A stretch of DNA of 64,000 bases, from assembly GCF_002161285.1 (NCBI RefSeq), contig NZ_NFHH01000007.1, positions 62,001 to 126,000 on the forward strand. Reading direction: 5' to 3'. The stretch's first letter is position 1; each line of letters starts with the position of its first letter. The notes beneath the pieces were generated by a model. That model saw only the letters and a program-made list of their open reading frames with translations. It was not told the DNA's origin and did not search any database. Below, piece by piece: positions 1-64,000 of the stretch. The DNA is from Blautia sp. An81 (GTDB taxonomy: Bacteria > Bacillota > Clostridia > Lachnospirales > Lachnospiraceae). Made by a program: the position numbers and the translations under genes.

Positions 1-40
1 AGACGTTTATACTATGATTAACAGTTAAGTTCAACTGTTC

Positions 41-145
41 TTCTCTGTTGCGGAGAAGTAAAAAATGAGCAAAAAGTATACTTTTTAAAATTACAGCATA
101 AAGTATATAATCAGGTGCAGCTCCTGGTTTCTCTGCTGCGGAGAG
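41..145. repeat. Two copies of a short hairpin-like direct repeat
   Basis: Two similar segments, about 41-70 and 129-158, each hold a small stem-loop (TTCTC-N7-GAGAA in the first, CTC-N7-GAG in the second). Each is followed by an A/T-rich stretch and ATGAGC. They are 88 bases apart and lie just before a strong terminator at 180-211. They could be the 3' end of a structured RNA or of repeated leader units that begin outside the window. I do not recognise the family. Confidence 0.3.
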
Positions 146-179
146 TTTAAATATGAGCAGAATAAATTTAGCTGCGTGG

Positions 180-211
180 AAGGGTTCTGGTCAGTGCAGA
201 ACCCTTTCTTT
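180..211 (+). terminator. Intrinsic terminator upstream of the PBECR4-like gene
   Basis: A 10-bp perfect stem (AAGGGTTCTG pairing with CAGAACCCTT) with a 7-base loop is followed directly by a T-rich run. It ends whatever transcript enters from the left edge of the window and separates it from the gene starting at 265. Confidence 0.8.
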
Positions 212-264
212 TTCAGAAGAACAGGTCACTTGTCCTACGTCTTTTATCTTATTTCGGAGGTCAA

Positions 265-894
265 ATGTATAGTGCTACCGATTTAAATAATCTTACTATA
301 AAACCAAAGATAAACGACATCACTCTGGAAGTCTTGAGAGAATTCTACGAAATGTTCTTATATCCCTTCATTTTCACATATACTGTCACTGCAAATAACA
401 GTTCCCGCAAAATCAAGTTAGCATTTAATACTCGTAATTTTTGCCATTTATTGGGAGTAGAGTCTATTGCCAAACGCTCTGTAAAATATTCCGATTTACA
501 TAATTACCGGGGTGAAGATGGATGGAATAATATTAAAAATGGATTGATAGACATAAAACAGTTAAAGCAATTAAATAAAAAACAGTTTAATAATGTTAAG
601 GCAAAATATGTCTATTTTTATCTGCTTCCTTCATTGTTAGAGAATCCATTAGCTGTAAACTATAATAAAAATAAAGTGAAACCGCCTACAAATATCGACT
701 GTGAACTGCTGTTTTACAGCACATATGATAATGCTGTTATCCACTTAGGCATAGATTGGGATTCACATGAAAATTATTACATCCCCAGAATTTTCTTCGT
801 AGAAAAATTGAGAAAATCAAAAACTATAGATATTCACACAGAAAATCAAGAGCAAGTCACTGTTAAAAAAGAGGATAGAATTATCTTGATATAG
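265..894 (+). CDS. Hypothetical protein resembling the PBECR4 nuclease-like domain
   Basis: A 209-residue protein with no signal peptide or membrane segment, rich in Lys, Asn and Tyr. An ATG at 265 follows a GGAGG ribosome site. The sequence resembles, from memory of the family, PBECR4 (phage-Barnase-EndoU-ColicinE5/D-RelE-like nuclease 4): a central FCHLLGVE motif near residue 60, a following NGLIDIKQLK helix, and a C-terminal IHLGIDWD...YYIPRIFFVE strand pair near residues 160-180. If right, it is an RNase-like domain usually found in phage or toxin settings. Here it stands alone between terminators, with no recognisable immunity partner. Composition is clearly more AT-rich than the genes to its right, which suggests transfer. 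The family call is tentative. Confidence 0.5.
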   Translation: MYSATDLNNLTIKPKINDITLEVLREFYEMFLYPFIFTYTVTANNSSRKIKLAFNTRNFCHLLGVESIAKRSVKYSDLHNYRGEDGWNNIKNGLIDIKQLKQLNKKQFNNVKAKYVYFYLLPSLLENPLAVNYNKNKVKPPTNIDCELLFYSTYDNAVIHLGIDWDSHENYYIPRIFFVEKLRKSKTIDIHTENQEQVTVKKEDRIILI

Positions 895-942
895 GCTGCT
901 CAAAAATTTGTATAAAGATTATTTTTCTTCCAGTTTTTAATC

Positions 943-980
943 AGGGGTACCCCAAGTCATTTCTGACCTGGGGTACCCCT
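943..980. terminator. Bidirectional terminator between convergent genes
   Basis: A long, nearly perfect hairpin with arms 943-959 and 964-980 (AGGGGTACCCC pairing with GGGGTACCCCT) lies between the stop codons of two convergent genes. T-rich stretches occur on both sides, so it can end both transcripts. Confidence 0.8.
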
Positions 981-992
981 CCTTTATCAAAT

Positions 993-2375
993 CTAGATGT
1001 TGACTACAGACTCACAGCATCTGAAGTCTGTATCAATGGTATTAGCGATTACCTGAGCCTTAAATTTTCTTTCTTCGCACATTGTCCCTGGAGTTCCTCC
1101 GCATACATTTATGTCATCCGGAACCACAAATTTAACGCATTTTACCTGAATATCCCGGCATCCAGGATAGTGGTGGGCAGGAATTGTCATGGTTTTCAGG
1201 CCTCTCTGGTACTCCTTTCCATAGCAGTCAACTTCTGTAAGGATAATCCCCAGAGCCACTCTTTTATCCGGGCACACATTCTTAATGGTGAGGTTAAGTT
1301 CCAGTATTCTTCCCTGGGATTCCAGATATACATCCCCCAGATCTATCACAGCAAAGTCCTTACATCCTTCCACTTTAAAGTCTATGGGGCGTGGGCATTT
1401 CTCCGGGGTCACCGGCTTCTCGCAGTCTACAATCACATAAGGTTCCGGGAAAATCACCTTATTTCCATCTTTATCGGAATAGGTAATAGAAGCATTCACA
1501 AGTTTTTTCCCCGAGGTCTGGCCTATATGCTTAATAAAGAACTCCAGGGAAGCTCCCTCATTTCCGGAAACCCCCAGCTCAGAAATTTTCCACTGAAGTG
1601 TGGTGGAATTTACCATCTCAGCGGTACCTTTGCTGGGAGGATTGATGCTCACGATGCTGAAATCTGGGTTTACTTCCTCGTCAATAACAATATCAAGGGC
1701 CCCAGGTTTTGAAATGTCAGCCGCTAAATCTGCAAATAAATCCTCCAGTTCTTCCTCATCCGGCGTCACCGCCACATGAGATGCATCCGGGTCTGTGGCC
1801 CAGTCGTTAAGCACTTCCACGTCTATTCCATCGTCCCCCAGAAGTCCGATACAGTAGATGACGATTCCTGCATCCCTGGCTTCTGCCGCCACAGGGGCTG
1901 GAGGAGCTCCGGCTGTGGTTTTTCCATCTGTAAACATAATGATCACCCTGGCATTGGAGGAGGCGGGATCGAAAAGCTGGATAGCCTTGGAAAAAGCGTC
2001 TGCATGGTTGGTTGCTCCCCCGGCAATAAGTCCGTCCACAGCATTTTTTAAATCCTCTGTTGAAGTAATAAGCCCCGTGTCAGCCACGGCAACGCTGGCA
2101 AAGCTTACAATACCGATGTGGCTCCCGGAGCCGATATTTCCATCCTGGGAGCTGTCCGTAGACTCATCAATAATATCTATAAAAGTCTTTGCCCCTTCTT
2201 TCATATTGGCAAGGGGACTTCCCGTCATGCTCCCGGAACGGTCCAGCACCAGAACAATATCTGTGGGATTGGAAGAAATATCCGGTGCTGCAGAGAGCCC
2301 CAGAGTTACTTTCACGATTCCATCGCAGTCTATTTTGGAAACATCTATTTCTTTATTCGCATTTGTTATGCCCAT
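993..2375 (-). CDS. von Willebrand factor type A domain protein
   Basis: A 460-residue protein whose N-terminal half (about residues 38-225) is a VWA domain with an intact MIDAS metal site: DRSGSM at 45-50, a later Thr-containing loop (GGATNHADA) and FTDGKTT. The C-terminal half has beta-rich segments and many cysteines (CEKPVTPEKCPRPIDF, VCPDKR, GCRDIQVKC, MCEERK, FRCCE), suggesting paired disulfides or metal binding. The first residues are polar, so there is no classical signal peptide, and no LPxTG or transmembrane anchor is seen. VWA proteins bind protein partners in an Mg2+-dependent way. The partner is not evident. It is a single gene, with a GGAGG site upstream of its ATG. Confidence 0.75.
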   Translation of the reverse strand: MGITNANKEIDVSKIDCDGIVKVTLGLSAAPDISSNPTDIVLVLDRSGSMTGSPLANMKEGAKTFIDIIDESTDSSQDGNIGSGSHIGIVSFASVAVADTGLITSTEDLKNAVDGLIAGGATNHADAFSKAIQLFDPASSNARVIIMFTDGKTTAGAPPAPVAAEARDAGIVIYCIGLLGDDGIDVEVLNDWATDPDASHVAVTPDEEELEDLFADLAADISKPGALDIVIDEEVNPDFSIVSINPPSKGTAEMVNSTTLQWKISELGVSGNEGASLEFFIKHIGQTSGKKLVNASITYSDKDGNKVIFPEPYVIVDCEKPVTPEKCPRPIDFKVEGCKDFAVIDLGDVYLESQGRILELNLTIKNVCPDKRVALGIILTEVDCYGKEYQRGLKTMTIPAHHYPGCRDIQVKCVKFVVPDDINVCGGTPGTMCEERKFKAQVIANTIDTDFRCCESVVNI

Positions 2376-2548
2376 AACATTACCTCCATATTATGATAAG
2401 AGAGCAGATAGTTTTGCCCTCAATCTCATAATATGTTGGAAAAACCCGGTGGTCATAGCTGACTTAGCCCCGGGCAGGAATTCTTATTTTAAGGTTGTTT
2501 TTGAAAGCCGGGACCTGGAGTACCAGGTAAAAAAGCCCACAGATTTTT

Positions 2549-2577
2549 TTCAAATTTTCTTTGCTCTGTGATACAAT
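2549..2577 (+). promoter_or_regulatory. Probable promoter of thiW
   Basis: TTCAAA at 2549-2554 and TACAAT at 2572-2577 are 17 bases apart, upstream of thiW. The predicted leader is only about 35 bases long and holds no THI-box (TPP riboswitch) consensus, although ThiW genes often have one. Confidence 0.45.
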
Positions 2578-2618
2578 AAGGCCTGGAGAAATTTTTTTAA
2601 TGAAAGGTTTTGATCAAT

Positions 2619-3143
2619 ATGAAAAGTGTAAATGTCCGCAAGCTTGCCCTGGCAGGCATCCTTGTTGCGGTGGGAATTGTATGCTCCCCTCTGTCCATTC
2701 CTGTAGGAGCTTCCAGGTGTGCCCCAGTCCAGCATTTCATCAATATACTGGGCGGAGTCTTCTTAGGTCCCTGGTATGCTGTGGGAATGGCTTTTGTCAC
2801 AAGTCTTCTGAGAAATCTCATGGGAACCGGAACTCTTCTGGCTTTTCCTGGTTCCATGTGCGGCGCCCTGATCTGTGGCCTGCTCTACCACTATACTCGG
2901 AAACTTCCCATGGCATACCTGGGAGAACTCTTTGGCACTTCTGTCATCGGCGGAATTTTAAGCTATCCAATAGCTATACTCCTTATGGGAGACTCCTGTG
3001 CTGTGTTTGCTTTTGTTCTTCCCTTCTTTGTGTCCAGCTTTGGAGGAACTCTCATTGCCCTGGTACTTGTAACTGCTCTGAAACGTACCAAAGTTCTGGA
3101 TACCTATCTGGAAAGACTCCCAAAGCCGAAAAAAGGCCTTTAA
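2619..3143 (+). CDS. thiW: ThiW, substrate-binding S component of an ECF transporter
   Basis: A hydrophobic protein of about 174 residues with five to six membrane segments. It is the S component of an energy-coupling-factor transporter thought to import a thiamine precursor, the hydroxyethylthiazole. The recognisable family stretch is near residues 20-60, where SPLSIPVGASR, PVQHFINILGGVFLGPWYA and LLRNLMGTGTLLAFPGSM follow each other. I chose the ATG at 2619 because a purine-rich AAAGG site precedes it; a TTG nine bases upstream is the alternative. No A/A'/T components are nearby, so it must share an ECF module encoded elsewhere. It is a single gene ending just before a repeat-rich intergenic region. 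Confidence 0.85.
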   Translation: MKSVNVRKLALAGILVAVGIVCSPLSIPVGASRCAPVQHFINILGGVFLGPWYAVGMAFVTSLLRNLMGTGTLLAFPGSMCGALICGLLYHYTRKLPMAYLGELFGTSVIGGILSYPIAILLMGDSCAVFAFVLPFFVSSFGGTLIALVLVTALKRTKVLDTYLERLPKPKKGL

Positions 3144-3149
3144 ACCATG

Positions 3150-3275
3150 GTCCTGTTCTCCCATAACCGTACTTCTGCCCTGGTACGGTCATGTCTGCCA
3201 ATTTCTCTTATGTAACCGTACTCTCGGACTCAATGGTACGGTTGCATCTCCCATTTTCACTTTTGTAACCGTTCC
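3150..3275. repeat. Tandem imperfect repeats built on an ACCGTAC hairpin
   Basis: The 326-base gap between thiW and the sigma factor gene (3144-3469) holds about two and a half units of roughly 50 bases. Each begins with a C/T-rich stretch followed by AACCGTAC. Units 1 and 2 form hairpins (3164-3171 with 3183-3189, and 3213-3220 with 3236-3243). A third, truncated AACCGT sits at 3267-3272. A separate stem (CCGGCAG with CTGCCGG, 3415-3434) lies in the leader of the sigma gene. I recognise no known repeat family. Confidence 0.5.
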
Positions 3276-3469
3276 TGGCAAGATCCGGCTTTTCTGGCCT
3301 GAAATTAATTATTTTTTCTATTTTCTGTTGAAAACGGATAGATTTTCCTCTTTTTTTACGAATATAAGGTATAACCATCAGATGAGTTTTACGCTATACT
3401 ATTTTCATATGGCGCCGGCAGACCATTCTGCCGGATCTTGTATGCATACTTAAGCCAGAAGGAGAGTTT

Positions 3470-4033
3470 ATGAAAATAACGGAACAAAATTTTATAAAGG
3501 AGATAAGTCTTGGGAATGAAAAAGCCCTGGAATACTGTATGCTCCACTACGGCGGTCTTGTCCGTTCTGTGATACACCGGCATATCGGCAGTCTGACCCA
3601 ATATGAGGAAGACTGTATCAATGAAGTGTTCTTCGCAGTCTGGGAAAACATCGCTTCCTACAGGCCGGAGAAAAACCCTTTCGCCAACTGGATCGCAGGG
3701 GTAGCCAGACTGAAGGCTCTGGACTGTCTGAGAAGATATTCCCACCATCTTATGGAGCATAGCTGGGAGGAAAATCTGCCTGCCACAGCTGCCCAGGAGG
3801 ATACGGCCCTTCAGGCCATTGAAGAAGAAATTTCCCGGGAGACCCAGCAGATGCTGGACTGCCTGAAGCCCCAGGATAAAGACTTATTCCTCCGCCTTTA
3901 TGTAGAAGAACAGGATATGGAAGAAATCAGCCGGGACACAGGTATGTCCAGGCCGATGATCTACAACCATCTGTCCCGTGGAAAGCGAAAGATCCGAAAA
4001 TTATTTCCCGGAAGAGTCCAGAAAGGAGACTGA
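3470..4033 (+). CDS. ECF-type RNA polymerase sigma factor
   Basis: A 187-residue sigma-70 family factor of the short extracytoplasmic-function type. Region 2 is visible at about residues 20-85 (EDCINEVFFAVWENIASYRPEKNPFANWIAGVARLKALDCLRR). Region 4, with its helix-turn-helix, is at about residues 130-180 (DLFLRLYVEEQDMEEISRDTGMSRPMIYNHLSRGKRKIRKLF). It has no extra domains. A GGAGAG site precedes the ATG. The stop codon is three bases from the next start, so it is co-translated with a DUF4179-type membrane protein, the usual anti-sigma partner in Lachnospiraceae. It should redirect RNA polymerase to a small regulon when released. The inducing signal cannot be read from the sequence. Confidence 0.9.
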   Translation: MKITEQNFIKEISLGNEKALEYCMLHYGGLVRSVIHRHIGSLTQYEEDCINEVFFAVWENIASYRPEKNPFANWIAGVARLKALDCLRRYSHHLMEHSWEENLPATAAQEDTALQAIEEEISRETQQMLDCLKPQDKDLFLRLYVEEQDMEEISRDTGMSRPMIYNHLSRGKRKIRKLFPGRVQKGD

Positions 4034-4036
4034 CCT

Positions 4037-5080
4037 ATGAAAGAATCCATCTACGATTTATTAAACGATATTGACAGCAGTCCGGAGTCCTACCCAGCTG
4101 CTCAGGCAACCCAAGAAGACGTAAAAAACTGGAAAAAAGCTTTTAACAAAAAGAGGATTTCCACTTCTTCAGACAGAAAAGCCGCCGGAAAACACCGATG
4201 GAGAAAATATGCAGCTGCCGCTGCGGCTGCAGTTGTCCTGATTGGCGTCGGTTCCCTTCCATCGGTCAGAATCACAGCTTACGCTGCAGTAAAATCTGTC
4301 ACCTATAATCTGGGACAGCTCCTGGGGATTTCCGCAGATCTGTCCCCCTATACTACAGTAGTCGGAGAGTCCGTGTCCAAAGACGGGTTCACTGTAACTT
4401 TAAACGAAGTGATACTGGATGAAAATATGATGTACATTACCGATACGCTGACCACTTCCGAAAAGATGGACACTGTAGAGAAACAAATGAAGTATACCGC
4501 CGATGCCATGGTATTTATCAACGGCAAAATGGCTTCCAGCGGAGCCAGCGGCGGCATTGAACAGGCAGACGACTATAACCTGGTATCTACTATGGAAATC
4601 GACCTTCCCGATGTTGATACCAGCGGCACTGTGGATATGGAAATCCGCTATTCCGTAGCCGGCAAAGAGATTGGCACCATAGCCTTTACCTCCTCAGGGG
4701 CAGAGCTCCTTGCCGATACCGTAACCATTCCTTTGAAGGAAGACATTACCCTGCCTGATGGTACTACATTATCCCTGGAAAAATACACCACCAGTGAAGT
4801 AGGCCAGAAGATCTTTTTCACCCTTTCTTCTGAAAAGGCGGTCTACGATGTTATCCTGAAAGGAGAAGACAATCTGGGGAATCCGGTGGAATTTATCACC
4901 CGTTCCATTCATGACGGCCAGGGCCGTATGGAAGTCAGCACCATAGACAACGGCTATGTAAACGACCAGGCGGAAAGCCTGACTCTGACCCCATATGCCG
5001 TAAAATTCCCGGAGACCAGCGGAAAGATGAGCAATGATTATCAGCCTGTGGGAGAGGCCTTTACCATTCAGCTTAAGTAA
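4037..5080 (+). CDS. DUF4179 family anti-sigma factor
   Basis: A 347-residue single-pass membrane protein. Residues 1-55 are a charged cytoplasmic tail expected to hold the sigma factor. Residues about 56-75 form the membrane helix (YAAAAAAAVVLIGVGSLPSV), followed by the KSVTYNLGQLLGI...LSPYTTVVGESVSKDGFTVTLNEV start of the DUF4179 domain. The rest is a beta-rich extracellular part with no catalytic motif. It follows the sigma gene after three bases. DUF4179 proteins encoded this way are taken to be anti-sigma factors; that role is inferred from neighbourhood and topology. Confidence 0.85.
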   Translation: MKESIYDLLNDIDSSPESYPAAQATQEDVKNWKKAFNKKRISTSSDRKAAGKHRWRKYAAAAAAAVVLIGVGSLPSVRITAYAAVKSVTYNLGQLLGISADLSPYTTVVGESVSKDGFTVTLNEVILDENMMYITDTLTTSEKMDTVEKQMKYTADAMVFINGKMASSGASGGIEQADDYNLVSTMEIDLPDVDTSGTVDMEIRYSVAGKEIGTIAFTSSGAELLADTVTIPLKEDITLPDGTTLSLEKYTTSEVGQKIFFTLSSEKAVYDVILKGEDNLGNPVEFITRSIHDGQGRMEVSTIDNGYVNDQAESLTLTPYAVKFPETSGKMSNDYQPVGEAFTIQLK

Positions 5081-5098
5081 CTATAAGATAAACAATAC

Positions 5099-5147
5099 AA
5101 GTCCGGGACAGGCGTTGAAAAATCAGTCTGTCCCGGACTTATATTTT
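5099..5147 (+). terminator. Terminator of the sigma/anti-sigma operon
   Basis: A perfect 13-bp stem (5099-5111 with 5128-5140, core GTCCGGGACAG) followed by TATATTTT. It lies between convergent genes and probably also serves the folate operon arriving from the other side. Confidence 0.85.
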
Positions 5148-5157
5148 ACTCCGAACC

Positions 5158-5976
5158 TTACCCCAGTTCCTTCAGAAGCTGGGAAATTGTTTTTTTGTAA
5201 ATAGGATGCCGCACATTGGGGGCGATTTCACTTAACGGCTTCAATACAAAATCTCTCATATGCATTTCTACATGAGGAATGATAAGTTTATCATTTTCCA
5301 TAACCAGGTCATCGTATAATAAAATGTCCAAGTCTAAGGTTCTCGGTCCCCAGCGGATGATCCGCTCCCGGTGTGCCTCTTTCTCAATATCATGAAGCTT
5401 TTCTAAAAGCTCCTCCGGAGAAAGAAGGGTTTTCAGAAGGAGGCAGGCATTCAGGAAATCATCCTGTTCTACTCCTCCGTAAGGCTCTGTCACCAGATAA
5501 TCGGATACTTTTTCCACCTTGCAGCCGTTTTCTTCGTTCAGCCGTTTCACTGCATAGTCCAGATATCCCTTCTTATCTCCCATATTTGAGCCAAGGCCCA
5601 GATATGCCTTGTGCCAGCATCTGCTGATTTTTACAGATACATATTCCAGAGGCAGCCCCACAGGAGCCCAGGGTTTTTTCAGCTCCAGATCCACCCCTTC
5701 CAGCAGAGGATACCGAAGCAGCAGCTCCCGGGCAAGGTTTTCCGCCGCCGCCTCGATAAGCTTAAAGGTATTTTTCTGCATATACTCTGTAATAAAATGG
5801 CTGACTGCGCCGTAATCTACAGACAGCTCCAGATCATCCCTTTTCCCAGCCCCCTGGGTATTGGTATACATGACCAGAGAAATTATAAATTTCTGTCCCA
5901 GTTTCGTCTCTTCTGGAAAAACTCCGTGCCTGGCATAAAATTCCAGATTTTCTATATGTATTTCATCGTATTTCAT
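5158..5976 (-). CDS. folK: Bifunctional dihydroneopterin aldolase / HPPK (FolB-FolK)
   Basis: A 272-residue fusion of two consecutive steps of folate synthesis. Residues 1-118 are FolB, dihydroneopterin aldolase (IHIENLEFYARHGVFPEE with the family Tyr/His/Glu cluster, and a later LEYVSVKISR). Residues 122-272 are FolK, which pyrophosphorylates 6-hydroxymethyl-dihydropterin (AYLGLGSNMGDKKGYL, then RWGPRTLDLDILLYDD, the metal and ATP site, and PHVEMHMRDFVLKPLSEIAP). Cytoplasmic. It is the last gene of the folE-HD-folP-folBK operon, three bases after folP. Such fusions are common in Clostridia. Confidence 0.95.
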   Translation of the reverse strand: MKYDEIHIENLEFYARHGVFPEETKLGQKFIISLVMYTNTQGAGKRDDLELSVDYGAVSHFITEYMQKNTFKLIEAAAENLARELLLRYPLLEGVDLELKKPWAPVGLPLEYVSVKISRCWHKAYLGLGSNMGDKKGYLDYAVKRLNEENGCKVEKVSDYLVTEPYGGVEQDDFLNACLLLKTLLSPEELLEKLHDIEKEAHRERIIRWGPRTLDLDILLYDDLVMENDKLIIPHVEMHMRDFVLKPLSEIAPNVRHPIYKKTISQLLKELG

Positions 5977-5979
5977 TTT

Positions 5980-6795
5980 TTACTGCTCCCTCAGAATAGC
6001 CTGGGTCATCTGTATCGCTCTTTTGTTTTCCTTTACATCATGGACACGGACAAAAGAAGCTCCCTTTTCCACGCCCATTACCGTTGTTACCACTGTCCCC
6101 TCAACTCTCTGGTCCGATGGCAGGTCCAGGGCCCGTCCGATCACGGACTTTCTTGAGGTTGCCAGCAGTACCGGATATCCGATTTCCTTCAGAAGTTCCA
6201 AATGATTTATAGCCTGGAGGTTCTGTTCATAGGTCTTGCCAAATCCCACTCCCACTCCCGGATCCAGGATAATGTTTTCATCAGGAATCCCTGCTGCTTT
6301 TGCGATCTCTACAGATTCCCTCAGGTCCTGGCACATTTCTGTCAGAAAATCTTTATAATCTGTATTATCACGGTTATGCATCAGGCAGCATGGAACCTGA
6401 AACTGTGCTGTCAGCTCAGCCACTCTTCTGTCATATTTAAATCCCCAGATATCGTTTACCATATCTGCTCCGGCCTTTAAAGCAGCTTCCACAACATGGC
6501 TTTTATAACTGTCAATAGATACCGGAATGTTAAAATTTTCCTTTATCATCCGGATAACAGGAACCACCCTTTGGATTTCTTCTTCAATAGTAATCTGGGT
6601 ATGGCCCGGACGGGTGGATTCTCCTCCTACGTCAATGATTGCCGCTCCCTCTTCGATCATATCTGCCACATGTTTTCTGGCCTTATCTATGTCATTCCAC
6701 TGTCCGCCGTCGGAAAAAGAATCCGGGGTAACGTTTAAAATGCCCATAATATAACATTCATGTTCTGTATCAAAATATCGGTTTCCAATTTTCAT
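5980..6795 (-). CDS. folP: Dihydropteroate synthase
   Basis: About 271 residues from the ATG at 6795, which is preceded by GGAGAG. An open frame continues about 78 bases further up, but the family N-terminus begins at this ATG. It is a TIM-barrel enzyme that joins hydroxymethyl-dihydropterin pyrophosphate to para-aminobenzoate. Both family signatures are present: MGILNVTPDSFSDGG and GAAIIDVGGESTRPG. The sulfonamide and pterin loop residues follow (SIDSYKSHVVEAALKAGADMVNDIWG, DPGVGVGFGKT, ATSRKSVIG). It lies between the HD hydrolase and folBK genes. Confidence 0.95.
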   Translation of the reverse strand: MKIGNRYFDTEHECYIMGILNVTPDSFSDGGQWNDIDKARKHVADMIEEGAAIIDVGGESTRPGHTQITIEEEIQRVVPVIRMIKENFNIPVSIDSYKSHVVEAALKAGADMVNDIWGFKYDRRVAELTAQFQVPCCLMHNRDNTDYKDFLTEMCQDLRESVEIAKAAGIPDENIILDPGVGVGFGKTYEQNLQAINHLELLKEIGYPVLLATSRKSVIGRALDLPSDQRVEGTVVTTVMGVEKGASFVRVHDVKENKRAIQMTQAILREQ

Positions 6796-6814
6796 GATGT
6801 CTCTCCTTATCTCC

Positions 6815-7297
6815 TCATACACGGATCTGCCTGTTTTTCTTTTCTTCACTCCAGTTGCATTCCGGCTCTGCACTGCAGAAACAGCAGATCCTGGACTGCT
6901 TATCTGCCCGGTAGATCAGCCCGGCAAGCTGGCTGCTGTCTTTTGTGTCCTTATCTCTGTGCCGGGAAACAGCTTCCAGGATTTCTTCCTGCTCTTCTTC
7001 GGAAAAGCCGCTGTCCTTCAGGATTTCCAAAGCCAGCTCTTCTCCGGCTTTCTCATGGGGGATTCCTTCTGTGTATTGGAGATATCTCCCGATATCATGA
7101 AGAAGAGCCGCCCCATAAATGATTTCTTTGGAGATGCCTCTGTTGTTTTCCAGATTCTCTATATAAGCAATTCTGGCCACGTCCAGCAGATGTTCCATTC
7201 CATGTCTGCAGAATATCCGGTCTTTCTCATATTCTGCCAGTCGTTCCATATGCCATTTCCATACAGGATGTTCACATATTCTGTTTACTCTTTCCAT
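6815..7297 (-). CDS. HD-domain phosphohydrolase in the folate operon
   Basis: About 160 residues from the ATG at 7297, which is preceded by CGGAGA and lies directly at the folE stop codon. It is a compact HD domain: first metal His in CRHGMEHLLDVARIAYIE, the HD pair in GAALLHDIGRYL, and a later His in EAVSRHRDKD. The HD superfamily hydrolyses phosphate esters and nucleotides. No Nudix (FolQ/NudB) enzyme for removing the triphosphate of dihydroneopterin triphosphate is seen in the operon. This protein may fill that step, but that is inference from position only. The C-terminus is basic and Cys-rich (RADKQSRICCFCSAEPEC). Confidence 0.8.
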   Translation of the reverse strand: MERVNRICEHPVWKWHMERLAEYEKDRIFCRHGMEHLLDVARIAYIENLENNRGISKEIIYGAALLHDIGRYLQYTEGIPHEKAGEELALEILKDSGFSEEEQEEILEAVSRHRDKDTKDSSQLAGLIYRADKQSRICCFCSAEPECNWSEEKKNRQIRV

Positions 7298-7298
7298 A

Positions 7299-7856
7299 TT
7301 ATCTCCGTTCCAGCATACGATAGAATTGGTTCTGGAGTTTCTCATCTTCATTGAAAACACCCCTTGTAACCACAGTGACTGTTTTAGTCCCAGGCTTTTT
7401 AATTCCCCGCATAGTCATGCACATATGCTCTGCTTCGATCAGCACCATGACGCCATGGGGCTTTAATTCTTCCATAAATACGTCGGCAATCTGCGCAGTC
7501 AAACGTTCCTGTAATTGAAACCGCTTTGCAAAAACCTCTAAGGTGCGGGCAATTTTGCTCAATCCCACCACTTCCCCGTCAGGAATGTAGGCAACTGCCG
7601 CTGTTCCGTAAAAAGGTAACATATGGTGTTCACAAAAAGAATAAAAATGAATATCTTTTTCCATGACCATGTCATTATTGTCTACATGGAACCTTTTCTT
7701 TAAATGTACTGCAGCGTCATCTGTATATCCTGCTGCCAGTTCCTCGTACATTCTGGCAATACGGTCCGGGGTCTCCACAAGCCCTTCTCTATGTATATCT
7801 TCTCCGATACCCTCCAGGATAAGCCTTACTCCCTCTTGTATTTTTTCCTTATCCAT
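7299..7856 (-). CDS. folE: GTP cyclohydrolase I
   Basis: A 185-residue, full-length type I enzyme that converts GTP to 7,8-dihydroneopterin triphosphate, the first step of folate synthesis. The zinc and catalytic signatures are clear: [24 protein letters not shown], then [23 protein letters not shown] and [19 protein letters not shown]. The first gene of the folate operon, it starts at an ATG with AAGGGAGG upstream and overlaps the end of a possible 45-codon ORF. A consensus promoter lies about 170 bases upstream. Confidence 0.97.
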
Positions 7857-7986
7857 GTGCCTTCCCTCCTTTTCCGGCTCGTTTCTGTAAGCCTTCTGAG
7901 GAAAGAACTGTCTCTGAGTTCTTCAAACCAAGTCCACTTCCGTATTTGGATTCCATCTCCAAATATACTCTTGCTTCTTCTTTCAT
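7849..7986 (-). CDS. Possible 45-aa leader protein overlapping folE
   Basis: A short open frame in the folE leader: ATG at 7986, nine bases after GGAG, encoding 45 residues (start [12 protein letters not shown], end [11 protein letters not shown]). Its TAA overlaps the folE start in ATGGATAA, the usual geometry for translational coupling. The folE ribosome site (AAGGGAGG) lies inside this frame. I do not recognise the product. It could be a genuine small protein, a coupling device or chance. Confidence 0.4.
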
Positions 7987-8023
7987 CTTTGGGTTCTCCT
8001 ATCTGAGATAATATTTTCATCTC

Positions 8024-8052
8024 ATTATAGAACTGTTTTTTCTCAAGTGCAA
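8024..8052 (-). promoter_or_regulatory. Promoter of the folate operon
   Basis: On the minus strand TTGCAC (8047-8052) and TATAAT (8024-8029) are separated by exactly 17 bases. Transcription would start near 8017, giving a leader of about 160 bases before folE that contains the 45-codon ORF. I see no tetrahydrofolate riboswitch consensus in the leader. Confidence 0.7.
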
Positions 8053-8078
8053 TATATTTTGACATTTAAAGTCATAAA

Positions 8079-8122
8079 ATATCCCTGGAGAAACTTTTGC
8101 CCCATAGTTTCCCCAGGGATAT
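8079..8122 (-). terminator. Terminator of the TIM-barrel isomerase gene
   Basis: A hairpin with arms ATATCCCTGG (from 8079) and CCAGGGATAT (to 8122), extended by AAAC/GTTT pairing. It is followed on the minus strand by TTTTATGAC. It lies between the isomerase stop and the folate promoter. Confidence 0.75.
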
Positions 8123-8136
8123 AGTAAAACAGTATC

Positions 8137-8925
8137 TCAACATTCTTCCATAATAGCTTGTACTGCCGACTTAGTATCTGTAAGAGGGAACAGTTCATAT
8201 CCTACCAGACCTTTATAGCCACAGCTTTCTAAATGCCGAAGAACCTTTTTGTACTGGATTTCTCCGGTCCCCGGCTCATGACGGCCCGGAACATCTGCCA
8301 CATGGATATGCCCCATCTGGTCTGCGTAGGCAGAGATTGTGTCGCAAAGGTTTCCTTCGTTAATCTGCATATGATACACATCATATAAAATCTTCAGTCT
8401 TGGGGAAGCAATCAGCCGGCAGATCTCTGCCCCCATCCTGGTAGTACTCAGAAAATTCCCCACATGGTCCACTGAAATATTCAAGGCCTCCAGGTTCAAA
8501 TTGATATTTTCCTGCTCTGCCAGCCTGGCGCAGGCCAGTAAGCCATCATACATACAGCAGATCTTAACTGTGTCCGAAAGCTCCTCATAATCCTTCACTA
8601 CAACGCCTCCTTCTCCCAATGCGTTGGAATGAATAGTCAGGCTGAATGCTCCTACCTTCTTGGCCGCTTCTATGGATTTTTTCAGTTCTTCCAGATATTT
8701 CTCTCTGTGTTCCGGATCTACCAGAGAATAGTCTGCATCTCCGTTAAATCCGCTGATAAGGATTTCTGCACTTTCAGCAGCCTCCTTGGTATCCTTCAGA
8801 TCTTTGTCCCTCCAATCCCAGAATTCCACTGCAGCAAATCCATCCTCCTTCGCTGCCTGAAACCGCTCCTTCCAGGGAAGTTCTGTGTATAACGTATCAA
8901 TACACGCACATTTCCGAAGACTCAT
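8137..8925 (-). CDS. TIM-barrel sugar isomerase, hydroxypyruvate isomerase-like
   Basis: A 262-residue AP-endonuclease-2/xylose-isomerase-like TIM barrel, close to the hydroxypyruvate isomerase (Hyi) family. Characteristic features: start CACIDTLYTELPWKERFQAAKEDGFAAVEFWDWRDKDL; metal-site Glu in NINLNLEALN; Asp/His in LKILYDVYHMQINEGNL; HIHVADVPGRHEPGTGEIQY, where Hyi places its substrate Arg/His; and a last Glu in GLVGYELFP. It should interconvert a ketose/aldose-type substrate using a divalent metal. The true substrate is unknown. It stands alone, with terminators on both sides and no adjacent sugar genes. Confidence 0.75.
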   Translation of the reverse strand: MSLRKCACIDTLYTELPWKERFQAAKEDGFAAVEFWDWRDKDLKDTKEAAESAEILISGFNGDADYSLVDPEHREKYLEELKKSIEAAKKVGAFSLTIHSNALGEGGVVVKDYEELSDTVKICCMYDGLLACARLAEQENINLNLEALNISVDHVGNFLSTTRMGAEICRLIASPRLKILYDVYHMQINEGNLCDTISAYADQMGHIHVADVPGRHEPGTGEIQYKKVLRHLESCGYKGLVGYELFPLTDTKSAVQAIMEEC

Positions 8926-8943
8926 CTTTTACACCTCATTTTA

Positions 8944-8999
8944 CAAAAATATTTACCCTCAGTATACAGAGTCAAACACTCCTTTGTCCACTGAGGGTA
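8944..8999 (-). terminator. Terminator of the ABC exporter operon
   Basis: Arms TACCCTCAGT (8954-8963) and ACTGAGGGTA (8990-8999) form a stem. On the minus strand it is followed by AATATTTTTG. It ends the MarR/ABC operon before the isomerase gene. Confidence 0.7.
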
Positions 9000-9042
9000 C
9001 TGTATTTTTTATGCGCTGTCAATATCTGAGAAAAAATTTTGA

Positions 9043-10854
9043 TTACGCAAACTGGCTGTTATAAAGCTGGGCGTAGGCCCCTCCTTTTTCTAACAGCTCT
9101 CTGTGCCGTCCCTGCTCAATAATGTTTCCATTCTCCATAAATAAGATCAGGTCTGCGTCCACAATAGTAGAAAGCCGGTGGGCGATCACAAAGCTGGTCC
9201 GGTTTTTCATCAGGCTGTGCATAGCCTTTCCGATTTCCATCTCTGTCCGGGTGTCTACGCTGGAAGTAGCCTCGTCCAGTATAAGAATTGGCGGATTGCA
9301 GAGAAAGACTCTCGCTATAGTCAGCAGCTGTCTCTGTCCCACAGAAATGTTCTCCGCTTCATTCTGCAGCACCGTATCATATCCCTTAGGCAGTGTCCTT
9401 ACAAAGAAATCCACTCTGGCTGCTTTGGCAGCGGCAACGATTTCTTCTCTGGTAGCGTCCGGTTTTCCGTAAGCAATATTCTCTGCAATGGTTCCCTGAA
9501 AAAGCCAGGTATCCTGAAGGACCATGCCGAAATTTTCTCTCAAGTTTCCTCTTGTGAGATTTCTGGTATCCACTCCCTCCAGAAGGATCCTGCCTCCATT
9601 TACCTCATAGAACCTCATAAGAAGATTGATCAATGTGGTCTTGCCTGCTCCTGTGCTTCCTACCACTGCGATCTTCTGTCCCGGTTTTGCCTGGAAGCTG
9701 ATATTTTCCATAAGGATTTTTTCCGGAGAATAGCCAAAGCGTACATTTTCAAATTCTACAAGGCCCCTGGCCTTCTCTACTACTTCTGGTTTTTCCGGTT
9801 CCGGAGATATTTCTTCTTCATCTAAGAGCTGGTAAACTCTCTCCACACAGGCCAGAGCAGACTGCATGGAATTTATCATATAAGCCCCTTCTGTCAAAGG
9901 CTCTCCTGCCTGATACACATACTGGAAAAAAGCCTGGAACCGTCCTACAGTAAGGGCGCCGTCCAGCAGAAGTTTCCCTGCAAACACCGCAATGCCCACC
10001 TGCCCCAGCCGGTTGATAAAGCGGATTGTGGGGTTAATGGCGTTGGTCACGAAATCCGCCCATTTGGAGGCCTGAGCCAGTTCCTCGTTCACCCGGTGCA
10101 TATCCCTGGAGCTGTTTTCTTCCTGGGTAAAGGCCTTAATAATATTTCTGCCGCTGTATGCCTCTTCCACTTGTCTGGTGACCTGGCTGACACACTGCTG
10201 CCGCCTGGCGGCAAACTCCAGTGTCTTGGCAGAAAAAACCTTGGTAGAAAGAAGGGAAAAGGCCATAAACACCAGAAAGATCAGGGTCAGCCCCACATGA
10301 AAGCGGAACATCATGATGAGAGAGCCCACCACAAGTCCCACTGCGGAAAACAGTTTCAGAAGTCCCGTCTGAAGAGCCTCTGCGTTTTTGTCCAGATCGT
10401 TTACTGCCCGGCTCATGATCTCTCCAGGCTGATGGCCGTCAAAGTAGGAGAGGGGAAGCCGGTCCAGTTTCTGACTGATATCTGTCCTCAGCTTCAGGCT
10501 GAGGCGTTCTGCAAAACTGGCCATAAGAAAATTCTGAAGGCCGTAAAACAGGGAAGTAACCCCATATATTACCAGAAGAGTACAGATTTCTTTTCCTCCT
10601 GATTCCCAGGTCACTGAAAATGCCTGTCCCCCTCTGGCTGCCTCCTGTATCTTTTCCCAGAGCAGGTCAATGATCCCTGCACTGTAAACAGGAGCTAAAA
10701 TAGAAAGCAGGGTGTAAAATATTACAGATACAAAAACCACCAGCAGCCGTCCATGCTGTTCTTCTACCGAGTTCCACATCCGTTTCAAAGTCTCCAGCGG
10801 ACGGCTGGGCATTTCAAATTCTTCTTCAAATAAGGCCTGATTGTTCTCTTCCAT
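9043..10854 (-). CDS. Half-ABC exporter, membrane domain plus ATPase (second partner)
   Basis: A 603-residue type IV ABC half-transporter. A cytoplasmic lead of about 40 residues is followed by six membrane segments (about 38-325). The nucleotide-binding domain (about 365-600) has Walker A GSTGAGKTTL, the Q-loop, signature ENISVGQRQL, Walker B ILILDEATSSVD and H-loop IAHRLST. The signature is NISVGQ rather than LSGGQ, as in the partner type of many heterodimeric exporters. The start lies two bases after the stop of the other half-transporter, so the two are probably made together and form a heterodimer. Substrate is unknown; drug or lipid-like compounds are usual for MarR-linked pairs. Confidence 0.9.
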   Translation of the reverse strand: MEENNQALFEEEFEMPSRPLETLKRMWNSVEEQHGRLLVVFVSVIFYTLLSILAPVYSAGIIDLLWEKIQEAARGGQAFSVTWESGGKEICTLLVIYGVTSLFYGLQNFLMASFAERLSLKLRTDISQKLDRLPLSYFDGHQPGEIMSRAVNDLDKNAEALQTGLLKLFSAVGLVVGSLIMMFRFHVGLTLIFLVFMAFSLLSTKVFSAKTLEFAARRQQCVSQVTRQVEEAYSGRNIIKAFTQEENSSRDMHRVNEELAQASKWADFVTNAINPTIRFINRLGQVGIAVFAGKLLLDGALTVGRFQAFFQYVYQAGEPLTEGAYMINSMQSALACVERVYQLLDEEEISPEPEKPEVVEKARGLVEFENVRFGYSPEKILMENISFQAKPGQKIAVVGSTGAGKTTLINLLMRFYEVNGGRILLEGVDTRNLTRGNLRENFGMVLQDTWLFQGTIAENIAYGKPDATREEIVAAAKAARVDFFVRTLPKGYDTVLQNEAENISVGQRQLLTIARVFLCNPPILILDEATSSVDTRTEMEIGKAMHSLMKNRTSFVIAHRLSTIVDADLILFMENGNIIEQGRHRELLEKGGAYAQLYNSQFA

Positions 10855-10856
10855 AC

Positions 10857-12581
10857 TTACTCCCCTCCTTTCATCTGGGATCTGGCAATATCCCTGTAAA
10901 CGTCACAGTTTTCCATCAGATATTCGTGGGTTCCTATTCCTGCGATTTCGCCCTCATCCAGGACTACGATCTGGCTGGCATGTAAGATGGTGCTGATCCT
11001 CTGGGCAATGATCAATACCGCCGCTTCTTTTGTCTCTTCTTTCAAAGCCTCTCTCAGAGCCTTGTCTGTCTTAAAGTCCAGGGCTGAAAAGCTGTCGTCA
11101 AAAATATAAAGGTCGCTGTCCTTCATCAGGGCTCTGGCAATACAAAGCCTCTGCTTCTGACCGCCTGAGAAATTCGTTCCTCCCTGGGCAACTCTTGTCT
11201 CCAGGCCCTGGGGCAGATTTTTTACAAAGTCTGCCTGGGCAATCTCCAGAGCATGGAGCATTTCTTCTTTTCCGGCGTTTTCTTTCCCATGGGCCAGATT
11301 TTCCCCGATGGTCCCGGAAAAAAGCCAGGCTTTCTGAGGCACATAAGAAATCTCCTGCCGCAGTTCTTTCTGGGGGAGGTTACGAAGGTCCTGTCCTTTC
11401 AGTAGAATGCTCCCCTGGCTGACATCATGAAATCTCAGGATCAGTCTGGCTATGGTAGATTTTCCGCTTCCTGTGCTTCCGATAATGGCCGTGGTTTCTC
11501 CCCTTCTGCAGGAGAAGCTGATGTTCTTCAAGGTGTTTTCCTCTGCATCAGAAAACCGGAAATTTACGTCTTCAAAGCGGAGTACCTCCTGGGTATTATC
11601 CCAGTTCCCTTTGACGCAGTCTTTAGAGTCCTGGATTTCCGGCTCTGTTTTCAGCACTTCCTCCATACGGCGGATGCAGACTCTGGCCCTGGGTAAAAGT
11701 ATGATCACCATCTGGGCCATGATAATATAAAATAATATTAAAATGGCATATTCCGCCAGTGCCGTAATGTCCCCGATCTGCATAAATCCTTTTCCGATTC
11801 TGTTTCCTCCCAGCCACAGGATCAGAACAATACACAGATTGATAACTGTGAAAGCTGCTACGTCCAGGCCGGCAAAAAGCCTGTTTGCCTGAATAGAAGA
11901 CTCTGCATAATTCTCAAAGGTTTTCCTCATTCTGCCTTCTTCTCTTTTTTCCTTGTGGAAAGCCCGTATTACCCGGACTCCTGTGATATTTTCCCGAAGG
12001 ACCACATTCATCCTGTCCAGGAATCGCTGCAGCCGGTCAAAAATTTCCGACGCTTTTCTGGTCACAACCAGAGCCAGTACAACAATAAGAACTGTCACTC
12101 CAATGAGCAGCAGTCCCATCTGGCTGTCTATGGCAAAGGCCATAGAGGTTCCCATGATACATACCACCGGAACCGGGATTACCATCTGAATACACCAGAC
12201 TACCGCCTGCTGGATTACATTAATGTCATTTAAGGTCCTGGTGATCATAGAGCCAGTTCCAAATCTCTGGAAATCCTCTCCTGAAAATTCCAGGGATTTG
12301 TCATATACTGCATTTCTCATATCCTGGCCAATCTTTGCGGAAAGCTCCGCACAGAGATAGCTGCCTGCCAGAGCGCCGGCGCCGGCAAGAAAAGCGATCA
12401 GGATCATCTGACCGCCTTTTTCCAGCATATAGCTTAAGTTGCCTCCTGCCACTCCCATATTTACCATATCTGCCGTCAGTCTGGGTATCAAGAGTCCTCC
12501 TGCCACATCCAGTATGGTTACCAGCAGCGTAAAAAAACACAATCCTTTATACGGTTTCATAAACCGCAGTACCGTTTTCAT
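10857..12581 (-). CDS. Half-ABC exporter, membrane domain plus ATPase (first partner)
   Basis: A 574-residue ABC half-exporter. Six membrane segments occupy about residues 15-290. The ATPase domain has Walker A GSTGSGKSTI, signature NFSGGQKQRL, Walker B LYIFDDSFSALD and switch His replaced by Gln in VLIIAQRISTI. The Walker B motif ends in Asp rather than the catalytic Glu (IFDDSFSALD). With the Gln switch, this marks this half as the degenerate ATP site of a heterodimer, while the partner encoded at 9043 has a canonical DEATSSVD and His. It follows the marR gene by 36 bases and is likely repressed by it. Confidence 0.9.
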   Translation of the reverse strand: MKTVLRFMKPYKGLCFFTLLVTILDVAGGLLIPRLTADMVNMGVAGGNLSYMLEKGGQMILIAFLAGAGALAGSYLCAELSAKIGQDMRNAVYDKSLEFSGEDFQRFGTGSMITRTLNDINVIQQAVVWCIQMVIPVPVVCIMGTSMAFAIDSQMGLLLIGVTVLIVVLALVVTRKASEIFDRLQRFLDRMNVVLRENITGVRVIRAFHKEKREEGRMRKTFENYAESSIQANRLFAGLDVAAFTVINLCIVLILWLGGNRIGKGFMQIGDITALAEYAILILFYIIMAQMVIILLPRARVCIRRMEEVLKTEPEIQDSKDCVKGNWDNTQEVLRFEDVNFRFSDAEENTLKNISFSCRRGETTAIIGSTGSGKSTIARLILRFHDVSQGSILLKGQDLRNLPQKELRQEISYVPQKAWLFSGTIGENLAHGKENAGKEEMLHALEIAQADFVKNLPQGLETRVAQGGTNFSGGQKQRLCIARALMKDSDLYIFDDSFSALDFKTDKALREALKEETKEAAVLIIAQRISTILHASQIVVLDEGEIAGIGTHEYLMENCDVYRDIARSQMKGGE

Positions 12582-12617
12582 AAAATCCTCCTGTCATGTC
12601 TTTCTTTTCCGTAATTG

Positions 12618-13061
12618 TCAGATTTTCTCTGCTCCTTCCCTCATAAATCTGGTATATTTTCGGAGGATCTGCGTAATCTTTTCCTGTTCCTCCACTTCCA
12701 GATTTTCGAAAACCTGGTGTTCCAGGCTCAGCACCCGGTCCACAGTCTTTTTGGCAAACGCTTCTCCTTCTTCTGTAAAGGAAAGAGTCTTGTTTCTTCT
12801 GTCACCGGAAACTGCTTCCAGCTGAAGATATCCCTGTTTTTCCAGGTTTTTAATTGCAGAATTTACCGTCTGCCGGCTCATGGACATCTCCTGGGCAATT
12901 TCCGACTGGGTCAGTTCCCTGTTTGCCTCCCTCATAGTACACAGTATCCACATGGCGCTGTCGGAAAGTCCAAACTTCAGAGCCAGCATGTGGTATACAT
13001 CATCTATTTCCTTAGAGGCGCTGATAAATTCCTGATATCGTTTCTCTGTTCCTGCTTCCAA
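12618..13061 (-). CDS. MarR family transcriptional regulator
   Basis: A 147-residue winged-helix repressor. The DNA-binding region is at about residues 50-110 (LTQSEIAQEMSMSRQTVNSAIKNLEKQGYLQLEAVSGDRRNKTLSFTEEGEAFA). It has the family's D-R-R wing and flanking dimerisation helices. It is the first gene of an operon with two half-ABC exporters. A perfect 15-bp inverted repeat covers its promoter (13136-13184), so it most likely represses its own operon until a ligand, perhaps an exported drug, releases it. The ligand is not predictable. Confidence 0.9.
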   Translation of the reverse strand: MEAGTEKRYQEFISASKEIDDVYHMLALKFGLSDSAMWILCTMREANRELTQSEIAQEMSMSRQTVNSAIKNLEKQGYLQLEAVSGDRRNKTLSFTEEGEAFAKKTVDRVLSLEHQVFENLEVEEQEKITQILRKYTRFMREGAEKI

Positions 13062-13135
13062 ATATCCTCCTCCTTATCCTCAAAAAATCAAAAGCCCCGA
13101 TGCAGGCATGTCTCTTTGACTTTGTTGCCCGCAGA

Positions 13136-13189
13136 AATAATCCGAAATCGGAGTATAGAGAGTATATTACGATTTCGGATTATTGTCAA
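13136..13189 (-). promoter_or_regulatory. Promoter and MarR operator of the exporter operon
   Basis: On the minus strand TTGACA (13184-13189), a 17-base spacer and TATACT (13161-13166) form a consensus promoter. A perfect 15-bp inverted repeat, AATAATCCGAAATCG at 13136-13150 and its complement at 13170-13184, brackets it. One arm fills the -35/-10 spacer and the other lies just past the start site. This is a typical autorepression layout for the adjacent MarR protein. Confidence 0.8.
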
Positions 13190-13192
13190 GAT

Positions 13193-13250
13193 AAAACTCC
13201 TAAATATAAGGGGTTTTTCTTTATTTTTGCCCTTATATTTAGGAGTTTTT
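13193..13250 (-). terminator. Terminator of the molybdate/molybdopterin operon
   Basis: A perfect 19-bp stem (13193-13211 with 13231-13249, core ACTCCTAAATATAAGG) with an A/T-rich loop. T-runs flank both sides. It lies immediately upstream of the MarR promoter and after the MOSC gene, the last gene of the mod operon. Confidence 0.8.
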
Positions 13251-13262
13251 ATAATTGTTCCT

Positions 13263-13694
13263 TTATTCCAGAACCGTAAGCTCGTCTCCTTCCCGGATCC
13301 GCCCGCCCCGGATCACTCTGGCAAACACCCCTTCTCTTGGCATAATGCAGTCTCCCATGATCTTGTATATCTCACATCCGCTGTGACATTCCTTCCCGAT
13401 CTGGGTCATCTCCAGCACCACATCCCCGGATTGAAAACGGGTGCCTACAGGAAGATTTTTAAAATCTATACCGCTGACAATGAGATTTTCTCCGAAGGCC
13501 CCGTCTTCCACAGGGGCTCCCTTTTTCTTGAAGTCCTGTATCTTTTCGTAGGAAAGCAGACTTACCTGACGATGCCATTTACCTGCATGGGCATCATTTT
13601 CCAGCCCAAAATCTTCTATAAACAAAGCTTCATGGACATTTCTCTTCTGCGTGCCTTTCTTTTCGCTGATACAGATTGCCATGACTTTTCCCAT
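13263..13694 (-). CDS. MOSC domain protein
   Basis: A 143-residue stand-alone MOSC domain (Moco sulfurase C-terminal type). Features are FIEDFGLENDAHAGKWHRQVSLLS near the N-terminus, GAFGENLIVSGIDFKNLPVGTRF in the middle and the conserved Cys in IGKECHSGCEIYKIMGDCIMPREGVFARV. MOSC proteins are thought to handle sulfur on a cysteine for the molybdenum cofactor or to bind it. As the last gene after moaA and a molybdopterin-binding protein, it likely takes part in cofactor finishing for the upstream aldehyde oxidoreductase. Exact reaction unknown. Confidence 0.85.
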   Translation of the reverse strand: MGKVMAICISEKKGTQKRNVHEALFIEDFGLENDAHAGKWHRQVSLLSYEKIQDFKKKGAPVEDGAFGENLIVSGIDFKNLPVGTRFQSGDVVLEMTQIGKECHSGCEIYKIMGDCIMPREGVFARVIRGGRIREGDELTVLE

Positions 13695-13735
13695 TTCTCC
13701 ACCTCCATGAAAAACTGTAAACTGCCCCTCCAGAG

Positions 13736-14710
13736 CTATCCGCCAATCTGGGACATCATATGGGTCTCCACTTCCCCAGTATCCTTCTCTCCGAATCTGT
13801 GACTCTGGGGCTTATCTCTGATCGCCTGTTCCACAGCCCTTTTCAGAGTTTCCTGACTGGCCCCTTCTCTCAGCAGCTTTCTCAAATCTGTCCCTGTCTC
13901 ATACTGAAGGCAGGTTTTTAAAAATCCCTGAGAGGTCAGCCGTACCCGGTTGCAGCTGCCGCAGAATTTATGGCTCAGTGCACTGATAAAGCCGATTTTT
14001 CCAAAAAATCCTGGAAAGCTATAGTAATGGGCTGGTCCGTTACCCAGTTTTTCCTGGCAGGGACTAGGTGTCCCATATTTTTCCCGGAGCTGTTTAAGCA
14101 GCTCTTCTTCTCCCACTGACCTGAACTGTCTTCCCAAGCCAATAGGCATCATCTCTATATAACGCACATGTACAGGATAGTGTCTGGCCAGTTCTGCTAT
14201 TTCCAGAACTTCCTGGTCTTCCCTTCCCAGAGGCACACAGTTGATCTTCAGGGGAATTTCCGGATATTTCAGCGCCTCGTAAAATCCCTCCAGAACTTTA
14301 TCTAATCCCCTTCTTCTGGTAATCTCTGCAAAAACCTCCGGATTCAGGGTATCCAGGCTCAGATTGATCCCGTCTATTCCTGCCTCCCCAAGTTCTCCCA
14401 GAGCTTCCTTCAAAAACAGACCGTTGGTGGTCAGAGTAACCTTTTCTATTCCCGGCAGTACCTTTAACTTTTTTACCAGCCAGGGAAGGTCCCTGCGCAC
14501 CAGAGGTTCTCCTCCGGTCAGCTTGATCTTCCGGATCCCCAGACTGGCAAAGACCTCCGCCAAAGTGACGATTTCGTCATAGCTGAGAATTTCTTCATGG
14601 GAAACCATGGACACGCCTTCCTCAGGCATACAATAGAGGCATCTCAGATTACAGCGGTCTGTCACTGAAATCCGTATATAATCGATTTCTCTTCCATATT
14701 TGTCAAACAT
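13736..14710 (-). CDS. moaA: GTP 3',8-cyclase MoaA
   Basis: About 324 residues from the ATG at 14710, where the family N-terminus MFDKYGREIDYIRISVTDRCNL begins with GGAGA upstream; an open frame extends about 60 bases further. Radical SAM cluster Cys in CNLRCLYCMPEEG. SAM-binding KLTGGEP and LTTNGL. The second 4Fe-4S cluster, which binds GTP, in FCGSCNRVRLTSQGFLKTCL. It ends in Gly-Gly (SQIGG), the C-terminal tail needed for activity in MoaA. It catalyses the first step of molybdopterin synthesis. No moaC, moaE or moaD was found in this window, so the rest of the pathway is encoded elsewhere. Confidence 0.95.
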   Translation of the reverse strand: MFDKYGREIDYIRISVTDRCNLRCLYCMPEEGVSMVSHEEILSYDEIVTLAEVFASLGIRKIKLTGGEPLVRRDLPWLVKKLKVLPGIEKVTLTTNGLFLKEALGELGEAGIDGINLSLDTLNPEVFAEITRRRGLDKVLEGFYEALKYPEIPLKINCVPLGREDQEVLEIAELARHYPVHVRYIEMMPIGLGRQFRSVGEEELLKQLREKYGTPSPCQEKLGNGPAHYYSFPGFFGKIGFISALSHKFCGSCNRVRLTSQGFLKTCLQYETGTDLRKLLREGASQETLKRAVEQAIRDKPQSHRFGEKDTGEVETHMMSQIGG

Positions 14711-14736
14711 ATCTCCGGTCTCCCTCCTTTGTGATA

Positions 14737-15759
14737 TCAGCCCGTTCCAAATCCGCAGTCCGGCCAGCGGCATTCCTCACATCCCAGGCACAGGCCGCCG
14801 TTTCCAAGTCTGGTAATATCCTTTCTGGAGACCTGTATTCCAGCCGCAGTCTTAGGCAGGACCAGATCAAAAATCGTAGTCTTCGCATACATTACACAGC
14901 CTGGCAGTCCCATGACCGGAGTTCCATCAGGAAAATAAGCCAGACAGAACATAGCTCCCGGAAGCACCGGAGCTCCATAGGTGACCACCTGAGCGCCGCT
15001 TTCCTTTATGGCTCCCGGCGTCTGGTCGTCGGGATCTACACTCATGCCTCCTGTGGCTATAATAAGCTCGCAGCCTCTGGCTTTCAGTTCCAGGATTGCC
15101 TCTGTGATCTTCTCTTTTTCATCTCCAACAATAATATGCTCCTCTGCCTGTATTCCGTACTGTTCCAGCTTTTTCTTCACCACAGGAGTAAATTTGTCCT
15201 GAATTCTTCCATAAAATACTTCGTTTCCTGTAGTCACGATCCCGGCTTTTTTCAGCCGGTAAGGCAAGAGCTGGCAGAGAGGTTTTTCCCCTGCAGTCTT
15301 TTTGACCAGCTCCATTTTTTCTTTTTTGATCACCAGAGGGATCACCCTGGTTCCCAGGAGCTTATCCCCTTTTTTCACCGGAGTATTGCTGTGCCTGGTA
15401 GCGATCATTACCTGGTCGATCTCATTAATGGCATTCAGTCTTTCCACGTCAACCAGAAACAATCCGTCACAGGCTGCAGTCAGCTCGATTTTACCCTCTT
15501 TTACCTCAGAAGGGATCATATTTTCTCCCTGACATACCTGGCATAAAATCTCCGCCCCTTCGTTTTCGTGATAAACAGTATCATCCTTTTCCCACACATA
15601 AAGCTGGTCTTTTCCCATGCTCAGAAGTACGGGAATATCTTCCCGGGCAACAATATGCCCTTTCCGAAACCGGGGGCCTTTCACTACTCCCGGAATGATC
15701 TGGGTCAGATCGTGGCAGAGCACCTGTCCTACCGCGTCCTCCGTCCGTATTAATTTCAT
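14737..15759 (-). CDS. MoeA/MogA-like molybdopterin-binding protein
   Basis: A 340-residue protein whose C-terminal half (about 165-320) is a MoCF-biosynthesis (MoeA/MogA-like) fold: KAGIVTTGNEVFYGRI, then GCELIIATGGMSVDPDDQTPGAI and the G-x-P-G-x-x loop MGLPGCVMYAKTTIFDLVLP. It is shorter than MoeA (about 400) and lacks its full domain set. Family relatives occur beside selenium- or xanthine-dehydrogenase-type molybdenum hydroxylases. The C-terminus carries a cysteine-rich tail (CLGCEECRWPDCGFGTG) that looks metal- or cluster-binding. Its start overlaps the modC stop by four bases, so it is coupled to molybdate uptake. Probable role: binding molybdopterin and helping metal insertion or modification. 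Confidence 0.85.
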   Translation of the reverse strand: MKLIRTEDAVGQVLCHDLTQIIPGVVKGPRFRKGHIVAREDIPVLLSMGKDQLYVWEKDDTVYHENEGAEILCQVCQGENMIPSEVKEGKIELTAACDGLFLVDVERLNAINEIDQVMIATRHSNTPVKKGDKLLGTRVIPLVIKKEKMELVKKTAGEKPLCQLLPYRLKKAGIVTTGNEVFYGRIQDKFTPVVKKKLEQYGIQAEEHIIVGDEKEKITEAILELKARGCELIIATGGMSVDPDDQTPGAIKESGAQVVTYGAPVLPGAMFCLAYFPDGTPVMGLPGCVMYAKTTIFDLVLPKTAAGIQVSRKDITRLGNGGLCLGCEECRWPDCGFGTG

Positions 15760-16820
15760 ATATCATCCTCCTGTGGCTCCGGATACAGAAGCAGGACATT
15801 CTGGGGGGCAATACCAAGTTTCTCCGGCATGGTCCTGGGATTTCTGTCCTTAGGCAGTCTCCACCACAAATCCGGCGTCCCTTCTTTTTGTCCTGCATAC
15901 CGGAACAATATTCTCATTTCAAAAGGTTCTTCTTTTTCCGATGCATAGGAAACCGGAAAAATATTTTCCCTGGCTTTGGGGTTAAAGTAATGAGCCCGGA
16001 GGCCCACGGCGCACACATGATCTTTTACTGGTTTTCCTGTACGCAGACGGATTCCCCAATCTGGAACTTCCACCTCATATTCCCCGGTCTTTCTGGCCTC
16101 AGCAATATTTTTGCAGCCGGTCAGCTCTGCTCCTGCCCAGCTTCCCGGGTCGGCAAAAAGTTTTTTTGTATCATCGGTCTTCAGGATTTTTCCATTTTCC
16201 ATAACTGCTGTCCGGCCACAGAGATAATATATTTCATCCCGGCTGTGACTTACCAGCAGCACATCCTTTCCATACCCTGCAAGGATGTCTTTTACCTGTA
16301 TCTGCAGCAGCTCCCGCAGATAAGAATCCAAGGCGCTGAAAGGCTCATCCAGCAAAAGCACCTCCGGCTCACTGACCAGGATCCGGGCCAGGGCCGTCCT
16401 CTGCTGCTGTCCTCCGCTGAGCTGTCCCGGATACAGCTTCCTCTGAGCTGTAAGATCCATTTTCTCAAGCATTTCCTCCATTTTCTTTCTGCGAATGCCT
16501 TTATCCTTCTCCCTGGATAAACCGCAGAGAATATTCTTCTCCACTGTCATATTGGGAAACAGCGCATAATTCTGGAACAGATATCCTACTCTTCGTTCCT
16601 GAGGTTTCAGATTAATTTTCTTTTCACTGTCAAAAAGCACTCTGTCATCCAAAACAATCCTTCCTCTGTCAGGCTTTTCAATGCCGGCAATGGCCTTCAA
16701 AGTCATACTCTTTCCGCAGCCGGAAGCCCCCAAAAGGCCAGTGATGCCTCCCGGATGTTCCAGATCCACAGATAATCGGAAGCTGCCCAGTTTTTTCTCT
16801 ATATGAACGGAAAGGCTCAT
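15756..16820 (-). CDS. modC: Molybdate ABC transporter ATPase ModC
   Basis: A 354-residue ABC ATPase: Walker A GASGCGKSMTL, Q-loop LFQNYALFPNMTVE, signature QLSGGQQQRTAL, Walker B VLLLDEPFSALDS, H-loop LLVSHSRDE. The region after about residue 235 corresponds to the regulatory domain of ModC, but I cannot see a clear Mop/TOBE motif in it. The start overlaps the modB stop by four bases (ATGA). It powers molybdate (or tungstate) import. Placement with moaA, the molybdopterin-binding protein and a molybdenum enzyme supports molybdate as substrate. Confidence 0.92.
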   Translation of the reverse strand: MSLSVHIEKKLGSFRLSVDLEHPGGITGLLGASGCGKSMTLKAIAGIEKPDRGRIVLDDRVLFDSEKKINLKPQERRVGYLFQNYALFPNMTVEKNILCGLSREKDKGIRRKKMEEMLEKMDLTAQRKLYPGQLSGGQQQRTALARILVSEPEVLLLDEPFSALDSYLRELLQIQVKDILAGYGKDVLLVSHSRDEIYYLCGRTAVMENGKILKTDDTKKLFADPGSWAGAELTGCKNIAEARKTGEYEVEVPDWGIRLRTGKPVKDHVCAVGLRAHYFNPKARENIFPVSYASEKEEPFEMRILFRYAGQKEGTPDLWWRLPKDRNPRTMPEKLGIAPQNVLLLYPEPQEDDI

Positions 16821-17491
16821 ATCCTGCCACCTGCCTTTCTGTTTCGGCGTTCCAGCATATTCACCGCCAGAAGGATTATTATTGAGATTACTACATTTAC
16901 CATGACCCAGAAAAAGGCTTCCTGCTCATTATTGGTCCGCCAAAGCTGATAAACCGTGGTAGATATGGTGGCCGTCCGCCCCGGAACATATCCGATGAGC
17001 ATACTGGTGGCTCCGTATTCTCCCAGAGCCCTGGCAAAAGCCAGGACCGTTCCTGCCAGGATTCCCTGACGGCAGGCCGGCATCCGGATACGCCAGAAAA
17101 TATAGGTATTGGAAAGGCCCAGGGTCTGCCCGGAATATGCCAGGGTAGTGTCAAAACTTTCAAAGGCTCCCCTGGCTGTCCGGTACATCAACGGAAAAGC
17201 TACTACCGCCGAAGCTACAATGCCTCCATACCAGGTCATTGCAAACTGTATGCCGAAATTAGCCAGAAATCTGCCCAGGGGCCTTTGAGGCCCCAGAAGT
17301 ATCAGCAGAAAATAACCGCATACCGTAGGAGGAAGTACCATGGGCAGAGTCAGTATCACATCTAAAATCCCTTTCACGGCCCTGGGAAGCCTGGCTATAT
17401 AGTAAGCGGAAGGGATTCCCAGGAAAAATACAGCCGTACAGCTGATGGCCGCAATCCGCAGAGAGTTCCATAAAGGATACCAATCGATCAT
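16817..17491 (-). CDS. modB: Molybdate ABC transporter permease ModB
   Basis: A 224-residue permease with five membrane segments. The coupling-helix region is clear: VLAFARALGEYGATSMLIGYVPGRTATISTTVYQLW, the EAA motif of ModB/CysT-type permeases. Its start overlaps the modA stop and its end overlaps modC, so modABC are translationally coupled. Confidence 0.92.
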   Translation of the reverse strand: MIDWYPLWNSLRIAAISCTAVFFLGIPSAYYIARLPRAVKGILDVILTLPMVLPPTVCGYFLLILLGPQRPLGRFLANFGIQFAMTWYGGIVASAVVAFPLMYRTARGAFESFDTTLAYSGQTLGLSNTYIFWRIRMPACRQGILAGTVLAFARALGEYGATSMLIGYVPGRTATISTTVYQLWRTNNEQEAFFWVMVNVVISIIILLAVNMLERRNRKAGGRI

Positions 17492-18411
17492 CCTTCTGTC
17501 ACCCTGGAGAAGCCAACCTCTTCAAAGATTTCCATACAGGCATCTGTCTGAAGGAAATCCAGAAAAGCCTGAGCCTCTTCCTGATGCTGACTGTTCTTCA
17601 TAACAGCGGCAGGATAGATCACCTGTCCGCACATTTCCGGCGTAGCATAGTCAGAAGCTGTAAGCCCTGCAGAGTAAGCATCTGTGCAATAAATAACGCC
17701 GCAGTCCACGGTGCCTTCAGAAACCTGTGTGGTTACTTCTTTTACATTACTGCCGTAAGAGATCCGGCCATTTGCAGCCAGTTCTTCTTCATTCAGTCCA
17801 TAATACTCCAGGATCTTCTGGGTATACTGTCCTACCGGCACATCGCTGTTTCCCATTCCAAGAAGAATTGTTCCTTCCTTCAATGCTGCCGCCATATCAT
17901 CAAATGTCTCTAACGGCACACTGCTGTTTTCGCTGACGCAGAGCACGACCTTATTTTCCAAAATATCGATCCTGGAGTCCTCCAGGACCAGATCAAGCCC
18001 TTCTGTGTTCGCCGACGGGTCTGCTGTACTGTCCATCTGATCCATCTGGGTCTGTCCTGCAGAAATAAAAAGATCACAGACAGCGCCTTCCTGGATCTGG
18101 GTCTTTAAAGTTCCTGAGGAGTCAAAGTTAAAGACCAGACTTACATTGGGCTGCTCTTCTTTATAGAGTTCGCTGATTTCTGTAAGAGTCTCTGTGAGAG
18201 AAGCTGCTGCAAATACAGTCAGTTCCACCTCTTCTCCTTCTTCAGTCGTTTCCTGGCTGTCAGAAGCTGTTTCTGCAGCGTCTGTTTCCTCTGCTGCAGC
18301 GTCTTCTCCTCCGGCGGTCTCAGATGTCTCTGTGCCGCTTCCCTGGCCGCATGCCCCCATGGCCAATGCCATTGCGCCTGCCAGCAGTACTGCTAAAACC
18401 TTTTTTTTCAT
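17488..18411 (-). CDS. modA: Molybdate-binding lipoprotein ModA
   Basis: A 307-residue solute-binding lipoprotein. Lys-rich start, hydrophobic core and lipobox AMGAC put the lipidated Cys at about residue 21. A long Glu/Asp/Thr/Ser linker (about 22-63) tethers the domain. The ModA fold begins at LTVFAAASLTETLTEISELY and has the anion-binding Ser region NFDSSGTLKTQIQEGA. Later come LGMGNSDVPVGQYTQ and DCGVIYCTDAYSA. It captures molybdate outside the membrane for ModBC. It is first in the mod operon, with its own consensus promoter at 18551-18579. Confidence 0.92.
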   Translation of the reverse strand: MKKKVLAVLLAGAMALAMGACGQGSGTETSETAGGEDAAAEETDAAETASDSQETTEEGEEVELTVFAAASLTETLTEISELYKEEQPNVSLVFNFDSSGTLKTQIQEGAVCDLFISAGQTQMDQMDSTADPSANTEGLDLVLEDSRIDILENKVVLCVSENSSVPLETFDDMAAALKEGTILLGMGNSDVPVGQYTQKILEYYGLNEEELAANGRISYGSNVKEVTTQVSEGTVDCGVIYCTDAYSAGLTASDYATPEMCGQVIYPAAVMKNSQHQEEAQAFLDFLQTDACMEIFEEVGFSRVTEG

Positions 18412-18550
18412 TTGCTTTCTCCTTTCTTATTCAGAAATTTTATATACAAAACGTGGATTTACACGCTTTGCTCCTAAAGCTATCAGAAAAATACTGGCCC
18501 TCATCCTGCAAGCAAAAAATATTCGTCAAATCTCCGAAAATTGTATAATA

Positions 18551-18579
18551 AGTATAGCAATTTTTTTGGGGTTTCTCAA
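18551..18579 (-). promoter_or_regulatory. Promoter of the mod operon
   Basis: TTGAGA (18574-18579), 17 bases, TATACT (18551-18556) on the minus strand. Start near 18544 gives a leader of about 130 bases to modA. A short stem (ACGTG/CACG) lies near 18450-18465. The promoter overlaps the stop codon of the HAD gene, so mod genes can be made independently of the upstream cluster. I see no clear Moco riboswitch and no copy of the 28.2/31.5-kb operator motif here. Confidence 0.7.
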
Positions 18580-19250
18580 GCAAATTCCTCTATTTTAACT
18601 ATTTCTCCTTCTTGGATCAGATAACTTTCTTCATTATTTTTTCTCCATCTCAGATCTTCTCTTTTATCTCCAAGGAAAAATAACTTCTGTTCTTCTTCTG
18701 GTGCTGCTACAGCAAAAAATTTATCTCTTTTATTCCATATAGTAAGGATTTCTCCGTATCCTACAGGGTTTTCCCCTGCATAATAAAGCTCATTGGCCAG
18801 CACCTGGATCCCCGTTTCCCAAATTCCCTGTGCCTCCAGCCAGAAGCGGATCACATTTCCCAAGCCTGCAGAGACGATCCAGACCGGCAAAGTTTCCTTT
18901 CTGCAAAACTCCAGGAGTTCCAGAGTTTCTCTCCTGGGAGGCAGCAGCTTTGCCGCCTTTTTTAGTATCTCTTCACCAATGCCCTCTCTCACATACAATT
19001 CCATCTGTTCCTTCCACCAGTTCTCTGCCCTTTTGTTCAAAGTTGCCTTCTCCTGCCCCTTCTTTGCAGCATGCAAAATCTCTCTTCCCATTTTCTGAAA
19101 AAGCCGGTCTCGCCCTGCGGCCAGTCCCGAAGTTTCCCCCAGTACGTGAACCGCCCCGTGAAGGGAACTGCCGAAGAGGGTCAGGGTCCCGTCAAAGTCC
19201 GTCACCAGCATTCCCCTGTTCTGGAGCAGTTCCTCTTTGATCCTGTTCAT
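18576..19250 (-). CDS. HAD-superfamily phosphatase (UMPH-1-like)
   Basis: About 224 residues from the ATG at 19250, preceded by GGAGG. HAD motif I is VTDFDGTLTLF, motif II is VSAG in PVWIVSAGLGNVIRFWLEA, the Lys of motif III lies in NKRDKF, and motif IV is FFLGDKREDLRWRKN. The helical cap between motifs I and II, with the SAGLGN motif, resembles pyrimidine 5'-nucleotidases (UMPH-1 family). Its start overlaps the end of the ModE-like gene, and it closes the cofactor-type gene block. It probably removes a phosphate from a nucleotide or cofactor intermediate. Substrate unknown. Confidence 0.75.
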   Translation of the reverse strand: MNRIKEELLQNRGMLVTDFDGTLTLFGSSLHGAVHVLGETSGLAAGRDRLFQKMGREILHAAKKGQEKATLNKRAENWWKEQMELYVREGIGEEILKKAAKLLPPRRETLELLEFCRKETLPVWIVSAGLGNVIRFWLEAQGIWETGIQVLANELYYAGENPVGYGEILTIWNKRDKFFAVAAPEEEQKLFFLGDKREDLRWRKNNEESYLIQEGEIVKIEEFA

Positions 19251-19593
19251 TCCCCGTTCCTCCATAATAACGTTCTATCACTGCATCTGCTGCTGCCCAG
19301 GCGGCCTGTTCCGCCTCTTCATAAACTTCAAGCATCTTCCGGCCTTCTGCTGTAAGGGTGGAACCGTTTTTTCTCATACGGTGCAGCAGCTGTATGCCCA
19401 GCGCCGCTTCTGCCTGGCGTACGATCCGCCAGGCCTTGCTGTAAGCCATTCCCATATGCCGGGCTGCCAGGTTCAGTGAGGAAAACTGATCTACACCGTG
19501 AAGAAGATCCGCCACTCCCCTTCCAAAGTATTCATTTCCTTTATCCTCTCTGCGCTTGATACGCAGCCGGGCAATATAATAAAATTCATTCAT
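19192..19593 (-). CDS. ModE-like winged-helix DNA-binding protein without a Mop domain
   Basis: A 133-residue protein matching the N-terminal DNA-binding domain of ModE (LysR-like winged helix): LLHGVDQFSSLNLAARHMGMAYSKAWRIVRQAEAALGIQLLHR, then a wing MRKNGSTLTAEGRKMLEVYEEAEQAA. Full ModE has two C-terminal molybdate-binding Mop/TOBE domains. They are absent, so it cannot sense molybdate in the usual way. In single-domain ModE-like proteins of anaerobes the signal is unclear. It is a plausible regulator of this molybdenum locus. The stop region overlaps the HAD gene. Confidence 0.8.
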   Translation of the reverse strand: MNEFYYIARLRIKRREDKGNEYFGRGVADLLHGVDQFSSLNLAARHMGMAYSKAWRIVRQAEAALGIQLLHRMRKNGSTLTAEGRKMLEVYEEAEQAAWAAADAVIERYYGGTGNEQDQRGTAPEQGNAGDGL

Positions 19594-19622
19594 CTGCGTT
19601 CCCCCTGCCTCTGTCCCTTCTC

Positions 19623-20831
19623 TTAGTTCTCTATCCTGCGCTTTCCCCGGTAGCAGGGCTCATCCTCTGGTTCTGCAGATTTCCAGGTACAGTTGAGTTT
19701 TCTCCCTTTCCACTCTCCGGGAAGCAGGCCTCCGGCTTTTTCCTCTATGCCTTTTTCCGTTGTCAGCCCCTCTATTTCCAGAATTTCTCCTTTCCTGGAT
19801 ATCCGGTAATCCACGATCCATGGGATCTGGAATATATAGTCATCAAGTTCTTCCATTTCTCTTCCTTCCCCAATCCTGCTGACGGAATCCAGCCGCCGCA
19901 GGCAGCAGCCGCAGGGACAGATTCCCGGCAAAAAGCGGCTTATGTCCCCTGTGCGGTAGCGAATCAGAGGCATAGCCCCGGCCTCTATGAGAGTCACTGT
20001 AAGCTCCCCCCACTCTCCTTCCGGTACTGCTTTTCCCTTTTCGTCTACAATCTCCCCAATAATATCATTTTCCCGCAGGTGCATACCCTGAAAAGCCGGA
20101 CAGGTGACAGCACCTCCAAGTCCCATTTCCCTGGACCCATAGTGGGGGTACAGTCTGGTACCCAGACGCTCTTCGATTGCTTTCATGATTCCCGGGGGAC
20201 AGGCGTCGCCGCTGACCAATCCTCTTTTGATACTGCTCTTTGGCCTCATACGGAGCAGAGACAGCAGCAGTACAGGAGGGCCTATAAACGTCTCCGGTTT
20301 CTCTTCGTCCAGAAGTTCCAGCATCTCCCCGAAGCTTCTCATGTTTCCTGCAGGCACAGGCACGGCGCCCAGCCCTTCCACAGCCTCCTGTATCAATTCG
20401 CCCAGTCCCCTGTCTCCCGTAAAAGGCATGGCGATCAAGGCCTTTTCCCCCCAATGGATCAGCTCGGAAAGTCCTGCCGAAAAAAAGGATACTGTCCGAT
20501 CATTGTCCCGGGCGGTATAAAAGACCCTTTTTGCAGGTCCCGTGGTTCCTGAGGTTTCCCAGCTTCTCACTCTCTCGATCTTTGACTGGCTGACCAGAAG
20601 CATCCGATTCCCCTGTTCTTTCAGATCCTGCTCTGTAGTAAAGGGCAGGGTTTCCAGTTCCTTCAGAGAGTTCAGGCGCCGGGGCAGGTTCCGGTAAAAT
20701 CCCTGTCTGGCGTATTCTCTTTCCAGAAGCCGGTTCAGTTTTTCCAGCTGCCGGCTTTCTATCGCCTGACGGTCCAGGATTTTTATCCCTTCCTTCTCCT
20801 TTACCCAGGAATCCAGTTTCGCTATATTCAT
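19623..20831 (-). CDS. AMP-dependent CoA ligase-like enzyme (DVU_1553-type)
   Basis: A 402-residue member of the adenylate-forming superfamily, closest in layout to phenylacetate-CoA ligase. P-loop SWETSGTTGPAKRVFYTARDND near residue 90. Adenylate-binding YPHYGSREMGLGGAVTC in the middle. Hinge motif LIRYRTGDISRF near residue 300, followed by a CPCGCCLRRLDSVSRI segment. Catabolic relatives have about 430 residues. Here it lies in a molybdenum-enzyme maturation block, with its start overlapping the radical SAM stop by four bases. From memory, this corresponds to the family NCBI calls DVU_1553. It probably activates a carboxyl group as AMP or CoA ester. The acid is unknown. Confidence 0.8.
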   Translation of the reverse strand: MNIAKLDSWVKEKEGIKILDRQAIESRQLEKLNRLLEREYARQGFYRNLPRRLNSLKELETLPFTTEQDLKEQGNRMLLVSQSKIERVRSWETSGTTGPAKRVFYTARDNDRTVSFFSAGLSELIHWGEKALIAMPFTGDRGLGELIQEAVEGLGAVPVPAGNMRSFGEMLELLDEEKPETFIGPPVLLLSLLRMRPKSSIKRGLVSGDACPPGIMKAIEERLGTRLYPHYGSREMGLGGAVTCPAFQGMHLRENDIIGEIVDEKGKAVPEGEWGELTVTLIEAGAMPLIRYRTGDISRFLPGICPCGCCLRRLDSVSRIGEGREMEELDDYIFQIPWIVDYRISRKGEILEIEGLTTEKGIEEKAGGLLPGEWKGRKLNCTWKSAEPEDEPCYRGKRRIEN

Positions 20832-22510
20832 CTATACAAAGCCCTCCCGTCAGATCCTGTCAGATTATAAATGCAGAAAGGCACCATGCCATACCGGCTG
20901 TCTGATTCCAGAATATAACACCGGCGTAAACGGTCCAGTTCCAGATTCCAGGCGTCCTGGAACAGCATACCGGAAACCGCCAGCGTATTTCTGTGGATCT
21001 CCCTCAGAAAATTGTCCAGAGAAGAAGTATCCAGAGTCAGTCTTCCCGTTTCTTCCCCGCAGCAGCAGTTTTCTTCCCGAGGCGGCTCTGTGCAGCGGCT
21101 TTCGCCGGTTCTTTCTTCCCCGCAGCAGCCATCTCCGGCCTGAAGACCTTCCCTGCAGCAGTTTCCGCTCCACTGGCGGGCCACAAAATCCCGGGCCTGT
21201 TCCGACAGGCCGGAAGTCCTTGGCTCCCCATGAGCCAGAAGTTTCATGGAACCATCTTTCTGCCTAAGGTAGTTGGCCTGAAAGGTACAGTAAGGATTAG
21301 TGGCGCCTCCTCCGGTAAAATCTCCGGCATGGATCCAGCCTCCTGTCTGTTCTTCCAGAAGCCTCAGCATTTTCGGTATGGTTATCCGATAGCTGCCTTT
21401 TGACTCGCTGCAGCGTCCGAAATAACTGACTGGCTGAAAATGAACGCCTCTTATCACAGGCATCCGGCTTCTTGCATAAAAAAGAATTTCCCCGGCCTGG
21501 TCTTCGTTAACTCCCGGAGCAATGACCGGAACCAGCACGACTCCCAGTCCCGCTGCCTCGCAGGCATCGATGGCTTTCTTTTTGATCTCCAGCAGAGGAC
21601 GGCCCCTTAAAACCTGATATGGGGCCTCTTTCAGTCCGTCAAACTGCAGGAAAACACAGGAAAGTCCTGCTCTTTTCAGCTTCTCTGCATATCCCGGTTC
21701 TTCTGCCAGACGGATCCCGTTGGTGTTCAGCTGAAAAAATGTAAAACCCAGTTTTTTCCCAAATCGAAGGATTTCTTCCAGATCTTCCCGGACCGTAGGC
21801 TCTCCCCCGGAAATCTGAAGATTAAAAGGCCCTCCCTGTTCCATGAGATACTGCATCTGGTCTTTCAGTTCCTCCAATGGTACATCCCGGCCTTGCGGGC
21901 CGGATCCGGCGAAGCAGGTCGGGCACTGAAGATTACACCTTCCGGTTACTTCCAGCAGAACACAGCAGCCCCGGCGCTGATGGTTTTCGCAGAGGCCGCA
22001 GTCCAGAGGGCATCCCTGCTTTTCAGGAAGGGCGGCGGGAATCCTGTCTGAAGGAAGGATATGTTTTCCCCAGTCCCGGTAGCTTTCCTGTGTTCCTTCC
22101 CAGATCAGCGCTTCAAATCTTCCGTGTTCCGGACATTCTTTTACCAGATAGATCCCGTCTTCTCTTACTGCTTTTTGGGCCGGCAGGACTTTCAGGCATA
22201 CCGGGCAGATGCTCTCTCCTTTTTCCTCCATATAAATTTCCTGGTTTTTCATCCAGGCCTCCATCCGGTTCTTTTCCTCTTCCCAGTTTTCTGCTGTATA
22301 ATTGATCTTCACAACCTTTTCCTTCAGGATTCCCTTGACCTCCAGAGCCCCCTTCTTTGCCGAAAAAACCGGGCGGCGGAACCGATGGTTTTCTTTTACT
22401 TCAAACCCCTCCAGCCTTGCAGCCAGCTCCTCTCCGGTAATAGGAAGTTCATATTCATACGTTCTGGCTTCTGCAAAACAGTTTTCTGTCTTTTTCCATT
22501 TAAATTCCAT
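20828..22510 (-). CDS. trsS: Radical SAM protein TrsS-like
   Basis: A 560-residue radical SAM enzyme. An N-terminal region of about 95 residues is followed by CPVC (102-105) and CPEHG, and a CPLDCGLC segment (167-174). The radical SAM cluster is C192, C196, C199 in RCNLQCPTC. The SAM GGEP-type motif is ISGGEPTVRED. After about residue 400 comes a C-terminal extension unusually rich in Cys (about 450-505: NCCREG, DGCCGEE, ENCCCGEE), which may bind extra clusters or a metal. The layout matches what NCBI names radical SAM (seleno)protein TrsS, known only from conserved neighbourhoods. I see no in-frame TGA, so this is a Cys version. Reaction unknown. Confidence 0.75.
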   Translation of the reverse strand: MEFKWKKTENCFAEARTYEYELPITGEELAARLEGFEVKENHRFRRPVFSAKKGALEVKGILKEKVVKINYTAENWEEEKNRMEAWMKNQEIYMEEKGESICPVCLKVLPAQKAVREDGIYLVKECPEHGRFEALIWEGTQESYRDWGKHILPSDRIPAALPEKQGCPLDCGLCENHQRRGCCVLLEVTGRCNLQCPTCFAGSGPQGRDVPLEELKDQMQYLMEQGGPFNLQISGGEPTVREDLEEILRFGKKLGFTFFQLNTNGIRLAEEPGYAEKLKRAGLSCVFLQFDGLKEAPYQVLRGRPLLEIKKKAIDACEAAGLGVVLVPVIAPGVNEDQAGEILFYARSRMPVIRGVHFQPVSYFGRCSESKGSYRITIPKMLRLLEEQTGGWIHAGDFTGGGATNPYCTFQANYLRQKDGSMKLLAHGEPRTSGLSEQARDFVARQWSGNCCREGLQAGDGCCGEERTGESRCTEPPREENCCCGEETGRLTLDTSSLDNFLREIHRNTLAVSGMLFQDAWNLELDRLRRCYILESDSRYGMVPFCIYNLTGSDGRALYR

Positions 22511-22532
22511 CTTTAAAATGTATCCTCCGTTT

Positions 22533-23681
22533 TCAGGTTTCTTCCATCTGGTCTCCGCACATAGCGGTCACAGCTTCCAGTACCCGGTCTGCATCCGCCC
22601 TTTTCGTAAAACGGGACAGACTCAGGCGTATAGTCCCCTGGGGCGTTCCAAGGTTCTCCATGATCCTGGGCGAACAGTGGAGCCCTGTCCGGCAGATAAT
22701 GTCATAACTGCCGGATAAAATATCTCCGGCCTCTCCCGGATGCCAGCCTGGAATTGTAAAAGAAAGCACCGGCGTAACCGGAGGTTCCGGCTGGATCACC
22801 CGGCAGCCCAGATCCCTCAGCCCCTTTTTCAGATACCGAAGGATTTCCTCCGTTTTCTCCCGGTCCAAAGGATTTTCTTCTGCCCATTGCAAGGCGGCAA
22901 GAAGGCCATGGTAAGAAGGCTCGTTTCCGGTTCCTGCCTCCAGATGGAGAGGCATTTCTTCCGGCATTTCCTTCAGATTGCTTTTTACGCCGGTGCCTCC
23001 CAGTACATAGGGATCCAAAGTAAGCCCCGGCCGGACGTAAAGCCCTCCGGTTCCCTGGGGCCCCAGCAGATACTTATGTCCTGTAAAAGCTGCCATATCT
23101 GCTCCCCATTTTTCCATTTCAACAGAGATCCAGCCCAGACTCTGGGATATATCCAGAAGCATAGCGGCTCCGGCGTCTTTTGCCATGGCCGTCAGGGTCT
23201 CTGCGTCATTGACAGCACCTGTCACATTGGAAGCATGAATCAGCACACACAGTCTGGGCCGGTATTTCCTCACGGCTGTTTTCCACACCTCCGGCTCTAA
23301 CCGGCCGGTCTTATCCACATCCAGGCAGATCACCTGGATCCCCTGTTTTTCCAGCCGATATAAAGGCCGGAGCACTGCATTGTGTTCCGCCTTTGTAGTC
23401 AGCACCCGGTCTCCCGGTTCCAGAGGAAAACCGAAAATAGCCTGGTTCAGGCCCCAGGTAGAATTACTTCCCAGAGCAATCCTTTCCGGACAGGCAACTC
23501 CCAGCAAAGCAGCCAGTTTTTTCCGTACCTGATCAAACACATCAAACTCCCGGATCCCGCCTCTGCCGGCGTCTCCCGGCAGGCTCCTGAGAGCCTGGGA
23601 AACGGCCAGGGCTACACAGTCCGGTTTCGGCCAGGAGGTGGCAGCATTGTTTAAATATACTTTTTGCTCATAACCTTTCAC
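22533..23681 (-). CDS. Cysteine desulfurase-like class V aminotransferase
   Basis: A 382-residue PLP enzyme of the NifS/SufS/CsdA fold. Start KVYLNNAATSWPKPDCV. Substrate region LGSNSTWGLNQAI. PLP Lys in AAFTGHKYLLGPQGTGGLYV. Conserved Cys in RTGLHCSPRIMENLGTPQGTIRLSLSRF, the position of the persulfide-forming Cys. This is the subfamily (TIGR01977 from memory) found near selenium- and molybdenum-dependent hydroxylases. It likely supplies sulfur (or selenium) to the molybdenum cofactor of the upstream aldehyde oxidoreductase, or to an iron-sulfur cluster. Its start overlaps the stop of the NTP-transferase gene by 14 bases. Confidence 0.85.
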   Translation of the reverse strand: MKGYEQKVYLNNAATSWPKPDCVALAVSQALRSLPGDAGRGGIREFDVFDQVRKKLAALLGVACPERIALGSNSTWGLNQAIFGFPLEPGDRVLTTKAEHNAVLRPLYRLEKQGIQVICLDVDKTGRLEPEVWKTAVRKYRPRLCVLIHASNVTGAVNDAETLTAMAKDAGAAMLLDISQSLGWISVEMEKWGADMAAFTGHKYLLGPQGTGGLYVRPGLTLDPYVLGGTGVKSNLKEMPEEMPLHLEAGTGNEPSYHGLLAALQWAEENPLDREKTEEILRYLKKGLRDLGCRVIQPEPPVTPVLSFTIPGWHPGEAGDILSGSYDIICRTGLHCSPRIMENLGTPQGTIRLSLSRFTKRADADRVLEAVTAMCGDQMEET

Positions 23682-24747
23682 CTGTCATCACCTCAAATTC
23701 TTTTATCAGCCGACGGCAGATTTCAATATCCTGTAAAATACGCTTTTTTACTTCTTTTTTCTCCAGGGCTTTCCTATATCTCTCCTCCAGAGATACACGC
23801 CTGTTCTCCATGATCAGTTTATCCGCCAGACACACCAGTACATCCTCTCTGCAAAGAGTATCCGGCTCCTGCTCAAAACCTCTGTGGGCTCCCGTTACTG
23901 CTGCCAGAGCCAGATACCCCTTTTCTTCCAGAAACTTTCTCACCGCTTTTTCATGAAAGGGCTCCAGCCGCAGCAGATCATGAAGGCAGCCTCCGCTTCT
24001 GCAAAGCTCTATATCCAGAAAAGCACCTGCTTCTGTCAGACGCCGGGCCATCCAGGCCGCCAGATCCCCCACCGCCATGCAGTGGGCCCGGATATGAGCC
24101 GGGAGATTTACTTCATCATAGAGTTTTTCACACAACTTGGGGGAAATCCCTCTGTACTTTCTGGCATAGGCCCGGATGCGGGCAAGGTCTTTCTGATCAT
24201 CAGCGTCCATCTGTGCTCCTCCATCTGCTGTCTCTACTGTTTTTGTCTTCATGACACCAAAGGCTCCCTGAAGTCCCTGGCTGCCCTGATAGTCCAGTGC
24301 TTTCTGACAGCCTGCCGGAAACAGAAAGGGGGGATGGAAAGTCTTCCCTCCTGAAGCAGGGATCAGAGCCTCTGCTTCCGGCTCTGCTGCCAAAATTCCC
24401 TCTCTCAGCTTTTGAAATGTTCCCGGAGAGGTTAGCGGAATGTCTCCGGGAAGAAAAAATACGCCCTGTCTCCTGTCCACAGCCTCAAGTCCCAGTTTCA
24501 CAGAAGCCAGCATATCCGTGTCCTGCCAGCAGGGGTTTTCTACGATCTTTACCTCCAGAGCCTTCAAGGCCCTCCTTACCTCTTCTCCCCGGTATCCCAC
24601 AACCACCGTAATATCTCTTATCCCGGCATTTTCCATACTTTGGACAGTCATAGCGATCATGGGAAAGCCGTTTATCTCCAGCAGCGGTTTAAATCCTTCC
24701 ATCCGTCTGGATCTTCCTGCCGCGGCGATCAGCCCTGCTCCTTTCAT
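23668..24747 (-). CDS. NTP transferase fused to HD domain (DVU_1551-type)
   Basis: About 359 residues from the ATG at 24747, which overlaps the preceding stop as ATGA and follows GGAGG. The N-terminal half is a MobA/MocA-like nucleotidyltransferase: GLIAAAGRSRRMEGFKPLLEINGFPMI (signature GxxxRMG-like loop), then FFLPGDIPLTSP for metal and base. The C-terminal half (about 200-340) is an HD domain: LPAHIRAHCMAVGDLAAWMA, GCLHDLLRLEP, ALAAVTGAHRGFE. One chain thus makes and probably breaks a nucleotide bond. MocA attaches CMP to molybdopterin in related enzymes, so a role in nucleotide-type Moco is likely. Here the nucleotide is not known. From memory it matches family DVU_1551. Confidence 0.82.
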   Translation of the reverse strand: MKGAGLIAAAGRSRRMEGFKPLLEINGFPMIAMTVQSMENAGIRDITVVVGYRGEEVRRALKALEVKIVENPCWQDTDMLASVKLGLEAVDRRQGVFFLPGDIPLTSPGTFQKLREGILAAEPEAEALIPASGGKTFHPPFLFPAGCQKALDYQGSQGLQGAFGVMKTKTVETADGGAQMDADDQKDLARIRAYARKYRGISPKLCEKLYDEVNLPAHIRAHCMAVGDLAAWMARRLTEAGAFLDIELCRSGGCLHDLLRLEPFHEKAVRKFLEEKGYLALAAVTGAHRGFEQEPDTLCREDVLVCLADKLIMENRRVSLEERYRKALEKKEVKKRILQDIEICRRLIKEFEVMTGERL

Positions 24748-25172
24748 GGCAATCCTCCTTTTTCCGAAAGGAGTTCCACGCATTTCTGATATACTTCTTC
24801 TACAAGTTCCGGGCATCTTTTCATTTTATTTCCCGGATCTCCCTCCAGGATCTCCCGGCAGGTACAGCCGCCATACCGGCTTTTGGTCCATTCTTCAAAC
24901 CAGTCCGCCAGCTTTTGGATCAGGATCGGGGCCTCCGGGTCTTCCAGTTCTTCCGCCTCTCCTTTTCCCAGAAAATATCCCAAGAAACAGCAGCCTCCCG
25001 TAAGAGCGCCGCAGACTCTTCCGGAAAATCCAAGGCCTCCGTTTAATCCGCTCATGGCCCGTATCAGATCCGGGTCCTCCTTTTCTTCCGATTCCAGCGC
25101 CAGGATCATCAAAATCTGGGCGCAGTAGAATCCCTGTCCTGACAGTTCCAGCATACGCTCAAATAAATCCAT
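24744..25172 (-). CDS. C-GCAxxG-C-C family redox protein (DVU_1555-type)
   Basis: A 142-residue protein of the C-GCAxxG-C-C family (PF09719 from memory). Cysteines lie in FYCAQILMI, VCGALTGGCCFLGYFLG and GGCTCREILEGD, with a last one in KRCPELV. These conserved Cys may hold a cluster or act in electron transfer. The same motif occurs in many anaerobe oxidoreductase operons without an assigned function. It sits between the methyltransferase and the NTP transferase and overlaps both, indicating co-translation. Confidence 0.8.
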   Translation of the reverse strand: MDLFERMLELSGQGFYCAQILMILALESEEKEDPDLIRAMSGLNGGLGFSGRVCGALTGGCCFLGYFLGKGEAEELEDPEAPILIQKLADWFEEWTKSRYGGCTCREILEGDPGNKMKRCPELVEEVYQKCVELLSEKGGLP

Positions 25173-25758
25173 TTTTCTCTCCTTTCCTGAGACAGGCCAG
25201 GAAGTATCCGCACCCGGCTTTTCCTGCCTCTATGAAGAAATCCACACAGCTTTCCTCTGCATTTCCGTTCCAAAGACTTTCCAAAAAAAATTCCTTCCAT
25301 GCTTCCGTTTCGTCCTCCCCCTTTTCTATCTGGAATCCTGCTTTTTCAAAAGCTTCCTTCCAGCAGTTCCATATCAGAGGCTCTCTCATAGAGAGGGAAG
25401 GCGCCTTTTTCTTTTTGAAAAAAACATCGGCTATCAGCAGACAGCCATTTTTTTTCAGTACCCGGAATGCCTCTTTGAGGGCCGCATTTCCGTCTCCGCA
25501 TCCGGAGACCGTACATTCCGCCAGGCAACAGTCAAAACTTTCCCCGGCAAAATCCAGCCTTCTTATGTCTCCCTGCTCTACTCCCGGGCCTGATGGCTTC
25601 AGATCCACTGCCCTTACTTCAAATCCCAATGTTCTTAGATATGCCGCTGTTTTTCCCTCTCCAGCTCCCAGTTCCAGGATCCTGGCAGGAGGACGGAGTC
25701 CCGAAAGGGTCAGCAGTCTGGCTGTCATCTCCTGCCCGCCGGGATGACTGCCAATCAT
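25159..25758 (-). CDS. trsM: SAM-dependent methyltransferase TrsM-like (DVU_1556-type)
   Basis: About 199 residues from the ATG at 25758. A longer open frame exists, but this ATG has GGAGG upstream and overlaps the previous stop as ATGA. Class I methyltransferase: motif I ARILELGAGEGKTAAYLRTLG, motif II VRAVDLKPSG, motif III QGDIRRLDF, and SFDCCLAECTVSGCGD in place of the usual acidic loop. The C-terminal half is short and Cys/Lys-rich. From memory it matches the family NCBI calls TrsM. What it methylates is unknown; a cofactor or intermediate passed by its neighbours is the natural guess. Confidence 0.75.
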   Translation of the reverse strand: MIGSHPGGQEMTARLLTLSGLRPPARILELGAGEGKTAAYLRTLGFEVRAVDLKPSGPGVEQGDIRRLDFAGESFDCCLAECTVSGCGDGNAALKEAFRVLKKNGCLLIADVFFKKKKAPSLSMREPLIWNCWKEAFEKAGFQIEKGEDETEAWKEFFLESLWNGNAEESCVDFFIEAGKAGCGYFLACLRKGEKNGFI

Positions 25759-25973
25759 TTGTCCTCCAGACTGCGTTCCACAGAAAGGACTTTGCCTACT
25801 GCCAGCTCCTCGGGTACGTAAATATAACCGCATTCCGGACATACCGGCAGTTCTACCGGGAACGCATTGCCGAGATAGCTGAAAACCGCCCTTCCTCTGA
25901 CCAGTTCTTTTTTGCATTTATGGCACTTCAGTTTTCCCATGGGATCCATAGAATAATAAGTTTTTTCTCCCAT
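25755..25973 (-). CDS. Small two-CxxC redox/zinc-ribbon protein (DVU_1557-type)
   Basis: A 72-residue protein with two CxxC pairs: KCHKCKKELVRG near residue 16 and VCPECGYIYVPEE near residue 45, resembling a rubredoxin-like or zinc-ribbon fold. The ending LEDK-stop overlaps the methyltransferase start. The ATG lies 12 bases from the end of the large iron-sulfur protein, after a GGAGG site. It may transfer electrons or bind a metal. Function unproven. Confidence 0.8.
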   Translation of the reverse strand: MGEKTYYSMDPMGKLKCHKCKKELVRGRAVFSYLGNAFPVELPVCPECGYIYVPEELAVGKVLSVERSLEDK

Positions 25974-25984
25974 CTGCGCCTCCT

Positions 25985-28207
25985 TTACTCCACAGTCATC
26001 CGGTGGCTGTAAGCCCCATATACCAGGTATCCTTTCTCTGTCTCGGTAAACTTTACCCAGAAAGTAACATTGCCGATCCTGGCGGAAGCAGCCAGCCAGC
26101 CCTTTTCCGGGTCCTCCACCGCTTCTCCTGAGGCTTCATAATCTTTCAGTACAGCTTCCACGTCGCTTTTCAGGATCATACGCCTGTCCATTTCTTCTTC
26201 CGCTCCATTTTCATAAAAGACCGGCAGCATAGCTTCCCTCCTTATTTCTTCCTTCCAGATTTCTTGCTGGAGTTTTTCCTTCAGTTTCAGACGGTTCGCT
26301 CTACGCCGGGACAGATCCGGCACCGAAGGAGCGCCGGTTCCATAGGCCAGTTCTAGGATATGTATGGAGTCCGCTCCTGCCCGGGTCAGCTGGTCCCTGC
26401 AGGCCATGCAGTAGGTCAGGATCTTTCTGGAGGTCCTGCCGGCTGCAAAAGAAGCTTTTTTTTCTGCCATCTCGGGATTCGCAAAGCGGACCATTCCCCC
26501 GTATCCGCAGCAGGGAGACAGGTCTTTGGAAAAGGGGGCTTCTTCTACTTTACATCCCAAAGCCCCTGCAAAATCCCGGATCTGTTCCTGGATTTTCTGA
26601 TCTCCTCTTGCCCCGCAGGCATCCTGTATAGCCACTGTCTGATCTGTCACCGGATCTTTTCCCAGTTCCAGGAGTATCTGCCATACTCCCACCGCAGAAA
26701 TTTCCGTTCTTTCCCTTAATATCTTCATGCAGGTGGGACAGGCGCAGATCACTTCCGGCTCTCCCATCTCTTTCCAGACGCTGCGGATCTTTTCCAATGC
26801 CTCTGAAGCCAGATCTTCTCTTCCTGCCCATTGGGCCAGAGCCCCGCAGCAGCCAAGAAGCAGGCCTACGCCTCCGGTAAGTCTGCCTGACAGATCCCTG
26901 TAAGCAGCTTCTACTGTATCCGGTGACACGGCAGAAGCCTGGCATCCGGGGAAAAACATATATCTGCAGTGTTCATATCCCGGCTCAGGCCTGGCCAGAA
27001 ATGCTTCATTGCAGGAGAACTGCTGGTCCAGAAGGCCGAATTCATGAACAGAAGGCGGCATTTTCTCTGTCTCCACCATGATCTTCCGGGCCATTTTGCA
27101 TACTTCCGGGTAGTCAAATCCATTAGGACAGGCAGACTTGCACTGTCCGCACAGATCACAGGCATTGATCATTCCGTTTGCCATATGATTTCCCATTACA
27201 ATAGAAAGATTGTTGTAAATTTCCCGGACAGCTCCTCTGGGATTCCGTTTATACTCCTGGAAATAGACGCAGCCCTTTATACATTCCAGGCACTGGCACT
27301 GTATACAGCGTCCGGCCTCTGCTGCCGCCAGCTCTCTGTCCGGTTTCTCCGGTCCTGTAAAAGCCCGGCTTCCTTCCACACCGTCCATGGTTACATGTAA
27401 GCGGCTCTCCTGAGGACCCGGCTGCCGCATTCCTTCCCAAGAGGCCCCCTGAAGATAGCGTTCCACTTTAGCTGATACATATTTGGCCCAGGCCAGTATC
27501 CAGGCAGCTCCGTCTTTCTTTTCCCATTTCTTTTCTGTTCCAAAAACATTTTCCGGCAGGCCGGTACGCCAAAGGCAAGGAGACAGACAGACTGCGTCCC
27601 CACATGCACCCCATTCTGAGGCTTCCCCTTCTCTAACTTTTTGGGTCATTCGAAAAAGTTCCAGAGAAGCCGTATCTGCTTCTGCTTCCTCTTCTGTAAG
27701 CCCCCAGGAAATCAGAGGTTCTCTCTGGTTTTCACACCGGGTATACCAGAAAATCTCATAGCCTTTTCTGCCCAGTTCCCAGCAGCAGGCCAGGGCAAAA
27801 AGGTCATCTCCCCCTACGATCACCTTTTTATTTTTCCGGGGGATCAGAAAACGGCTGCCTCTTTCTTTTCCTCCATACAGGGCGCAGGCTTTTTCCAAAG
27901 CCCTCACCTGGATCCCTTCCCCGACCCGGGACAAGGCGCAGGCCTCCTTGCAGGCTCCGGGACAGCCCTTTGCCAGAAGGTGGAGAAAAGGGGTAACGCT
28001 CCGGATCACTCCTGCTGCTTTTGCAAAATCCCCTTTTGCCGCATAGGCGCAGACTGCCCGCATATCCAGATGAAGAGGGCATACTGCCGAGCAGCCCGGA
28101 GGATCTTCTCTGGTACAGACAGCTTCCCTCTGATGAAGTTCTTCCTGGCCGAAAGCCTGCTTCATTAAATAATGTTTTCCCACAAATCCCCGATCCTTAT
28201 GTTCCAT
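25985..28207 (-). CDS. Multi-cluster iron-sulfur protein, dicluster/CCG type
   Basis: A 740-residue protein. An N-terminal cysteine region (GCSAVCPLHLDM and CPGACKEAC, residues about 38-95) resembles the dicluster domain of glutamate-synthase-type subunits. A degenerate nucleotide-binding middle follows (KKVIVGGDDLFALACCWELG, where GxGxxG is weakened). Then come two 4Fe-4S motifs (CIQCQCLECIKGC and CDLCGQCKSACPNG). The C-terminal part has two CCG-like domains (FFPGCQAS..., GCCGALAQW and SPCCGYGGM), as in heterodisulfide reductase HdrB/GlpC. It likely carries electrons for the Mop-type aldehyde oxidoreductase encoded directly upstream. The FAD/NAD fingerprint looks damaged, so flavin binding is doubtful. 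Spaced 100 bases from that gene by a terminator, it may be separately transcribed. Confidence 0.8.
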   Translation of the reverse strand: MEHKDRGFVGKHYLMKQAFGQEELHQREAVCTREDPPGCSAVCPLHLDMRAVCAYAAKGDFAKAAGVIRSVTPFLHLLAKGCPGACKEACALSRVGEGIQVRALEKACALYGGKERGSRFLIPRKNKKVIVGGDDLFALACCWELGRKGYEIFWYTRCENQREPLISWGLTEEEAEADTASLELFRMTQKVREGEASEWGACGDAVCLSPCLWRTGLPENVFGTEKKWEKKDGAAWILAWAKYVSAKVERYLQGASWEGMRQPGPQESRLHVTMDGVEGSRAFTGPEKPDRELAAAEAGRCIQCQCLECIKGCVYFQEYKRNPRGAVREIYNNLSIVMGNHMANGMINACDLCGQCKSACPNGFDYPEVCKMARKIMVETEKMPPSVHEFGLLDQQFSCNEAFLARPEPGYEHCRYMFFPGCQASAVSPDTVEAAYRDLSGRLTGGVGLLLGCCGALAQWAGREDLASEALEKIRSVWKEMGEPEVICACPTCMKILRERTEISAVGVWQILLELGKDPVTDQTVAIQDACGARGDQKIQEQIRDFAGALGCKVEEAPFSKDLSPCCGYGGMVRFANPEMAEKKASFAAGRTSRKILTYCMACRDQLTRAGADSIHILELAYGTGAPSVPDLSRRRANRLKLKEKLQQEIWKEEIRREAMLPVFYENGAEEEMDRRMILKSDVEAVLKDYEASGEAVEDPEKGWLAASARIGNVTFWVKFTETEKGYLVYGAYSHRMTVE

Positions 28208-28226
28208 ATATTCTCTCCTGTGTTTA

Positions 28227-28247
28227 ATTATCTATTTCAAGAATAAT
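28227..28247. promoter_or_regulatory. Operator-like motif upstream of the iron-sulfur protein gene
   Basis: ATTATCT, six bases, AGAATAAT. Within it, the 19 bases at 28231-28249 match 31536-31554 at 17 positions. It lies 20-40 bases upstream of the ATG at 28207. The other copy sits before the TylF/XdhC operon. The shared site suggests one regulator for both transcription units. Confidence 0.5.
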
Positions 28248-28260
28248 ATTCGGGTAAAAC

Positions 28261-28281
28261 AAAGCGGGGATCCCCCGCTTT
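28261..28281 (-). terminator. Terminator after the aldehyde oxidoreductase gene
   Basis: A 9-bp GC-rich stem (AAAGCGGGG with CCCCGCTTT, 3-base loop) followed on the minus strand by GTTTTACCC. It can end the mop transcript before the iron-sulfur protein gene, making a separate promoter near 28.2 kb likely. Confidence 0.7.
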
Positions 28282-28307
28282 GTCCTGTCTTTTCGTTTCC
28301 GCATTTT

Positions 28308-31055
28308 TTACAGAGCATCCAGTGCAGCTTTTACCACTTCCGGTCTGGCCGGAACTCTGGTGATCCTTGCTCCGGTAGCGCTGTATATAGCGTTCAGGAT
28401 TGCCGGATGAGGTGCGGCCAAAGGTCCCTCGCCGCAGCCGGCAGCGCCGTATGGGCCAAGAGGTCTCGGGTGATTTTCCTGGTAAACCAGCTCAATGTCG
28501 TCAGGAATGTCATTGGGGTAAGGAATTCCGCACTTTAAGAGACTGGTATGTTTCTTCAGGTCCTCAAAGTCTTCTGACAGAGCCAGACCGATTCCCTGAG
28601 CAATGGCGCCCATGACCTGGCCGTCCACAACTGTCTTATTAATGATGGTGCCAAAATCAGATACCATGGTAAATTTCACAACCTTTACCTTGCCGGTCTC
28701 CATATTGACCTGTACTACAGGCAGGTTAATACAATACATGTATACAGAGAAAGGATTTCCCTGGGCCGTTTCCTGGTCACAGTCCGTGCATGCGGTTGCC
28801 ACCCATTTTCCTTCATACTTCAGCGGAAGCTTCTCTTCTACCATTTCCTCATAGGTACGATAAGTACCATCTGGTTTTCTCATGGCATTTATCAGCATCT
28901 CCGAGGCAACACGCACCGCATTTCCGGTCATGACATTGGAACGTGATCCTCCGGCGGGACCGGAATTCGGAGTCTTTCCTGTATCATTCATCACCAGTTT
29001 GATCTGGTCCGGTGTAAATCCTGCCTGACGGAGAGTTTCATGGGCGTGGGTAAGGGTACCGATATCCGCTCCCTGTCCGTGATCCTCCCAGGAATCATAA
29101 ATCGTCACCGTGTTGTCCGGATTCAGTTCTGCCCAAGCTTCTGAGGAGTCCACGCCGTCCAGGCCGCAGCCATAAACCCCCAGGGACACGCCGGCTCCAT
29201 ACTTGAATTTGCCGTTTTCTCCCTTTTCCCTGTTTAGAGTCTCTGCATAAGCTTTATTCTTCTGGTAATAAGGTCTTGCCAGATCATACAGATCCTCCAG
29301 GCAGTATACGTCTGGTTTGCAGCCATTTGGGGTCGTAGATCCTTCCGCTTCTTTATAGCAGTTCATGGCACGGAACTCAAAAGGATCGATCCCCATTTTC
29401 GCTGCCATCATATCCATTGCGATATCTCCGCCCATGAAAGACTGAGGCGCTCCGTATCCCCGGAAAGCGGCTCCGTATGCATGATTGGTGCAGACCGTCC
29501 GTGACCGGTTGCGGATATTGGGAATGTCCACTCCGGCTCCTACAAACTGGCTGAGACGCATAGTCAGCAGGTCGCCGAATTCTGAGTATGGACCGTGGTC
29601 AATAAGGTTGTCGCCTTCAAGGGCCAGGATCTTGCCTTTCTCATCCGCCGCCAGTTTGATATGCATAAAACCGGGACTTCTCTTTCCGGTATAAGTGATC
29701 ATCTGATACATGTTAAAATTCAGAGCCACCGGACGTCCTGTGACAAGGGCGGCTACCCCTACCAGCGCTTCTATGGTAGGTGAGAATTTATAGCCGAAGG
29801 TTCCTCCTGCATGGAGCTGTATCAGCCGGAGTTTTTCCGGCTCTACGCCGATGCCTGCACAGATCATGGCATGATGAAGATGGATCCCGATAGATTTGGA
29901 GTGTATGGTCACTCTTCCTTCCTCATCCATATATGCATAGGCCACGTCTGGTTCAATGGGCATATGAGGCTGTCTGGAACAATAGGCGTCCATCTCTATG
30001 ACATTGGGAGCTGTCTCCATAATAGGAGCCGTATCTTCTCCCTTTATGCAGTTGGTCTCATAGTAAACATTCGGTGTTCCCGGATGGATTTCCATAGCGT
30101 CCGGGTCCATAGCTTCCGGTGCAGACATGTACGCAGGAAGCACTTCCAGATCAACCTTCACATACTTGGCTGCTTCCCTGGCATGGGCGACTGTATCTGC
30201 ACATACCATAGCGATAGCATCTCCGTACTGGAACACTTTCTCGTCACAGAGGATCGGACGGTCCCAGCCGTCGCCTTTATTTGTGGGGAATGTGATAAGT
30301 CCGGTGATCCGGTTCTTTCCGGGAACATCTTTATAGGTAATGACCCGGTATACTCCCGGCATCTGCTCTGCCTGAGAGGTATCGATCCCCTTGATCCATG
30401 CATGGGATACTTCTGCCTGGACCAGTGCGATCTGCAGGGTATCCTCCGGAAGGGTCTTGATCTCATCGGCTCCAAAATCCCAGGATCCGGTCACTTTTGC
30501 TGCCGCCGAAGGACGGGCATAGCTGGTTCCCAAGATCCGATTATCCGTTGGCTGGAACATAAGATCTTCTTTTGTAATCTCTCCCCGCAGTACTCTGGCT
30601 GCGTCCATCACCGCATCTATCAGCGGCTTATATCCTGTACAGCGGCAGAGATTCCGGTTCTTATTGAACCATTCCCGGACCTCCGTTCTGGAGGGAGAGG
30701 GATTATTCTCCAGAAGCACTTTGGCGCTCATAATAAAGCCTGGCGAACAGAATCCGCACTGTGCGCAGCCATGTGCGATCCAGGCTGCCTGCAGAGGATG
30801 AAGGTCCTCCAGAGTACCTATACCTTCGATAGTTTCAATTTTTGCATAATCCGGCACTTTCGCTATTTTGGTAATACAAGAGCGGGTCACTTTTCCGTCC
30901 ACGATCACATTGCAGGCTCCGCAATGTCCCTCTCCGCAGCCGATCTTACAGCCTGTAAGAAGCAGTCTGTCCCTGAGCACTTCAGCTAAAGACTCGTGTC
31001 CCTCTACAACTAAAGTCCGCTGTGTGCCGTTAATCATAAGGATTTTTTTAATCAT
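28308..31055 (-). CDS. mop: Mop-type molybdenum aldehyde oxidoreductase
   Basis: A 915-residue single-chain enzyme of the xanthine oxidase family, matching the roughly 907-residue Desulfovibrio aldehyde oxidoreductase layout. First [2Fe-2S]: C40, C45, C48, C60. Second: C100, C103, C137, C139. The molybdenum domains follow: the GGTFGYKFSPT motif, AYGAAFRGYGAPQS, the QGADIGTLTHAHET segment and the catalytic Glu in GAAGCGEGPLAAPHPAI. It has no FAD domain, as expected for Mop. It oxidises aldehydes (or a related substrate) at a Mo centre and passes electrons through the two clusters. First gene of the minus-strand molybdenum locus. Natural substrate unknown. Confidence 0.9.
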   Translation of the reverse strand: MIKKILMINGTQRTLVVEGHESLAEVLRDRLLLTGCKIGCGEGHCGACNVIVDGKVTRSCITKIAKVPDYAKIETIEGIGTLEDLHPLQAAWIAHGCAQCGFCSPGFIMSAKVLLENNPSPSRTEVREWFNKNRNLCRCTGYKPLIDAVMDAARVLRGEITKEDLMFQPTDNRILGTSYARPSAAAKVTGSWDFGADEIKTLPEDTLQIALVQAEVSHAWIKGIDTSQAEQMPGVYRVITYKDVPGKNRITGLITFPTNKGDGWDRPILCDEKVFQYGDAIAMVCADTVAHAREAAKYVKVDLEVLPAYMSAPEAMDPDAMEIHPGTPNVYYETNCIKGEDTAPIMETAPNVIEMDAYCSRQPHMPIEPDVAYAYMDEEGRVTIHSKSIGIHLHHAMICAGIGVEPEKLRLIQLHAGGTFGYKFSPTIEALVGVAALVTGRPVALNFNMYQMITYTGKRSPGFMHIKLAADEKGKILALEGDNLIDHGPYSEFGDLLTMRLSQFVGAGVDIPNIRNRSRTVCTNHAYGAAFRGYGAPQSFMGGDIAMDMMAAKMGIDPFEFRAMNCYKEAEGSTTPNGCKPDVYCLEDLYDLARPYYQKNKAYAETLNREKGENGKFKYGAGVSLGVYGCGLDGVDSSEAWAELNPDNTVTIYDSWEDHGQGADIGTLTHAHETLRQAGFTPDQIKLVMNDTGKTPNSGPAGGSRSNVMTGNAVRVASEMLINAMRKPDGTYRTYEEMVEEKLPLKYEGKWVATACTDCDQETAQGNPFSVYMYCINLPVVQVNMETGKVKVVKFTMVSDFGTIINKTVVDGQVMGAIAQGIGLALSEDFEDLKKHTSLLKCGIPYPNDIPDDIELVYQENHPRPLGPYGAAGCGEGPLAAPHPAILNAIYSATGARITRVPARPEVVKAALDAL

Positions 31056-31216
31056 CCTTCCACCTCCCTATTCTGGTTTTCTTCCTGAATACTGCCGCCG
31101 TCAGATCCCTTCTGCAGCGGCGCTCTATCTTTAAGGCGCTGATCCTTAAATTCTTATCTTTTTCTGGTCAAAGCTTTTTTCCTTTGCTACAATAGGCTTA
31201 TAAAGGAGAAATGCTT

Positions 31217-31462
31217 ATGGAACTGAAAGAAATTCATGCAAAACAAGTTACGGTAGAGGTCAGAGACGAAGCTACCGGAGAAGTCTTTCGCCGTACTCTG
31301 CCTATGGAATATTATGAAACCGCTAATTTTCTCCGTCTCAGCGGAGAAGACAGAAAAGGAAAACCCAGTGAACTGGTTTTTCTGTCGGATACCGGAATGC
31401 GGCGTCTCAGAGATCTGACAGGAAAAGGTCCGGACAAAGATCCCTGTGGTACTCATCAATAA
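31217..31462 (+). CDS. Hypothetical small protein divergent from mop
   Basis: An 81-residue soluble protein. The ATG at 31217 is spaced 8 bases from GGAG, so it is preferred over one at 31211. Predicted beta-strand start (MELKEIHAKQVTVEVRDEATGEVFRRTLPMEYYETANFLRLSGED), then charged residues and ELVFLSDTGMRRLRDLTG. There is no Cys pair until one near the C-terminus and no membrane segment. A TACAAT -10 box lies at 31188-31193. It is transcribed away from mop and towards the TylF/XdhC genes. I do not recognise the family. Confidence 0.6.
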   Translation: MELKEIHAKQVTVEVRDEATGEVFRRTLPMEYYETANFLRLSGEDRKGKPSELVFLSDTGMRRLRDLTGKGPDKDPCGTHQ

Positions 31463-31530
31463 TTTTCTGAATCTTTTGCTTTAATTATAATTTGTTTTCA
31501 AAATAGAGTCAATAAATTCGCTTTTTTCCA

Positions 31531-31570
31531 ATTATTCTATTTTGAGAATAATATAATTCTCATTCTCAAA
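31531..31570. promoter_or_regulatory. Promoter/operator region of the TylF-XdhC operon
   Basis: A perfect inverted repeat ATTATTCT-N6-AGAATAAT at 31531-31552. A second, overlapping inverted repeat TGAGAAT-N6-ATTCTCA at 31543-31562 covers a TATAAT -10 box (31552-31557). A further inverted pair TCAAAATAGA (31498-31507) and TCTATTTTGA (31536-31545) lies upstream. Dense overlapping palindromes at a -10 box point to a repressor. The first repeat resembles the site at 28227. Confidence 0.6.
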
Positions 31571-31583
31571 GGGGGAATTTTTC

Positions 31584-32438
31584 ATGAAGATCATCATATT
31601 TGGCTGCGGCCAGGGAGGCCAAACCCTGGGTAATCTGCTGTCCGCCTCTGTCCGCCTTCTGGCATTTGCCGACAATAATCCCCAGACCTGGGGAAAAGAA
31701 TATGAGGGAATCCCTGTAATATCCCCTGCACAGATTCCTCAAATGGATCCCGACCTGGTCTGGATCGCCATCAAAAATCCAGCGGCCGCCTCCTCTGTAC
31801 TTTCACAGCTTCAGGATCTGGGATACACCGGTCCTGTGCAGAATCTGTCTGCCCTTCTGGATCAGATAGACTTCCGGCTTGCCACGATCCGGCTTCTGGC
31901 GAAAGAGATCCGGCAGCGCTGTCTGCCCGGGGAAATTGCCGAGCTTGGGGTACACCAGGGCGCTTCCGCCCGGGAACTGAATCGGCTGTTCCCGGAAAGA
32001 AAGCTTTATCTTTTTGATACTTTTCAGGGCTTTCCGGAAAAAGCCCTTGCTGCAGAAGCTGAAAGAAATCCATCGGTCCGGTGGAAAGATGCTTTTCAGG
32101 ATACCTCTGTTTCTCAGGTATTGGAACAGCTTCCTTATCCGGATCAGGCAGTAATCTGTGCCGGATACTTTCCGGATTCTCTGCCCTCTGCGCCTCCCCG
32201 TTTTGCTTTTGTACATCTGGATCCGGACTTATACGAGTCTGTTGCCCAGGGGCTCCGGATTTTCTGGCCACTTCTGGTGTGCGGCGGTGTCATTTTTGTC
32301 CATGATTACCGCAGTCTTCAGTTTCCCGGAGCCGGACAGGCAGTAAAAGAGTTCTGCAGGAAACACCGGCTTACCCCTCTGCCGCTGCCAGATCTCCATG
32401 GAAGCGCTTTACTTGTCAAGCAGTCGGAAGACTCCTAA
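31584..32438 (+). CDS. TylF-like methyltransferase with N-terminal Rossmann domain
   Basis: A 284-residue protein with an N-terminal NAD(P)-type fold of about 90 residues (MKIIIFGCGQGGQTLGNLLS..., FADNNPQTWGKEYEGIPVISP, LVWIAIKN). A TylF/MycF-like class I methyltransferase follows: motif I IAELGVHQGASARELNRLFP, LYLFDTFQGFPE and metal/SAM loop FVHLDPDLYESVAQGLRIFWP, then VIFVHDYRS. TylF enzymes O-methylate sugars of macrolides, but here it sits in front of xdhC in a molybdenum locus. The plus-strand position and paired operator suggest co-regulation. Substrate unknown. Confidence 0.75.
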   Translation: MKIIIFGCGQGGQTLGNLLSASVRLLAFADNNPQTWGKEYEGIPVISPAQIPQMDPDLVWIAIKNPAAASSVLSQLQDLGYTGPVQNLSALLDQIDFRLATIRLLAKEIRQRCLPGEIAELGVHQGASARELNRLFPERKLYLFDTFQGFPEKALAAEAERNPSVRWKDAFQDTSVSQVLEQLPYPDQAVICAGYFPDSLPSAPPRFAFVHLDPDLYESVAQGLRIFWPLLVCGGVIFVHDYRSLQFPGAGQAVKEFCRKHRLTPLPLPDLHGSALLVKQSEDS

Positions 32439-32505
32439 ACGCAAGCTAAAAATATGTTTAAAAACGGCAGTCTCAGATCCTGCCGCCAGGAAAGGAGTTC
32501 AGATT

Positions 32506-33534
32506 ATGTCAGAATTATATAATCTCATCGCCTCCTGTAATCCCAATCGCCAGAGCCTTATCCTCACAGCTCTGGATGGAACAGCAGCAGGTGAAAAGGC
32601 TTTTTTTGCAGATGGTTCTCTTCAGTGGGAATCCGGAAAAGAAGGATTCTTCTCTCATTTTGCCGAAAATCTTCCGGATATTTCTGCCCCCGGTATTATC
32701 ACCGAGAACAGTACACGGATCTTCTGTGAGTTTCCGGCGCATGAACAAAAGCTGGTGATCTGCGGCGCCGGTCATGTATCCATTCCAGTGATCCAGATCG
32801 GACGTATGATCGGCTGTACTGTCACAGTCCTGGAAGACCGCCCCAAATTTGCCGACAATGCCAGAAGAGCCGGTGCAGATACTGTGCTCTGCCAGCCTTT
32901 TGAAGAAGGGCTGAAAAAAATCCCCGGGGATAGGGATACCTATTTTATCATTGTGACCAGAGGCCACCGTTACGATCAGGTGTGTCTGGAAAAGATCATG
33001 AAAAAAGAGCATGCCTATATCGGCATGATGGGAAGCCGGGCCCGGACTGTCAAAGTAAAACAGGCTCTGCTGGAACAAGGCGCTGATCCCCAGATACTGG
33101 AATCCGTACACACTCCCATCGGTCTGCCTATCGGAGGAGAAACACCTGAAGAGATCGGCGTCTCCATCATAGCTGAAGTGATACAGGAAAAAAACCGCTG
33201 CCGGAAGCGGGGCGGTTTTACAAAAGAGATCCTCAGGGCAATTTTAGATGAAAAGGACAAAGACATCAAAAAAGTCCTGGCCACTATTGTGACCAAAAAA
33301 GGCTCCTCTCCCAGAGAAGCCGGGACAAAAATGCTGGTTTACCAGGATGGTCGGACTGTGGGAACCATCGGCGGAGGATGCCTGGAAGCAGATATCATCC
33401 AGAGATCCCTCCGTCTTATGTCTCAGGAAAGCCTCCCCCTGGTACTCCATCACGCTGATATGACCGGAAAAGATGCTGAAGACGAAGGCATGGTCTGCGG
33501 CGGTATGGTGGATGTTTTATTAGAAGTTCTGTAA
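32506..33534 (+). CDS. xdhC: XdhC-family molybdenum-hydroxylase maturation factor
   Basis: About 342 residues from the ATG at 32506 (AGGAAAGGAG upstream). The order is unusual. A short N-terminal segment (1-75) looks like a degraded CoxI-like half. A Rossmann domain of XdhC type follows (80-235: VICGAGHVSIPVIQIGRMIGC..., IVTRGHRYDQVCLEKIM). Then comes an intact XdhC_CoxI domain at the C-terminus (LATIVTKKGSSPREAGTKMLVYQDG, TIGGGCLEADII). Canonical XdhC has the CoxI domain first. XdhC binds and sulfurates Moco for insertion into xanthine-dehydrogenase-type enzymes, so Mop is the likely client. It is followed by the displaced tuf tail at 33640. Confidence 0.8.
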   Translation: MSELYNLIASCNPNRQSLILTALDGTAAGEKAFFADGSLQWESGKEGFFSHFAENLPDISAPGIITENSTRIFCEFPAHEQKLVICGAGHVSIPVIQIGRMIGCTVTVLEDRPKFADNARRAGADTVLCQPFEEGLKKIPGDRDTYFIIVTRGHRYDQVCLEKIMKKEHAYIGMMGSRARTVKVKQALLEQGADPQILESVHTPIGLPIGGETPEEIGVSIIAEVIQEKNRCRKRGGFTKEILRAILDEKDKDIKKVLATIVTKKGSSPREAGTKMLVYQDGRTVGTIGGGCLEADIIQRSLRLMSQESLPLVLHHADMTGKDAEDEGMVCGGMVDVLLEVL

Positions 33535-33568
33535 CAGAAAAACCCCGGCAGTCTTTCGGCTCCGGGGT
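33535..33568. terminator. Original terminator of tuf, now beside the element
   Basis: A stem ACCCCGG/CCGGGGT (33542-33548 with 33562-33568), with a T-run on the minus strand (GGGGTTTTTCTG). It resembles the terminator at 46304-46335 behind the present tuf. It is thus the ancestral tuf terminator, left behind when the element entered. It may also stop xdhC in the plus direction, though less well. Confidence 0.7.
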
Positions 33569-33639
33569 AATCTTATGCTTGGACACAAAGTTATCTTTTG
33601 ATAACAGATTCTATTTTTATACTGGTTCTTCTCGAATGA

Positions 33640-33693
33640 TTACTCGATGATAGAAGCAACACGACCTGAACCTACAGTTCTACCACCCTCACG
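33640..33693 (-). pseudogene. tuf: Displaced 3' end of tuf (attachment-site remnant)
   Basis: The minus strand reads as the last 17-18 codons of EF-Tu, ending [11 protein letters not shown]-stop (TAA at 33640-33642), with no upstream gene body. It matches the tail of the full tuf at 46393, which ends [11 protein letters not shown], with several silent changes. Homology stops around ACG at 33693, where element DNA starts. This is the original host 3' end pushed 12.7 kb away by integration. Confidence 0.85.
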
Positions 33694-33791
33694 ATATCAG
33701 ACTGATGTATTGCGGTGTGCAAATGGTGATTTTTCGTGTGATTTGTGTGAAAAAATCCGGATTTTCCGTTGTGTCCGTGTGGTTTTTTGGG

Positions 33792-33814
33792 ATTTTGTTA
33801 TCATGGTGTTATCA
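33792..33814. repeat. Element-end repeat, left copy
   Basis: A 23-base sequence starting ATTTTGTTATCAT and ending TGTTATCA. It shares all but two positions with 46195-46217 near the other end, in the same orientation. Each copy holds two GTTATCA half-units. It may be an integrase arm-binding site. Confidence 0.6.
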
Positions 33815-33817
33815 TGA

Positions 33818-35371
33818 TTATGGCTCAACAATTCCAGCTGCACTCTGCTGTTCGATAAACGTTCGCATTAAGTCTATGGATTGCTTTAATTCTTCTCTTG
33901 TATACCTTGGATTATTTTTATTTTCCGGATGATGTATCTGATGTCGTATATATTCTGTCAAAACTTTCTGTTCATCTATAATAGAGTTATTCCTACCTAT
34001 GCGTTTGTATAATCTCGTTGGCCTTCCTTGAATATACGAGCTTTTCCATCCCTGAAATTCTATAAATGAATATAATTCATCATGATATTCCTCTGTAACT
34101 TCATTAAATGCTATATAATTTACTTCATTTAATGACGGATATTGAAGTTGTCCCGGAAGAACGCCTAATATTTCTTTATTTCCTTCTTCATTTTCTTTAA
34201 TAAGGCGTAAATCTGTAAACTGTAATTGCTTAACAATGTAAGAACTATGTGTTGTCAATATAACCTGCGTATTTGCGACTGAAGCTAATGTCTTAAAGGC
34301 TTCTATTAATATCCGCTGATTATCTGAATGTTGTGAAGTTTCTGGCTCTTCTATTGCATATATTACACCCGTATTACCTTGTTCTTGGCAGCGCCTCTCC
34401 GCCTCAGCCCTGAAAAAATTTAACAATACAAGTCTTTTTACTCCGCTTCCCCGTTTATTAATTGGAATATCTTCATCGCCTGATATTGATACATTTTTAA
34501 AGACATCCTGCCACTTAAGACTGTCTGCTGATGGGATTATCGGATTCAAACTTGCTGCAATTGCTGGATCCATTTCTCGAAGTTTAGTTAATGTTCTATC
34601 TGCTACTTCTTTTAATTTGTTTTCAACCTCAGTTGCAACCTCTGCCAATGTTGCCTGTAATTCTGTATCACTCAAAATTTGTTTTACAGCTGTTTTCAAT
34701 GGATCTTGTATTTCGTCATCTCCATCGCTATTTTTTCTATCTGACTGAAATAATGAATATGTCGGTAAATAATTCGATAATTTTTCCCAGATCTTCTTCG
34801 CATCTTCTTTTGATGCATCAATCTCTATGACATCCTGCTGCAAATCATCGGAAAATTTATTCCAAATTGCTTTCCTCATTTCAGCATTTACAGTTTGATT
34901 TTCACATTCAATATTTTCACTTTTTATTATCTTTTTTAAATCACTATTCTTTTTTAATAATAATTCTGCACATTTACCATTCGTTGGATGCTTAGCTTTA
35001 ATAAATACCTTGGCCGCCCCACCATTTTTATATCTCTTTATGACTTCCAGCTGCCCATCAGCATTAAGCATAAATTCATCTTGCAACGAAGTCTCAACTG
35101 TCGAATCTATAATTATCTTTTCTGGTAACTCCGAGAAACATACAGAAATTTCTATATCTAAATCTTCTTCCTTTTTGCCTCTCACATTAACATCCGTTTT
35201 ATCTAATTTTATTACACCTTTTCCATCATTAAAAAATATATCTAAGGCTTCTAAAATCGTAGATTTTCCAATATCATTTTTTCCAACAAAGACTGTTAAA
35301 TCATTTAATTCTATTTTTGTTTCGTCTTTGTATCCTCGAAAATTCTTAATTTTTATAGAATCTATTTTCAC
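33818..35371 (-). CDS. AAA family ATPase (OLD-like head), restriction-linked
   Basis: A 517-residue SMC/OLD-type ATPase with a GTG start at 35371 (GGAGGAGATTAG upstream). Walker A GKNDIGKSTILEALDIFF at about residues 29-46. A helical middle follows. The second half has NKRGSGVKRLVLLNFF (signature-like), VIYAIEEPETSQHSDNQR (Walker B/D-loop) and VILTTHSSYIV (His switch). It lacks the TOPRIM nuclease domain of full OLD proteins. The C-terminal tail (TEYIRHQIHHPENKNNPRYTREELKQSID) looks like a separate helical module. It follows the restriction enzyme by about 150 bases, so it may be an accessory of that system or its own defence gene. No TOPRIM or Zorya/Gabija partner is visible. Confidence 0.7.
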   Translation of the reverse strand: MKIDSIKIKNFRGYKDETKIELNDLTVFVGKNDIGKSTILEALDIFFNDGKGVIKLDKTDVNVRGKKEEDLDIEISVCFSELPEKIIIDSTVETSLQDEFMLNADGQLEVIKRYKNGGAAKVFIKAKHPTNGKCAELLLKKNSDLKKIIKSENIECENQTVNAEMRKAIWNKFSDDLQQDVIEIDASKEDAKKIWEKLSNYLPTYSLFQSDRKNSDGDDEIQDPLKTAVKQILSDTELQATLAEVATEVENKLKEVADRTLTKLREMDPAIAASLNPIIPSADSLKWQDVFKNVSISGDEDIPINKRGSGVKRLVLLNFFRAEAERRCQEQGNTGVIYAIEEPETSQHSDNQRILIEAFKTLASVANTQVILTTHSSYIVKQLQFTDLRLIKENEEGNKEILGVLPGQLQYPSLNEVNYIAFNEVTEEYHDELYSFIEFQGWKSSYIQGRPTRLYKRIGRNNSIIDEQKVLTEYIRHQIHHPENKNNPRYTREELKQSIDLMRTFIEQQSAAGIVEP

Positions 35372-35517
35372 CTAATCTCCTCCATTTCTATATTTTTCCG
35401 TTCATTGTTAGCGCTCTTGTTCAACGAGTGCTATTTTAGTTTATTATAGACTGCTCGTATATTCTTGTCAATTCTAAAAAATGGACAATCCATCTTAGAC
35501 TGTCCATTCTTTCTATC

Positions 35518-36486
35518 TTACCCTTCCAATTCATCAATTTTAGCTTGCGCTTTATTTATTTTTTCTTTAGCCTTTTCCGCATTCTTTTTTTGCTTTTCTA
35601 TATCATCCTGTATTTTTCCAACTTTACCCACATTATTTTTTTCTTGCTCTGCATGCAATTTTTGATGATACAGTTGTATTCTCTCTTTAATTTTCTCATA
35701 CTGATCTGTTGCCTTTGCCAAATCACTTTTTGCTTTTTCTAACTTCCTAACAGATTTTAAATCATATTTATCTTTTATTTCAGACCATCTCGGAATACTA
35801 AGATCAATCCCCGTTTCCTGTTTATAACTTCTCAAAAAAGTTGCTTTCCAAGTTCCAGCATTATTATGTGTCTTAGGATTTTGAAAAACTGCCTCTTCTA
35901 TGGCTGAAATGAAATCTTCAAGTGATTCAAAAACTGTATAGTCTGTTCTTGCCGTATCCTCCGCATACCAAATTCCTGGTCTTATTTTATGTACAACATT
36001 ATCTTTGATTTGTAAATTAATAGGCCAATCTTCCATTCTTCTTGTAATCTCCCAAACCTTTTTCAACCATACATCTTTTATTGTAACAACTCCATCGTCA
36101 TTCATATCATATCCAAAAATCAAGTAATCAACATTTAACATATATGGTTTATTGATTATTTCTTCTTCATACATTCTAAAATCAGCAATATCAAATCCTG
36201 GTCCACGGTTTCGGTTAAAGGCTTTTACTTCCAACAAATTTTTGGTTTTATCATCTGGATTTAAGAAAAAATCTGGTGGCATCTGAGTATTTTCACTTGG
36301 AGCATACTCTATTCCTCTCTTATCCAGCCACCCTTGCAACCATTCCTGCATGATATTTCCCACAACATCTCTCTGCTTTACAATAATGTTCACATCACCT
36401 AAATAAAATTTTATCTGTCCTTCTAACTGTAAAATTCCATCTTCATTTACCAATTTATCATATACTTCTTGCGCTGTTAATCTCAT
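35518..36486 (-). CDS. Type II restriction endonuclease, NgoBV/NlaIV-like
   Basis: A 322-residue protein. A PD-(D/E)XK core is visible at about residues 70-90 (MPPDFFLNPDDKTKNLLEVKAF), where Asp, Glu and Lys form the metal site. The preceding EWLQGWLDKRGIEYAPSENTQ fits the NgoBV/NlaIV endonuclease family, whose known members cut GGNNCC. The family call is from memory. After about residue 250 comes a Lys/Glu-rich coiled coil extending to the end (KLEKAKSDLAKATDQYEKIKERIQ...), an unusual extension for this family. Its start overlaps the methyltransferase stop by 29 bases, as expected for coupled M and R genes. Confidence 0.7.
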   Translation of the reverse strand: MRLTAQEVYDKLVNEDGILQLEGQIKFYLGDVNIIVKQRDVVGNIMQEWLQGWLDKRGIEYAPSENTQMPPDFFLNPDDKTKNLLEVKAFNRNRGPGFDIADFRMYEEEIINKPYMLNVDYLIFGYDMNDDGVVTIKDVWLKKVWEITRRMEDWPINLQIKDNVVHKIRPGIWYAEDTARTDYTVFESLEDFISAIEEAVFQNPKTHNNAGTWKATFLRSYKQETGIDLSIPRWSEIKDKYDLKSVRKLEKAKSDLAKATDQYEKIKERIQLYHQKLHAEQEKNNVGKVGKIQDDIEKQKKNAEKAKEKINKAQAKIDELEG

Positions 36487-37957
36487 GTACGTTCCCCTTT
36501 CTACATTTTTCCCCGATTCTTTTTGATATAGCTTTTATAACAGGAACACAGACTGTATTTCCTAATAAATCAAATGCCTCTTTTTCATTCACAATAGATA
36601 AATCATATTCTTCTGGATATCCGCAAAGTCTCTGTCCCTCACGTATTGTTAATCTTCGAAGGCCTCCATTATCAATTATTCCTAATTTAGAAACATCCAT
36701 TGCTACTAAAGTTGGTGCGAGTTCATTAGGATCTAATATTTTTGAAAATTCAAATGACAATTTACCGGCAACAATATTATATCCTTTTTTCTTTGTTTCG
36801 TCTGGTATCCGTCTTCCCTCTTCCAATTTTCTCGGATATTCGTATGTCAAATATCCTTTCTTTTTTAAATCCTTTAACATCGTATGCAATTCTGGATTAT
36901 CATAAAAAGTTTTAATTTGCTTTTCTGTTAAAGGCATTCCGTCCATCCAGTCAATTCCTATCTCCTCTGCCCATTTCTTTTTTCTCCGTTCCCTTAACAT
37001 CAAATTCAGTAATGTTCTCTCTTCTTTACTTGTAGAACCTTTTAATTCAATTTCCCATGAATGTATGTTGTTTTCTCCTCCCCTTTTATCTTTAATGGAT
37101 TTTCCAACAACTTCTTCCGGTGTATAATTTTTAAATAATTTCTTCGTGAAATTGCTCTCTACTGTAGGCAATCCATGTTCTAACACTTCTCCAAGTGTAA
37201 CTGTTTTCTTTTCAAAATTATCCAAATTAATTTTTGCATCTAACATGCCAACAATATACACTCTTTTTCTACTTTGCGGTAAACCAAAATATTGTGAATC
37301 TATAAGTTTATAATTTACATTATATCCCAATTTTTGTAGGTGATCCACAATTACTGCTAATGTATTACCACCATCATGATTTACCAATCCCTCAACATTC
37401 TCTAACAAAAATCCTTTTGCTGCCTTACCTGCATCCATTTTCTCCTTTAAAATTCTTTCAATTTCAAAGAACATCGTCCCCCTTGTATCAGCAAATCCCA
37501 AGCCTTTTCCTGCTGAACTAAATGGCTGACATGGAAATCCTGCTAAAAGAAAATCAAAATCCGGTATCGTATCTGTCTCTATCTGTGTTATATCCCCATA
37601 TACCTTTTCATTTCCAAAGTATCCCTGATACGCTTTAATTGCATATTTTTTAATTTCAGATGAAAAAACACATTTTGCTTCAAGTCCTACTTCACGCAAG
37701 CCTTCTTCAAACCCAAGTCTAATGCCACCTAACCCAGCAAACAAATCAATAAATCGAATTGTACTATCAAAGGATTCTTTTTCTTCTTGAATTCTTTTTG
37801 CAATAAGGTTTGCACACTTTTCTGAGAATGAAGCTCCTACTCCATAATAATTTATTTCTTCTTGTAATTCTGGTGTTAAATAAACTTTAAAACCAACCTT
37901 TTTTTCTTTCAATGACACGGATTTTCTTCCAGCATTAACTCTTTTTCCGCCTTGCAT
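36458..37957 (-). CDS. DNA (cytosine-5) methyltransferase with N-terminal regulatory extension
   Basis: About 499 residues from the ATG at 37957 (GGAGG six bases upstream). Motif I is FIDLFAGLGGIRLGFE, motif IV is AGFPCQPFSSAG with the catalytic Cys, motif VI is LLENVEGL, motif VIII is QSRKRVYIVGM and motif X lies near the end (LLGNTVCVPVIKAI). The target-recognition region lies between about residues 260 and 390. The first 65 residues are basic and helical (NAGRKSVSLKEKKVGFKVYL...) and precede motif I. Such extensions in some m5C enzymes bind DNA and repress their own operon. It protects host DNA from the adjacent endonuclease. Confidence 0.9.
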   Translation of the reverse strand: MQGGKRVNAGRKSVSLKEKKVGFKVYLTPELQEEINYYGVGASFSEKCANLIAKRIQEEKESFDSTIRFIDLFAGLGGIRLGFEEGLREVGLEAKCVFSSEIKKYAIKAYQGYFGNEKVYGDITQIETDTIPDFDFLLAGFPCQPFSSAGKGLGFADTRGTMFFEIERILKEKMDAGKAAKGFLLENVEGLVNHDGGNTLAVIVDHLQKLGYNVNYKLIDSQYFGLPQSRKRVYIVGMLDAKINLDNFEKKTVTLGEVLEHGLPTVESNFTKKLFKNYTPEEVVGKSIKDKRGGENNIHSWEIELKGSTSKEERTLLNLMLRERRKKKWAEEIGIDWMDGMPLTEKQIKTFYDNPELHTMLKDLKKKGYLTYEYPRKLEEGRRIPDETKKKGYNIVAGKLSFEFSKILDPNELAPTLVAMDVSKLGIIDNGGLRRLTIREGQRLCGYPEEYDLSIVNEKEAFDLLGNTVCVPVIKAISKRIGEKCRKGNVHEINSARSI

Positions 37958-38127
37958 ATTAATCCTCCATAGCAAATATAAACGTTATTTTTATTATATC
38001 AATTACATTTGATTTTTCAACCCTTAAAATTCATTTTTCAAGGGACCAAATATATGTATTTTAAGAATCCTTATTGAAAAAAAGAAACTTCCCTGATAAA
38101 ATCTATCAATAAAGGTAGGTGATAGTA

Positions 38128-38586
38128 TTGACCCGCACATCCACTACTATTTCAAACAATATGCGTAAGATCCACAGCAAAGATACTTCCATAGAATTAT
38201 TACTCAGAAAAGCTCTATGGCACAAAGGTTATCGCTATCGTAAAAATTATAAGGCTCTCCCTGGTTCTCCTGACATTGTTCTTACCAAATATAAAATTGC
38301 TATTTTTTGCGATAGTGAATTTTTTCACGGAAAGGATTGGGAGATTCTCAAACTTCGCCTTGAAAAAGGGAAAAATCCAGACTTTTGGATCAAAAAAATT
38401 GAGCGAAATCGTAATCGTGATTATGAAAACGATAAAAAGCTTCTATTTCTAGGCTACACTGTCCTTCACTTCTGGGGGCAGGACATTTCCAAACATACAG
38501 ATGAATGTTTACAGGCCATTGAAGAAGCCATTTGGGATACAAAATTTTCTGATACAGCCACCGACTATGATATATCTGAAGAATAG
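38128..38586 (+). CDS. vsr: Very short patch repair endonuclease Vsr
   Basis: About 152 residues. The probable TTG start at 38128 is spaced correctly after AAAGGTAGG; a GTG at 38119 is the alternative. It has the Vsr fold: NMRKIHSKDTSIELLLRKALWHKGYRYRKN, catalytic Asp in LPGSPDIVLTKYKIAIFCDSEFFHGKDW with the metal His, and RDYENDKKLLFLGYTVLHFWGQDI. Vsr nicks T:G mismatches that arise when 5-methylcytosine deaminates, so it pairs functionally with the m5C methyltransferase encoded divergently 170 bases away. Confidence 0.9.
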   Translation: MTRTSTTISNNMRKIHSKDTSIELLLRKALWHKGYRYRKNYKALPGSPDIVLTKYKIAIFCDSEFFHGKDWEILKLRLEKGKNPDFWIKKIERNRNRDYENDKKLLFLGYTVLHFWGQDISKHTDECLQAIEEAIWDTKFSDTATDYDISEE

Positions 38587-38635
38587 CCCCTCCTATACAG
38601 GAGGCTGTCCACAACGCCTGCAAACAGCCTCTTTT

Positions 38636-39010
38636 CTACATAAAGATTATATTTTTATATACTATTTCTTCAGCAGTTGCTTTGATATTATTCATCCTCC
38701 GCACCCATTCCATCTGATTCTGCCTCTTCAGCTCTTCCGTCACTCCCCACTGTTCAGCCATCTGCTCCATCAGCATCTCAACTTTTTCTCTTGCTTCCTT
38801 ATCAACCTGATTCAGATGCTTCGTCAGTTTCCCGGTCAATACAAGATACTGATACCTGGCACTCCGGTGCTCTTTCAGAAACTGCTTCCGGATTATTCCA
38901 TATTTTCCATATGTAGGTTCTTCCTCATTGATTTCCAGATCCGGCAGATAATAATCTCCATGCAATGTGTAACTCAGTCCGTTCTTTTCATCATAAATCT
39001 GTTTCTTCAT
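38636..39010 (-). CDS. TnpV family protein
   Basis: About 124 residues from the ATG at 39010 (GGAG upstream), starting MKKQIYDEKNGLSYTLHGDYYLPDL, the typical TnpV-family beginning. It continues KYGIIRKQFLKEHRSARYQYLVLTGKLTKHLNQVDKEAREKVEMLMEQM, a helical bundle. TnpV proteins are found in Clostridia mobile elements; their function is not established. The start overlaps or closely follows the mobV stop (39015), so the two are co-translated. Confidence 0.85.
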   Translation of the reverse strand: MKKQIYDEKNGLSYTLHGDYYLPDLEINEEEPTYGKYGIIRKQFLKEHRSARYQYLVLTGKLTKHLNQVDKEAREKVEMLMEQMAEQWGVTEELKRQNQMEWVRRMNNIKATAEEIVYKNIIFM

Positions 39011-39014
39011 ATTC

Positions 39015-40430
39015 TTACAACTCCATTCCTCTGTACTTTGCTTTATTCTTCTTAATTTGTGCATTGTATTCTTCACTTCGCTCTTTTGCCCACGGTATAC
39101 GATCACTTATTTTTTCCGGCATCTGCTCTTTCTGCTTTTTCGCTTCAAGTTCCTCCTGCATCCGGATATCGTCCTGCACCAGTCTTTCTACCATATCTTT
39201 CCCCAGCATGCGTAAAAGTCGATTGTATCTGTCTGCGAGCTTCTGCAGTATTTCTTTCTCACCGGATAATTTCTGATAATCCTTCTGAACTTCCGCCAGT
39301 TCCTTTTTTGTTTTTTCATGCTCCTGCTTTTTCTGCTGGAACTTACTTTTCCAGTTATCTCTTTCTCTTGTAAGTTCTTTCACCTGTGCAGCCATCGCAC
39401 CAATTTTATTCTTCATTTCAATGAACAATGGTTTGATTTTCTTATCCCGGTAAGTTACCGCACGTTCCAATGCTGTCGCTTCCGGCAGAAATGTTTTGAT
39501 CATTCCATATTCTTTTATTTCCTTGCTGACATTATCCATCACTGGTTGCAGAAATTCTCTTCTGTCTTCCAGTTTTTTCAATTCCGTTTCTGCTTTCTCT
39601 GCACGTTTTTCTGCGGTTTCTTTATCTTTCTGGAACTGAATTTTTTCTTCTTCCAGCAGCTTAATGTCTGCTCGTGCTTCTGCAATCTGAGAAGTCAGAC
39701 CTTCTTTTTCAACCGTCAGATATTCTTTTTCCTGTTCCAGTTCCTGCACTTCCTTTTTGCGTTCTTTCTTCTTAAAATTATAAACATCCAGGTGCTCTTC
39801 ATGTGTACCTTTCTGCTCCCATTCAATTCCATGTTGCTTTGCGATTTCCGCCAGCACTTCCTTTTCATGATTTATCCACTGATTCAGTTCTGTATCATGC
39901 TTATTTCCACCTTGAAATCCAAGACTTTTCAGTGCCTGTTTCAGTGAAACTCTGGTATCCATTCCTTTTCCCTTCCAGTTGGTCACATAAGGAACAAAGT
40001 CAATATGCAGATGAGGAGTAGCTTCGTCCTGATGCAGAAAGCAGTTAAATACCCGAAGTGTCGGATTCCGCTTCTGGAACTCTTTCACATATTCGTCCAG
40101 TACCTTTACAGCCAGATTTCCTCCTGTCGTTCCTACTGCCATATCCTCTCGATTTCCAATCTGGAATATCACTTCATGGAACAACTTTTCCTGTTTGCCC
40201 TGTCGGATTTTTTCATAATAATTTACAATTTTCCGGTCCTTTCTTTTCCCGACATTGTATCTCTCAACCGCATCGTCAAACAGCTCTTTATAAACTTCTT
40301 TCAGATTCTCATTCTTATAACAAATGTTCAATTGTACTCTGTCCGGATCTACATTTTCTGCTACAAAATCCCGTCTGTTATGAGCCAGTGAACCGACTCC
40401 GATCATGCCACTGATTGTCCGTTTCATCAT
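39015..40430 (-). CDS. mobV: MobV-family relaxase (Mob/Pre)
   Basis: About 471 residues from the ATG at 40430, where AGAGGTGAG precedes MMKRTISGM. The N-terminal domain is a MobV relaxase: motif I with HNRRDF near residue 18, and the metal-binding motif III FLHQDEATPHLHIDFVPY near residue 130. The C-terminal half is a long coiled coil, typical for this family. It should nick the element at oriT and lead strand transfer by a helper conjugation system. A candidate oriT lies directly upstream (40501-40640). Confidence 0.92.
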   Translation of the reverse strand: MMKRTISGMIGVGSLAHNRRDFVAENVDPDRVQLNICYKNENLKEVYKELFDDAVERYNVGKRKDRKIVNYYEKIRQGKQEKLFHEVIFQIGNREDMAVGTTGGNLAVKVLDEYVKEFQKRNPTLRVFNCFLHQDEATPHLHIDFVPYVTNWKGKGMDTRVSLKQALKSLGFQGGNKHDTELNQWINHEKEVLAEIAKQHGIEWEQKGTHEEHLDVYNFKKKERKKEVQELEQEKEYLTVEKEGLTSQIAEARADIKLLEEEKIQFQKDKETAEKRAEKAETELKKLEDRREFLQPVMDNVSKEIKEYGMIKTFLPEATALERAVTYRDKKIKPLFIEMKNKIGAMAAQVKELTRERDNWKSKFQQKKQEHEKTKKELAEVQKDYQKLSGEKEILQKLADRYNRLLRMLGKDMVERLVQDDIRMQEELEAKKQKEQMPEKISDRIPWAKERSEEYNAQIKKNKAKYRGMEL

Positions 40431-40500
40431 AAATTTTCTCACCTCTTTTTTGCTCGAGTGCCAGACATGGCACATAATTTTTATTTACGCTAATTATGGC

Positions 40501-40640
40501 GATATTAAGAAACTTTCGCCGGATACGGCGGTTTTGTTACTTTTGTCAAAAGTAACGCAAAAGCACTTTCGACAGCCGTACCGTCCATCAAAAGTCCCCT
40601 TGCGCCCTGCCGGGGGCATAACGTCCGCATGGACGTCTGT
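40501..40640. other. Candidate origin of transfer (oriT)
   Basis: A gene-free stretch upstream of the MobV gene with tightly packed stems: a perfect 21-base palindrome GTTACTTTTG-T-CAAAAGTAAC (40536-40556), CGCCG/CGGCG (40517-40530) and ACGTCC/GGACGT (40621-40636). MobV relaxases act on such hairpins close to their gene. The exact nick site cannot be assigned. Confidence 0.55.
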
Positions 40641-40672
40641 TCCGCACCGACTGAAGCGGATCGTAGACCTGT

Positions 40673-40903
40673 TTATTTCGGTATCCTTGCCTGCACATAT
40701 TCCAGATCTCCACAATAAGGCGTCCCTACCAGATACCATTCTCTCGCCAGATTCATCTCCATTCTGGTCTGTACCCATTCATCATCTACCAGCACTTCCA
40801 GCCCTTCTCCACAGTGAAATCCTGTATCGATCCATAGATCTGATGATAATAATCCATATCTTCCATTACTGCTGTTATATCCTAATCTTCCCTGTTTCAT
40901 CAT
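40673..40903 (-). CDS. DUF5348 domain protein
   Basis: About 76 residues from the ATG at 40903 (AAAGGAGC upstream), starting MMKQGRLGYNSSNGRYGLLSSDLW, then DTGFHCGEGLEVLVDDEWVQTRMEMN and REWYLVGTPYCGDLEYVQARI. This is the DUF5348 pattern, a small beta-rich protein common on Clostridia mobile elements between mobilization and replication genes. Function unknown. Confidence 0.85.
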   Translation of the reverse strand: MMKQGRLGYNSSNGRYGLLSSDLWIDTGFHCGEGLEVLVDDEWVQTRMEMNLAREWYLVGTPYCGDLEYVQARIPK

Positions 40904-41017
40904 TTTCTGCTCCTTTCCAGTCTGTAAACGAAATTTGTAAACGGGGCTCAAAAGATTTTAAAAGTTAACTTTTTAAGTTTTTCCATCAAGTTCCGTTTAC
41001 ATCGTTTACAATAATCT

Positions 41018-42394
41018 TTACTCAAACGGTATTTCCAACTGTTCCGGTACTTCCATAAATCCGTCTTTATCTTTCTTCACAGAATCTTCCATCCTTTTCC
41101 ATGACCGCTGTATTCCATATTCCTTTCCAAACCGATGTGTACCATGTGGTTTCCAGCCTTCAATCGCATTGTTCATAATATTAGCAATTTCTTTACCTTC
41201 CCACTGTTTCATTTCTCCGGTTCGATGTAACGCTTCATCGAACAGAATTCTTGTACATACATAATCGTCATCGTAGTCATCAAGAAATGCCTGTATGATT
41301 CCGGCATTGGTATCCTCCGGCATAAATTCTTTTTGCAGACGCTTTGCCTCTTCCTCAATTTCCTTTGTGAATCCTAAGAACACATTTCCCTGTCGATACA
41401 GCACCATTGCCTCTGCCCAAGCCTGCTCGATATAGGCTTTGCTCTCTGCCTCATTGTCCAGAATATGAACTTCTGCTTTCGATATATCTGTCATTACTGG
41501 AGCAAAACGTCTATTTCCAGTTCTGTCCAGAGGAAGAAAGTTCAGATCATTTGATGTTCCGCAAAATACACACTGTCTCGGTCTGTCTTCCGGGTGAACT
41601 TCATAAGGTACTTTGTAAGTTTCTTTCTGCCTGCTCAGAAACGATTTTATCTGTTCAATATTTTTTGCTGTGATAGTTGCCTTCATTTCTCCCATTTCGA
41701 TAATCCAGTGGTTCTGCAGTTTTCTGTAAATATTTTCATCATCCAGATGATCCAGATTGTCACTGAACCATTCTTCTTTTATCGCCAGATATTTGAAAAA
41801 TGTGGACTTCCCGGCTCCCTGACTTCCAACCAGGCACAACATAATGTCATATTTTATTCCTGGTTCATAAATTCTTGAAATCGCTGCCAGCATATGCATT
41901 TTCATTACTCCAATCGTATAATTGGTCTTTTCTGCTCCCAGGAAATGCGGAAGCATATTTTCTATTCTTGGAATTCCGTCCCAGACCAGACTTTCCAGAT
42001 AATCTCTGATTGGGTGATATTTATTTTCATTGGAAACAATATCTACTCCTGCTTTGATCACACGCTCACTCGTCAGTTCATAATTTTCTTCCAGATACAT
42101 TTTCAGATTATTTTCATCCGTATCTGTAACTGTAAGACTGTTGTTTCTCCGTTCCCAGGGCATCTCTTTCACAATGTCCATTCTTCCGGAAAGTTCATTC
42201 CTCTTAATCGCTTTTTTCAGCACTGGATCTTTTTGTAATACCGTTACACAATTTCTGATTGTCTGTTTTGTTCTTCCTTTATCCGTATGCTCCAGCATTT
42301 CATTGACATCTTCTACTGTAAGCATCTCCTCATTCACAATATCTTCTAATTCCATCAAGGACTTCTCGCTGATATTCGTTAATTCTTTTCTCAA
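41018..42394 (-). CDS. VapE-family helicase/ATPase, replication protein
   Basis: About 458-461 residues of the virulence-associated-E family, a superfamily 3-like helicase ATPase. Walker A is GSQGAGKSTFFKYLA near residue 209, followed by IIEMGEMKATITAKNIEQIKSFLSR (Walker B) and CVFCGTSNDLNFLPLDRTGNRRFAPV (motif C/Arg finger). The start is uncertain: a TTG at 42394 has good spacing after GGGAGG, and another TTG at 42403 extends it slightly. It overlaps the end of the primase gene. It probably unwinds DNA to replicate the excised element. Confidence 0.85.
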   Translation of the reverse strand: MRKELTNISEKSLMELEDIVNEEMLTVEDVNEMLEHTDKGRTKQTIRNCVTVLQKDPVLKKAIKRNELSGRMDIVKEMPWERRNNSLTVTDTDENNLKMYLEENYELTSERVIKAGVDIVSNENKYHPIRDYLESLVWDGIPRIENMLPHFLGAEKTNYTIGVMKMHMLAAISRIYEPGIKYDIMLCLVGSQGAGKSTFFKYLAIKEEWFSDNLDHLDDENIYRKLQNHWIIEMGEMKATITAKNIEQIKSFLSRQKETYKVPYEVHPEDRPRQCVFCGTSNDLNFLPLDRTGNRRFAPVMTDISKAEVHILDNEAESKAYIEQAWAEAMVLYRQGNVFLGFTKEIEEEAKRLQKEFMPEDTNAGIIQAFLDDYDDDYVCTRILFDEALHRTGEMKQWEGKEIANIMNNAIEGWKPHGTHRFGKEYGIQRSWKRMEDSVKKDKDGFMEVPEQLEIPFE

Positions 42395-42992
42395 TTCGAT
42401 CAACCTCCCTTCTCTTCATCTTGAAAAACTCTACAATTTCTTCTCCTGTACCAAACATCAGCACGTCCAGATAGTCATTTATCTTTCTTTTATTTGCCAA
42501 TGCCTCCGTAAATAATTCGTGCCACTCTTCTTCCGGTTCTGGTCTGTAAAACTCTTTCCAGAACTGAATCCATTTCAGATACCTGATCAGCACGTCTGTT
42601 GCATGTTTCAACCACTGCTCCAGTTTTTCTCTAATTATCACAACTTTAGGTTTCTTTGATATCAAAGTATTCCTGCTTTGGTGTGTCCTTTTGTATTTGT
42701 TTCTGTCTTCGACTTTTATATCCAGTCCAAAATCTTCTATCAGCTTTTTCGTAGCTTCATACTGTGATATTCCAAATAACCTTGCTGTAAAATCTATTGC
42801 ATCACCACCCACTCCACATGCAAAGCAATGATACATTTTATCCGCCTTCATACTTGGGTGTCGGTCTTTATGAAACGGACAACACGCCATTCCATTTCTT
42901 TTTACTTTAATCCCGTAATGCTCCGCAGCCTGTCTGGCTGTCACACATTCTTTCACCTGTTCAAATAATGTCACTTCTACCTCCTGCTCCAC
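42330..42992 (-). CDS. CHC2 zinc-finger primase-like protein
   Basis: A 220-residue protein. The N-terminal 90 residues are a CHC2 zinc-finger domain of DnaG-type primases: GIKVKRNGMACCPFHKDRHPSMKADKMYHCFACGVGGDAIDFTARLFG. The C-terminal part is helical and basic with no TOPRIM catalytic core, so it may deliver the zinc domain only. It is translated upstream of the VapE helicase and overlaps it, forming a replication pair for the element. A GGAGG site precedes the ATG. Confidence 0.85.
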   Translation of the reverse strand: MEQEVEVTLFEQVKECVTARQAAEHYGIKVKRNGMACCPFHKDRHPSMKADKMYHCFACGVGGDAIDFTARLFGISQYEATKKLIEDFGLDIKVEDRNKYKRTHQSRNTLISKKPKVVIIREKLEQWLKHATDVLIRYLKWIQFWKEFYRPEPEEEWHELFTEALANKRKINDYLDVLMFGTGEEIVEFFKMKRREVDRIEKRINEYQREVLDGIRRYCE

Positions 42993-43060
42993 CGGGCAAG
43001 TCTCTGATGAACAGATATTCGGGAATTGTTGTATCTTTCAATTCGTGATATACTTAGCTT

Positions 43061-43127
43061 GTCAAGATGGTATATCAGTGAATCTGATTATCAGAGAACT
43101 TGCTCAGATATTTTGTCTGGGCTTTTT
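43061..43127 (+). ncRNA. Possible antisense RNA in the replication-gene leader
   Basis: On the plus strand, TATACT (43049-43054) with a weak TTGTTG -35 at 17 bases lies ahead of about 70 bases that contain TCTGATTATCAGA (a small stem) and a terminator-like GCTCAGA/TCTGGGC stem ending in CTTTTTC. This would be antisense to the leader of the primase/VapE operon, as in countertranscribed RNAs. The promoter is weak, so this is a suggestion. Confidence 0.3.
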
Positions 43128-43161
43128 CTTTTTGTCTGTCAGTAGTCATAGCTTTTGCTCC

Positions 43162-43332
43162 TTATACAAATCTCCTTGTAGGAATAATGATAATTTCAAA
43201 TTTGCTTCCGTCTTCTAATTCAAGAAGAATCACATAATCTGAATCCCGATCTGGTAATATGGAACTTATCTTCAACTTCTTACTATAGTTAATTGCATCA
43301 AATATTTTTCCGACTACTTTCTTTGTTTTCAT
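43162..43332 (-). CDS. Small hypothetical protein downstream of integrase
   Basis: A 56-residue ORF with ATG at 43332, GGAGG nine bases upstream, starting MKTKKVVGKIFDAINYSKKLKI and ending IIIIPTRRFV. The middle is acidic (LLELEDGSKFE). It begins 18 bases after the integrase stop and has a coherent strand-rich profile. It is probably co-transcribed with the integrase. Function unknown. Confidence 0.6.
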   Translation of the reverse strand: MKTKKVVGKIFDAINYSKKLKISSILPDRDSDYVILLELEDGSKFEIIIIPTRRFV

Positions 43333-43349
43333 TTACTTCTTCCTCCGTG

Positions 43350-44402
43350 TTAACGTTTGTTGTCCAGCATCTCAGCTACTTTTTTCTGCTGTGACGGGTA
43401 CAGATGCCCATAAGTGTTCAGTGTCATCTGAATATCTTTGTGCCCCAATCTTTCCTTGATAATCAATGGTTCTATGCCCTGATAGATTAAATATGCTACA
43501 TGGCTATGCCGGATATCATGCACTCTGATTGGTTTTACACCGGTCAATGCTTCATATTTCTTGAGACGTTTCTGCAGCGTTCTCGCCACAATCGGAAATA
43601 ACCGCTGATTTTCCGGAAATCCATAATGCTTCTTCGCATACTCCTGCACCTCTTCTTTAAGAAAATTAGGAATATCAATGGTACGGACTGAATTTTCTGT
43701 TTTTGGAGTATCAATCACATCTCTTTTCCTGATCCGGTTATAAGTCTTATTGATATGCAAAAGATTACCACTCATATCAAAGTCTGAAAGACTCAATGCC
43801 AGAAGTTCTCCTTCCCTGATTCCTGTCCAGAACAGGATTTCAAATATCAGATAATCCTCACTCTCTGGCTCAATCCCGGCGATAAAGCTGTCATATTCTG
43901 CTTTCGTCCAAAATTCCAGCTTATTAGCATCCGATTTCCCCATCTTTTTTACTTTCTTACATGGATTTTCCTTCAGATTGTAAATTTTCTGTGCATGATT
44001 AAACAGTGCATTTAACTGATTCTGAATCATACGCTCATAAGTCTTGCTGTAACCTTTTTCCTGAATGGTGTTCTGCCACTGGATAATCTCTGCCGGTGTG
44101 ATCTCATTCATTTTTCTTGTTCCAAAATACGGAACAATGTGCTTGTTCATCATGTGCTGCTTGTTACGGATTGAATTTTCTTTCAGTTCATTCTTTTTAT
44201 CTTCAAAATAGACTTGAATAAAACTGTTCATCTCCATTTTCATATCCGCTGCAGTCTTTCTTATGAATTCCTTTTCATAATTCAATGCTTCTTTCTTTGT
44301 CTTGAACCCTCTTTTCAGCTTCTGCGTTTTCTTACCTGTCCAGTCAATATAGCGGAAGCTCACATACCAGGTTCCCTGTGTTTTGTCCTTGTAAGCTGAC
44401 AT
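43350..44402 (-). CDS. int: Tyrosine site-specific integrase
   Basis: About 350 residues from the ATG at 44402 (GAAGGAGG upstream). An open frame runs 114 bases further up but lacks support. The N-terminal part has an arm-binding-type domain (MSAYKDKTQGTWYVSFRYIDWTGKK). The core-binding domain covers about residues 70-160. The catalytic residues are in GIREGELLALSLSDFD (first Arg), HDIRHSHVAYLI (His-x-x-Arg) and LGHKDIQMTLNTYGHLYP (His and the Tyr nucleophile). It should recombine the element with the 3' end of tuf, near CCCTCACG. It is the third gene from the tuf side on the minus strand, after the excisionase-like gene. Confidence 0.95.
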   Translation of the reverse strand: MSAYKDKTQGTWYVSFRYIDWTGKKTQKLKRGFKTKKEALNYEKEFIRKTAADMKMEMNSFIQVYFEDKKNELKENSIRNKQHMMNKHIVPYFGTRKMNEITPAEIIQWQNTIQEKGYSKTYERMIQNQLNALFNHAQKIYNLKENPCKKVKKMGKSDANKLEFWTKAEYDSFIAGIEPESEDYLIFEILFWTGIREGELLALSLSDFDMSGNLLHINKTYNRIRKRDVIDTPKTENSVRTIDIPNFLKEEVQEYAKKHYGFPENQRLFPIVARTLQKRLKKYEALTGVKPIRVHDIRHSHVAYLIYQGIEPLIIKERLGHKDIQMTLNTYGHLYPSQQKKVAEMLDNKR

Positions 44403-44415
44403 CTTAAAACCTCCT

Positions 44416-44607
44416 TCACACTGCTCTCTGAGAGCATCCATAAAATTTTGTTTCCCAGTAGGGACGTGGAATCTTTCCACGAACTGCCACATATCCTTCC
44501 TTTGCAAGTTCATCATTAAGCTGCTTCAGAATGGAATATGCTTTACTGCGTTTCACGCCTAATTCTTCCATGACATCATCAACAGTCATCATATAATTAG
44601 TTCTCAT
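44416..44607 (-). CDS. Excisionase-like helix-turn-helix protein
   Basis: About 63 residues from the ATG at 44607 (GGAGG with good spacing). Short helix-turn-helix: MMTVDDVMEELGVKRSKAYSILKQLNDELAKEGYVAVRGKIPRPYWETKFYG. This size and order, directly before the integrase, is usual for an excisionase/integrase-control protein of Clostridia elements. Its promoter carries an XRE operator in the spacer. Confidence 0.8.
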   Translation of the reverse strand: MRTNYMMTVDDVMEELGVKRSKAYSILKQLNDELAKEGYVAVRGKIPRPYWETKFYGCSQRAV

Positions 44608-44624
44608 AGCGTCCTCCTTTTTAG

Positions 44625-44777
44625 TCACTTTTGTGACTCTTTCGATGTTTTATACTATAATTCACTTTTGTGACTTTGTCAATAACCTTTTGCGAATTTT
44701 ATTTTTATATTCCATTCTACATTTTCATACTCTGCGAAAATCAACCTCTTTCGTATCATTCACTTTTGTGCTAGAAT
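44625..44777. promoter_or_regulatory. Divergent promoters with three XRE operators
   Basis: The palindrome TCACTTTTGTGA occurs at 44625-44636 and 44662-44673, and nearly intact (last base C) at 44760-44771. The minus-strand promoter for xis/int is TTGACA (44677-44682)-N17-TATAGT (44654-44659), with the second operator filling the spacer. The plus-strand regulator gene has an extended -10 TGCTAGAAT (44769-44777) overlapping the third operator. It looks like a lambda-style switch controlled by the adjacent XRE protein. Confidence 0.8.
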
Positions 44778-44809
44778 AGAATCACAAATATAACTAAGGA
44801 GGCAGCATT

Positions 44810-45343
44810 ATGGTAGGTAAAAAAATCCGGGCATACCGGGAATTCAGAGGGTACAGTCAGATACAGTTAGCCGAGCTGTCCGGCATTAACGTAGGTACGA
44901 TCAGAAAATATGAACTTGGAATCCGGAATCCAAAACCGGATCAGTTAGAAAAGATAGCAACTGCACTGGGATTAAATGTAAGTGTTTTTCTGGATTTTAA
45001 TATTGAAACAGTCGGAGATGTACTCTCCCTGTTGTTTTCTATTGATGATTCAGTAAACCTCTCGCTTGCAGAAACACCTGATCAGAAGGTTTCACTGACG
45101 TTCGATAATCCTACAATGCAGGACTTTTTCAGGAAATGGTGTCAATTTAAAAATGTCTATGAAAAGGAAAAAGCTGAAATATTAGCTATCGAAAATGAAG
45201 ATAAAAGACAGGAAGAACTAGATAAGCTGAACGCTACTCAGGAAGAATGGAAACTGCGTGCTATGGGAACTACGATAGGTTGTCATACTGTCGTAAAAAA
45301 GGGTACTGAAGATACTATTATCAAGACATATGATCTTACATAA
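44810..45343 (+). CDS. XRE-family repressor
   Basis: A 177-residue protein. The first 60 residues are a Cro/CI-type helix-turn-helix: MVGKKIRAYREFRGYSQIQLAELSGINVGTIRKYELGIRNPKPDQLEKIATALGLNV. The rest is helical and partly acidic, with no peptidase motif for self-cleavage. The ATG follows AAGGAGGCAGCATT. It is divergent from the excisionase/integrase genes, whose promoters carry three palindromes, so it probably represses integration and excision. The end overlaps the adjacent DUF2971 frame. Confidence 0.88.
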   Translation: MVGKKIRAYREFRGYSQIQLAELSGINVGTIRKYELGIRNPKPDQLEKIATALGLNVSVFLDFNIETVGDVLSLLFSIDDSVNLSLAETPDQKVSLTFDNPTMQDFFRKWCQFKNVYEKEKAEILAIENEDKRQEELDKLNATQEEWKLRAMGTTIGCHTVVKKGTEDTIIKTYDLT

Positions 45344-45359
45344 GGAGGTGTTAAAACTC

Positions 45360-46187
45360 ATGAATCAATGTACTGATTTTTTGTACCATTATACAAGTAT
45401 TGAAACTTTGGCGTTGATTCTTAGCAATCGAACATTCAGATTAAATTCTCTTGATCAGATGGACGATTTGCAAGAAAAAGAAACTTCTGATATAAAGAAT
45501 ATCGGACAATTTTGTTATATCAGTTCATGGACCGATGATGAAACTGAAAGTATACCGATGTGGAAAATGTACAGTTCTCTTGATTCCGGTGTTAGAATAA
45601 AATTAAAAGCAAATCCTTTCAAGTTATTTGAGAATACTCCTGAATCAATAAAAGAGGTTAGTGTCCTTCCTGTAACTGATGAATCCAATGGTGTTTATCT
45701 TAAATCGATAATTCCTATAGCTGACATGATGAAAAAAGGCTACATCTGTCCTGCAGCAATGAGTAATAACATTTTGCATAAAGTTGAATATACTTCGGAT
45801 CCTAGTAAATTATATCCAAAACTAGTTACTTATGAGGGTGATAAATTTTCTATTTCCCTAGGAACCCTGGGAATTCATAAAAATATACATTGGGAATTTC
45901 AACATGAATGGAGATATATTTTACAATTTTATCCTGTAAATATTAATCAAGATCCTAATATACTTCCAACGTCTGTCCAAATAATGGCAAATAAGATTTT
46001 ACATGGACTTGAAAAGCAACCATTCCCGTTCTATGATTTACAACTAGACGATGTTGCTTTTTCCGAAATGGAAATTACTCTAAGCCCCAAAATAAGTGCT
46101 GGATATCGTTTAATCGTAAATTCCCTTATAGAAAAATATAATCCTAGTGCCTTAATTCATAATAGTTCTTTATTAGGTTTAATATAA
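45360..46187 (+). CDS. DUF2971 family protein
   Basis: About 275 residues from the ATG at 45360 (AAGGAGGTG upstream), starting MNQCTDFLYHYTSIETLALILSNRTFRLNSLDQMDDLQEKE, the typical DUF2971 beginning. Conserved later parts are ISSWTDDETESIPMWKMYSSLDSGVRIKLKANPF and FQHEWRYILQFYP. The fold is uncharacterised, but the family is common on phages and mobile elements, sometimes near defence genes. It follows the XRE gene by 16 bases and may be co-transcribed. Role unknown. Confidence 0.85.
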   Translation: MNQCTDFLYHYTSIETLALILSNRTFRLNSLDQMDDLQEKETSDIKNIGQFCYISSWTDDETESIPMWKMYSSLDSGVRIKLKANPFKLFENTPESIKEVSVLPVTDESNGVYLKSIIPIADMMKKGYICPAAMSNNILHKVEYTSDPSKLYPKLVTYEGDKFSISLGTLGIHKNIHWEFQHEWRYILQFYPVNINQDPNILPTSVQIMANKILHGLEKQPFPFYDLQLDDVAFSEMEITLSPKISAGYRLIVNSLIEKYNPSALIHNSSLLGLI

Positions 46188-46194
46188 TTTGGAA

Positions 46195-46217
46195 ATTTTG
46201 TTATCATTCTGTTATCA
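46195..46217. repeat. Element-end repeat, right copy
   Basis: Partner of 33792-33814: starts ATTTTGTTATCAT and ends TGTTATCA, same orientation, two mismatches. It lies 230 bases from the tuf junction; the left copy is 100 bases from the other. It also shares its GTTATC core with stems around 33590-33605 and 46357-46372. Confidence 0.6.
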
Positions 46218-46303
46218 CAAGCGGTTGTCAGGATAATCTCCCGGCAACCGTTTTTCTATACTGTTCGTTATTCTTTTCTACCCTTTTATATATTTCCAGG
46301 CAA

Positions 46304-46335
46304 CAGAAAAACCCGTAGAACCGAAGTTCTACGGG
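46304..46335 (-). terminator. Terminator of the present tuf, supplied by the element
   Basis: CCCGTAGAAC (46312-46321) pairs with GTTCTACGGG (46326-46335) around CGAA, and on the minus strand a T-run follows (GGGTTTTTCTG). It is analogous to 33535-33568 but differs in stem sequence. The segment 46348-46380 likewise parallels 33581-33614. The element thus carries a complete tuf ending. Confidence 0.8.
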
Positions 46336-46392
46336 CTTCTTACGTTTGGACACAACGTTATCTTGCGATAACAAATCTATATTCAGATTATA

Positions 46393-47586
46393 TTACTCGA
46401 TAACGGAAGCCACACGTCCAGATCCTACAGTACGTCCGCCCTCACGGATAGCGAATGTAAGACCCTGGCTCATAGCGATTGGGTGGATCAGTTCGATTGT
46501 CATTTCTACGTTATCACCAGGCATGCACATTTCTGTACCTTCTGGCAGTAAGCAAACACCAGTTACGTCTGTTGTTCTGAAGTAGAACTGTGGACGGTAG
46601 TTGTTGAAGAATGGTGTATGACGGCCACCTTCGTCTTTTGTCAGAACGTAAACCTGAGCTGTGAATTTTGTATGGCAGGTAATTGTTCCTGGTTTAGCCA
46701 GAACCTGTCCTCTTTCGATTTCGTTTCTCTGAACACCACGAAGCAGAGCACCGATGTTATCACCAGCCTGAGCCTCGTCTAACAGCTTACGGAACATTTC
46801 GATTCCAGTTACAACAACTTTACGTGTTTCTTCTTTCAGACCAACGATTTCAACTTCTTCAGATACATGCAGTGTACCAGCTTCTACTCTACCAGTAGCA
46901 ACTGTACCACGTCCTGTGATGGAGAATACGTCCTCTACAGGCATGATGAATGGTTTGTCTGTGTCACGCTGTGGATCTGGGATATAGCTGTCAACAGCAT
47001 CCATCAGTTCCATAACTTTGTCGCCCCACTCGCTGTCTGGATCTTCCAGAGCTTTCAGAGCAGAACCCTGGATGATTGGTGTGTCATCGCCTGGGAACTC
47101 GTACTCGTTCAGCAGTTCACGGATTTCCATATCTACCAGCTCAAGAAGCTCTTCGTCGTCAACCATATCACATTTGTTCATGAAAACAACGATGTAAGGA
47201 ACGCCTACCTGACGAGACAGCAGGATGTGCTCTTTTGTCTGAGCCATAACACCGTCTGTAGCAGCTACTACTAAGATAGCTCCATCCATCTGAGCTGCAC
47301 CTGTGATCATGTTCTTAACGTAGTCAGCATGTCCTGGGCAGTCAACGTGTGCATAGTGACGTTTTTCTGTTTCATACTCAACGTGTGCTGTAGAGATTGT
47401 GATACCACGTTCTCTTTCTTCTGGAGCTTTATCAATGTTCTCGAAATCTGTAGCTGTGTTACCAGCAACTCTGTGAGAAAGTACTTTTGTGATAGCAGCT
47501 GTTAAAGTTGTTTTACCATGGTCAACGTGTCCGATGGTACCAATGTTACAATGCGGTTTGCTTCTTTCAAATTTAGCTTTAGCCAT
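46393..47586 (-). CDS. tuf: Elongation factor Tu
   Basis: A 397-residue GTPase that brings aminoacyl-tRNA to the ribosome. G1 is [10 protein letters not shown]3 is [21 protein letters not shown]4 is NKCDMVD, and G5 is SALKAL. Domains 2 and 3 are complete, ending [11 protein letters not shown]. The last 17-18 codons come from the mobile element: homology to the displaced host copy at 33640 begins near GGE codons. It follows fusA after a 135-base leader with three hairpins. Confidence 0.98.
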
Positions 47587-47646
47587 TTTGAATGTCCTCC
47601 TTGTTTAACATGCGCCCCGTCTGGGCAAATTTTAATTTTTGTTGTT

Positions 47647-47711
47647 GCCTCATAACGAGGCGGTTGATATAGTCAACCTGCTATCCTTGATTATATTGCA
47701 AATCAAGGATA
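47647..47711 (-). promoter_or_regulatory. Three hairpins between fusA and tuf
   Basis: GCCTC/GAGGC (47647-47661), GGTTGA/TCAACC (47662-47678) and TATCCTTGAT/ATCAAGGATA (47682-47711) stand in series in the tuf leader. The last one follows directly on the fusA stop. They lack a long T-run, so they may control RNA stability or attenuation rather than end transcription. Confidence 0.5.
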
Positions 47712-47721
47712 TTTGCAAGGT

Positions 47722-49842
47722 TTATTTACCTGATTTTCCTGCCAGAACCTTTTCCTGTACAGACTTGGGAACCTGCTCATATTTCTCAAAGAACATAGAG
47801 TAGTTACCACGTCCCTGAGTTCTGGAACGCAGGTCTGTTGCGTATCCGAACATCTCTGCCAGAGGAACGAATCCACGGATCATTTTACCTCCGCCGATAT
47901 CGTCCATACCTTCGATACGTCCGCGGCGGGAGTTGATATCACCGATAACATCACCCATGTAGTCTTCAGGAGTTGTAACTTCGACTCTCATGATAGGCTC
48001 CAGAAGGATCGGAGCTCCTTTTGACATAGCATCTTTGAATGCAAGAGAACCTGCAATGTGGAATGCCATTTCAGAGGAGTCCACTTCATGGTAGGATCCG
48101 TCATATACATTTGCATGGATGCCCACTACAGGGAATCCGCCCAGGATACCGGCTCTCATAGCCTCTTCGATACCTTCGCCTACTGCTGGAATGTATTCCT
48201 TCGGAATAGCACCACCAACAACAGTAGATTCAAACTTATAAGTTTCCTCACCGTTTGCATCCATAGGCTCGAATTTAACTTTACAGTGACCGTACTGTCC
48301 ACGACCACCAGACTGTTTTGCATATTTGCTGTCAACATCAACTGGTTTTGTGATTGTCTCTTTGTAAGCAACCTGAGGAGCACCTACGTTAGCTTCTACT
48401 TTGAACTCACGAAGAAGACGGTCAACGATGATCTCCAGGTGAAGCTCACCCATACCGGCGATAATCGTCTGTCCAGTTTCCTGATCTGTATGAGCACGGA
48501 AAGTTGGGTCTTCCTCTGCAAGTTTTGCAAGAGCTTCGCCCAGTTTGCCCTGACCTGCTTTTGTCTTAGGCTCAATAGCCAGCTCGATAACAGGATCCGG
48601 GAATTCCATGGACTCCAGGATTACAGGATGCTGCTCATCACAGAGTGTATCACCTGTAGTTGTGAACTTGAAGCCGATAGCGGCTGCAATATCACCGGAA
48701 TATACTTTATCCAGCTCCTGACGCTTGTTGGCATGCATCTGCAGGATACGTCCAACACGCTCTTTTTTGCCTTTTGTAGCGTTCAGTACATAAGAACCGG
48801 AGTTCATAGTACCTGAATAAACTCTGAAGTATGCCAGCTTACCAACGAATGGGTCTGTCATGATCTTGAATGCCAGAGCTGCGAAAGGCTCTTCATCAGA
48901 AGCATGTTTCTCGATTTCATTTCCTTCAAGGTCTGTACCTTTGATAGCAGGAATATCTGTAGGTGCAGGCATGTACTCCAGGATCGCATCCAGAAGTTTC
49001 TGTACACCTTTGTTTCTGTAAGCAGATCCGCAGCATACAGGAACAGCTGCACACTCGCAGGTAGCCTTTCTCAGAACTTTTTTCAGTTCCTCAATGCTTG
49101 GCTCTTCACCTTCCAGATATGCCATCATCAGGTCGTCGTCCAGCTCACAGATTTTTTCTACTAATTCTGTGTGGTACAGCTCAGCCTCTTCCTGCATATC
49201 TTCAGGGATATCGGTAACAGAAATATCGTCACCTTTCTCATCATTGTAGATGTAAGCCTGCATTTCAAACAGGTCGATGATTCCTTTGAATTCATCTTCC
49301 TTACCGATTGGAAGCTGAACGCAGATCGCATTCTTTCCCAAACGGGTTTTGATCTGGTCTACAGCATTGTAGAAGTTTGCACCTAAAATGTCCATCTTAT
49401 TGATGAAAGCCATACGTGGTACATTGTAAGTGTCAGCCTGACGCCATACGTTTTCTGACTGGGGTTCTACACCGCCCTTAGCACAGAATACACCAACAGC
49501 GCCGTCCAGAACACGCAGAGAACGCTCAACCTCTACAGTAAAGTCTACGTGTCCAGGTGTATCAATGATATTGATACGATGCTCTAAAGCACCGGCCTTT
49601 GGTTTTGTCTTCTCTTCCAGTGTCCAGTGACATGTTGTGGCAGCGGAAGTAATTGTGATACCTCTTTCCTGCTCCTGCTCCATCCAGTCCATGGTAGCAG
49701 TACCTTCATGAGTATCACCAATCTTATAGTTTACACCGGTATAGTATAAGATACGCTCTGTCAGAGTTGTCTTACCGGCATCGATGTGTGCCATAATACC
49801 AATGTTTCTGGTTCTCTCTAATGGATATTCTCTTCCAGCCAA
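47722..49842 (-). CDS. fusA: Elongation factor G
   Basis: A 706-residue translocase. G1 is [19 protein letters not shown], switch II is [23 protein letters not shown]4 is FINKMDILG. All five domains are present with the expected length; domain IV begins near [11 protein letters not shown]. It works with the ribosome to move tRNA and mRNA. Located between rpsG and tuf in the standard str-operon order, with a 15-base gap to rpsG. Confidence 0.98.
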
Positions 49843-49857
49843 TTGGATTTCCTCCTC

Positions 49858-50355
<498 letters not shown>

Positions 50356-50538
50356 TTAAATCATAGGTACTCACACAAACTATTCTGCATGTTCGCACTC
50401 GGTATCTTCTCTATATAAACCCGCAGCCACTTATGGGCTTATGGAATCCCGGTACAATTTAATAGTTCTCTGTGACTTCTATGAATTCATCATAACAGCC
50501 TTGGCTGTTATTCTGGATTTATAAATTTAGTCGCTTAA

Positions 50539-50952
50539 TTATTTTTTCGGTCTCTTAGCGCCGTATTTAGAACGGGCCTGACGTCTGTTAGCAACGCCTG
50601 CGGTATCTAATGTACCACGGATGATGTGGTATCTGGTACCTGGTAAGTCTTTTACCCTACCGCCACGGATCAGAACAACGCTGTGCTCCTGTAAGTTGTG
50701 ACCTTCTCCTGGAATGTAGCTTGTTACTTCGATTCCATTTGAAAGACGAACTCTGGCGATCTTTCTAAGAGCTGAGTTAGGCTTCTTAGGTGTAGCAGTC
50801 TTAACAGCAGTACATACACCTCTCTTCTGTGGAGAAGACATATCGGAAGTTTTTTTCCGTAAAGAGTTGTAGCTCTTCTGAAGTGCAGGTGCTGTAGACT
50901 TCTTGGTTGTAGTCTGGCGTCCTTTTCTTACTAACTGATTAAATGTTGGCAT
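50539..50952 (-). CDS. rpsL: 30S ribosomal protein S12
   Basis: 137 residues, starting [29 protein letters not shown] and holding [58 protein letters not shown], the decoding-site region with the Lys usually mutated in streptomycin resistance (PKKPNS: wild-type Lys). It ends with [11 protein letters not shown]. First gene of the rpsL-rpsG-fusA-tuf operon, with a strong promoter at 51088-51116. Confidence 0.98.
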
Positions 50953-51087
50953 TCCTTTTCACCTCCTGTAGAATTTGCGGGTCCTTCTATAATATATATA
51001 GAAGGAATAGTGGCTGCCAGTTATTCATCCTCATGAATAAACTTTTTCGCACACAAAAAAAACTTGCGTATTTTTGCACGCTCTCTC

Positions 51088-51116
51088 ATTATATCCACCA
51101 GTATTTTTCCTGTCAA
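51088..51116 (-). promoter_or_regulatory. Promoter of the rpsL-rpsG-fusA-tuf operon
   Basis: TTGACA (51111-51116), 17 bases, TATAAT (51088-51093) on the minus strand, a perfect consensus. The leader of about 130 bases has a stem CCTTCTATA/TATAGAAGG (50983-51005) just before the rpsL ribosome site. That stem may be used for autoregulation. Confidence 0.85.
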
Positions 51117-51170
51117 GGATTTTTTTTAAATTTCTCAAGTTTTGCCCCTAGAAATCCCCGAAACGCGCAA

Positions 51171-51212
51171 AAAAGCTATGGGCCCTTTTCAGTACCCACA
51201 GCTTTTCTTCTA
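51171..51212 (-). terminator. Terminator of the sugar transporter operon
   Basis: A stem with arms near 51171-51182 and 51195-51206 (AAAGCTATGGG with CCCACAGCTTTT, one mismatch). A T-run follows on the minus strand. It separates the transporter operon from the str promoter. Confidence 0.75.
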
Positions 51213-51240
51213 TTTTTAAAATTCTTCCCGGCTTTCTGTC

Positions 51241-52080
51241 TCAGCCTTTCACTGCTCCTGCTGCCACGCCTTTAATGATATGTTTCTGGCAGGACAGATA
51301 GAAGATGATCACGGGAATGACCGCCAGGATCAGAGCAGCCATGATAGCGCCCATGTCTACTCTTCCATAGCTTCCCTTCATATACTGGATTGCAATAGAA
51401 ATTGTCTTATACTTATTCAGGTCCAGTACCAGATAAGGAAGGAGGAAATCGTTCCAGATCCACATGGTTTCCAAAATTCCTACAGAAATATAAGTCGGTT
51501 TCATAATAGGAAGAACCACGCTGAAAAAAGTCCTGAGAGGAGAGCAGCCGTCGATCATTGCCGCCTCTTCTATTTCCAGAGGTATGGATTTTACAAATCC
51601 GCAGAACATAAATACTGCAAGCCCCGCTCCAAAGCCCAGATAAATTATGATAATGCCCCAGGGTGTGCGCAGGCCTGTACGGTCTGCCACCAGAGCCAGG
51701 GTAAACATTACCATCTGGAAAGGCACCACCATGGAAAATACGCACAGTAGATACAGCGTCTTTGTAAATTTCGTATTAATCCTGGTAATATACCAAGCAC
51801 ACATAGAAGTGCAGATTAAAATCACAAACACAGAACCTACTGTAATAAATACGGTCCAGCCTACTGCGTCCAGAAGCTCATATTTGTCAATGGCCGTTAT
51901 ATAGTTTTCAATTCCCGCCATGGTCTTATCTGTTGGAAGCTGGAAGGGCATTTTGTTAATATATACCTTTTTCTTAAAGGAGTTCATCAGCACAATAAGT
52001 ATAGGCATGATATATATGATCCCCAGCACAGTAAAGATTCCTGTTCCTATCCAGCTGAGCACATTGTTTTTCTTTTTCAT
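51241..52080 (-). CDS. Sugar ABC transporter permease (MalG-like)
   Basis: A 279-residue permease with six membrane segments and the EAA coupling loop IPLEIEEAAMIDGCSPLRTFFSVVLPIMKP. It is the inner-membrane partner of the neighbouring MalF-like permease; their genes abut, with one base between stop and start. It likely forms a CUT1-type importer for an oligosaccharide. No ABC ATPase is encoded here, so a shared MsmK-like ATPase must be used. Confidence 0.92.
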   Translation of the reverse strand: MKKKNNVLSWIGTGIFTVLGIIYIMPILIVLMNSFKKKVYINKMPFQLPTDKTMAGIENYITAIDKYELLDAVGWTVFITVGSVFVILICTSMCAWYITRINTKFTKTLYLLCVFSMVVPFQMVMFTLALVADRTGLRTPWGIIIIYLGFGAGLAVFMFCGFVKSIPLEIEEAAMIDGCSPLRTFFSVVLPIMKPTYISVGILETMWIWNDFLLPYLVLDLNKYKTISIAIQYMKGSYGRVDMGAIMAALILAVIPVIIFYLSCQKHIIKGVAAGAVKG

Positions 52081-52923
52081 TTACTGCTGCACCTCCTTGG
52101 ATCTTGTGGCGCGAAGCTGCACCAGTCCTATGGCAACCACCAGAATAAAGAACAGAACTGCTTTTGCCTGTCCTACGCCTTCCCATCCAGTTCTTCCATA
52201 GAAAGTATTGAAGATATTAAGGGCCATCATTTCTGACATTTTGGCCGGTTCTCCTGCTGTCAGAGACAGGTTCTGGTCAAAGAGTTTAAATCCGTTGGTA
52301 ATAGATAAAAACATACATATGGTAATAGAAGGCATCATCATGGGAATCGTAACTTTCCAGAGCTTCTGCCATCTTCCTGCTCCGTCGATTTCTGCGGCTT
52401 CCAGCACATCTCCCGGTATGGACTGAAGACCTGCAATGTAAATGATCATCATATATCCGATCTGCTGCCAGCTCACTAAAATGATCAGCCCCCAGAAGCC
52501 ATACCATTCATTTAATCCCAAGGCTGTGTTAAAGTTAGATAAGATACCGTTAAAGATAAGCTGCCATATATATCCCAGCACGATTCCGCCAATAAGGTTT
52601 GGCATGAAAAAGATGGTACGGAATATATTGGTTCCCCGCATTTCCCTTGTAAGGGCCATGGCAAGGGCAAAGGCGATCACATTGATGACCACCAGGGAAA
52701 CCACTGCAAACAGTGCAGTGTACCAGAAAGAGTGGCGGAATACCGTATCTTTCAAAGCTTCCACATAATTGGAAATTCCCACAAATTTTGCATCTGTAAC
52801 CGTTGTAAATTCACAAAATGACAGACCTACTCCCATTACAAAAGGAACGATAAATCCCAGGATAAAAGCAAGAAAAGTAGGCAGCACAAAAATCGGCATA
52901 TAACGTTTTATGGATTTTTCCAT
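52081..52923 (-). CDS. Sugar ABC transporter permease (MalF-like)
   Basis: A 280-residue permease with six membrane helices and the coupling motif QSIPGDVLEAAEIDGAGRWQKLWKVTIPMMMPSI. The N-terminal helix (PIFVLPTFLAFILGFIVPFVMGVGLSF) is typical of CUT1 MalF-type subunits. It precedes the MalG-like gene and follows the solute-binding lipoprotein gene. The substrate sugar is not predictable. Confidence 0.92.
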   Translation of the reverse strand: MEKSIKRYMPIFVLPTFLAFILGFIVPFVMGVGLSFCEFTTVTDAKFVGISNYVEALKDTVFRHSFWYTALFAVVSLVVINVIAFALAMALTREMRGTNIFRTIFFMPNLIGGIVLGYIWQLIFNGILSNFNTALGLNEWYGFWGLIILVSWQQIGYMMIIYIAGLQSIPGDVLEAAEIDGAGRWQKLWKVTIPMMMPSITICMFLSITNGFKLFDQNLSLTAGEPAKMSEMMALNIFNTFYGRTGWEGVGQAKAVLFFILVVAIGLVQLRATRSKEVQQ

Positions 52924-52996
52924 AGCTTTCTCCTCCTTATAAAAGCGGCAGGAGCATCCCTTCTGTCCCGCCGCTTTGTATTACTGGCTTCTTGTT

Positions 52997-54301
52997 TTAT
53001 TTTGCCGCTGCCGCTTCTGTAGCCCATCCGTCTACAAATGCTGTCACAACTTTCTCCCAGTTTTCATCTGTCTGATCTGCTGCATAAGCAGTAAGAGCAG
53101 AGCCTACGCCGTTCTTCCACTCTTCAGAAGGCATTGTGGAGAAGTTCCATGAAACAGGTGTTTTTCCTTCTTCCAGATATTTGTTTGCCTCATTTACAAG
53201 TGTGTTTTCAGATTCCAGATTAGATTTGAAAGGAATTACAAATCCCATATCTTTGCACATTGCCTCTACGCCTTCGTCAGAAGTCACGCACCAGTTCATG
53301 AAGTCTAAAGTTGCCTGAATATCTTCTTCAGAAGCTTTGGCATTTACACACCAGTAATTTTCTGTACCAGTACATACGCCCTGATTTTCTTCTCCTTCAA
53401 CACCGATGTAGATAGGAAGGATTCCCAGGTTTTCATCTCCGATGTCTGCAATGTTGTTGTATTCCCATGTACCGTTCTGATAGAATACTGCTTCTTCTGT
53501 TACGAATTCTGCTGTGGCATCGTCAGCCGTTTTTGTTGAAATTTCTGTAGGTTCACATGTTGCATTATTTATATACAGATCCCAGATCTGACGGTAGTTA
53601 TCCAGGTATGTACCTTTGATGGCGTCTGTGTTGTCAATTCCTTCATCTTTATATTCATAATAGATTGGAAGGTTTGCCAGATGTGTCTTAAATCTCCAGT
53701 CAGAGGAACCGTCCATTCCCGCTGATGTAAAAGCGGAAAATCCCAGCTCGTCTTTCCGGGCAGTGATGTCTTCCACTACTTTTTTAAGGCTGTCAAAGTT
53801 TGTGATATCATCTGCTGTATAGCCGGCTTTTTCCAGCAACGCTTTGTTATAGATAATACCGTAGTTTTCAATTACGTAGGCGATACCCGCCATCTTATCC
53901 CCGTCCATAAGGGCAAAACTGTCATCTGTAAGTTCTCCTGCAATAGCAGAGTCTTTTAAGTCATAGCAGTAATCTTTCCAGCTTGCCAGTCCTACAGGAC
54001 CATTTACCTGAAACAGAGTGGGGGCATTTGTCTTAGCCATTTCTGATTTCAGAGTTTTCTCATACTCTCCCGATGCTGCTGTAAGAACTGTTACCGGAAC
54101 TCCTGTCTCTTCTGTATAAGTCTCTGCCAGCTCCTGCCAGTATTCATCTGCTTCCGGCTTAAAGTTCAGGTAATAAACCTCTCCTTTTGCACTGTCTGAA
54201 GACTCTCCTTCAGAAGAACCTGAGCTCTGGCTGCATCCTGTAAGGGCTCCTGCAGCCATGATTCCTGCAAGTAACACCGCTAAAACTTTACGCTTTTTCA
54301 T
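52997..54301 (-). CDS. Sugar-binding lipoprotein of the ABC transporter
   Basis: A 434-residue extracellular solute-binding protein (family 1). Signal MKKRKVLAVLLAGIMAAGALTGCSQ has the lipobox LTGC near residue 23. A Ser-rich linker follows. The domain has EYWQELAETYTEETGVPVTVLTAASGEYEKTLKSEMAKTNAPTLFQVNG and TEEAVFYQNGTWEYNN. It binds sugar outside the membrane and delivers it to the two permeases downstream. Length and order are standard for CUT1 importers. Confidence 0.92.
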   Translation of the reverse strand: MKKRKVLAVLLAGIMAAGALTGCSQSSGSSEGESSDSAKGEVYYLNFKPEADEYWQELAETYTEETGVPVTVLTAASGEYEKTLKSEMAKTNAPTLFQVNGPVGLASWKDYCYDLKDSAIAGELTDDSFALMDGDKMAGIAYVIENYGIIYNKALLEKAGYTADDITNFDSLKKVVEDITARKDELGFSAFTSAGMDGSSDWRFKTHLANLPIYYEYKDEGIDNTDAIKGTYLDNYRQIWDLYINNATCEPTEISTKTADDATAEFVTEEAVFYQNGTWEYNNIADIGDENLGILPIYIGVEGEENQGVCTGTENYWCVNAKASEEDIQATLDFMNWCVTSDEGVEAMCKDMGFVIPFKSNLESENTLVNEANKYLEEGKTPVSWNFSTMPSEEWKNGVGSALTAYAADQTDENWEKVVTAFVDGWATEAAAAK

Positions 54302-54419
54302 AATCGTTTCCTCACCTTTCTTTTTATGAACTGTCTTGTTCTTTTTGATGAGTATATCTTATCAGAAAAAGCTCAGACCCCTGTATCAATTAAAAAACCT
54401 GAAATACAAAAAATTAAAC

Positions 54420-55697
54420 CTATCTCTCCTCTTCAAATTCCCGGATACTCTCATCTTCCATCTGGGTAAACTCTTCCGGGCTGATATCTCCCTGGACCAG
54501 TTTCGGAAGAGCCTCCCCCAGGGTTTCTTCCTGTAGGACAGAATTCCACTTTACCTGGTAGTTTGGCACAAGCTGAGGCTCCCCCTTATAGGCCTCCACA
54601 TAATCTTTCACGATCTGATTCTCATAGGAAGTCTGTTCTTCCAGAAATTTTTCTTTTTCTTCCTTATTCAGCATGGTCCTGAATTTCAGAAACTCTATGG
54701 CGCCCTCTTTCACCTCCTGGCTGTAGCTGGACACTACCGCCCATCCAAAGGTCTCCGGAGATCCCACAAGTTTATTGCCGGGGAAGGGAGAAAATCGGAT
54801 CTTATCCACCATGTCTTCCGGTATCTGGTCGATCATCCAATATCCGTTAGGGATCATAGCTGTTTCTTCTGATATAAAATTGCGGTAGGAAACGTCAAAG
54901 TCTGTATGAAGGGCGTCTTCTGTGGTATAAGAAAAAAGCTTCTGCAATGTCTCTGCCAGATGCAGGCCGGAGGCATTCTGATAGCTGTCAGGATACAGCT
55001 TCTTCATAAAATCTGCTCCCTCCTGGGAGTCCGCCAGCTCTGCTGTTGCCAGGAGCATAGGCGCCCATGCGGTGCCTTCCGTATGAAGGGCCAGAGGCGT
55101 GATGCCGCAGTCCTCCAGTCTGTCGCAGCAGTCCCAGAATTCCTCCCAGGTTTCAGGGAATTCCTCTATGCCTGCTTTCTGGAACAGTTCCTGGTTCCAG
55201 AACACTCCGCTGCATGCAAACATGGCCGTGCTTATAGGAGCCAGATAAATGCTTCCGTCTTCTTCACTGCAGGCATCCAGAACAGAGGGCTCTATCATGT
55301 TTTTCCACTCTTCATCACCTTCAATATAAGGTCTCAGGTCTTCAATCCGTCCCTCTTCTATCATCATCTGATAGAAAGATGGAAGCATCCTCAAGTCAGT
55401 GATCACCGCCGGAAGCTGGTCTGTTACATTCAGCCGTTTCAGGTTCTTCCGATATTCCTCTTCTGTCTCCATGATCCATTCCACTTCCACATGATAAGTC
55501 CCTTCATAGGCCTGGTTGAATTTTTCTACAACTTCTTCCTCGTTCCTGTTCCCGGTGCTGGGGTCTACTGTCAGGATCATGGGAATGGAAACTTCCTGGG
55601 TTTCTGCCTCTTCCAGCTCTGTCTGCTCCTTCTGGCAGCCTCCCAGTCCCAGGACCAGCACTGCTGATAATATCAGGCATAATTTTTTACTGTTCAT
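54420..55697 (-). CDS. Second extracellular solute-binding lipoprotein, kinase-linked
   Basis: About 425 residues from the ATG at 55697 (GGAAAGG upstream; it overlaps the kinase stop). Signal MNSKKLCLILSAVLVLGLGGCQKEQ has lipobox GLGGC. It is a family-1-like binding protein with EEEVVEKFNQAYEGTYHVEVEWIMETEEEYRKNLKRL and AMFACSGVFWNQELFQKAGIEEFPETWEEFWD. It differs in sequence from the transporter's binding protein (52997), so it is unlikely to be a simple duplicate. Translation coupled to the sensor kinase suggests it presents sugar to that kinase. This is an inference; it could also serve the transporter. Confidence 0.8.
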   Translation of the reverse strand: MNSKKLCLILSAVLVLGLGGCQKEQTELEEAETQEVSIPMILTVDPSTGNRNEEEVVEKFNQAYEGTYHVEVEWIMETEEEYRKNLKRLNVTDQLPAVITDLRMLPSFYQMMIEEGRIEDLRPYIEGDEEWKNMIEPSVLDACSEEDGSIYLAPISTAMFACSGVFWNQELFQKAGIEEFPETWEEFWDCCDRLEDCGITPLALHTEGTAWAPMLLATAELADSQEGADFMKKLYPDSYQNASGLHLAETLQKLFSYTTEDALHTDFDVSYRNFISEETAMIPNGYWMIDQIPEDMVDKIRFSPFPGNKLVGSPETFGWAVVSSYSQEVKEGAIEFLKFRTMLNKEEKEKFLEEQTSYENQIVKDYVEAYKGEPQLVPNYQVKWNSVLQEETLGEALPKLVQGDISPEEFTQMEDESIREFEEER

Positions 55698-57465
55698 AAT
55701 TTTCCTTTCCATCTACAGGCAGTTTTATCACACATCTGGTTCCCTCTTCCAGAACCTCATAGCCAAATTCTACCTGGTCTCCGTATTTCAGTCTCAGTCT
55801 GGTAGCAATATTGATCACTCCATAACCTTTCTGTTTATCCGGAAATGCTTTCTTCATCTCTGGTACCGGCACCTTGCCCAGATCATTGATTTTTTCTGCG
55901 ATTTCCTTATCCATAGGTTTTCCATTGTTATATACAGAAAAGGTGAGTCTGCCGGAAAGTTCTCTCACGTCAATTCTGATAAGTCCTCCTTCAAAAATAT
56001 CGCAGAATCCATATTTTATGGCGTTTTCTGCAAGAGGCTGGAGTATCAGTTTCAGGGTCCACCTATTTTCCACCTCTGGCTGGCAGGATATTTCATAGGA
56101 AAACAAATCTTCATTTCTGATTTTCTGTATTTCCAGATAATTCTTCACATTATCCAGTTCATCTTCTACAGTGACCATATCGCCGCCTTTGCTCAGTGAC
56201 AGTCTCAGGTAGCCGGACAGGGCCTGGATCATTTTCATGGTTGTTTTTTCCCCATTGATCCTGGCAAGCATATAGATAGTATCCAATGTGTTGTAAAGGA
56301 AATGCGGTTTAATCTGACTGATCAGCATATTCATTTCGCTTACGCGCAGCTCTTTTTCCTGTTTCTTGATCTCTGTCAGAAGTCTTTCTATATTTCCCAG
56401 CATTTTATTATAGGATTCCCCAATCTGATCCAGTTCTGTATCTGTATGGAGGGATATTGTATGACTGAAATCTTTTCCGTCAAAAGAGGTCATTTCTCTG
56501 CTGATCATCTGAATGGGTTTTGTAAATATCCTGGAAAAATATAGGCTGACAGCCACCGCTATGAGGGTTACAATAGCATAAATCCCCGCCAGGACCAGGA
56601 AAATCTGATTCAATCCCCTGTCTAGGATCTTATTGGGAACCAAAGTGAAGATGACCATACCGCTTTCCTGCTGTCGGTATGCCTGAAGGATACCTCCCTC
56701 TCCCTTATATCTGGTCAGGATTACGCCGCTGTCCTCCCTTTTTGTCAGGCTGAGGATTTTCTCCTTATCCCTCTCCTCCAATTGAAAATTCTCAGGATAG
56801 TTTTCCATAAAAAAGTTTCCGTTTTTATCAATGATTCCGATGGCCACATCTTCTTCTGTACCGGATTGGGTCTCTATGACCCTTTCCAGGAACTGGTCAT
56901 TCATCTTAAAAAAAATCATTCCCGGTTCATGGGAATACTCCATGTTCCTTACATATCTCCCTATAAACAGCGCTTCTTCTCCTGTGCCGAAGAGAGTGTC
57001 CCTGGCCAGAAACCATTTTGTTTCTGCGTAAGTTCCTGCCAGTGCGTCTTCCAGGCCGCTTTCCCGAAAATCTTCATAAGATATCTTTGAATAAGATTTT
57101 GTGTACACATTTTTCTTGTTATCTACATAACAATACTCCTCTATGTCCTCCAGTTCCAGATAAGCAAAATATTTGCTCAGGGCATTCTTTTCCACTTCTT
57201 CCAGCTCTCTGGATTTTAAACTCTCCTGAACGGCGTCATCCAGGATGCACTCTGCTGTGGTCTCATCGGATCTGTTATAGAGATAGTCCAAAGCCATCCC
57301 CATTTTTTCATTCATGAACTCATAATTATCCACAATGACTTCCGTCATGTTTCTCCGCATGAACAGCCAGACGCCTGCAGAAGACAAAAGGATGGTCAGA
57401 GCCAGGAGCAGAAGAGTATAAGTCAGATATTTTTTTTGGATATTGGAAATCTTTCCTTTTCTCAT
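55687..57465 (-). CDS. YesM-type sensor histidine kinase
   Basis: A 592-residue membrane kinase. TM1 is about residues 13-35 and an extracellular sensor of about 250 residues follows. TM2 is about 283-305 (FLVLAGIYAIVTLIAVAVSLYFS). A HAMP linker follows. The His_kinase domain has SQIKPHFLYNTLDTIYMLARI (phosphoacceptor His) and HATPase motifs LAENAIKYGF and GYGVINIATRLRLKYG. It phosphorylates the partner response regulator, whose stop codon overlaps its start as ATGA. The sensor domain has no clear known fold, so the ligand is likely a sugar presented by the lipoprotein encoded just after it. Confidence 0.9.
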   Translation of the reverse strand: MRKGKISNIQKKYLTYTLLLLALTILLSSAGVWLFMRRNMTEVIVDNYEFMNEKMGMALDYLYNRSDETTAECILDDAVQESLKSRELEEVEKNALSKYFAYLELEDIEEYCYVDNKKNVYTKSYSKISYEDFRESGLEDALAGTYAETKWFLARDTLFGTGEEALFIGRYVRNMEYSHEPGMIFFKMNDQFLERVIETQSGTEEDVAIGIIDKNGNFFMENYPENFQLEERDKEKILSLTKREDSGVILTRYKGEGGILQAYRQQESGMVIFTLVPNKILDRGLNQIFLVLAGIYAIVTLIAVAVSLYFSRIFTKPIQMISREMTSFDGKDFSHTISLHTDTELDQIGESYNKMLGNIERLLTEIKKQEKELRVSEMNMLISQIKPHFLYNTLDTIYMLARINGEKTTMKMIQALSGYLRLSLSKGGDMVTVEDELDNVKNYLEIQKIRNEDLFSYEISCQPEVENRWTLKLILQPLAENAIKYGFCDIFEGGLIRIDVRELSGRLTFSVYNNGKPMDKEIAEKINDLGKVPVPEMKKAFPDKQKGYGVINIATRLRLKYGDQVEFGYEVLEEGTRCVIKLPVDGKENYEQ

Positions 57466-59054
57466 AGCTCATATTCCTTTTTATATTCGCTGGGCAGTTT
57501 GCCTGTGTATTCCTTAAACAGATGGGAAAAATACGAAGGATTTCCGATTCCCACCCTCTCGCAGATTTCCCCGATGCTGATGTCTTCTTTTTCCAGAAGC
57601 TCCCTGGCTTTTTCCATTCTTTTTTTCATCAGATATTTCTTAAAAGTCATATGAAAAGTATTTTTGAACACCCTTCCAAAGTATACCGGATTCAGGTAAA
57701 CCTGCTCTGCCACCGACACAATGGACAGTCCTTCATCATTCAGATGTTCATCAATAAAAGCAACAGCTTCCGACATATAATCCTTAAAATATGTCATTTC
57801 ATTTTTTTCAATCTGTTCTTTTCTCTGCTGGATGACTCTGCCTAAAATTTTATAGCATACATCTACAGCCTTTGCCGCCGTAAGGTTCTGCATATTTCCA
57901 TAGTAATTCTGAAACTGTTTTTTCAGTTCCTCCGTCATTCCGTAGGAATCTTCCACAGCAAATTCCGCTCTCACCATGACTCTGTGTATGTATCCGCACT
58001 GTACCTCTTCTTCTTTTGGGAGTCCATATATAAACTGTACAAAGGCTGCTTTTAACCCTTCCTCGTCATTCCTTCTTACTGCGTTCAGGATCGAAAGTTC
58101 TGCATTTTCCGCTGAGATCTTCTCTGTATTCTCGTCCATCTCCTCCGGCAGGGTAAAGGCGCTTGCTCCGGACATGCTGGCCAGTTCAAAAAGTTTTCTG
58201 GCTTCTGTATAGCTTCTTTTGATTCCATGTATTCCTTTGTAGGGTTTCGATATAGCGGCAAGAACCGGCTGTTTCTCTCTGTTCTTGATAAGTTCTAAGA
58301 TCTGCCTCAGTTCTTTTACAGAAGAGTTTTCCCGGGTTTTGATGATAAATACACAGTTTCCGTCTTCATCCTCAAACTTCCAGTAATAAAACTTCTCCCC
58401 CATCTTCTCTTCTAAAAGCTGGATCATCCCAAACCGGGCCGCCTCATAGTCCAGAGAATGGGTGATCTTATAGGTCAGATCCAGATCTGCGCACAGGGTT
58501 ATAAATTTATCTCCATTCTCAGCCTCGCTATCCAGTATGTGAAATACTTCTTCCATCTTTTCTTCCGGGATATTTCCCTGTACAAATTTCTGCACGATCA
58601 CCTGCAGAAAACTGTGGGAATCCTTGATCATCAGGTTTTCCCAGCTGCTGTACTTCTCTTCATTCCTGATCTGTTCCGTACACTGCTTCCAGGCTTCTTT
58701 CATAGTTTCTTTCAGTTTTTCATCATCCACCGGTTTCAAAAGATAGGCAAAAGCCCCCAGATCGCAGGCCTGCTGGGCGTATTCGAAGTCCCGATAGGCG
58801 CTGAGCACGATAAACAGGCAGTTTATATCTTCTTTTTCTATTTCTTCCATGACCATAAGGCCTGAAATCTGTTTCATTCTTATATCAGTCAGAACCACAT
58901 GGGGGCGTTTTTCTCGGATAACCTCTATGGCCTGTTCTCCATTTCTGGCGCTTCCCACTACTTCAAATCCCATTTCTTCCCAGTTATAAGTCTTGATCAG
59001 TCCCTGCAGCAAAATAGGTTCATCATCTACAATTACCAGTTTTAATAATCTCAT
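57462..59054 (-). CDS. YesN-type AraC response regulator
   Basis: A 530-residue regulator. The receiver domain (1-125) has VIVDDEPILLQGL (acidic pocket), phospho-Asp in VVLTDIRM and LLKPVDDEKL (Lys). The middle segment of about 280 residues is less conserved. A C-terminal AraC-type pair of helix-turn-helix motifs follows (FIDEHLNDEGLSIVSVAEQVYLNPVYFGRVFKNTFHMTFKKYLMKKRMEKARELL...IGEICERVGIGNPSYFSHLFKEYTGKLPSEYKK). It should activate the transporter operon when its kinase senses sugar. First gene of this unit, only 26 bases from the rpoC terminator. Confidence 0.92.
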   Translation of the reverse strand: MRLLKLVIVDDEPILLQGLIKTYNWEEMGFEVVGSARNGEQAIEVIREKRPHVVLTDIRMKQISGLMVMEEIEKEDINCLFIVLSAYRDFEYAQQACDLGAFAYLLKPVDDEKLKETMKEAWKQCTEQIRNEEKYSSWENLMIKDSHSFLQVIVQKFVQGNIPEEKMEEVFHILDSEAENGDKFITLCADLDLTYKITHSLDYEAARFGMIQLLEEKMGEKFYYWKFEDEDGNCVFIIKTRENSSVKELRQILELIKNREKQPVLAAISKPYKGIHGIKRSYTEARKLFELASMSGASAFTLPEEMDENTEKISAENAELSILNAVRRNDEEGLKAAFVQFIYGLPKEEEVQCGYIHRVMVRAEFAVEDSYGMTEELKKQFQNYYGNMQNLTAAKAVDVCYKILGRVIQQRKEQIEKNEMTYFKDYMSEAVAFIDEHLNDEGLSIVSVAEQVYLNPVYFGRVFKNTFHMTFKKYLMKKRMEKARELLEKEDISIGEICERVGIGNPSYFSHLFKEYTGKLPSEYKKEYEL

Positions 59055-59079
59055 CTTTTTCTTACGCTCCTGCTTAGAA

Positions 59080-59114
59080 AAAAGGCTGCGCAGAAATTTC
59101 TGCAGCAGCCTTTT
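59080..59114 (-). terminator. Terminator of rpoC
   Basis: AAAAGGCTGC pairs with GCAGCCTTTT (59080-59089 with 59105-59114), with TTTTTT on the minus strand. A second stem without a T-run (ACAAAGCAGAT/ATCTGCTTTGT, 59127-59156) lies just before it. The response regulator starts 26 bases further. Confidence 0.85.
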
Positions 59115-59158
59115 CTTACATCTTTCACAAAGCAGATCTGATAAAATCTGCTTTGTGT

Positions 59159-62100
59159 TTATTCTTCTATTAATTCAGCCTCTTCCTCATCTTCGGAAAG
59201 CTCTGCTTCCTCTTCCTCCAGAACGCTTTCATCCAGAATCTCCTGATCCTGAACTTCATCTTCCTGGATATCCTCATCCAGCTCCAGTTCTTCTTCCTCT
59301 TCTTCCGGAATCAGATCTGTATCCAGACGGACATTGGAATATTTCTTCATACCGGTTCCTGCAGGGATCAGCTTACCAATAAGAACGTTCTCTTTCAGAC
59401 CGATCAGCGGGTCGATCTTGCCCTTGATGGCAGCTTCTGTCAGAACCTTTGTGGTCTCCTGGAAGGATGCGGCGGACAGGAAGGAGTTTGTTGCCAGGGA
59501 TGCTTTTGTAATACCAAGCATTACCTGTTTTCCTTCTGCTGGTTCTTTTCCTTCTGCGGCAAGCTCCTGGTTCTTTTCCTCGAAATCCAGTACATCTACC
59601 AGTGTTCCTGGCAGGAAGTCTGTGTCTCCATTGTCCTCCACACGGATCTTCTTCAGCATCTGACGAACGATAACCTCGATGTGCTTATCGTTGATCTCAA
59701 CACCCTGGAGACGGTAAACTCTCTGCACCTCGCGGAGCATGTAGTCCTGTACGGCACGAACGCCTTTGATACGAAGGATATCGTGAGGATTTACAGAACC
59801 TTCTGTCAGCTCGTCTCCGGCTTCCAGATAATCTCCGTCCTGAACCTTGATACGGGAACCGTATGGGATCAGATAAGTCTTAGATTCTCCGCTCTCATTG
59901 TCTGTCACAATGATCTCACGTTTCTTCTTTGTATCTTTCAGTGTGGCAACACCTTTGATCTCTGTGATGATGGCAAGACCCTTAGGCTTCCTTGCCTCGA
60001 AAAGCTCCTCCACACGGGGAAGACCCTGTGTGATATCGCCGCCGGCCACACCGCCGGTATGGAAGGTACGCATGGTAAGCTGTGTGCCTGGCTCACCGAT
60101 GGACTGAGCCGCAATAATACCGATAGATTCACCTACCTGTACTGGCTCACCAGTTGCCATGTTGGCGCCGTAACATTTTGCGCAGACACCAATCTTGCAC
60201 TTACAGGTAAGGATTGTACGGATCTTCACTGCATCGTATGGCTTGCCGTCTTCTCTTACACCGTCCTTCACCACACGGGCAGCACGTTTCGGAGTGATCA
60301 TATGGTTTGCCTTAACGATAACATTTCCATCTTTATCTTTAATAGTCTCGCAGGAGAAACGTCCTGTAATACGCTCCTGAAGGCTTTCGATCTCTTCCTT
60401 GCCGTCAGCAAAAGCTTTTACCCACATACCTGGGATTTCGCCTTTATCTTCGCAGCAGTCTACTTCCCGGACGATCATTTCCTGGGAAACGTCTACCAGA
60501 CGTCTTGTCAGGTAACCGGAGTCAGCAGTACGCAGAGCTGTATCGGAAAGACCTTTACGAGCTCCGTGAGCAGACATGAAGTATTCCAGTACGTCCAGAC
60601 CTTCACGGAAGTTAGATTTAATTGGCAGCTCGATGGTATGACCGGTTGTATCGGCCATCAGACCACGCATACCTGCCAGCTGTTTGATCTGCTTATCAGA
60701 TCCACGGGCACCGGAGTCAGCCATCATGTAGATGTTATTATACTTATCCAGTCCATCCAGCAGAGCCCTTGTCAGGGCATCGTCAGTCTTCTTCCAGGTA
60801 TCTACAACTTCTTTATAACGCTCTTCCTCTGTGATGAGACCACGCTTAAAGTTCTTGGTGATCAGGTCTACAGTATCCTGAGCCTGCTGGATCATCTCCG
60901 GCTTCTGAGGCGGCACGGTCATATCAGAAATAGATACAGTCATGGCCGCTCTTGTAGAATATTTATATCCCATAGCTTTAATGTCGTCCAGAACCTCTGC
61001 GGTCTTGGTAGCGCCATGGGTATTGATAACTTTTTCCAGGATCTGCTTTAACTGCTTCTTTCCTACCAGGAAATCGATTTCCGGAAGGAGTTCGTTTCCG
61101 GGAATGGTTCTGTCTACAAAGCCCAGATCCTGCGGCAGGATTTCGTTAAAGAGCAGACGTCCCAGAGTAGAATGAACATTGCCCTGGATCACAGTTCCGT
61201 CAGGCATAGTCTTCTTCTGTCTTACGACAATCTTTGTCTGAAGGGTGATAGCCTGGTTCTCGTAAGCCAGGATTGCCTCGTTTACGCTCTTAAAGGCTTT
61301 TCCTTCCCCTTTGCTTCCTGGTCTTTCCTGGGTCAGATAATAGATACCCAGGACCATATCCTGTGAAGGAACGGCTACCGGACCACCATCAGAAGGTTTC
61401 AGCAGGTTGTTTGGTGACAGCAGAAGGAAACGGCACTCAGCCTGAGCTTCCACAGACAGAGGAAGATGGACAGCCATCTGGTCACCGTCAAAGTCCGCAT
61501 TGAACGCTGTACAAACCAGGGGATGAAGCTTAATAGCCTTACCTTCTACCAGAATTGGCTCGAAAGCCTGGATACCCAGCCTGTGAAGGGTAGGAGCACG
61601 GTTTAACATAACCGGATGCTCTTTAATAACATCTTCCAGTACGTCCCATACTGCAGGCTCCAGCTTCTCCACCATCTTTTTGGCATTTTTAATATTGTGA
61701 GCAGTGCCGTTTGACACCAGTTCTTTCATAACAAAAGGTTTAAACAGCTCAATAGCCATTTCCTTTGGCAGACCGCACTGATAGATCTTCAGTTCCGGTC
61801 CTACTACGATAACAGAACGTCCAGAGTAGTCTACACGTTTACCCAGCAGGTTCTGACGGAAACGTCCGGATTTACCTTTCAGCATATCGGAAAGGGATTT
61901 CAGGGCTCTGTTTCCAGGACCTGTAACAGGACGTCCACGGCGTCCGTTGTCAATGAGAGCATCTACTGCTTCCTGGAGCATTCTCTTCTCATTGCGGACA
62001 ATGATATCAGGAGCTCCCAGCTCCAGCAGTCTTTTCAGACGGTTATTTCTGTTGATGATCCTTCTGTACAGATCATTTAAGTCAGATGTCGCAAAACGCC

Positions 62101-62863
62101 CGCCGTCCAGCTGTACCATTGGACGAAGATCCGGAGGAATTACCGGAACTACAGTCATGATCATCCACTCCGGTCTGTTTCCAGATTCACGGAATGCTTC
62201 TACAACTTCCAGACGTTTGATGATGCGGGCTCTCTTCTGACCTGTGGAATCCTTCAGGCCTGCTTTCAGTTCTGCAGACTCTTTCTCCAGGTCAATGGCT
62301 TCCAGAAGCTCTTTGACAGCTTCAGCTCCCATGCCCACACGGAAGTTCTCACCATATTTTTCTCTGGCATCCTGATATTCTTTCTCAGTAAGGACCTGTT
62401 TGTACTGAAGGTCTGTGGTTCCAGCATCCAGCACAATGTAGCTGGCAAAGTACAGAACCTTTTCCAGTGTTCTTGGTGACAGGTCCAGGATAAGACCCAT
62501 TCTGGAAGGAATTCCCTTAAAATACCAGATGTGGGAAACCGGCGCTGCCAGTTCAATGTGTCCCATACGTTCCCTGCGGACAGATGATTTGGTAACTTCT
62601 ACACCACATCTGTCACAGATAACGCCTTTGTAACGGATTTTCTTATATTTGCCGCAGTGACATTCCCAGTCCTTGCTGGGTCCGAAAATCCTTTCGCAGA
62701 AAAGTCCGTCCTTTTCCGGCTTTAATGTTCTATAATTAATAGTTTCTGGTTTTTTTACTTCACCGTGAGACCATTCCCGGATTTTTTCCGGAGATGCCAG
62801 TCCAATCTTAATGGCATCAAAGGTCAGCGGCTGATATACCTCTTTATTTGCTGTTTCTGGCAT
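59159..62863 (-). CDS. rpoC: RNA polymerase beta' subunit
   Basis: A 1234-residue largest subunit. The N-terminal zinc site has [25 protein letters not shown], the active centre has [16 protein letters not shown] (Mg2+ Asp triad), and the bridge/trigger region has [29 protein letters not shown]. The C-terminus is a long acidic tail (about the last 45 residues, mostly Glu/Asp), which is longer than in many relatives. It follows rpoB after 17 bases. Confidence 0.98.
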
Positions 62864-62880
62864 TGCGGACTCCTTTCCTA

Positions 62881-64000
<1,120 letters not shown>

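Follow-up and report, generated by a model that had tools for sequence, protein, structure and literature searches.

The Mop aldehyde oxidoreductase of D. gigas has for years served as a model for xanthine oxidase, and despite that long use we came across no assigned chemistry for the genes accompanying a Mop of its kind. These genes, the DVU_1551-1557/TrsS neighbourhood, are already known as gene families, given that most of them match curated NCBI families. It is reportedly, and probably, this TrsS neighbourhood that Haft and Tolstoy described in 2025 in mSystems. In characterised proteins, CCG sites handle small disulfides or quinones, and the CCG site of DsrK is where the tail of DsrC docks; to our knowledge, no other CCG protein needs a helper set such as the one considered here. 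None of the papers listed by a literature search was seen to assign chemistry to the helper set, the available passages of the D. gigas genome literature do not mention the helper genes, and PMC13188914 cites Haft and Tolstoy 2025.

The Mop gene run of Blautia sp. An81

The window analysed here is a stretch of 64,000 nucleotides from the gut bacterium Blautia sp. An81 (NZ_NFHH01000007.1 of GCF_002161285.1, positions 62,001 to 126,000, forward strand). For its interval 18576-33534 an earlier note had listed a Mop enzyme followed by putative maturation genes, identified with the DVU_1551-1557 neighbourhood; the listed set is real, all of the named genes being found in the order given and most of them matching dedicated NCBIfam profiles, and this identification agrees with the NCBI family names. 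The minus-strand order is Mop, the dicluster/CCG protein, DUF7479, a methyltransferase, CGA, a MocA-like-HD fusion, a desulfurase, TrsS, an AMP-forming ligase, a ModE-like regulator, a HAD phosphatase and ModABC. The overlapping starts and stops that the note had remarked upon were measured as 4 bp between ligase and TrsS, and as 14 bp both between desulfurase and NTP transferase and between CGA and methyltransferase. Scores are given as bits against the curated cut-off of the dedicated NCBIfam model; TrsS, Mop, the dicluster protein, DVU_1553, DVU_1555 and DVU_1557 all exceed theirs within one gene run, while DVU_1551 (279.2/315), DVU_1556 (126.5/155) and XdhC_rel_AOR (275.5/350) are best matches yet fall under theirs.

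Mop itself (915 aa, 28308..31055, minus strand; NF045668, 1563.5/1100) scores 1232.5 bits against the solved structure 1dgj and 1217.4 bits against 1sij/1vlb, and the D. gigas enzyme is one of its two closest solved relatives. It is of the D. gigas type by both its equivalog score and the absence of an FAD domain, its Pfam matches being only Fer2, Fer2_2, Fer2_3, Ald_Xan_dh_C, MoCoBD_1 and MoCoBD_2. The dicluster protein (740 aa, 25985..28207, minus strand; NF045663, 726.5/530) comprises a GltD-like Fe-S N-terminus, a [4Fe-4S] dicluster, two HdrB-type CCG motifs and a C-terminal domain (Fer4_20, Fer4_17, CCG), with no flavin or NAD match in a Pfam scan of the window copy. Both CCG motifs are complete (C, CC and CxxC, twice: C422, C453, C454, C490, C493 and C531, C566, C567, C600, C603), and the ten cysteines are conserved at no less than 95% across 52 rows. 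A search of plasmids with Mop produced two xanthine-oxidase-family matches, at 31%, and the same search with DUF7479 a single insignificant one.

The DVU_1556-like class I methyltransferase (199 aa, 25159..25758, minus strand; NF045667, 126.5 bits, cut-off 155) most likely begins at an internal ATG at 25758 that overlaps the DVU_1557 stop, rather than at 25917 where the listed reading frame begins; its Cys135, in the numbering of the long reading, is present in 49 of 49 rows. CGA, the DVU_1555 C-GCAxxG-C-C protein (142 aa, 24744..25172, minus strand; NF045669, 168.6/103), is a probable Fe-S protein, and its predicted fold (pLDDT 93.6) resembles an iron-centre cytochrome, matching split-Soret cytochrome c 1h21 at E 0.045. 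The DVU_1551-like fusion of a MocA-like NTP transferase with an HD domain (23668..24816, minus strand) matches NF045665 (279.2, cut-off 315), TIGR03310 (86.2), PF12804 and the Pfam HD family, and the class-V PLP cysteine desulfurase-like protein (22533..23681, minus strand; TIGR01977, 300.3 bits, cut-off 377; PF00266) matches the general class-V family only.

Further genes surround this core. A ModE-like regulator (19192..19593, minus strand; TIGR00637, a weak 32.6 bits against 98.5; PF00126) is followed by a HAD family phosphatase (18576..19265, minus strand; PF12710, 39.4 bits), which lies inside the span of the earlier note although unnamed there. The run extends beyond 18576 to 13736, still on the minus strand, with the molybdate-binding protein ModA (17488..18411; TIGR01256, 121.7 bits, above cut-off), the permease ModB (16817..17491; TIGR02141, 211.1 bits, above cut-off), a ModC-like ATPase (15756..16820; TIGR02142, 195 bits, under the cut-off of 285), a MoeA/MoaB-domain protein (14737..15759; TIGR00177, 67.9 bits, under 85.35) and MoaA (13736..14773; TIGR02666, 358.7 bits, above cut-off). 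Other ABC families score slightly higher for the ModC-like ATPase, which is named from its gene position. The plus strand carries, at 31584-33534, a TylF-type methyltransferase with a NeuD-like N-terminus (31584..32438; PF05711, 70.3 bits; TIGR03570, weak) and an XdhC family maturation factor (32398..33534; NF045664, 275.5 bits, cut-off 350; TIGR02964, 135.6). The MocA-like, XdhC and Mod genes seem to serve the usual supply of molybdenum cofactor, and since the NTP transferase is MocA-like and is missing from some loci (it was found in 25 of 32 that were well covered), the nucleotide linkage envisaged by the earlier note is probably the ordinary cytosine-dinucleotide step.

Distribution and copy number

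Across a sample of 291 genomes of the window's class, in which the five families named here were counted above their curated cut-offs, Mop and TrsS occur in the identical 11 genomes, and the dicluster protein, the ligase and DUF7479 share a set of 12, made up of those 11 and one more. The co-occurrence of Mop and TrsS exceeds chance, and TrsS, DUF7479, the dicluster protein and the AMP-forming ligase are thus not families that are common without Mop in these 291 genomes; the set accompanies this clade of Mop enzymes, as had been claimed, and goes beyond MocA and XdhC. Individual genomes vary. Mop (cut), the dicluster protein, DUF7479 and the ligase are present in G101, where TrsS was not found; the TrsS above cut-off in G244 is a paralogue, the operon copy being a fragment at a contig end; and the genome of locus L028 has TrsS and the ligase, with Mop not found.

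Mop, the dicluster protein and DUF7479 match copy for copy, at 17 each. In G090 three such units stand against one TrsS, one ligase above the cut-off and one methyltransferase, and these three enzymes, which with CGA we term the factory, can be common to several Mop units. Support for such sharing in trans comes mainly from G090, because in G111, G157 and G179 the factory adjoins each Mop copy (G179 being without a second ligase). The unit that would be served is not always one cluster, as the dicluster and DUF7479 genes of G184 lie beside the factory and about 22 kb from Mop. A paralogous locus, L059, holds factory genes with DUF7479 and a dicluster C-terminal domain and is without Mop, which is found elsewhere in its home genome, G111; the DUF7479 protein of this paralogue also ends in lysine.

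These observations bear on the main line of the earlier note, according to which Mop would receive from the set a molybdenum cofactor that is modified and nucleotide-linked. The strong co-occurrence with Mop is consistent with this, as are the MocA-like fusion and the desulfurase of the operon and the adjoining XdhC. However, the MocA-like gene occurs in only 25 of 32 well-covered loci and the desulfurase in 17, L059 has factory genes without Mop, and D. gigas Mop structures contain a plain pyranopterin cytosine dinucleotide cofactor, a point that bears on the helper set only if D. gigas carries it. We regard a modified Mop cofactor as improbable. Of the two options that the note had offered, a cofactor or a protein modification, the latter fits better, and its ideas of carboxylate activation and radical chemistry remain plausible.

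It is also conceivable, if rather unlikely, that the factory product is a diffusible small carrier or substrate (quinone-like, pterin-like or a thio-acid) for Mop and the dicluster protein, attached to no protein. TrsS and the ligase can be unlinked from Mop, pairs of TrsS-like and methyltransferase genes are also found away from Mop, and the small disulfides or quinones handled by known CCG sites would suit such a carrier; it would leave unexplained, however, the constant C-terminal lysine of DUF7479, which the Mop-free paralogue shares.

The radical SAM protein, the ligase and the DUF7479 tail

TrsS (560 aa, 20828..22510, minus strand; NF045646, 552.9/490) is a Tes-like radical SAM protein with a Cys-rich loop. 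It matches Tes structure 7tol at E 1.3e-85, and the Tes profile at 320.5 bits, under the cut-off of 450. Three sets of ligands keep the Tes spacing: the rubredoxin-type C-X2-C-X20-C-X2-H (C102, C105, C126, H129), the C/C/C/H ligands of the N-cluster, [4Fe-4S]N (C167, C171, C174, H177), and the radical-SAM CX3CX2C (C192, C196, C199). M515 aligns with the labile Met439 of the Tes C-cluster, and Tyr459 of Tes is not kept, E535 standing at the aligned position. Selenocysteine, optional according to the family name, was sought as an in-frame stop in the window's TrsS reading frame, and there is none; it was set aside as a key to the system, the sole flagged in-frame TGA, in the TrsS of G157, looking like an ordinary gene end. 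Whether a desulfurase adjoins TrsS is associated with how many cysteines the loop holds (Mann-Whitney p 0.0009, 17 versus 27 rows, ten short loci and anchor-less rows excluded), which is only a hint, as kinship is ignored and L010 and L006 are probably misgrouped.

The DVU_1553 ligase (402 aa, 19623..20831, minus strand; NF045666, 338.6/300) is PaaK-like. Its adenylation core (S94, G95, T96, G98) and C-terminal K397 are invariant or nearly so, although the L071 ligase is without the C-terminal part. The PaaK hinge, GR.DD[MV] after CxC together with GVN..P, is present in 0 of 51 ligase rows as against 16 of 16 PaaK-like controls, and a looser pattern detects remnants in 6 of the 51. The likeness to PaaK, and the fact that aldehyde oxidation yields a carboxylate, would suit a catabolic operon in which Mop oxidises an aldehyde, the ligase forms the acyl-CoA and the remaining enzymes process the product. 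With the hinge motif lost, three Mops against one ligase above cut-off in G090, and no other recognisable enzyme of acyl-CoA catabolism among the scanned operon proteins, we consider this very unlikely.

DUF7479 is the DVU_1557 two-CxxC protein (72 aa, 25755..25973, minus strand; NF045645, 91/60; PF24292, 90.2 bits). A C-terminal lysine is found in all 48 distinct DUF7479 gene ends, and the full LEDK of the window copy in 44, whereas the C-terminal ends of the other operon proteins are variable. An origin of LEDK as a by-product of a ribosome-binding site or ATGA overlap is disfavoured, because the codons of the tail change synonymously, 27 of the 48 ends are without AAA-TGA, and the next genes differ between loci. 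The protein was rejected as a rubredoxin: the structural model, at pLDDT 66.4, is weak, and the best 50 of 111 structure matches include no rubredoxin. The best of these are the zinc-binding proteins MqsA and ZifS, none at E 0.001 or better. Given the poor model and its greatest likeness to the zinc-binding MqsA domain, the tail may be only a docking motif. A reading in which it serves for docking alone, the task of the factory being to insert or repair the dicluster protein's special Fe-S centres, could draw on TrsS, the Fe-S-protein-like CGA and the ten conserved CCG cysteines; it offers no obvious part in cluster assembly for the AMP-ligase and the methyltransferase, and we hold it to be highly unlikely.

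Proposed function and relation to known systems

Two clues, the constant lysine of DUF7479 and the loss of the ligase hinge, suggest a modification away from the Mop cofactor. Building on these tail and hinge facts and on the observed co-occurrence, copy numbers and retained cluster ligands, we infer a product, an acceptor, an electron path and the chemistry that would join them. We propose, with a probability of about 0.38, three layers: an enzyme unit, a factory able to act in trans, and an ordinary cofactor supply, the group made by the factory going onto the enzyme unit. In the enzyme unit, Mop would hand electrons to the dicluster protein, where the pair of HdrB-type CCG motifs would form a disulfide-handling site, and DUF7479 would be the third member. 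In the factory, the carbon radical generated by TrsS would be parked, as the analogy with Tes suggests, on a sulfur of the C-terminal [4Fe-4S] cluster of TrsS itself; CGA would act as the Fe-S partner, and the Cys-rich loop and, where present, the desulfurase would replenish the sulfur. The product of this tetraether-synthase-like chemistry would bear a carboxylate group and be finished by the methyltransferase, whereupon the AMP-ligase would adenylate the carboxylate and transfer the product to the enzyme unit. ModABC, MoaA, the MoeA-like and MocA-like proteins and XdhC would supply molybdenum and the cytosine-dinucleotide cofactor.

We see an even chance that the factory serves the dicluster/DUF7479 pair and not the molybdenum cofactor. 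DUF7479 would most likely accept the product on its C-terminal lysine, which would turn the tail into a lipoyl-like arm able to dock at the CCG site, although this particular assignment is itself unlikely. The fullest version, improbable as a whole, is a new protein cofactor, in which TrsS would insert sulfur or couple carbon at an unactivated carbon of a carboxylic acid, an AMP-ligase forming no CoA ester would load the C-terminal lysine of a zinc ribbon, and the arm would shuttle electrons between Mop and the HdrB-like site. If true, lipoyl-like swinging arms would gain a second example, placed at the very end of a protein, and a sister system would exist beside a 2-hydroxyacyl-CoA dehydratase-type protein; such an arm would add a new type to the protein-bound redox cofactors, one derived from tetraether-synthase-like chemistry. 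Separating the genes that would serve the partners from those that would serve the molybdenum site, and singling out one lysine and one ligase, reduces the question to measuring the mass of one protein of about 70 residues.

The locus shares its families with the NCBIfam DVU_1551-1557/TrsS neighbourhood (NF045645, NF045646, NF045663-NF045669), and differs from it in having three members under the curated cut-offs, a stop-free TrsS, a repeated Cys-rich loop and a desulfurase before TrsS. As in xanthine-oxidase-family maturation by MocA and XdhC, MocA-like and XdhC-like genes are present, but the window adds a Tes-like radical SAM protein, an AMP-ligase, a methyltransferase, CGA, the dicluster protein and DUF7479. 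From Tes, or GDGT-MAS (MJ0619), TrsS keeps the rubredoxin-type, N-cluster and radical-SAM ligands and the labile Met of the C-cluster; in contrast to Tes, it falls under the Tes cut-off, has E535 for Tyr459 and an added Cys-rich loop, and neighbours a ligase and a methyltransferase. HdrB/DsrK-type CCG proteins with DsrC likewise combine two complete CCG motifs with a small partner of constant C-terminal tail, whereas here the tail ends in lysine rather than cysteines, the N-terminus is GltD-like and the donor is presumed to be Mop. Lipoate attachment by an LplA-type ligase is analogous in adenylating a carboxylate and in targeting a lysine with acidic neighbours, here LEDK-stop; the window ligase is from a different superfamily, no lipoyl domain is present, and the proposed modification would fall on a candidate lysine at the extreme C-terminus of a small zinc-ribbon-like protein.

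The gene set and its association with Mop

On the minus strand of the window, from 31055 down to 13736, the genes are ordered as Mop (the molybdopterin-dependent aldehyde oxidoreductase), a dicluster protein, the two-CxxC protein DUF7479 (DVU_1557), a methyltransferase (DVU_1556-like), the C-GCAxxG-C-C protein (DVU_1555, here CGA), a MocA-like NTP transferase-HD fusion (DVU_1551-like), a class-V desulfurase, the radical SAM protein TrsS, an AMP-forming ligase (DVU_1553), a ModE-like protein, a HAD phosphatase, ModA, ModB, a ModC-like protein, a MoeA/MoaB-like protein and MoaA; a TylF-type methyltransferase and an XdhC family protein are encoded on the plus strand. The gene set named in the earlier note is indeed present, as six window proteins (Mop, dicluster, DVU_1557, DVU_1555, TrsS and DVU_1553) pass the curated NCBIfam cut-offs, and DVU_1551, DVU_1556 and XdhC_rel are best matches for window proteins, yet below cut-off. 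Because dedicated NCBIfam models match them, these families have already been curated, and Haft and Tolstoy (2025) probably describe the TrsS neighbourhood. No paper assigning a chemistry to the set was found in our literature search. TrsS is named as a selenoprotein family in excerpts of a 2026 review (PMC13188914).

The co-occurrence check proposed by the earlier note was performed on 291 genomes from the class of the window (Clostridia, judging by named relatives), searched for TrsS, Mop, the dicluster protein, the ligase, DUF7479 and the methyltransferase, and the association of the set with Mop proved strong. TrsS and Mop each exceed their cut-offs in 11/291 genomes, and these are the identical genomes; in one of them, G244, it is a paralogue of TrsS that exceeds the cut-off, the operon copy being a 216-aa fragment (244 bits) at a contig end. 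The dicluster protein, the ligase and DUF7479 are each over cut-off in twelve genomes, these eleven and G101; the twelve belong to eight labelled families. The methyltransferase exceeds its cut-off in nine genomes, every one within the twelve; at the operon it scores below it in G000 (126.7 bits) and G263 (110.7 bits), and in G101 it is detected solely with our own profile. At 1e-30 the Mop model matches 55/291 genomes, and the 43 that remain without the eleven and G101 hold other xanthine-oxidase-family proteins only. None of these 43 carries DUF7479 or TrsS over cut-off; the TrsS-like proteins of two of them score 365 bits (G132) and 350 bits (G226), under the cut-off of 490.

There are exceptions to this link. 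TrsS was not found in G101, where CGA adjoins the ligase and nothing in the genome scores above a generic radical SAM protein (56.7 bits); as this assembly consists of 270 contigs, a gap is a possible cause. Eight genomes were picked since their TrsS stretch had no Mop, and upon a genome-wide search Mop was over cut-off elsewhere in five, barely under in one (1099.7 versus 1100), and not found in two, those of loci L028 and L045. The first of these is kin to the genomes of L027 and L030 and has the ligase, and the TrsS of the second is 36% identical and below cut-off. Three stretches (L016, L021 and L032) are short; L018, L027, L028 and L030 are not, and so TrsS truly lies apart from Mop there.

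A genome scan for TrsS yielded 45 loci, including one whose match is very weak. Of these, 32 are well covered, with 6 kb or more before and 3.3 kb or more after the TrsS start, near-identical loci being counted separately. Within these 32, the dicluster protein, DUF7479 and CGA are each present at 29, and Mop, the methyltransferase and the ligase each at 28. The MocA-like protein (25/32), the desulfurase (17/32) and XdhC (16/32, though it may fall outside the stretch) thus form the changeable part of the set. Elsewhere in the genome of the window another protein matches MocA better than the operon one does (135.8 versus 88.1 bits, neither reaching the cut-off), and the genome also encodes a second enzyme, this one of xanthine dehydrogenase type. 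We read the MocA-like protein and XdhC as the ordinary cytosine-dinucleotide cofactor supply, and the ordinary and surplus parts of the gene set can largely be distinguished.

The TylF-type methyltransferase (31584-32438) has a NeuD-like N-terminus and overlaps XdhC, and its profile matches a protein on the stretch in 13 of the 32 well-covered loci. Beside XdhC, the region 33818-37975 holds a cytosine-5 DNA methyltransferase (36458-37975), a gene of 322 aa and an AAA ATPase weakly similar to MAD3/PtuA, and looks like a restriction or defence island. A FolB-FolK fusion is found at 5158-5976.

A proposed enzyme unit and shareable factory

The twelve genomes contain 17 dicluster and 17 DUF7479 copies over cut-off, and 17 Mop copies (15 over cut-off, a third copy in G090 at L068 and a cut copy in G101). 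For its three Mop-dicluster-DUF7479 units (L067, L068 and L069), G090 has a single TrsS, a single methyltransferase and a single ligase over cut-off; G179 pairs its two units with two copies each of TrsS and the methyltransferase and with a single ligase over cut-off; and in G277 TrsS is on a different contig from Mop and the ligase, the CGA-ligase junction leaving no gap for it. These copy numbers and the G277 layout lead us to take Mop-dicluster-DUF7479 as a client, and TrsS, ligase, methyltransferase and CGA as a putative factory that could be shared. However, the split is not entirely neat: the dicluster and DUF7479 genes of G184 adjoin the factory and are separated from Mop by about 22 kb, and in G111 and G157 each of two Mops has an adjoining factory. 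The set in G244 appears split across two contigs, and both pieces stop at contig ends. A second Mop type of about 980 aa occurs at L061, L072 and L074, in the order CGA-Mop-dicluster-DUF7479-TrsS-methyltransferase-ligase; both types are present in G111 and G157, each with its own factory.

Two paralogous loci come from genomes (G111 and G244) that both carry Mop elsewhere. The first, L059 in G111, encodes two TrsS-like proteins, of 544.9 and 373.3 bits against the cut-off of 490, with a ligase, a methyltransferase, a C-GCAxxG-C-C protein and a lipoamide-dehydrogenase-like flavoprotein. It also has a DUF7479 protein whose last residues are LEGK, and a stand-alone protein matched (52 bits) by our own profile of the dicluster C-terminal domain. 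At the second, L062 in G244, two TrsS-like proteins and a ligase adjoin a 2-hydroxyglutaryl-CoA dehydratase D-component family protein and DUF5714. A 449-aa protein following the L059 ligase has no Pfam match and, judged by eye, resembles an L062 protein; DUF7479 and the dicluster domain are found at L059 only. Common to L059 and the window are therefore the factory, DUF7479 and the dicluster C-terminal domain, and not Mop.

A TrsS/Tes-like protein (Tes being tetraether synthase) also occurs on ten plasmid records. On the three examined (two haloarchaeal, one from Mycolicibacterium; L104, L105 and L106) it scores a sub-cut-off 335 to 353 bits, and the next gene is a methyltransferase with DVU_1556 as its best-matching family (130, 132 and 136 bits; cut-off 155). 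No Mop lies in the annotated stretches of these plasmids, and thus a pair of radical step and methylation exists apart from Mop.

The proposed acceptor of the factory product

The earlier note had proposed a modified cofactor or a protein modification, and what is known of the D. gigas enzyme would argue against a modified Mop cofactor. The window Mop is closest to those of D. desulfuricans (1232.5 bits) and D. gigas (1217.4), with a xanthine dehydrogenase next (256). Excerpts of PMC3877041 and PMC10223205 describe the D. gigas cofactor as a pyranopterin cytosine dinucleotide in which an oxo replaces the sulfido ligand, with a native model at 1.28 A and further structures (1.5-1.75 A) in which the cofactor was refined without geometrical restraints. 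This plain cofactor counts against the proposal only if D. gigas has the set, the families having been named from D. vulgaris.

DUF7479 offers a different candidate. Its C-terminus reads V-E-x-x-L-E-D-K in most rows, and the last residue is Lys in all 48 distinct gene ends (LEDK 44, LEEK 2, LEGK 2; duplicate loci removed, the L059 paralogue counted in). The tail codons vary synonymously, and AAA-TGA, able to overlap the next ATG, is absent in 27/48. The last residue is variable in the other operon proteins, the most uniform being TrsS (Arg 25/51), versus Lys in 43/43 distinct rows of DUF7479. Selection on the terminal lysine is the simplest reading of these alignments. The AF2 model of DUF7479 is of low quality (66.4); the folds closest to it, none significant, are those of the zinc-binding proteins MqsA and ZifS.

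The ligase is PaaK-like (4r1l, E 4.6e-30) and retains the adenylation core and the Lys near the C-terminal end. The hinge motifs GR.DD[MV] and GVN..P are found in 0/51 rows of its family (48 distinct in this stretch, the window present twice) versus 16/16 PaaK-like controls, chosen among sub-cut-off matches of the ligase family search. A narrower pattern is found in 1/51 rows versus 15/16 controls, a looser one recovers GRIDN-like remnants in 6/51, and the L071 row stops directly after CxC. As the hinge region of this superfamily is linked to the thioester half-reaction, loss of the motif makes the name 'CoA ligase' doubtful, and it is plausible that the ligase hands its adenylate to an acceptor other than CoA. 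LuxE acyl-protein synthetase is a sub-threshold match for the ligase at L059 (E 4e-4). We infer a mechanism in which the factory product would be adenylated and then passed to the dicluster/DUF7479 pair, the terminal lysine of DUF7479 being the likeliest acceptor.

Probable iron-sulfur proteins and the relation of TrsS to Tes

The model of CGA is confident (pLDDT 93.6), and in a fold search with it no match reached E 0.001; a probability of 1.00 was attained by one match alone, the iron-centre protein split-Soret cytochrome c (E 0.045, TM 0.65, rmsd 6.3). From this likeness, together with four cysteines invariant in 32 rows, we regard CGA as probably an Fe-S protein. In 52 rows of the dicluster protein, each of the ten CCG cysteines is at least 95% conserved; flavin/NAD-type Rossmann matches occur in all three relatives scanned and not in the window protein.

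TrsS (20828-22510) carries a Cys-rich loop with an expansion of cysteine motifs, reaching 20 cysteines per 110 residues in relatives. CCCG-like motifs occur in this loop in 50 of 56 rows having the anchor (three anchorless rows left out), and the loop is absent from the paralogues at L054 (inside L062) and L059, two each, and also from L052 and L057, both from Mop genomes. This pattern hints at a possible role in sulfur handling.

The loop is an addition relative to Tes (7tol), with which TrsS otherwise aligns at E 1.3e-85. The rubredoxin-type site C102-X2-C105-X20-C126-X2-H129 has spacing identical to that of Tes, and TrsS keeps the Tes N-cluster ligands (C167, C171, C174 and H177) and the radical SAM cysteines. 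Excerpts of PMC9433317 describe a substrate carbon bound to a cluster sulfur in Tes, a labile Met439, with which Met515 of TrsS (56/59 rows) aligns, and a Tyr459 that is replaced by E535 in the window TrsS.
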